Translations under genes and position numbers: made by a program
Notes under the pieces: generated by a model
What the model was told of the DNA's origin: nothing
What the model saw: only the letters and a program-made list of their open reading frames with translations
The model's database searches: none
DNA from: Diplocarpon mali
Lineage: Eukaryota; Ascomycota; Leotiomycetes; Helotiales; Drepanopezizaceae
Assembly: GCA_024741835.1 (NCBI GenBank)
Contig: JAENRP010000514.1
Location: 1 to 22,466 of the forward strand
Direction of reading: 5' to 3'
DNA: 22,466 bases
Part shown: one piece after another, positions 1-22,466 of the stretch
Numbering within the stretch: the stretch's first letter is position 1
How the letters are laid out: each line of letters begins with the position of its first letter

Positions 1-57
1 ATAGGGTTATTCTCTTTATCTATTAGATTATCTTTAAAGTCTATATTATTATATATA

Positions 58-86
58 ATAACCTATAGGCTAGGCTTATAAGTCAA
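58..86. repeat. Dispersed 29-nt palindrome, copy in X (left)
   Basis: Degenerate copy with core AGGCTAGGCT and right arm ending AGTCAA. It is the mirror of the copy at 14402-14430 and is read in the common phase on the minus strand. Confidence 0.8.
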
Positions 87-243
87 CTTCTTTACTACTA
101 GTATTCTAAGTATTTAAGGCATTTCTAAAGATAGTAAATCAAACTCGTTTAAGTCTGATAATTAGTAATCGCAATAGTTAGCTATTTGAGTTCTAAGTAT
201 TATAGGTACCTCCAGCTTAGGAATATCCTCCTTACGTAGTACT

Positions 244-272
244 TCCACCTATAGGCCAGGCCTATAAGTCAA
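244..272. repeat. Dispersed 29-nt palindrome, copy in X (left)
   Basis: The core AGGCCAGGCCT is a perfect palindrome around one base, and the right arm ends AAGTCAATTC. It is the mirror of 14216-14244 and is read in the common phase on the minus strand. Confidence 0.85.
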
Positions 273-1899
273 TTCAAGTTCACTTATTAATTCTACCGCT
301 ATTAGTAGTAACTTTGAAATAGTAGGTATAATAAATTCCTATCTTTCTATTTTATTATTAAAGTAGTTTATAGTATACTTAATTAAATATATCATCTTAT
401 CTTTTATAATAAGTAAACTATATTAAGACTATTATAAGCTAAGGGTATTTAAAATGGTTTGATCTAAAAGTGCTAAATTATTATACTATAATAGAATATC
501 TTTTATTATCTAAATGGCTAAGTGTATAATAGTACTTAAGAAACCTATAAATTTTCTACCTTACGTACTATTTCCCTATAGCTTTTTTATACCCTTTTAA
601 ATAGTGAAATAATTTAATACTTATATAGCCTTTGCTATTAATTAGTATATCTTAAAAATTTTACTAAGCCTTTGCAAAGCGTTATTAATAGTGATATCAG
701 TTATAAAGTATATTTAAAAAAGTGTACTATAAGTGCTACTTATAAATTGCAATAATCTTTTTATATACTCATTTTTCTTATTTCGATTCTTTTAAAATAG
801 ATCGATTGAATTAATATACCTTTGATATTCTTATAGAAACTTTTCATAATCGATTCCTTTTATCTTAAGCTTATTCTTAAGAAAATCATCAAAGCCTAAA
901 AATCCTTCTTCAACTATAGAGATTCTATAGTTTAATACTTTAATAGATAAGTTTAGGAATACCTATTGTTCTATCTTACCTAATGTTCTATAAGTGCTTA
1001 CCATATCTTCTAATAATCTTAGTAACTTGCCCTCTTATAAAAAGCCATCTTTTAATATTAGCTTATTACTAGTAGTATTTATTAACTTACTGCCTAAGGT
1101 AATAACTAATATATTTTTCTTAAGTATAGTTCTTTTACTTAAGTTTGGTAGTACTATAGTAAAGTATTTAATAGAGATAGGATGATAGAATATATAAAGG
1201 CTTATTTAAGAAAGATTAATAAGATAGTAAGCTTATACTAAGAAAGAATTGATAATAGAAGATAGTAGTAGTAGTATTGCTAATACTAATGCTAGGATTT
1301 GGTAAGGTTATAAAAAGGTAAAAAAAAGTATAATTATAATATAAGAAGAGGTTTATTTATAAAGATAGGAATCGCATTAGTGCGCAAAGGAAAAGTGGGT
1401 ATAAAGAGGCCGAAAGTAGGAATAAAAGTAGGGTATAATATATATAAGGACCTATAATTAGTAAATGATAATTATCAAAGGTAAGGATAATATTTTAAAA
1501 GTAAGCGTTAGAAAGTTGTATATAAAGGAAATAATCAAAGGATGGATTATATAAAGAATAAAGTAGAGTAAAGAATATATATAAAATAGAATAATAAATA
1601 GAGAATAAATAGGTACTAATATATAAGAAGTAGATAATCTTAAAAAAAGATCTAGCTTAAATTCGTAAGTTCTTTAAATGGTTTTCTTTAAAGGTAATAG
1701 GCTAGATTCTTTAGATTGCTTGCCTTAATTGTTAGTTCTATTATCACTTCGGAGTCTTCTTCTTTTGCATTAGTTCTTACCTTTCGGCGATTTCTCTAAT
1801 TCTAATACCTTTATTAAAGGAACCTCTATTTATACCCTTAGGTTTGGTAGCCGAAGTTCATTTAAACTATTTTATAGGCTAAAGCTAGCTAAGTCTAAC

Positions 1900-1928
1900 C
1901 TTACTCATAGGCTAGGCTCGCGAGTCAG
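1900..1928. repeat. Dispersed 29-nt palindrome, copy in ORF2
   Basis: The right arm GGCTCGCGAGTCAG is well preserved. On the minus strand it reads LTREPSL-stop-VR in frame with ORF2. Confidence 0.85.
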
Positions 1929-2784
1929 TCTTGGCGTTTTTAAGCTTAAGGGTAAAAATAAGGAATTAGTTCTTAAATCAGGGTCTAATACTATTCTAGC
2001 GTCTTAGTTTATCTCCTTTTCGAATTTTCTTATAATAATGCCTTTATTAATTAGTGCATTAAGCTCTTAGATAGCATTTACTTTATTGCATTATCCTTAA
2101 GACTTAAGTCTATAAAGAAGCGACTTAGTATTTATAACGTTTATCTAAGCTTTAATAAAGGCATTAAAGAGCTTTTAATTATATTTTATAAGGTGAATTT
2201 TCAATTCGTCTTTATTAAGAAGAAATAACTCCTATACTTCGATTATAATTAATAGATCTATTTAAGACTATCGACTAATAATAGCTTTAAAAAGGCTACT
2301 ATAGTTCTTAAGATAAAAAGCTGCCTTAAAAGGTGCAGCAGTTCTACTTATATTAATCTATTAAGGTACTAAGGGTTACTTTAAAGTAAAGATTAAAAAG
2401 ATAAGATTAGAGATTTAAGTCTTATTTTCTAAAGTATTCTTATTGCAAATAACTATATAATTATTATAAAAGGCTATAAAACTACCAGTTTTATAAAAAT
2501 TATTTGAAAGCATCTTAAGAAGATATCCCTATTTTATTATTACTATAATTAGATTGCTATTATTAGTAATAGGTCGCAAGATCTCCTTTTGCTTTAATTT
2601 TATAATCATTTAAGCTAGCTGAGATTTTAAACTAAGTGCTTAAGAAGTCTATCGACTTATCTTCTTTATAAATAGAGTAAGTTTTATATTTAATTAAGAG
2701 CCGACCTACCTATTAAGGCTTTTAAAAGCTAGCCCTTATCTAATTAATAGGATTTGATAATCTAAGACTTGCTTTCTAATAAAA

Positions 2785-2813
2785 TTGACTCGCAGGCCAA
2801 GACCGCAAGTAAT
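2785..2813. repeat. Dispersed 29-nt palindrome, copy in ORF2
   Basis: The left arm TTGACTCGCAGGCC is intact. The minus-strand reading ITCGLGLRVN is in frame with ORF2. Confidence 0.9.
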
Positions 2814-4170
2814 AATCGGATTTTCTTTATTAGCAATACTTGCATCTCTCTTTATTAAAATGACTTAATTATAAAGACTAAGACCAATTAATTAAGGAGA
2901 TTCGGGGTAGGCTATAAGCTAATAGGCTCCTCCACTTTTTACTATTATAGCTAAAAGGTAGAGTCTATAATGTATCTGAAGGACTTATTAAATAAGATTA
3001 AATATTATATTATAAAGAAAATAAGAAGGTATAAAGGTCGCGTTATCTATAGGGCGGAAGTGATAAAGGTATATCTCTACTTCTTATCTTATAATAAAGA
3101 GGAATGTACTTATAAAAGTACTATTATTAGTAGTAAAATTGTCGATTAGGAAGCGGCATCTAAAGGGTTTAAGCATTATAATTGACCCTTCTTCCTCTAT
3201 TTCCTTTTACTATTTATTACTTAATAATATCGATAAGAAGGAATTATTCCATTTAATTGGCTTTAATGCTTTTAAGGCTTTAGGATCAGCCTTGAATTTT
3301 ATAGCACTTAGAGATGCCTTTATCATTAATAGGTTAGATTTGCGTATCTTTAAAGAGATAAAGAATTAATTATTAAAGTAGATTAGAAAAAGATCAATAT
3401 CTTCTATTATATAAAGAAGTTCGAAGTATTTAATAGTTTTATTAATATTAAATCCTTTATAATTAAGACTATAGTAAACTAAAAAAGAGTAAATATAAAG
3501 GTCGCAAAGTCTTCTTCCTTCGATTCTTATATTAAAAAGATACTATCGAAAGCGAGTTTTTATTATAAAGGACACTTGAATATTATATCATTCTTTAAGC
3601 TTAAGGTTAAGAATAACCGATTAAAGCATATTGCTATAATTACAAATATCCTAATTAATAGATTCCTCTTCGCATTCTCTTTCTTATAAGATAAAATAGT
3701 TTTGCTTAGCATCTAAGAGACTAGGTTCTTAACTTCTATAATTATTAAAGAATTGAATAATATCCGCAGGGGCGAATTTATCTAAGGTAAGCTATTAAAT
3801 CTATCTAATAGCTCTTTTAGTTATTTTTAAAGTAATAAGAATAGGGTCTTTCCTTATATTATCATTTTTAAAGCGGTTATATATAAATATAAAGAAGTTA
3901 AAAAATAGCTCTTTTAAGTTATTAAGGAAGGAGTCTAAATAGGCGCGCAATCCTTTAGTTTCAAATTGCAAATTAGCTAAAGTAGCTATCGAACGATCTA
4001 TCCTTTTTAAAGGTTAAGTTAAAATAGGTTGTTTAGCTAAAGGAAAGTCCTTTAAAGATTCCGAAAATTCCAAAGAGACTATGCTAAGCGTTTAAGCAGT
4101 TTGTTTAATAGCTGTTTTTAAAATCATTTTAGTAAAAGGTAAATTAGGTCTAGTTTTAAAATTCTTATTT

Positions 4171-4199
4171 CTAACTCTTAATCTAGGACTATAAGTTAA
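4171..4199. repeat. Dispersed 29-nt palindrome, copy in ORF2
   Basis: Degenerate copy. The minus-strand reading LTYSPRLRVR is in frame with ORF2 and has no stop. Confidence 0.75.
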
Positions 4200-5153
4200 A
4201 TTATATAATTTAGCACTTATTATATCTTTAAGTTAAGAAGCGAATTTCAAGGTAGGCTTAATTATAAATAATCAATTCCCTTCTTTATTATTAAAGAAAT
4301 CTTATTTAAACCCTATTATAAGAGTCCAGTTCTCTTTTAAAATAAGCAAACTATAAGCAAAAGCGTAGAGCTTTAGTATATTAATAATAGTACTATTAAG
4401 TAAGGTAATATTTATAGTTTAATTTGATCTTTTTATAGCCTTATTAGCTATTATAAGTATTACATTAGATAGGCCTATAAATCTGCGACTGCGAATTCGA
4501 TTGCCTTAGAATTTTGCTACTCCTTTTTAAATAATAAAGAAATTAAGAATCTAAATAGCTTTAGTAGTAGGATTGTTTTCCTTAAGAATTTTTAATAATA
4601 CTTATCTTCTATTATTAGAATCAATATTTGTTAAAAAGCGCAAATGAAATAGGAGTCCTCTCTTATTAGTAGCTAAATTATCCAGTTATCGAATAGATTC
4701 TTCTCTTTTATCTTAGTCTATTTTAAAAGTATTAGCCAAGGTTATATATTAATCTGCGTTAGCTAAGAATTCCTCTTTAGAGATTCCCTTTAATCTTAAT
4801 TCTTTAGTTAGGAAGTTGTCAAATCAGAGAATTCTAAGAACTACTTAAGTTGAAAGGTTATTAATAGCATTCGCGTAAGCTAAAAGGAGTTTTTATTACT
4901 CTATATCTCTTAAGGCTGCGTAGGTCGATTTAAAGTTCTCTAATAATATAATAGCTCTACTATCTTAAAAGAAGTTTATAACTAGTATTTATTTATCCTC
5001 TATTATAGTAAGCAAAACCATTTATAAGTTCTTTAAAGGCATATTACTTATAAAAGATGGGAAGTATAAATAAGAGAGTTTAATAGGATATAAGAATTAA
5101 AAGGGCATATAAGCTGTAATAGGTTTACTATATATATATTAAGGAGATTGGAC

Positions 5154-5169
5154 TTTTTTTTTTTTTTTT
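5154..5169 (-). other. Homopolymer (A16 on the minus strand) between gypsy pol and ORF2
   Basis: On the minus strand sixteen A residues directly follow the AT-rich sequence AATAATAAAT, downstream of gypsy pol and upstream of the ORF2 ATG. It could be a retroposed poly(A) tail, but simple slippage is equally possible. The sequence from 5043 to about 5290 holds no other recognisable feature. Confidence 0.5.
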
Positions 5170-5444
5170 ATTTATTATTTAAGGAAAGTAATAGAAATGC
5201 TATAATTAAAGGCTAATATTAAGAATATAAAATAAGTTAAAGTAGGCAAGAATTTAAAGTGATCTTAAAAGATCTATATCTTAAATAATAAAGGAGGCGA
5301 CCTTGCTAAAAATGTAAAAATAAGGATTAAAGGAAAGTAGGACAATTGATAGGCTAGGAAATTGTTTAGTATTCCTATTTACATTCATTAGATATTTTAA
5401 AAATAATAACTTAAGGTTGCAATTAATTAAATATTTTAATATTC

Positions 5445-5473
5445 TTCACTTATAGGACTAGCTTATAAGTTAA
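5445..5473. repeat. Dispersed 29-nt palindrome, copy in gypsy integrase tail
   Basis: Degenerate copy. The minus-strand reading LTYKLVL-stop-VK is in frame with Pol, after the acidic C-terminal segment. Confidence 0.75.
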
Positions 5474-6879
5474 GTTGGAAAAATCTTAGTCTTTATTTAA
5501 AGGTTTAAAATTGCTTATATTACCGTCGGTTCCTATAGAAGATTCGGAGGTTATATCAATTTCTGATTTATCTTTTAAAGGGAATAAGGTCTAATTGTAT
5601 TAATAAAAGCACTTTAATTAATTAGCTATAAAGGTTCTTTTAATATCGATTCTATTAAGTTCTTAAAGAGAATAGTATCCCTTTTCTTTTTACTTAAACT
5701 TAATCTTAAATAGACTAAGCTATTAATAGTTAAGTTTAATATCTACTAATATATTAATACTTCTTATAATATTATAAACTAAGATAAGATTATCTTTTCA
5801 AATAGGGTATATTTTAAGTACTTTAAAAGCAGCCTATGCTTCCTTAGCTTTTTCCTAATATCGTTTCTTTTATAAAATAATTTCTTCTATATTTATATCT
5901 TAGAGCTTAAGTTATTAATATCTTATTATAAGTAAATCGGAATAGTTTTAAATTTGACTATAGTCGAATAATCTTTAAATAGACTATTAGGATTTAAGTA
6001 GGAGCTATGCCTCTCTACTATAGATAAGGAAAAATAGTATAACTCCAATCGGTTTATAAATTATTATTTAATAAGTAAAGAGTATTCTATAAAAGTGTTT
6101 TATCTAATTCTTAAATCCTTTATAAGTAACTTTAAATAGCCTATTAAAAATGTTGCAATATCCTTACTCTACTACTTTATTAGCTTTCGAGTTATACGCT
6201 AAGATTTAAACCTATTTAATACTATATTTTTATAAAAAAGCTTTAACTACTCCTTTATTTTTAAGGCTTCTATTAATAGTTAGTCTACTAAAAAGTCTAT
6301 AATAATAGATTACGTCTTTTTAAAGGAACTTTATAATAGATTTAGAGTTAGTAGATTTTAAAGGTCGTCCTTTAAGCCATCCTAATAGGTCTTCCTTTAT
6401 TAGAATAAAATATATAATCCTATTTTTGATTATTAGTACTTATATAATATTAAGACTGACTTTATAGAAAAGGCCTAATAGCTAGGTTAGGAATAAAGGA
6501 TTCTCTTCCTAATTAGGTTTTCATTTCTAATAAGGGATACAACTTTTTATAAAAGCTTTATAGTCTTTAAAAGAACCCTTTTAAAAGAATTTTCTTAAGA
6601 GTTAGTAGTAAGTAGACTTAGCTCCTTAATAGCCAGTCTCCTTATAAATATCTTAAATAGCCTTAGCTTATAATTTATTATCATTTAAATAAAGCTATAT
6701 AGGAAATAAGTTATTGCTTCTTTTAAATAATCGTCTTCCTTATATTAGATAAATCAAAGCTTTAGCTTTGAATTTCTAAAAATCCTTAAGAGTAATTGTC
6801 TTTAGTTATTTAAGTATAATTAAAAATTTCGCAATTTCTTTAAAGTTACTTAAGTAATTAGGTGATAAAATTCTCTTAT

Positions 6880-6908
6880 TTAACTTATAGGCTAGGCTCG
6901 CAAGTCAA
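6880..6908. repeat. Dispersed 29-nt palindrome, copy in gypsy RNase H-integrase linker (other phase)
   Basis: The right arm GGCTCGCAAGTCAA is well preserved. The Pol frame reads it one base out of the common phase (TGA CTT GCG AGC CTA GCC TAT), which puts a TGA in frame. It lies between the end of RNase H and the start of integrase. Confidence 0.85.
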
Positions 6909-8846
6909 GTCCCTTTAAGGTAGTATATTGATAGATAATTAACTTTGTTCTTTACTTACTTATTAATATCTATTTTATCTTCTTTAATTAAATTAAAAGG
7001 GTAGGGACGAGTTCTTCTTAAAAGGCTATTAGTAGTAGTATTTTTCATTCTTAGAATATATTTGACTTTAAAGTCCATTAGTCTTATTTAAGCAATCCAT
7101 TTTATTAGCAAGGCTCTTAGTAGGTCGCTTATAGCTCTATTCAATTATTCTATTAGCACTTTAATATTAGTTTTAAGGATAAAGTAAGTGCTATAAAGGT
7201 CGCTTCTTATCTTTTTCATTACTTTTAAAGTACTTCTATATTTCTATTTAATAATATTATACTTTATTTCTATTAAATTCTAAAGACTACTTTCAAAGTA
7301 AGCTAGATATCTTTTCTATTAGCTATTAGCTTATTAAAAGATAGCACCCTATTTAATTAAGCTTATATCAACTATTAGTATAATTAGCCTAGCGTTAGCT
7401 CTATAGTCTATTTTAATTAGATATAGCGCTTTAAGTAACGCTTACTTTAATTGTTTTATAGCCTCTATTTAAGGTTCCTCTTATTGAAACTTAGCCCCTT
7501 TTTAAAATAAGGCGTAAATAAGTACTGCCTTTTTAGCAAAATCCTTAATTTAAATGCGATAGTATACTATAATGCTAATAAACGGATAGGCTTTTACTAT
7601 ATTATTATACCTCTTCTATTTATTGATTTTAAGTACTTTAGCCCTTTAAGGACTTTAGCTATTAGAATTAGTAATAAAACTAATAATTTCTATTAATAGA
7701 AGATAGTATTATAACTTCGGACTAACTATTGCTTTTATCCTTTTGAATTATATAAGTACCTAGTTTAGGTTCTAAATGTATTTTATTATAAATTATTATA
7801 TATTAAGGAGAACTTCTTTATAATTGTAGAATGATCTTAATCCTTTTACTCTTATATTATCTATATAAAAGAGCGTAATATTAAGTATATAATCTACTAG
7901 TATCTTTTAGATTATTTAAATAAATTGAGCGATTGAATTTATAGCCCCTTAAGGTAATCTTATTATCTGAAGTAGCTTAAGAGGGATTTGAATTGCTATT
8001 ATATCTCTTGATTTAATATTAAAAATAAATTAATTATATCTAAAGAAGAAGTTAATAAAAGAGCTGCAGGTTAATCCTACGAATTTATTTAAGAACTTAT
8101 CTATATTCAAAGGAACGTTAATATCCTTAATAATTACTCGGTTTATCTTTACTACTACTATTATTAGTCTATAAGTTCCCTTCTCTTTCTTAGCAATTAA
8201 GAATCATTTATTTCTATAAGGGCTATTATAGAACTTAAGAATACTTTGCTTTAGCCTATCCTTTAATATTTTAATTACCTTTTCTTAAAGAGCTTTAAGG
8301 ACTTTAAATGTTTTCTCTTATTAAGCTTTATAGGGTATTGTCTTAATCTTAATATAAGGTATAACCTCTTTTCGAATCTGGCTAAGTTCTATCTAATTAA
8401 AAGCTAAGGCGTCCTTTCGATTTATTAAGGTTTTATAAAGTAGTTCGCATTCTTACTTTATTAAGTCTTCTTTAATTTTCAATATATTAAAACGTTCTTT
8501 TATTAGCTAATATCTAATAGGTTTATTAGAAAATCTGCTTATAATAAACTTATCGAATTTGCTACTTAGCTTTAAAGGTTGAAGCTTCTTATTTTATTTA
8601 AATTAATTATCTAATCCTTTAGGCTTTAAGCTATTAGAGATTCCCTAATCTATTAGTTGTACTTTATCAGCCTTGCTTTTATATATAGTTCAAATATTAG
8701 CTAGTATTATACTTTTCTATTTCTTTCCTTTTTTATTAAGTCTTATAAAACGGTCCGAATTTTCCTTTTTAAAAATAAATAAAAGATTTTCTAAGTTATT
8801 AATTTAAAGTGCGTAAATGGAAATATTATTAGTAATTTTATTATTT

Positions 8847-8875
8847 TTCATTTATAGGTCTAGCTTATAAGTGGT
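8847..8875. repeat. Dispersed 29-nt palindrome, copy in gypsy protease-RT linker
   Basis: Degenerate copy. The minus-strand reading TTYKLDL-stop-MK is in the common phase and in the Pol frame. Confidence 0.7.
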
Positions 8876-9008
8876 TTTTAAGTTTTTTAAAATGATTAGT
8901 AAATTGTCGAAATTTATAAAACGAACCCTCTTTTCTACCTTATTTTTCTTTTTTCTTAATTATTAATCCGATAAAACGCCGATTGTACTATTTTTCAAAA
9001 TTCCAGAT

Positions 9009-9037
9009 TTAACTCTTAAGCTAAGACCGCGAGTTAA
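9009..9037. repeat. Dispersed 29-nt palindrome, copy in gypsy protease-RT linker
   Basis: The right arm GACCGCGAGTTAA is preserved. The minus-strand reading LTRGLSLRVK is in the Pol frame and has no stop. Confidence 0.85.
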
Positions 9038-10924
9038 ATTGCTATTATTTAAAATCGGCTAACTTACCTTTCTTTTATTATAACTTCTCGCTAGGTACCT
9101 TCCTTTATTAGCATTAAGCTTAGCCTTTATACTAGCTAATCGTTTCCTAAAACCTTATTTTAAAATTCGGCTATATCTCTTATAATAACCATTTATCCTT
9201 TTAAAGATCGATCTATATTTTAAAAACTAGCTTTTATAAGACTATCTTTAAGATAGTTAAATATTAGCTAAGATTCTAAAATAAAGGGCATTCTTAAAAG
9301 AATATTATTTAAACAATTCTCTATTATTAAAAAGTTAGTATAATTAATAATTCCTTTAACTTTAACCTTTACGTTTTTCACCTATCTATTAAAATTATAT
9401 TTCAATCTAAAGATAGTCGAATAAATAAAGAGTCAATTACTAATAATTATTAATTAAGCTATTTCTATTACTTTTCTAATTATTATATTAACTTTTAAAC
9501 TATAATCGATTAAAGCCTTTGCTTTAACTGATTCTTCTATTAAATAAATAATAATAGGACTTTTTATTACAACTATTAAATAATTTCAATTAATATTCTA
9601 AGATATTAAAGCTATTACTATAATATTATAATACCTTTAGGTTCTTTTGTCTTTTATAATTTAAAGACATTTGATTAAAGCTAAGTGCTTTTCAGATTTC
9701 TTTTATATTATAATTTCCATTTCCTTATTATTATTCAAATCTTTAAAAGCAATTAGAATATACTTTCTTAATACTTTATTAAACTGTTTAATTAAACTAA
9801 ATAGGTCTTTAAATATAAGGTTAATTTGCTAAGCTATAATATTCTCTATAGCTTTCTCTATTACAATTGAACTAGCGTATTTATTAACGAATTTTTCCTA
9901 TTTTAATATCTATCTCTTTCGCTTAAGGTTAAGGGTCTATATAATAACTTTAACTTCTTAATCTTTAAGCTTAAAGCTATCTTCGTTTATTATATCTTTA
10001 ATCAATTCGTCTGCTATATCGGCTTTATCCTTATCTACTACAGTTTTAGATTATTAAGTATCTTTTAGCGTTTAGACTTTATATTAAGATTCCTAAGTTA
10101 TACGCATTGATTTCTGGACTTTAGCTAGTTTTATTAGTATTAAAGGAGTGGTAGATCTAAAAGGACGCTAAGTATTCTAAGGGTTTTTAAATATAGAAGT
10201 AGCATTAATATTAACAAATATATTATTATTAACCTACTTTAAAATAGAGATTCCTTTAACTTTAGTAGCAGTCTAGTTCGAAGTTTAATTAGTAAGTACT
10301 CCCTTAAGTAGATTATTAGCTAAACCTATATATATATAAGTTAAGACCTTAGAGTTGATTTCGATAATGCGCTTCTATTTAGCCAAATCCTTTTCCTACT
10401 TTATATTATATATTATTATTTAAATAGTCTATAGCTATAAACTATTCTAGTATTTTTTAATAAGGATAGCATCTAGCCTAGGATCTCTAATGCAAAGCAT
10501 CCTATACTTATTAATATATATAACCCTAGTATTAATAAAACGATAGAAAAGAGGACAATCGTTATAATACTTATATAGAGCGTAGTTAGGTTCTTTATTA
10601 TTATAAAAGTTGCAAGTTAGTTATCTTCTATTGCCGTTTCCTTAGTACCTTATAGTATTAATATTAGCAAAGTATTAGTTAGGATCAATTCCTTCTTCTT
10701 TAGCTAGCTATTACGTTCTTATATTAGCTAGTTATTCCGAATGATAAGAAGCAGAAGTCTGGTAATAGGAACTATTAGGTTAGCTTATAGTAGCCGAGTT
10801 TTACCTATTACTAAATTAGAGAATATAGTATTCTTCTTATAAGAGATTATTAATCTTAATTTCTAAACTTTAAATTTAAATTTCTGCAAATTAAGTCTTA
10901 AGTTCCTTAATTCTAAGGTTAGAT

Positions 10925-10953
10925 CTTACTCTTAGGTTAGGACTATAAGTAAA
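10925..10953. repeat. Dispersed 29-nt palindrome, copy in gypsy Gag before the zinc knuckle
   Basis: Degenerate copy. The minus-strand reading FTYSPNLRVR is in the Gag frame and in the common phase. Confidence 0.75.
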
Positions 10954-11933
10954 AGGTATAACTACTAGGTTCTTCTTTGCCTCCTTTATAACTTCCAAAG
11001 CCTTTAAGTGTTCTTAGACTAGGCTTTTAAGGTCTTTAGTATAAGAGGGAGTAGGGGCTTTTTCCTACTTTATAGTATTAATAGTTCTCTTACTAAGATC
11101 TGATTTTAAAGCAAAGGCCGAGAATTCCTTAAATAAGATAAAGGTTATAAGGTCTTGCTTATCGATTTTAAAATGCTTAATAATCTTATTTCAAAGGCCA
11201 ATAGGTAATCTAAGTAAGAAAAGGCGGCCTCTTTTAACTTCGCTAAGTATTTTCTAGCTAATTAAGGTATTTAATATATAAGTAAAAGTCTAATAGTAGT
11301 TCTTAAGTTCCTTAAGAGTTTAAGTAATTAGAATAAATTCCTTTAAGAAAGCTAAAGTATTATAAATCTACTATCTATCAAATTCTTAGAATTCAGACTT
11401 AAGAGCTTTAATAAGGAATTCTTATAAACTATACGTTTTCCATTTAAGGAAGGATTTAATAATATCCTTACTTATATAGTTATAATAGTAAGAAAGCTAA
11501 GAAATCATATCCTTTTATATAATATTAAAATTGTAATAAGTTTCCTTATATTACTTAAGGAAATTAGTAATATTAGCTCTTATAAAGTGAGGAGCGCTAA
11601 AGGAACTAAAGAGGAGAAAGTGACTAATAATAGCCTTAAATATAGCTATTATCGTTTTATATTAACCATTTAAGTTAATAGAATCTATAGGAGGCAAAGG
11701 GGAAGCTTTAATATTATAAGATTGATTGCTAAAAGGAGTACTTCGAAATTTAAAAGGGCTTAAAGAATATTTAAAATCCAAGTTAATCTTAAAGTAACTA
11801 GGATAAGTTTGAAAAGATTTAGACAAAGGGTTAGTAAAAAGTTTAAAATTATTATTATTTTTAATATTTTCTAATATTAATATTAAAAAAGTAGGTAATA
11901 GTCTTAAGTTATTTAAAGACGTCTTTTTATTCT

Positions 11934-11962
11934 CTTACTTATAAGCTAAGCTTAAGAGTAGA
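11934..11962. repeat. Dispersed 29-nt palindrome, copy in gypsy Gag N-terminal part (other phase)
   Basis: Degenerate copy (TTACTTATAAGC, then GCTTAAGAGTAGA). In the Gag frame it is read one base out of the common phase, the same offset as the copy at 6880-6908. An unnoticed frameshift nearby is possible, because the next frame is also fairly open here. Confidence 0.65.
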
Positions 11963-12345
11963 ATTCCGGATTCTATTAAAAGTTTAATTTAAGTTTACTA
12001 AGAGATTTTAAATAAGTGCTAAATAGCTAATAAGAGCGTTGCAACTAATTGTAGTAAGATAAGGTTTACCTAATTAAAGACTAATTTCTAAGATAAGGTT
12101 TATATATAAGATTCTTCTTAGCCTTTAGGCCAATTCCTATTAGTCCTTAAAATAAAGGGGTCTTTAAAGACAATTCTAAGGCAGTTTTTAAAGTTCTATT
12201 AAGCCGAAGTGGCTAAATTATCAGATTCGGATTTTTAAAGATTCTAAAGAGGCACTTCTAATTAGAGTTTGCGCTTAATATTACTTAAGTACTTAAAACT
12301 ACTATTATTTAAGATTGCTATTATAGGGTTTATCAAACTTTTCAT

Positions 12346-12907
12346 ATTAGAAAGCCGAAAATTCCGAGAATCTTAAAGTTAAAGAGGAAAAAAAAAAAAA
12401 AAAAATAAGGGTTTTTTAAAGCAAAGCTAAAAAGGGAAAATCTAAGGTTATTGATAATTGCTAAATGAAAATCGATAGTTTTAAGTAATTAAGCGATTAA
12501 GGAAAGAGATATTAATAATTTTCAATACTAATCGAAGTGCTTAAAGGTAGTTTTTAAAGATGTTTTTCAAAAGGCCAGTCTTTTATTTATAAATTAAGAG
12601 ATTAATAAAGTTGTATAAGGACGGAAATCTCAAGAAATCGGTCCTTGCGTAAGTTACTAATATAAAATAGAAGGGAGATAATACAAAAATAGGCCTAAGG
12701 GAAGACCTAAAAACAAAAGGAAGAAGCACTATAAGCGGGCTCTTTTAAATAAGATATTAAGAATAAGTCCTAAGTATAAGGTATATTTAATACTTATAGT
12801 AACGCGCGCCTATCTCTATATATAAAAGATGGCCCTTTTATCCTCCTACTATCCTACGCCGATCATATAATATATATCATAAGACCTATCCATCTCAGGT
12901 CTCCATA
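12346..12907. other. Intergenic region between divergent gypsy Gag and element X
   Basis: No coding frame is convincing here. It holds an 18-nt A run (12388-12405, T18 on the minus strand) just upstream of the gypsy Gag ATG, and a plus-strand TATA-like box at 12816-12828. A gypsy 5' LTR and primer-binding site would be expected in this interval, but I could not identify either. The inverted-repeat homology with the left end of the window stops at about 12908, with weak similarity to about 12862. Confidence 0.5.
12816..12828 (+). promoter_or_regulatory. TATA-like box upstream of element X (right copy)
   Basis: CTATATATAAAAG lies in a locally GC-richer stretch, about 170 bases upstream of the X ATG and about 35-90 bases upstream of where homology between the two X copies begins. 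It is a plausible promoter element for X. In so AT-rich a sequence, chance cannot be excluded. Confidence 0.4.
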
Positions 12908-14215
12908 ATATATTCTTTACTCTACTTCATTCTTTATATAATCTATCCCTTGATTATTTCCTTTATATATAACTTTCTAACGCTTACCTTTGAAATGTCA
13001 TTCTTACCTTTGATAATTGTCATTTACTAATTATAGGTCCTTATATGCGTTATACCCCACTTTTGTTCCTACTTTCGGCCTCTTTATACCCACTTTTCCT
13101 TTGCGCACTAATGCGATTCCTATCTTTATAAATAAACCTCTTCCTATATTATAATTATACTTTTTTTTACCTTTCTATAACCTTACCAAATCCTAGTACT
13201 AGTATTAGTAATACTATTACTACTATCTTCTGTTATTAATTCTTTCTTAGTATAAGCTTACTATCTTATTAATCTTTCTTTAATAAGCCTTTACGTATTC
13301 TATTATCCTATTCCTATTAAATACTTTACTATAGTACTATTAAACTTAAGTAAGAGAATCATACTTAAGAAAAATATATCAATTATTGCCTTAGGTAGTA
13401 AATCAATAAATACTACTAGCAATAAGCTAATATTAGAAGGTGGCTTTTTATAAGAGGGCAAGTCACTAAGATTATTAGAAGATATAGTAAGCACTTATAA
13501 AATATTAGGTAAGATAGAATAATAGGTATTTTTAAACTCATCTATTAAAGTATTAAACTATAGAATCTCTATAGTTAAAGAAGGATTTTTAAGCTTTAAT
13601 GATTTTCTTAAAAATAAGCTTAAGATAAAAGGAATCGATTATAAAAAGTTTCTATAAGAATATTAAAGGTATACTAATTCAATCGATCTATTTTAAAAGA
13701 ATCGAAATAAGAAAAATAAGTATATAAAAAGATTATTGCAATTTATAGGTAGCACTTATAGTACACTTTTTCAAATATACTTTATAATTGACATTACTAC
13801 TAATAACGCCTTATAAGGGCTTGGCAAAATTTTTAAGATATACTAACTAATAGCGAAGGCCATATAGGTATTAAATCATTTCACTATTTAAAAGGGTATA
13901 AAAAAGCTATAGGGAAATAGTACGTAAAATAGAAAATTTATAGGTTTCTCAAGTACTATTATACACTTAGCCATTTAGATAATGAAAGATACTCTATTAT
14001 AGTATGATAATTTAGTACTCTTAAATCAAACTATTTTAAATACCCTTAACCTATAATAGTCTTAATATAGTTTACTTATTATAAAAGATAAAATAATATA
14101 TTTAACTAAGTATACTATAAACTACTTTAATAATAAAATAAAGAGATAGGAATTTATTATACCTACTATCTTAAAGTTACTACTAATAGTAGCAGAATCG
14201 ATAAGTGAACTTAAA

Positions 14216-14244
14216 TTGACTTATAGGCCTGGCCTATAGGTAGA
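14216..14244. repeat. Dispersed 29-nt palindrome, copy in X (right)
   Basis: Core AGGCCTGGCCT. It reads LTYRPGL-stop-VE in frame with X. Confidence 0.85.
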
Positions 14245-14401
14245 AGTATTATATAAGGAGGATATCCTTAAGCCAGAGGTGCCTATAATACCTAGAACTT
14301 AAATAGCTAACTATTGCAATTACTAATTATCAGACTTAAATGAGTTTAATTTACCATCCTTAAAGATGCCTTAAATACCTAGAATACTAATAGCAAAGAA
14401 G

Positions 14402-14430
14402 TTGACTTATAAGCCTAGCCTATAAGTCAT
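14402..14430. repeat. Dispersed 29-nt palindrome, copy in X (right)
   Basis: TTGACTTATAAGCC followed by a degenerate right arm ending AGTCAT. It reads LTYKPSL-stop-VI in frame with X. Confidence 0.85.
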
Positions 14431-14826
14431 TATATATAATAATATAGACTTTAAAGATGATCTGATAGATAAAGAGAATAACCCTATTACTAATATAATA
14501 GAAATTTTTAATAATACTAAAAAGGATATATCTAATATTATATAGACCTTTTCTAAAGACTTATAAAAATTTATTCTGAAATTCTATAAGTTAATAATAA
14601 AGCGTTTGAAAAAGGAAGGTTAAGGAGAAGTTTTACTAATATAAGAAGTAATAGTAAGAGCTATTAAATAAATTATAAAGCTATAATAAGACGAATTTTC
14701 TATAGATAATATTATACATTTCTTTATTAAATATAAGAAATCGAAGGGCGCCTACTATATCTTTAAATAAAAGCTAGAAAATAGTATAATAATCATCTTT
14801 ATAAAGTGCTATAAAGTTTCCTTTAA

Positions 14827-14831
14827 TATTA
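14827..14831. repeat. Target-site duplication TATTA (left)
   Basis: The five bases before the copia 5' LTR are TATTA, identical to the five bases after the 3' LTR (20412-20416). Five-base duplications are normal for Ty1/copia integrases. Confidence 0.92.
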
Positions 14832-15063
14832 TGTTGCAGGTATGCCCGTCACATGTTTGTCACATGATCAACACATGATATGTCATATGACTTGCCACAT
14901 GACTTAGCGGCTTCGCTAAGAAGCCCGCTTACCTTAAGTAGCTCGTAGTTAGAGAGCTCTTATGAATTAAGATACTCAACATCGTCGTTTGCACCTTATA
15001 CTTCTTCGTGCCCTCTCTTTTAGTTTACTATCAAGTTCACTATCTAAGAACCTCCTTGCTATA
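14832..15063 (+). repeat. Copia 5' LTR (232 bp)
   Basis: Begins TGTTGCAGG and ends GCTATA, where the final TA stands for the CA still present in the 3' LTR. It has the same length as 20180-20411 and differs at 9 sites, all transitions, 7 of them CA/TA or TG/TA. It keeps many CpA and TpG sites, unlike the interior. It contains a row of five CACATG/CATATG boxes (14850-14901) and a hairpin-prone GCGGCTTC...GAAGCCCGC (about 14906-14927). Confidence 0.95.
14850..14901. promoter_or_regulatory. Row of five E-box-like hexamers in the copia LTR
   Basis: CACATG at 14850, 14861, 14872 and 14896, and CATATG at 14884, give steps of 11, 11, 12 and 12 bases, close to one helical turn. CANNTG hexamers are the usual sites of basic helix-loop-helix factors, so this may be an upstream activating region in U3. 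In the 3' LTR the first box has become CACATA and the second CATATG. Confidence 0.55.
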
Positions 15064-15083
15064 GGTTATAAGCCCCGCATGCC
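15064..15083 (+). other. Copia primer-binding site, complementary to initiator tRNA-Met anticodon arm
   Basis: GGTTATAAGCCC starts at the first base after the 5' LTR. It matches the complement of the eukaryotic initiator tRNA-Met anticodon stem-loop (GGGCTCATAACC) except for one G to A change in a TpG, a RIP-type change. Priming from an internal fragment of this tRNA is known for Drosophila copia and yeast Ty5, so half-tRNA priming is the likely mode here. Confidence 0.75.
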
Positions 15084-15391
15084 TATAAATAGCATTCGAC
15101 AAATTCCATCGATTAGAGTCTCCTTTACAAACGAAAAGGCTGATCGACATTTTGAGTTTTACTTAACTAATAACGTATAATAAGCGTTATCTTAATAATA
15201 AAATAGTAGCTACTCCCCTTCTAGAGCGCTACGCAATAATCTAAGCTTATATAAGATTCGTTACCGTAGCTGAATCATTAGGACTAATAGCTGAGATTAC
15301 TAGCTTAATTGCTAAAAGTACTCTACTGCCTGAATCACCTATTTTTAAAGGGACTAATATATAGTACCTTAAACTCGAATTCAACAGTTTA

Positions 15392-15418
15392 TCTCCTCCT
15401 CCTCCTCCTTCTCCTCCT
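15392..15418 (+). repeat. CTCCTCC microsatellite encoding poly-Pro in copia Gag
   Basis: A run of CCT triplets with one TCT gives PPPPPSPP in the Gag frame. It is one of the few C-rich stretches of the interior. It contains no CpA or TpG, so it offers no preferred RIP targets. Confidence 0.85.
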
Positions 15419-16510
15419 TTCGATAAATCTATATATAAATATATAAATAAGATATTATCGTTGTCTTTAGCTGCCCTTAGCCTCCCTAAGTCTCAAAAGC
15501 TTAAAGGCGCAGAGGACTATAGCTAGTAGAGGAATAAGGTTTTAAACCTTGCAAAGTCAAACGCTTTAACTATATATCTCTATATAAAAGCTAGAATATA
15601 TGCTCTACTTAAGGTTAACTTATAGGACCGTTCTATTACAAATAAGGAAAGGGATAATTAGGTTAGATAGGAAGCTAAGGAATCTTAGATAAAGCTTACT
15701 ATTATACTTAATTGTAAACTAGGACTACTAGCTTATATAGAAGGCGACAAATCTGCCTTAGATATATAGGAAGCTCTTTAAAAATAGTACAAAGGATCTA
15801 GAATAGTACTTGAATATAATACTATATAGACCTATGTTACTATTAAATATAACGACTTTAATTCACTTAAAGCTTATATTATCGCCTTTAGGCTTTTAAT
15901 TACTAAATTGGAAGCTCTCGACTCTGCCCCTCCCTCTTACTAGCACCCTATTATATTTATTGCTAGCTGTTCTAATAGATAGCCTATTTAGGCAGATCGA
16001 TAACGTTCTAACCTTCGCTTAGCTATAGCAGCTGAACGAAAATCAGAGATCACGCTTAAAGCTCTTATTAAAGATATTACTAATAAAGCTCGAGCCTTAT
16101 AGAGTTTAAAAATAAATAGAACCGTCTTATATAGTAATAAATCGGCTGGCAAGCCGCATTCCTCTAACTATAAGAAGTCAAAAAACAAAGGAGGTTTTAA
16201 AGATTTAAAGAAGAGCACCTCTAGGAATACTACCACCTCCTCCCTTAACTCCCCCTATCCTTATTGCAAGCAACCAAAGCTATACTATAAGGTAGAAGAT
16301 TGCTTTGCAATTAATAAATCGAAAAGAGAGGCTTAAGAGAAGGATTTAAGGAAGAAGTACGTATTCTATTACCTTAAAGGCAAGGACGATAAGTCCTCGC
16401 TATTATTACCAAAAGGCAAGAAGCCTTTTAAGAAGATTCAAAAGGAAGACGAAGAGTCAGATAATAATCTCTTTAGGCATACTATGCTATTACTAACCCT
16501 AGGGCCAATT

Positions 16511-16539
16511 CTCACTCGCGAGCCGGGCCTAGGAGTCAA
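16511..16539. repeat. Dispersed 29-nt palindrome, copy in copia Gag-protease linker
   Basis: CTCACTCGCGAGCC and its partner arm ending AGGAGTCAA are well preserved. It reads LTREPGLGVN in frame, between the zinc knuckle and the protease. Confidence 0.92.
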
Positions 16540-16576
16540 TTCCTCACTAAGAGGCGATTCCTCTTTAGGACCGATT

Positions 16577-16605
16577 TCCACTCGCGGGCCGGGACCAGGA
16601 GTCAG
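16577..16605. repeat. Dispersed 29-nt palindrome, second copy in copia Gag-protease linker
   Basis: Starts 66 bases (22 codons) after the previous copy. It reads STRGPGPGVS in frame. Confidence 0.92.
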
Positions 16606-17993
16606 TTCTTCTACCTACTTCTTATCAAAATTGAGGAATCGTTAGCTATACGACACAGGTGCTAGTAAGCATATCTCTAATGATCTCTCTAAGTTCACTT
16701 CCTATACTGCTTAAGATAATCTACCCTTTTTAAGTATAGTTAATAGATCTATTCAACCTCTTAGTATTGGCACTTACAAAGTTAATGCATTTAAATCCAA
16801 TGGAAAGGTATATGTTCTTAAGTTAATTAATACTCTTTATATACCTTAATTACCTATCTGCCTATACTTAGGTAGTAAACTTAATAAAATCAAAGGCTTC
16901 TATCGAAATAGCAAGCTATTCCTATCTAATAAAAAGGAAATTTGCACTATCGATAATAATATATATATTAATAAGGAATAGCCTTCTACTAACTCCTCTA
17001 ATTATATAAGTGGATATGCTCTCCTAGCTGCAATTGAGAATGGACCTTTTGATATTAAGCTCTAGCACTATCGATTAGGCTACGCTAGCCTACAAATGGT
17101 TAGAAAGACCTAATCTGCTATTACTAATATATAGATTAAGGAAACAAAATCAAAGAAGATGCGAATTTGCACCCTTTGTGAAAAAGGCAGACCTCTCTGA
17201 TATATTAATAAACGTTTAGCTCGCCCTCGACTTACGAAAGCACTTGACAAGCTATATATCGATGTGGTTTATTTAAAGCCAACTGGCCTTAACGGCTATA
17301 AATACGCTTCTATCTTCACTTGCGCAACTATAATAGCTAGGTAAGGATGGACTTATATAAATAAATCTAATGCCTTTAAGGCAAATAAGAAGATAATCAG
17401 CCTCTTATAAACTTAATACAATTGTATAATCAAGCGGTAGAGAACTGATAGAGGCAAGGAGTACTCTCTTATATAGATGCGAATACTCGTAGAAAACCTT
17501 AGTATAATTTTAAAGGAATCTACTCTATATATACTAAAATAAGACAGCAGATTAAAACGATCAATTCGCATACTAATAGAAAAGTTGCAAATAGCTGTAA
17601 TTAACCAAAATATCCCCTCCTTTCTTTAGCCTTACCTCCTTCTTTCGGTAATATATATTACCAATCTTACTACCTTTAATATTCTTAGTAGCAAGACTCT
17701 ATATAAGGTCTTTTAGGATGATATTAAGCCTAATAAGCCTTATACTCCCTTAGTTAAGCATCTTTAAGTACTAGGCTATTGCATCTATATGCTAATTGAG
17801 AAAGAAAGGCGAACTTAGAGTAATAAACTCGCTTTGAGAGCAGAGGTAGGTACTCTTATCGGATTTGATAGTAGAAGTATCTATCAAATCTATATGCTAT
17901 TATAAATAGGTAATAAGATTATTCGATCATCTTACGTTCGATTTGATAAAGATGGCCTGATTATAGAGCTATACCTTAAGGAAAATTCCTCTT

Positions 17994-18012
17994 CTTAATT
18001 AAGGGGTGATTT
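17994..18012 (+). repeat. Internal copy of the copia end-of-ORF / purine-tract sequence
   Basis: CTTAATTAAGGGGTGATTT is identical to 19925-19943, where it spans the end of the polyprotein. Here it sits inside the polyprotein immediately before the first palindrome of the 18011-18132 array. Confidence 0.85.
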
Positions 18013-18039
18013 GACTCCCGGTCTGGGACCGCGAGTCAA
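18011..18039. repeat. Dispersed 29-nt palindrome, array unit 1 in copia integrase-RT linker
   Basis: TTGACTCCCGGTCT, G, GGACCGCGAGTCAA. It reads LTPGLGPRVN in frame. First of three units. Confidence 0.95.
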
Positions 18040-18055
18040 TTCTCACTCTTACGAT

Positions 18056-18084
18056 TTCACTCCTAGGCCGGGACCGCGAGTTAA
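18056..18084. repeat. Dispersed 29-nt palindrome, array unit 2
   Basis: Starts 45 bases (15 codons) after unit 1. It reads FTPRPGPRVN in frame. Confidence 0.93.
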
Positions 18085-18103
18085 TACTGACTCTTACGAT
18101 GAT

Positions 18104-18132
18104 TTCACTTCTGGGCTAGGACTAGGAGTCAA
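18104..18132. repeat. Dispersed 29-nt palindrome, array unit 3
   Basis: Starts 48 bases (16 codons) after unit 2. It reads FTSGLGLGVN in frame. The sequence between units is also shared (CTCTTACGA before units 2 and 3), so the array arose at least partly by tandem duplication. Confidence 0.93.
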
Positions 18133-19924
18133 TTCTAATTTAGGAAAAGTTGAGCTTCCAATTTTAAAAAAGAAAGGAAGACCTCCTAGTTTAAAGAATA
18201 AGGCTTACCCTTAGCCTTTTGAGAAGAGAGCTACTCGCTTAACTTATGCTTTTAGATTTAAAGCTAATAACTATAATAATAAGAAAGCCTATTTAGGCGC
18301 CTTCTATATAGCCTTACTCGACTCTCTATACTTAAATGACTTGAAAACAGTCGAATAAGCCCTCTCTTGCGCTAATGCCGATAAATGGCGATCTGCGATC
18401 AACTTTAAGTATAATTCCCTCGCTTATAAGAATATATAGGTGGTAGTGAAACGCTTAAAACTCTCTAAAGATGATAGAGTACTTGGATCGAGACTCGTCT
18501 TTAAAACTAAAAGAGACTAAAATAGGGAAATCTCCTAATAGAAGGTCAGATTCGTTATATAAGGCTATATACAATAATAAGATCGAGATTATAACTAGAC
18601 TTTTGCTAGAGTATGCAAATCTATAGTTTAGAAGATCGCAATCGCGCTTATAGCGCTATACGACTTTAAGCTAAATTAGTTCGATATTGAGATAGCTTTC
18701 CTTAATTCAGAAGCTGACTCTAATATCTATATTAAGTTACCTCTTAGATATACTTAAGATAAGGTTATTCTTTTACCTTAAGACTACTATCTTAAGCTTC
18801 TTAAGGCCTTATATAGCTTAAAGCAATCTCTATAACTATAGTAAGAAAAGCTATAGTCCGAGCTATAAAAGCTCGATTTTCAACCTTTTGATATTGATAA
18901 TTATATATATATTAACCGCGCCTCTCGGATTCTTATCGTTACTTATATCAACGACTTCCTTATAATAGCTAAGAAGGGTGATATATATAATAAGTTCAAA
19001 AGAGATCTTCGCAACCTTTTCGAAATCATAGGTGGCGAACTAGCTAAATACTTCTTAAGAGTACGTATAGTCAAAGATCGATAAAATAGAACGATCTTAC
19101 TTTATTAAGACGCCTATATTAATAAGGTTCTTAAACGTTTTCATATGACTAATTGCAAAAGCGTACTAACGCCTTTTACTAGTAGCTATAAAGTTCATAT
19201 AGTCAAATTTAAAGGCCAAGCTACTCCATAGGAAGTGAAGCTATATTAAGAGATCTATAGTTCTCTATAGTACCTTGCGCACTATATGCGTTAAGATATA
19301 CTATACTACTGCTCTATTCTTAGCAAATTCCTTACTAACCCTTCGCTATAATATATAGTAGCTTTAAAACGAGTTTTATAGTACTTGCAAGGAACGCGAT
19401 TCTATTATACTACTTTTAGAAGTAAAACAACTGACCTAGAGCTTTAGAAATTGCATAGCTACTGCGATTCTAATTAAGCAGGTGACAGAGGAGGTAGAGC
19501 CTTCTATTCTAGGGCTATCTTCTTCTTTAATAATAGCGTAATTACCGCCTCCTTTAAGCGATAAACTATTATCGCTCTCTTATCTACAGAGGCAAAGTAC
19601 GTCGCTATATGCAAATTCGCATAAGAGGCCTCTTAGATACGCTAAGTACTTAAGGAAATAGGCTATGCCGGCGACGACGCTACTAAAGTCGAGATGATTT
19701 GCGATAATTAAAGAGCCCTTTATCTTATTAAAAACCCCGAATATTACTAAAGAATAAAGCATATCAATATTAAGTTCTATTATATTTAGTAAGAGCTTCG
19801 GAAAGGCTATTTGGACCTTTAGTATACTAATACTAAAGACAACGCCACTGACGGCCTTACCAAGAGCTTAAATAGCTCTAACTACGCCGCCTTTATTAAA
19901 TTGTTAAATATAAAGGTTCTGTAC

Positions 19925-20030
19925 CTTAATTAAGGGGTGATTTTTTTTTGTACTTCTATTAAGGGGTGATTTTTTTTTTACTCCCGGGCCAGGCCTGCGA
20001 GTTGATTTTGACTTACTAAGGGGTGGATTT
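19925..20030 (+). repeat. Three AAGGGGTG(G)ATTT repeats in the copia 3' region
   Basis: AAGGGGTGATTT at 19932 and 19961 and AAGGGGTGGATTT at 20018, the first two followed by T runs. They resemble the purine tract (AGAGGGGTG, 20171-20179) that precedes the 3' LTR. They may be decayed duplications of that region. The palindrome at 19977-20005 lies between the second and third. Confidence 0.75.
19977..20005. repeat. Dispersed 29-nt palindrome, copy in copia 3' untranslated region
   Basis: ACTCCCGGGCCAGGCCTGCGAGT forms a near-perfect stem. It is the only copy in the window outside a reading frame, between the polyprotein stop and the 3' LTR. Confidence 0.93.
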
Positions 20031-20170
20031 CCTACTTCAGAGTAGAGCGCGCTAGCGAACTCTACTCTATTTCCAATATCTACAGGTTGATTTTTCATAC
20101 GAAACTGTAAAATACAATAAAAGTTATAACGTTATATATATTGCTAGCGAGTACCTTTAAAGGTCTCCCC

Positions 20171-20179
20171 AGAGGGGTG
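20171..20179 (+). other. Copia polypurine tract
   Basis: AGAGGGGTG abuts the 3' LTR (TGTTGC...), the expected position of the plus-strand primer. One T interrupts the purines, as is common in copia elements. Confidence 0.75.
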
Positions 20180-20411
20180 TGTTGCAGGTATGCCCGTCAC
20201 ATATTTGTCATATGATCAACACATGATATGTCATATGACTTGCCACATGACTTAGCGGCTTCGCTAAGAAGCCCGCTTACCTTAAGTAGCTCGTAGTTAG
20301 AGAGCTCTCATGAATTAAGACACTCAACATCGTCGTTTGCACCTCATACTTCTTCGTGCCCTCTCTTCTAATTTACTATCAAGTTCACTATCTGAGAACC
20401 TCCTTGCTACA
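20180..20411 (+). repeat. Copia 3' LTR (232 bp)
   Basis: TGTTGC...GCTACA, the same length as the 5' LTR and 223 of 232 positions identical by eye. It retains the terminal CA that the 5' LTR has lost. Confidence 0.95.
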
Positions 20412-20416
20412 TATTA
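20412..20416. repeat. Target-site duplication TATTA (right)
   Basis: Pairs with 14827-14831. Removing one copy plus the element restores continuity of the X frame. Confidence 0.92.
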
Positions 20417-21216
20417 AGATAATACTTTAATATAGCAATAGATTCAAGATTATAATAATACTAAAGATAAAGATACAATTAAGTAAATTTATAATAAGGA
20501 TATTTAAGGACTTTAGTTTCGAAAAATTTTATATTCTATATAAATAATAATATATATAATATTATAAGCTAATAATAGTATCTTTGACTAATAAGCAAGT
20601 TTCCTTTAATATATATAAATTTTATATTATACCTAACTTAACTCTATTCTTATTATACCTTAGAAACTATACAATTATAGCTACTAGCAATAGAAGGGCT
20701 ATCTAAATTAAGAAAGATATATTATTAGGTTTCTCTAAGTTTAAAGTAATACCTAAGGCCTTTAAATTATTTTATAATATCGCTTAAACCCTCGCCTAAT
20801 ATAAGACTATACTAACTAAAGATACTCTAATATCGCTTTATATTAAAGGTTTCTTAAATATACTTAAGTTATTAAGCTATGCCTTTTTAAGTACTATACG
20901 CACGCATAGTGCTAGTAATTATAAAAAGAATTCCTTTTTAATATTAGTATAAGAAGAGCTATAAATGTATTAATATCATTTCTAAACCTTTAATAAAAAG
21001 CCTTCCCCTCCTTTCACCTTTTTCTATAATATAACTTATAACTTAATACAGCAGACCTTAAGGATATATTATAGTCTATATCTTAATACTCTATTAACTT
21101 ATTATAATTCTTTATATAAGTTGGTAATATATCTTAAGCCTATACAATTTATAATTATTAACTACTATTTACAAATTATTTCTACTAAGATTAATGCTAA
21201 TTTAAGATTCGTAAAG

Positions 21217-21245
21217 TTGACTCCTAAGCCTAGCTTATAAGTCAA
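21217..21245. repeat. Dispersed 29-nt palindrome, copy in X (right)
   Basis: TTGACTCCTAAGCC with right arm ending AAGTCAATTC. It reads LTPKPSL-stop-VN in frame. Confidence 0.88.
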
Positions 21246-22038
21246 TTCTCCTAATAGTAGAACTATTAACTATTATATAATTCCTACTGCTAAATAATCG
21301 ACTAAGGAATTTATTATATAGGAAAAGTCTTATAAGTCATTTATACTTATACCCTATTGCTTTAAAAACTCTTAATAGATCTCGCTAAACTTAATATAAA
21401 GCGCAGTTTAATAAAAAGAATTAAATACTAAAGATAAAATAATTCTAAAGGAGTATATCTTTAATAAGACTATTCTATTCTTTATATTTATAAGATAAGG
21501 CACTTTTATTAACCTAGATTCCGATAGAAAGCTTAAGAAGGGTAGTTTTCTTACTATTAGTAATAATTATATAAAAGTTATTAATAATAATACGCTTAAG
21601 AATAGAGCTAATTTAAAAGATTTCTTTATTAACTCTATTAATATAAAGAAGCCTTAATTATTAAGATAAGGCGTAGTCTATGAATCTTCTGCAAGATTCT
21701 AAGCAATAATCAGAATAATAAAAGGTAGTCTATTATTAAAAGCCCTTATAAGTAGAAGATTATAGAATAATCTATTAATAGTAATAACTATAAAGGATTT
21801 ATTTGCAAAAGACGTATCTTAGCTATTAGTATATCTAAAGAAGTATAAATAAGAACTTTTTAAAGATTTTACTAATACTTAAAAGCTAGTTTAATAACTA
21901 AAGCTATAGTTATATAGCAATAAGTCTTAAATAAAGACTAAAGATATAAAAGATAATATTAAGACTAATAATATAATTAATAAAACGATTCTATTTAAGA
22001 AGTATAGCACTAAGAAACCCTATATAAAAATACTTAAT

Positions 22039-22067
22039 ATAACTCCTAGGCCTAGCCTATAACTTGA
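22039..22067. repeat. Dispersed 29-nt palindrome, copy in X (right)
   Basis: AACTCCTAGGCC with a decayed right arm. It reads ITPRPSL-stop-LD in frame. Confidence 0.75.
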
Positions 22068-22150
22068 TTTAGTAAAGGGCAAGGCTAAGGAAGTAGTATT
22101 TATAAAATCTCCTACCTCTTTCTCTTTTATTACTAATAATTCCCTTAAGG

Positions 22151-22183
<33 letters not shown>
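22151..22183 (+). repeat. ATA/AAT microsatellite (11 units)
   Basis: Eleven uninterrupted trinucleotides encode a poly-Asn run in the X frame. In a strand-wide AT-rich context this is an ordinary slippage tract. Confidence 0.9.
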
Positions 22184-22185
<2 letters not shown>

Positions 22186-22466
22186 ATATAAGTCTCTCTT
22201 CCTATTAATAGAAGCTATTAAAGCATACTAGTATCTGCCTAAACTACTAAGGCCCTTATTATACTAAGATCTATCTTATTAAATACTAATAGCAATACTA
22301 TAAGAAGAAGTAATCGTTTAGCAAAAAGAGTATTATTTAATAATAGTTCTTCCTATCCTTTAAAGAGAACTAAGGAAAACTAATACTTAAGTTAATTCTA
22401 TTTTAATTATTTTTACAATTCTATAGCCTATTTATTTATTTTAATAGTTTCGTTTTCTAACTCCTA

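What the first reader, a model, noticed from the sequence alone, without database searches (positions are those of the whole stretch)
58..22067. A dispersed 29-nt palindrome shared by unrelated retroelements: candidate undescribed mini-mobile element
I find 21 copies of one short palindrome (arm near TTGACTCGCRGGCC, one central base, reverse-complement arm) in gypsy gag-pro and pol, copia, X and ORF2. These frames share no other recognisable sequence, so common descent of the hosts does not explain the copies. They are GC-rich and crisp in the copia and RIP-decayed in the older elements, as if they entered at different times. The best analogy is the Rickettsia palindromic elements, which insert into coding genes. 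I know of no named fungal equivalent.
Basis: partly seen in the sequence, partly recalled or inferred. Interest (0 to 1): 0.88.

Follow-up and report, generated by a model that had tools for sequence, protein, structure and literature searches.

The report
Tiny palindrome colonising fungal retrotransposons
A 29-letter mirror-image DNA word occurs in thousands of places in one plant-associated fungus, repeatedly inside unrelated jumping genes and often without breaking their protein code, like a miniature parasite of parasites.

Summary
The assembly holds at least 3,103 places, reversed-pattern control 0. At score 19 or more, 0 of 15 GC-rich 10-kb samples have a copy; 3 of 5 AT-rich ones do. 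Copies fall into 18 flank clusters. Across 22 sites conservation drops at the palindrome's edges, and no lone arm was seen in the loci held. Carriers include two copia and two gypsy families. Annotated Diplocarpon coronariae polyproteins encode it in frame (TPGPGPRV or TREPGPGV), between domains or near an N-terminus; 56 other relatives of one of them lack the peptide. One gypsy reads it in another frame and one window copy is untranslated, so the DNA word rather than the peptide seems to spread. Best reading: a Rickettsia-palindromic-element-like micro-element living in retrotransposons, multiplied by its carriers and by tandem duplication. How it moves between elements is inferred; no within-family empty site or target duplication was found.

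The parts
58..86 (.). palindrome, site in the element that is repeated inverted at 12908-14487
244..272 (.). palindrome, same element
1900..1928 (.). palindrome, gypsy-A family site (11 members in its flank cluster)
2785..2813 (.). palindrome, gypsy-A site
4171..4199 (.). palindrome, gypsy-A site
5445..5473 (.). palindrome, gypsy-A site
6880..6908 (-). palindrome between RNase H and integrase zinc-binding remnants of gypsy-A; palindrome starts at codon position 3 of that frame
8847..8875 (-). weaker palindrome (score 17.7) upstream of the RNase H remnant, phase 0 of that frame
9009..9037 (-). palindrome upstream of the RNase H remnant, phase 0 of that frame
10925..10953 (.). palindrome, also in L036; part of the recurrent gypsy-A layout
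11934..11962 (.). palindrome, also in L040
14216..14244 (.). palindrome, inverted counterpart of 244
14402..14430 (.). palindrome, inverted counterpart of 58
16511..16539 (+). copia-A gag-protease linker palindrome, phase 0 (LTREPGLGVN)
16577..16605 (+). copia-A gag-protease linker palindrome, phase 0 (STRGPGPGVS)
18011..18039 (+). copia-A integrase-RT linker, tandem unit 1, phase 0
18056..18084 (+). copia-A integrase-RT linker, tandem unit 2 (spacing 45)
18104..18132 (+). copia-A integrase-RT linker, tandem unit 3 (spacing 48)
19977..20005 (+). copia-A palindrome after the ORF remnant and before the 3' LTR (non-coding)
21217..21245 (.). palindrome, unclassified context
22039..22067 (.). palindrome, unclassified context
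14832..15068 (+). copia-A 5' LTR
   Evidence: 95% to the 3' copy
15485..19930 (+). copia-A polyprotein remnant (73% to P0001), many stops
20180..20416 (+). copia-A 3' LTR
6514..7468 (-). gypsy-A RNase H and integrase zinc-binding remnants (both below Pfam's curated cut-offs)

Best explanation
A discrete 29-bp (possibly 33-35 bp, with weak flanking A) palindromic micro-element has inserted many times into LTR retrotransposons of Diplocarpon. SHOWN: one unit with sharp edges, in 18 flank clusters and at least four carrier families. In annotated D. coronariae polyproteins it is encoded in frame between domains or near an N-terminus; elsewhere it is read in another frame or is untranslated; and tandem arrays vary in copy number between copies of one family. 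INFERRED: (1) the unit arrives as a hairpin-forming sequence during reverse transcription or repair of element cDNA, for example by RT strand transfer or hairpin priming, which would explain why it was met only in the AT-rich element compartment; (2) insertions that keep the frame in linkers survive, others are lost; (3) each carrier's own transposition then multiplies it, and slippage or unequal exchange makes tandem units of 39-90 nt. It works like a Rickettsia palindromic element whose 'genome' is the retrotransposon population.
For: 3,103 places, control 0. 0 of 15 GC-rich samples with a copy against 3 of 5 AT-rich, score 19 or more. On C1 the 20 listed copies sit in four clusters, none between 3.7 and 395.9 kb. 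18 flank clusters from 142 copies. Over 22 sites conservation drops at the palindrome edges. Of 143 strict arms in the loci held, 108 match the full pattern and the other 35 show a partner arm on reading, sometimes decayed, except one cut by a locus end. P0001, P0058, P0059 and P0060 carry it outside every Pfam hit (P0060 has only a zinc-knuckle hit). 56 of 57 copia relatives lack the peptide. Copia-B: 3-8 units per fetched piece, 56 of 56 in phase 0. Gypsy-A RNase H-integrase linker: phase 2 has the fewest stops of the three sense frames in 6 of 6 copies, with both domains in that frame. Exact patterns give 1 match in viral contigs and 2 in prokaryote contigs, GC-rich and chance-like.
Against: No family-internal empty site, no target duplication, no enzyme and no active jump. 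Weak similarity runs past the palindrome in three pairs of window sites: 5426/8828, 84% over 45 nt; 4150/8988, 72% over 53; 14399/21214, 71% over 68, and gypsy-B and copia-B share a few residues after it, so some copies may have moved with spacer or by recombination. One antisense frame at the phase-2 site has about as few stops (9-11). Contexts 58/244, 11934, 21217, 22039 and L056 are not assigned to a retroelement class; Pfam found nothing in 9901-14800 or L036 5001-9990. Host DNA was sampled only in 150 kb of GC-rich sequence. The loci used for the arm test were partly chosen because they hold palindromes.
Confidence: 0.65

Rival explanations
1. No mobile unit: the palindrome arose once in one retroelement and reached others by ordinary recombination or gene conversion between nested or co-expressed elements, then by tandem duplication.
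For: Gypsy-B and copia-B units share a little sequence after the palindrome (V[KD]SANS). The window copia has an LRGD-coding stretch in both its gag-PR and IN-RT linkers. Three pairs of window sites show weak similarity past the palindrome. The carriers share the same AT-rich compartment.
Against: Over 22 sites hardly any flank position beyond -3 carries information (at most 0.20 bits, at -14), and long recombination tracts would carry flanks. Seven sites of one gypsy family fall in seven separate flank clusters.
Confidence: 0.2
2. Selection on the peptide: TPGPGPRV is a portable linker, or a polyprotein processing site, copied between elements because it helps separate domains.
For: The copies found in annotated D. 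coronariae polyproteins lie outside Pfam hits, between domains (gag-PR, PR-IN, IN-RT, RNase H-IN, and by position PR-RT) or near the N-terminus. Where frame 0 is used the peptide is well kept.
Against: It is read in another frame in gypsy-A, lies after the copia ORF (19977), and occurs in arrays whose spacings are mostly not multiples of 3 (6 of 7 in L009, L035, L037 and L056). Copia relatives in Rhynchosporium manage without it.
Confidence: 0.09
3. A nucleic-acid signal (protein-binding dyad or RNA dimerisation/packaging hairpin) that several retroelements acquired because it helps them.
For: Dyad symmetry; three of four folded copies beat shuffles as RNA hairpins (z -2.25, -3.25, -4.40; the decayed 6880 copy does not, z 0.14); eight sites in one gypsy.
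Against: The arms are often mismatched (6-13 of 14 complementary), copy number and place vary, and other, decayed gypsies in the same genome show none at score 19 or more (L027; plus strand of L030). No Rfam match in the window.
Confidence: 0.05

Closest known systems
Rickettsia palindromic elements (RPE) and similar coding palindromes of Wolbachia and Methanocaldococcus
   Same: Short palindromic coding DNA, in-frame insertions at assorted, typically non-structured positions (described so in PMC2996958 section 9).
   Different: Here 29 bp instead of roughly 100-150 (recalled); a eukaryote; met only in the retroelement compartment so far; tandem arrays; no host-gene copy seen in the small sample.
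PARCEL (palindromic amphipathic repeat coding sequences, PMC2996958)
   Same: Palindromic coding units in tandem arrays, linked to mobile DNA.
   Different: PARCELs encode a conserved amphipathic domain with Trp, in membrane proteins and genes of unknown function; here a Pro/Gly-rich linker peptide in gag-pol.
MITEs / terminal-inverted-repeat remnants
   Same: Inverted arms, high copy number.
   Different: Only one base between the arms, no separated arms in the loci held, no target duplication seen.
GC clusters and double-hairpin elements of fungal mitochondrial DNA (recalled)
   Same: GC-rich hairpins dispersed in AT-rich DNA, at times within genes.
   Different: Nuclear, inside LTR retrotransposons, coding in frame.
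Ty1/copia and Ty3/gypsy retrotransposons
   Same: They are the carriers.
   Different: Copia relatives in Rhynchosporium and elsewhere lack the peptide; relatives of the gypsy carriers in other species could not be searched.

Membership tests
Rickettsia palindromic elements | palindromic unit with hairpin potential | tested here: met
   (three of four folded copies beat shuffles; the decayed one does not)
Rickettsia palindromic elements | in-frame insertion in coding genes at non-structured positions | tested here: met
   absence in copia relatives. 'Non-structured' judged only from lying outside Pfam hits
Rickettsia palindromic elements | dispersed in unrelated genes, housekeeping genes included | tested here: inconclusive
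   unrelated retroelements yes; no copy in 15 GC-rich 10-kb samples, but that is only 150 kb, and would miss single copies in host proteins
Rickettsia palindromic elements | length of roughly 100-150 nt (recalled) and sequence homology | tested here: not met
   unit is about 29 nt; an exact pattern finds 2 chance-like matches in the prokaryote contigs; RPE sequences themselves were not aligned
MITE | terminal inverted repeats around an internal region, arms able to stand apart | tested here: not met
   143 strict arms, none seen alone except one cut by a locus end (loci partly chosen for palindromes)
MITE | target-site duplication | tested here: inconclusive
   none apparent by eye at 31 printed copies; no empty site to compare
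PARCEL | amphipathic repeat domain with conserved Trp | tested here: not met
   encoded peptide is TPGPGPRV-like without Trp; PARCEL described in PMC2996958 section 9; its HMM was not run

The most novel reading that the evidence does not exclude
A hyperparasitic micro-element: a 29-bp palindrome that spreads in trans between unrelated LTR retrotransposons by way of their own reverse transcription, survives by coding a harmless linker peptide in whichever open frame it lands, and is a eukaryotic counterpart of the bacterial coding palindromes.
Probability: 0.4. Interest if true: 0.9.

Novelty: new variant of a known kind. Interest (0 to 1): 0.76.

Why it matters
How the bacterial coding palindromes move has, to my knowledge, not been settled. 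Here the same habit appears in a eukaryote with thousands of copies, a few well-defined carriers and annotated, apparently open carrier polyproteins in a sequenced species. Gains and losses become countable between strains, and the idea that reverse transcription is the vehicle becomes testable. It would also be a mobile sequence whose habitat is other mobile sequences, and a source of new linker peptides.

Tried and rejected
Rejected: chance; simple satellite (sites dispersed in separate flank clusters); TIRs of a larger transposon; known RNA family in the window (none at gathering score); peptide-only repeat (phase 2 and untranslated copies); prokaryotic or viral source (chance-like matches in contigs of GC 0.62-0.70). 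Led nowhere: Pfam scan of one frame of 1-4500, of the other window frames outside the copia and pol remnants and of L036 5001-9990; search for an empty site among gypsy-B linkers: three with a shorter open frame (L072-L074) lack a 30-nt stretch after the second palindrome but keep both units, as does L075. I therefore make no claim that it is absent from print. Of PMC2996958 I saw passages and section 9; of the other papers only listings and starts of abstracts.
Full report
WHAT IS THERE. The window is contig C514 of a 49.37-Mb, 676-contig assembly. The host is D. coronariae (Drepanopezizaceae, Helotiales) or a close relative: a gypsy copy in the assembly is 95-96% identical to the annotated D. 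coronariae protein P0060, and a decayed copia copy is 86% identical to P0001. The window is AT-rich with strong RIP-type dinucleotide bias (TpA/ApT 1.41, (CpA+TpG)/(ApC+GpT) 0.54, against 0.60 and 1.21 in L022, GC 0.58). Twenty to twenty-one copies of the palindrome are present.

WHERE IT IS IN THE GENOME. A strict pattern with up to 3 mismatches gives 920 forward and 883 reverse matches (many the same places) and none for the reversed pattern. The symmetrical GCG/CGC form alone has 79 places and the CC/GG form 15. A pattern that tolerates transitions finds 3,103 places, control 0. This is a lower bound: the pattern catches 12 of the 20 window copies. In twenty 10-kb samples chosen by position alone, 13 copies of score 19 or more lie in three of the five AT-rich samples (GC 0.42 or less) and none in the fifteen with GC of 0.47 or more; below that score, samples and reversed controls have similar numbers of chance hits. 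One search lists only 50 of the 3,103 places; read as being in contig order, they leave C2 and C5 empty and put all 20 C1 copies in four clusters.

CARRIERS. Copia-A: window 14832-20416, LTRs 95% alike; the annotated P0001 has two units between gag and the Pol_BBD domain (taken as protease) and three between integrase and RT. Copia-B: P0058 has an array of eight by eye (seven by the expression) between Pol_BBD and the integrase (placed by similarity to the solved integrase 7z0h, recalled as Ty1's). I fetched eight copia-B linkers, out of 57 listed matching pieces; they hold 7, 3, 8, 8, 6, 8, 8 and 8 units of score 16 or more within 491 bases, some arrays cut by the piece, all 56 in the same frame. 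Gypsy-A: window minus strand, RNase H and integrase zinc-binding remnants; eight palindromes. Gypsy-B: P0059/P0060, two annotated models of one element family, with units near the N-terminus, between the zinc knuckle and RT (P0060 601 and 616; protease not detected by Pfam), and between RNase H and integrase. Two expression hits at residue 63 (TPLPSIEV) were judged false and dropped. Other decayed gypsies in the same genome, L027 and the plus strand of L030, 29-50% alike to P0059, have no palindrome of score 19 or more in their span.

IT IS A UNIT. Clustering of 142 copies of score 19 or more by masked flanks gives 18 clusters (some loci overlap, so copies are not all distinct; the 8847 copy is below that score). 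Over 22 site representatives the information falls to near background outside the 29-mer, apart from an A preference at -2 (0.43 bits) and -3 (0.22) and a stray 0.20 at -14. The conservation inside is partly built in, since copies were picked by score, but the flanks were not scored. Against this, one search shows three pairs of window sites with weak similarity running past the palindrome in AT-rich DNA (45-68 nt, 71-84%). Of 143 strict arms found in about 298 kb (overlapping loci included, many of them chosen for palindromes), 108 match the full pattern; the other 35 show a partner arm on reading, sometimes decayed, except one cut by the end of a locus.

FRAME. In frame 0 the word reads LT[PR]xPGP[RG]V. 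All 37 non-duplicate spacings that I count in the coding linker arrays are multiples of 3; these are related by descent and are not 37 independent events. In arrays without an evident open frame (L009, L035, L037, L056) 6 of 7 spacings are not multiples of 3. At the gypsy-A RNase H-integrase linker the palindrome starts at codon position 3. That frame has the fewest stops of the three sense frames in 6 of 6 copies (4-11 against 17-26; one antisense frame has 9-11), and both neighbouring domains lie in it. The variant TCGACTC, which has no TGA there, is present in 3 of the 6. Sites 1900 and 4171 have similarly few stops on the antisense strand, so their coding strand is undecided. The copy at 19977 lies between the ORF end and the 3' LTR.

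ORIGIN. Of the 57 proteins that one search returned for copia-A, out of a database of about 5.8 billion (7,985 candidates scored), only P0001 has the peptide. The expression also hit five others (P0013, P0026, P0031, P0038, P0048) loosely, which I judged unrelated. A search with the linker alone, E up to 10, finds four proteins, all D. coronariae; it covers proteins of about 820-2600 aa and would miss single copies, so it does not show absence from host proteins. The nearest annotated relatives lacking it (Rhynchosporium, 44-45%) are empty at both linkers but too diverged to give an exact junction. The same search for the gypsy carriers failed.

DECAY. Those loci were found with a crisp pattern, so this shows possibility, not frequency.

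MECHANISM. The pattern asks for a mobile unit plus tolerance filtering. Confinement to the element compartment suggests entry during reverse transcription, but selection against insertion elsewhere, or an unseen nuclease, would look alike. I put 0.65 on an RPE-like mobile unit as stated (lowered by 0.01, and recombination raised by 0.02, after the pairs were taken into account) and about 0.4 on the specific trans-spreading, RT-borne version.

Noticed in passing
window 1-1580 and 12908-14487: Inverted 1580-bp pair, 92% alike, flanking 11.3 kb; L040 joins the 5200 side directly to the 12910 side, so copies are rearranged relative to each other.
   Followed up: partly
L070, L030 8912-8985: Copia-B and gypsy-B tandem units share a few residues after the palindrome (V[KD]SANS), hinting that at least one transfer carried spacer too.
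   Followed up: partly
L065 (C33:230732-231222): A copia-B copy with only 3 units in the fetched piece; the other seven have 6-8.
   Followed up: yes
L036 3-1768 and 8227-10000: Long direct repeats (83%), the first overlapping a decayed copia-like RT, each with a stretch open on both strands.
   Followed up: no
window 4171 region, L038 1522-1956 minus: A 145-aa open frame antisense to gypsy-A pol carries the palindrome in frame (LTPSLGLRVKS); both strands have few stops there.
   Followed up: partly
L072-L075: Gypsy-B copies differ by a 30-nt stretch just after the second palindrome that looks like the start of a third unit.
   Followed up: partly
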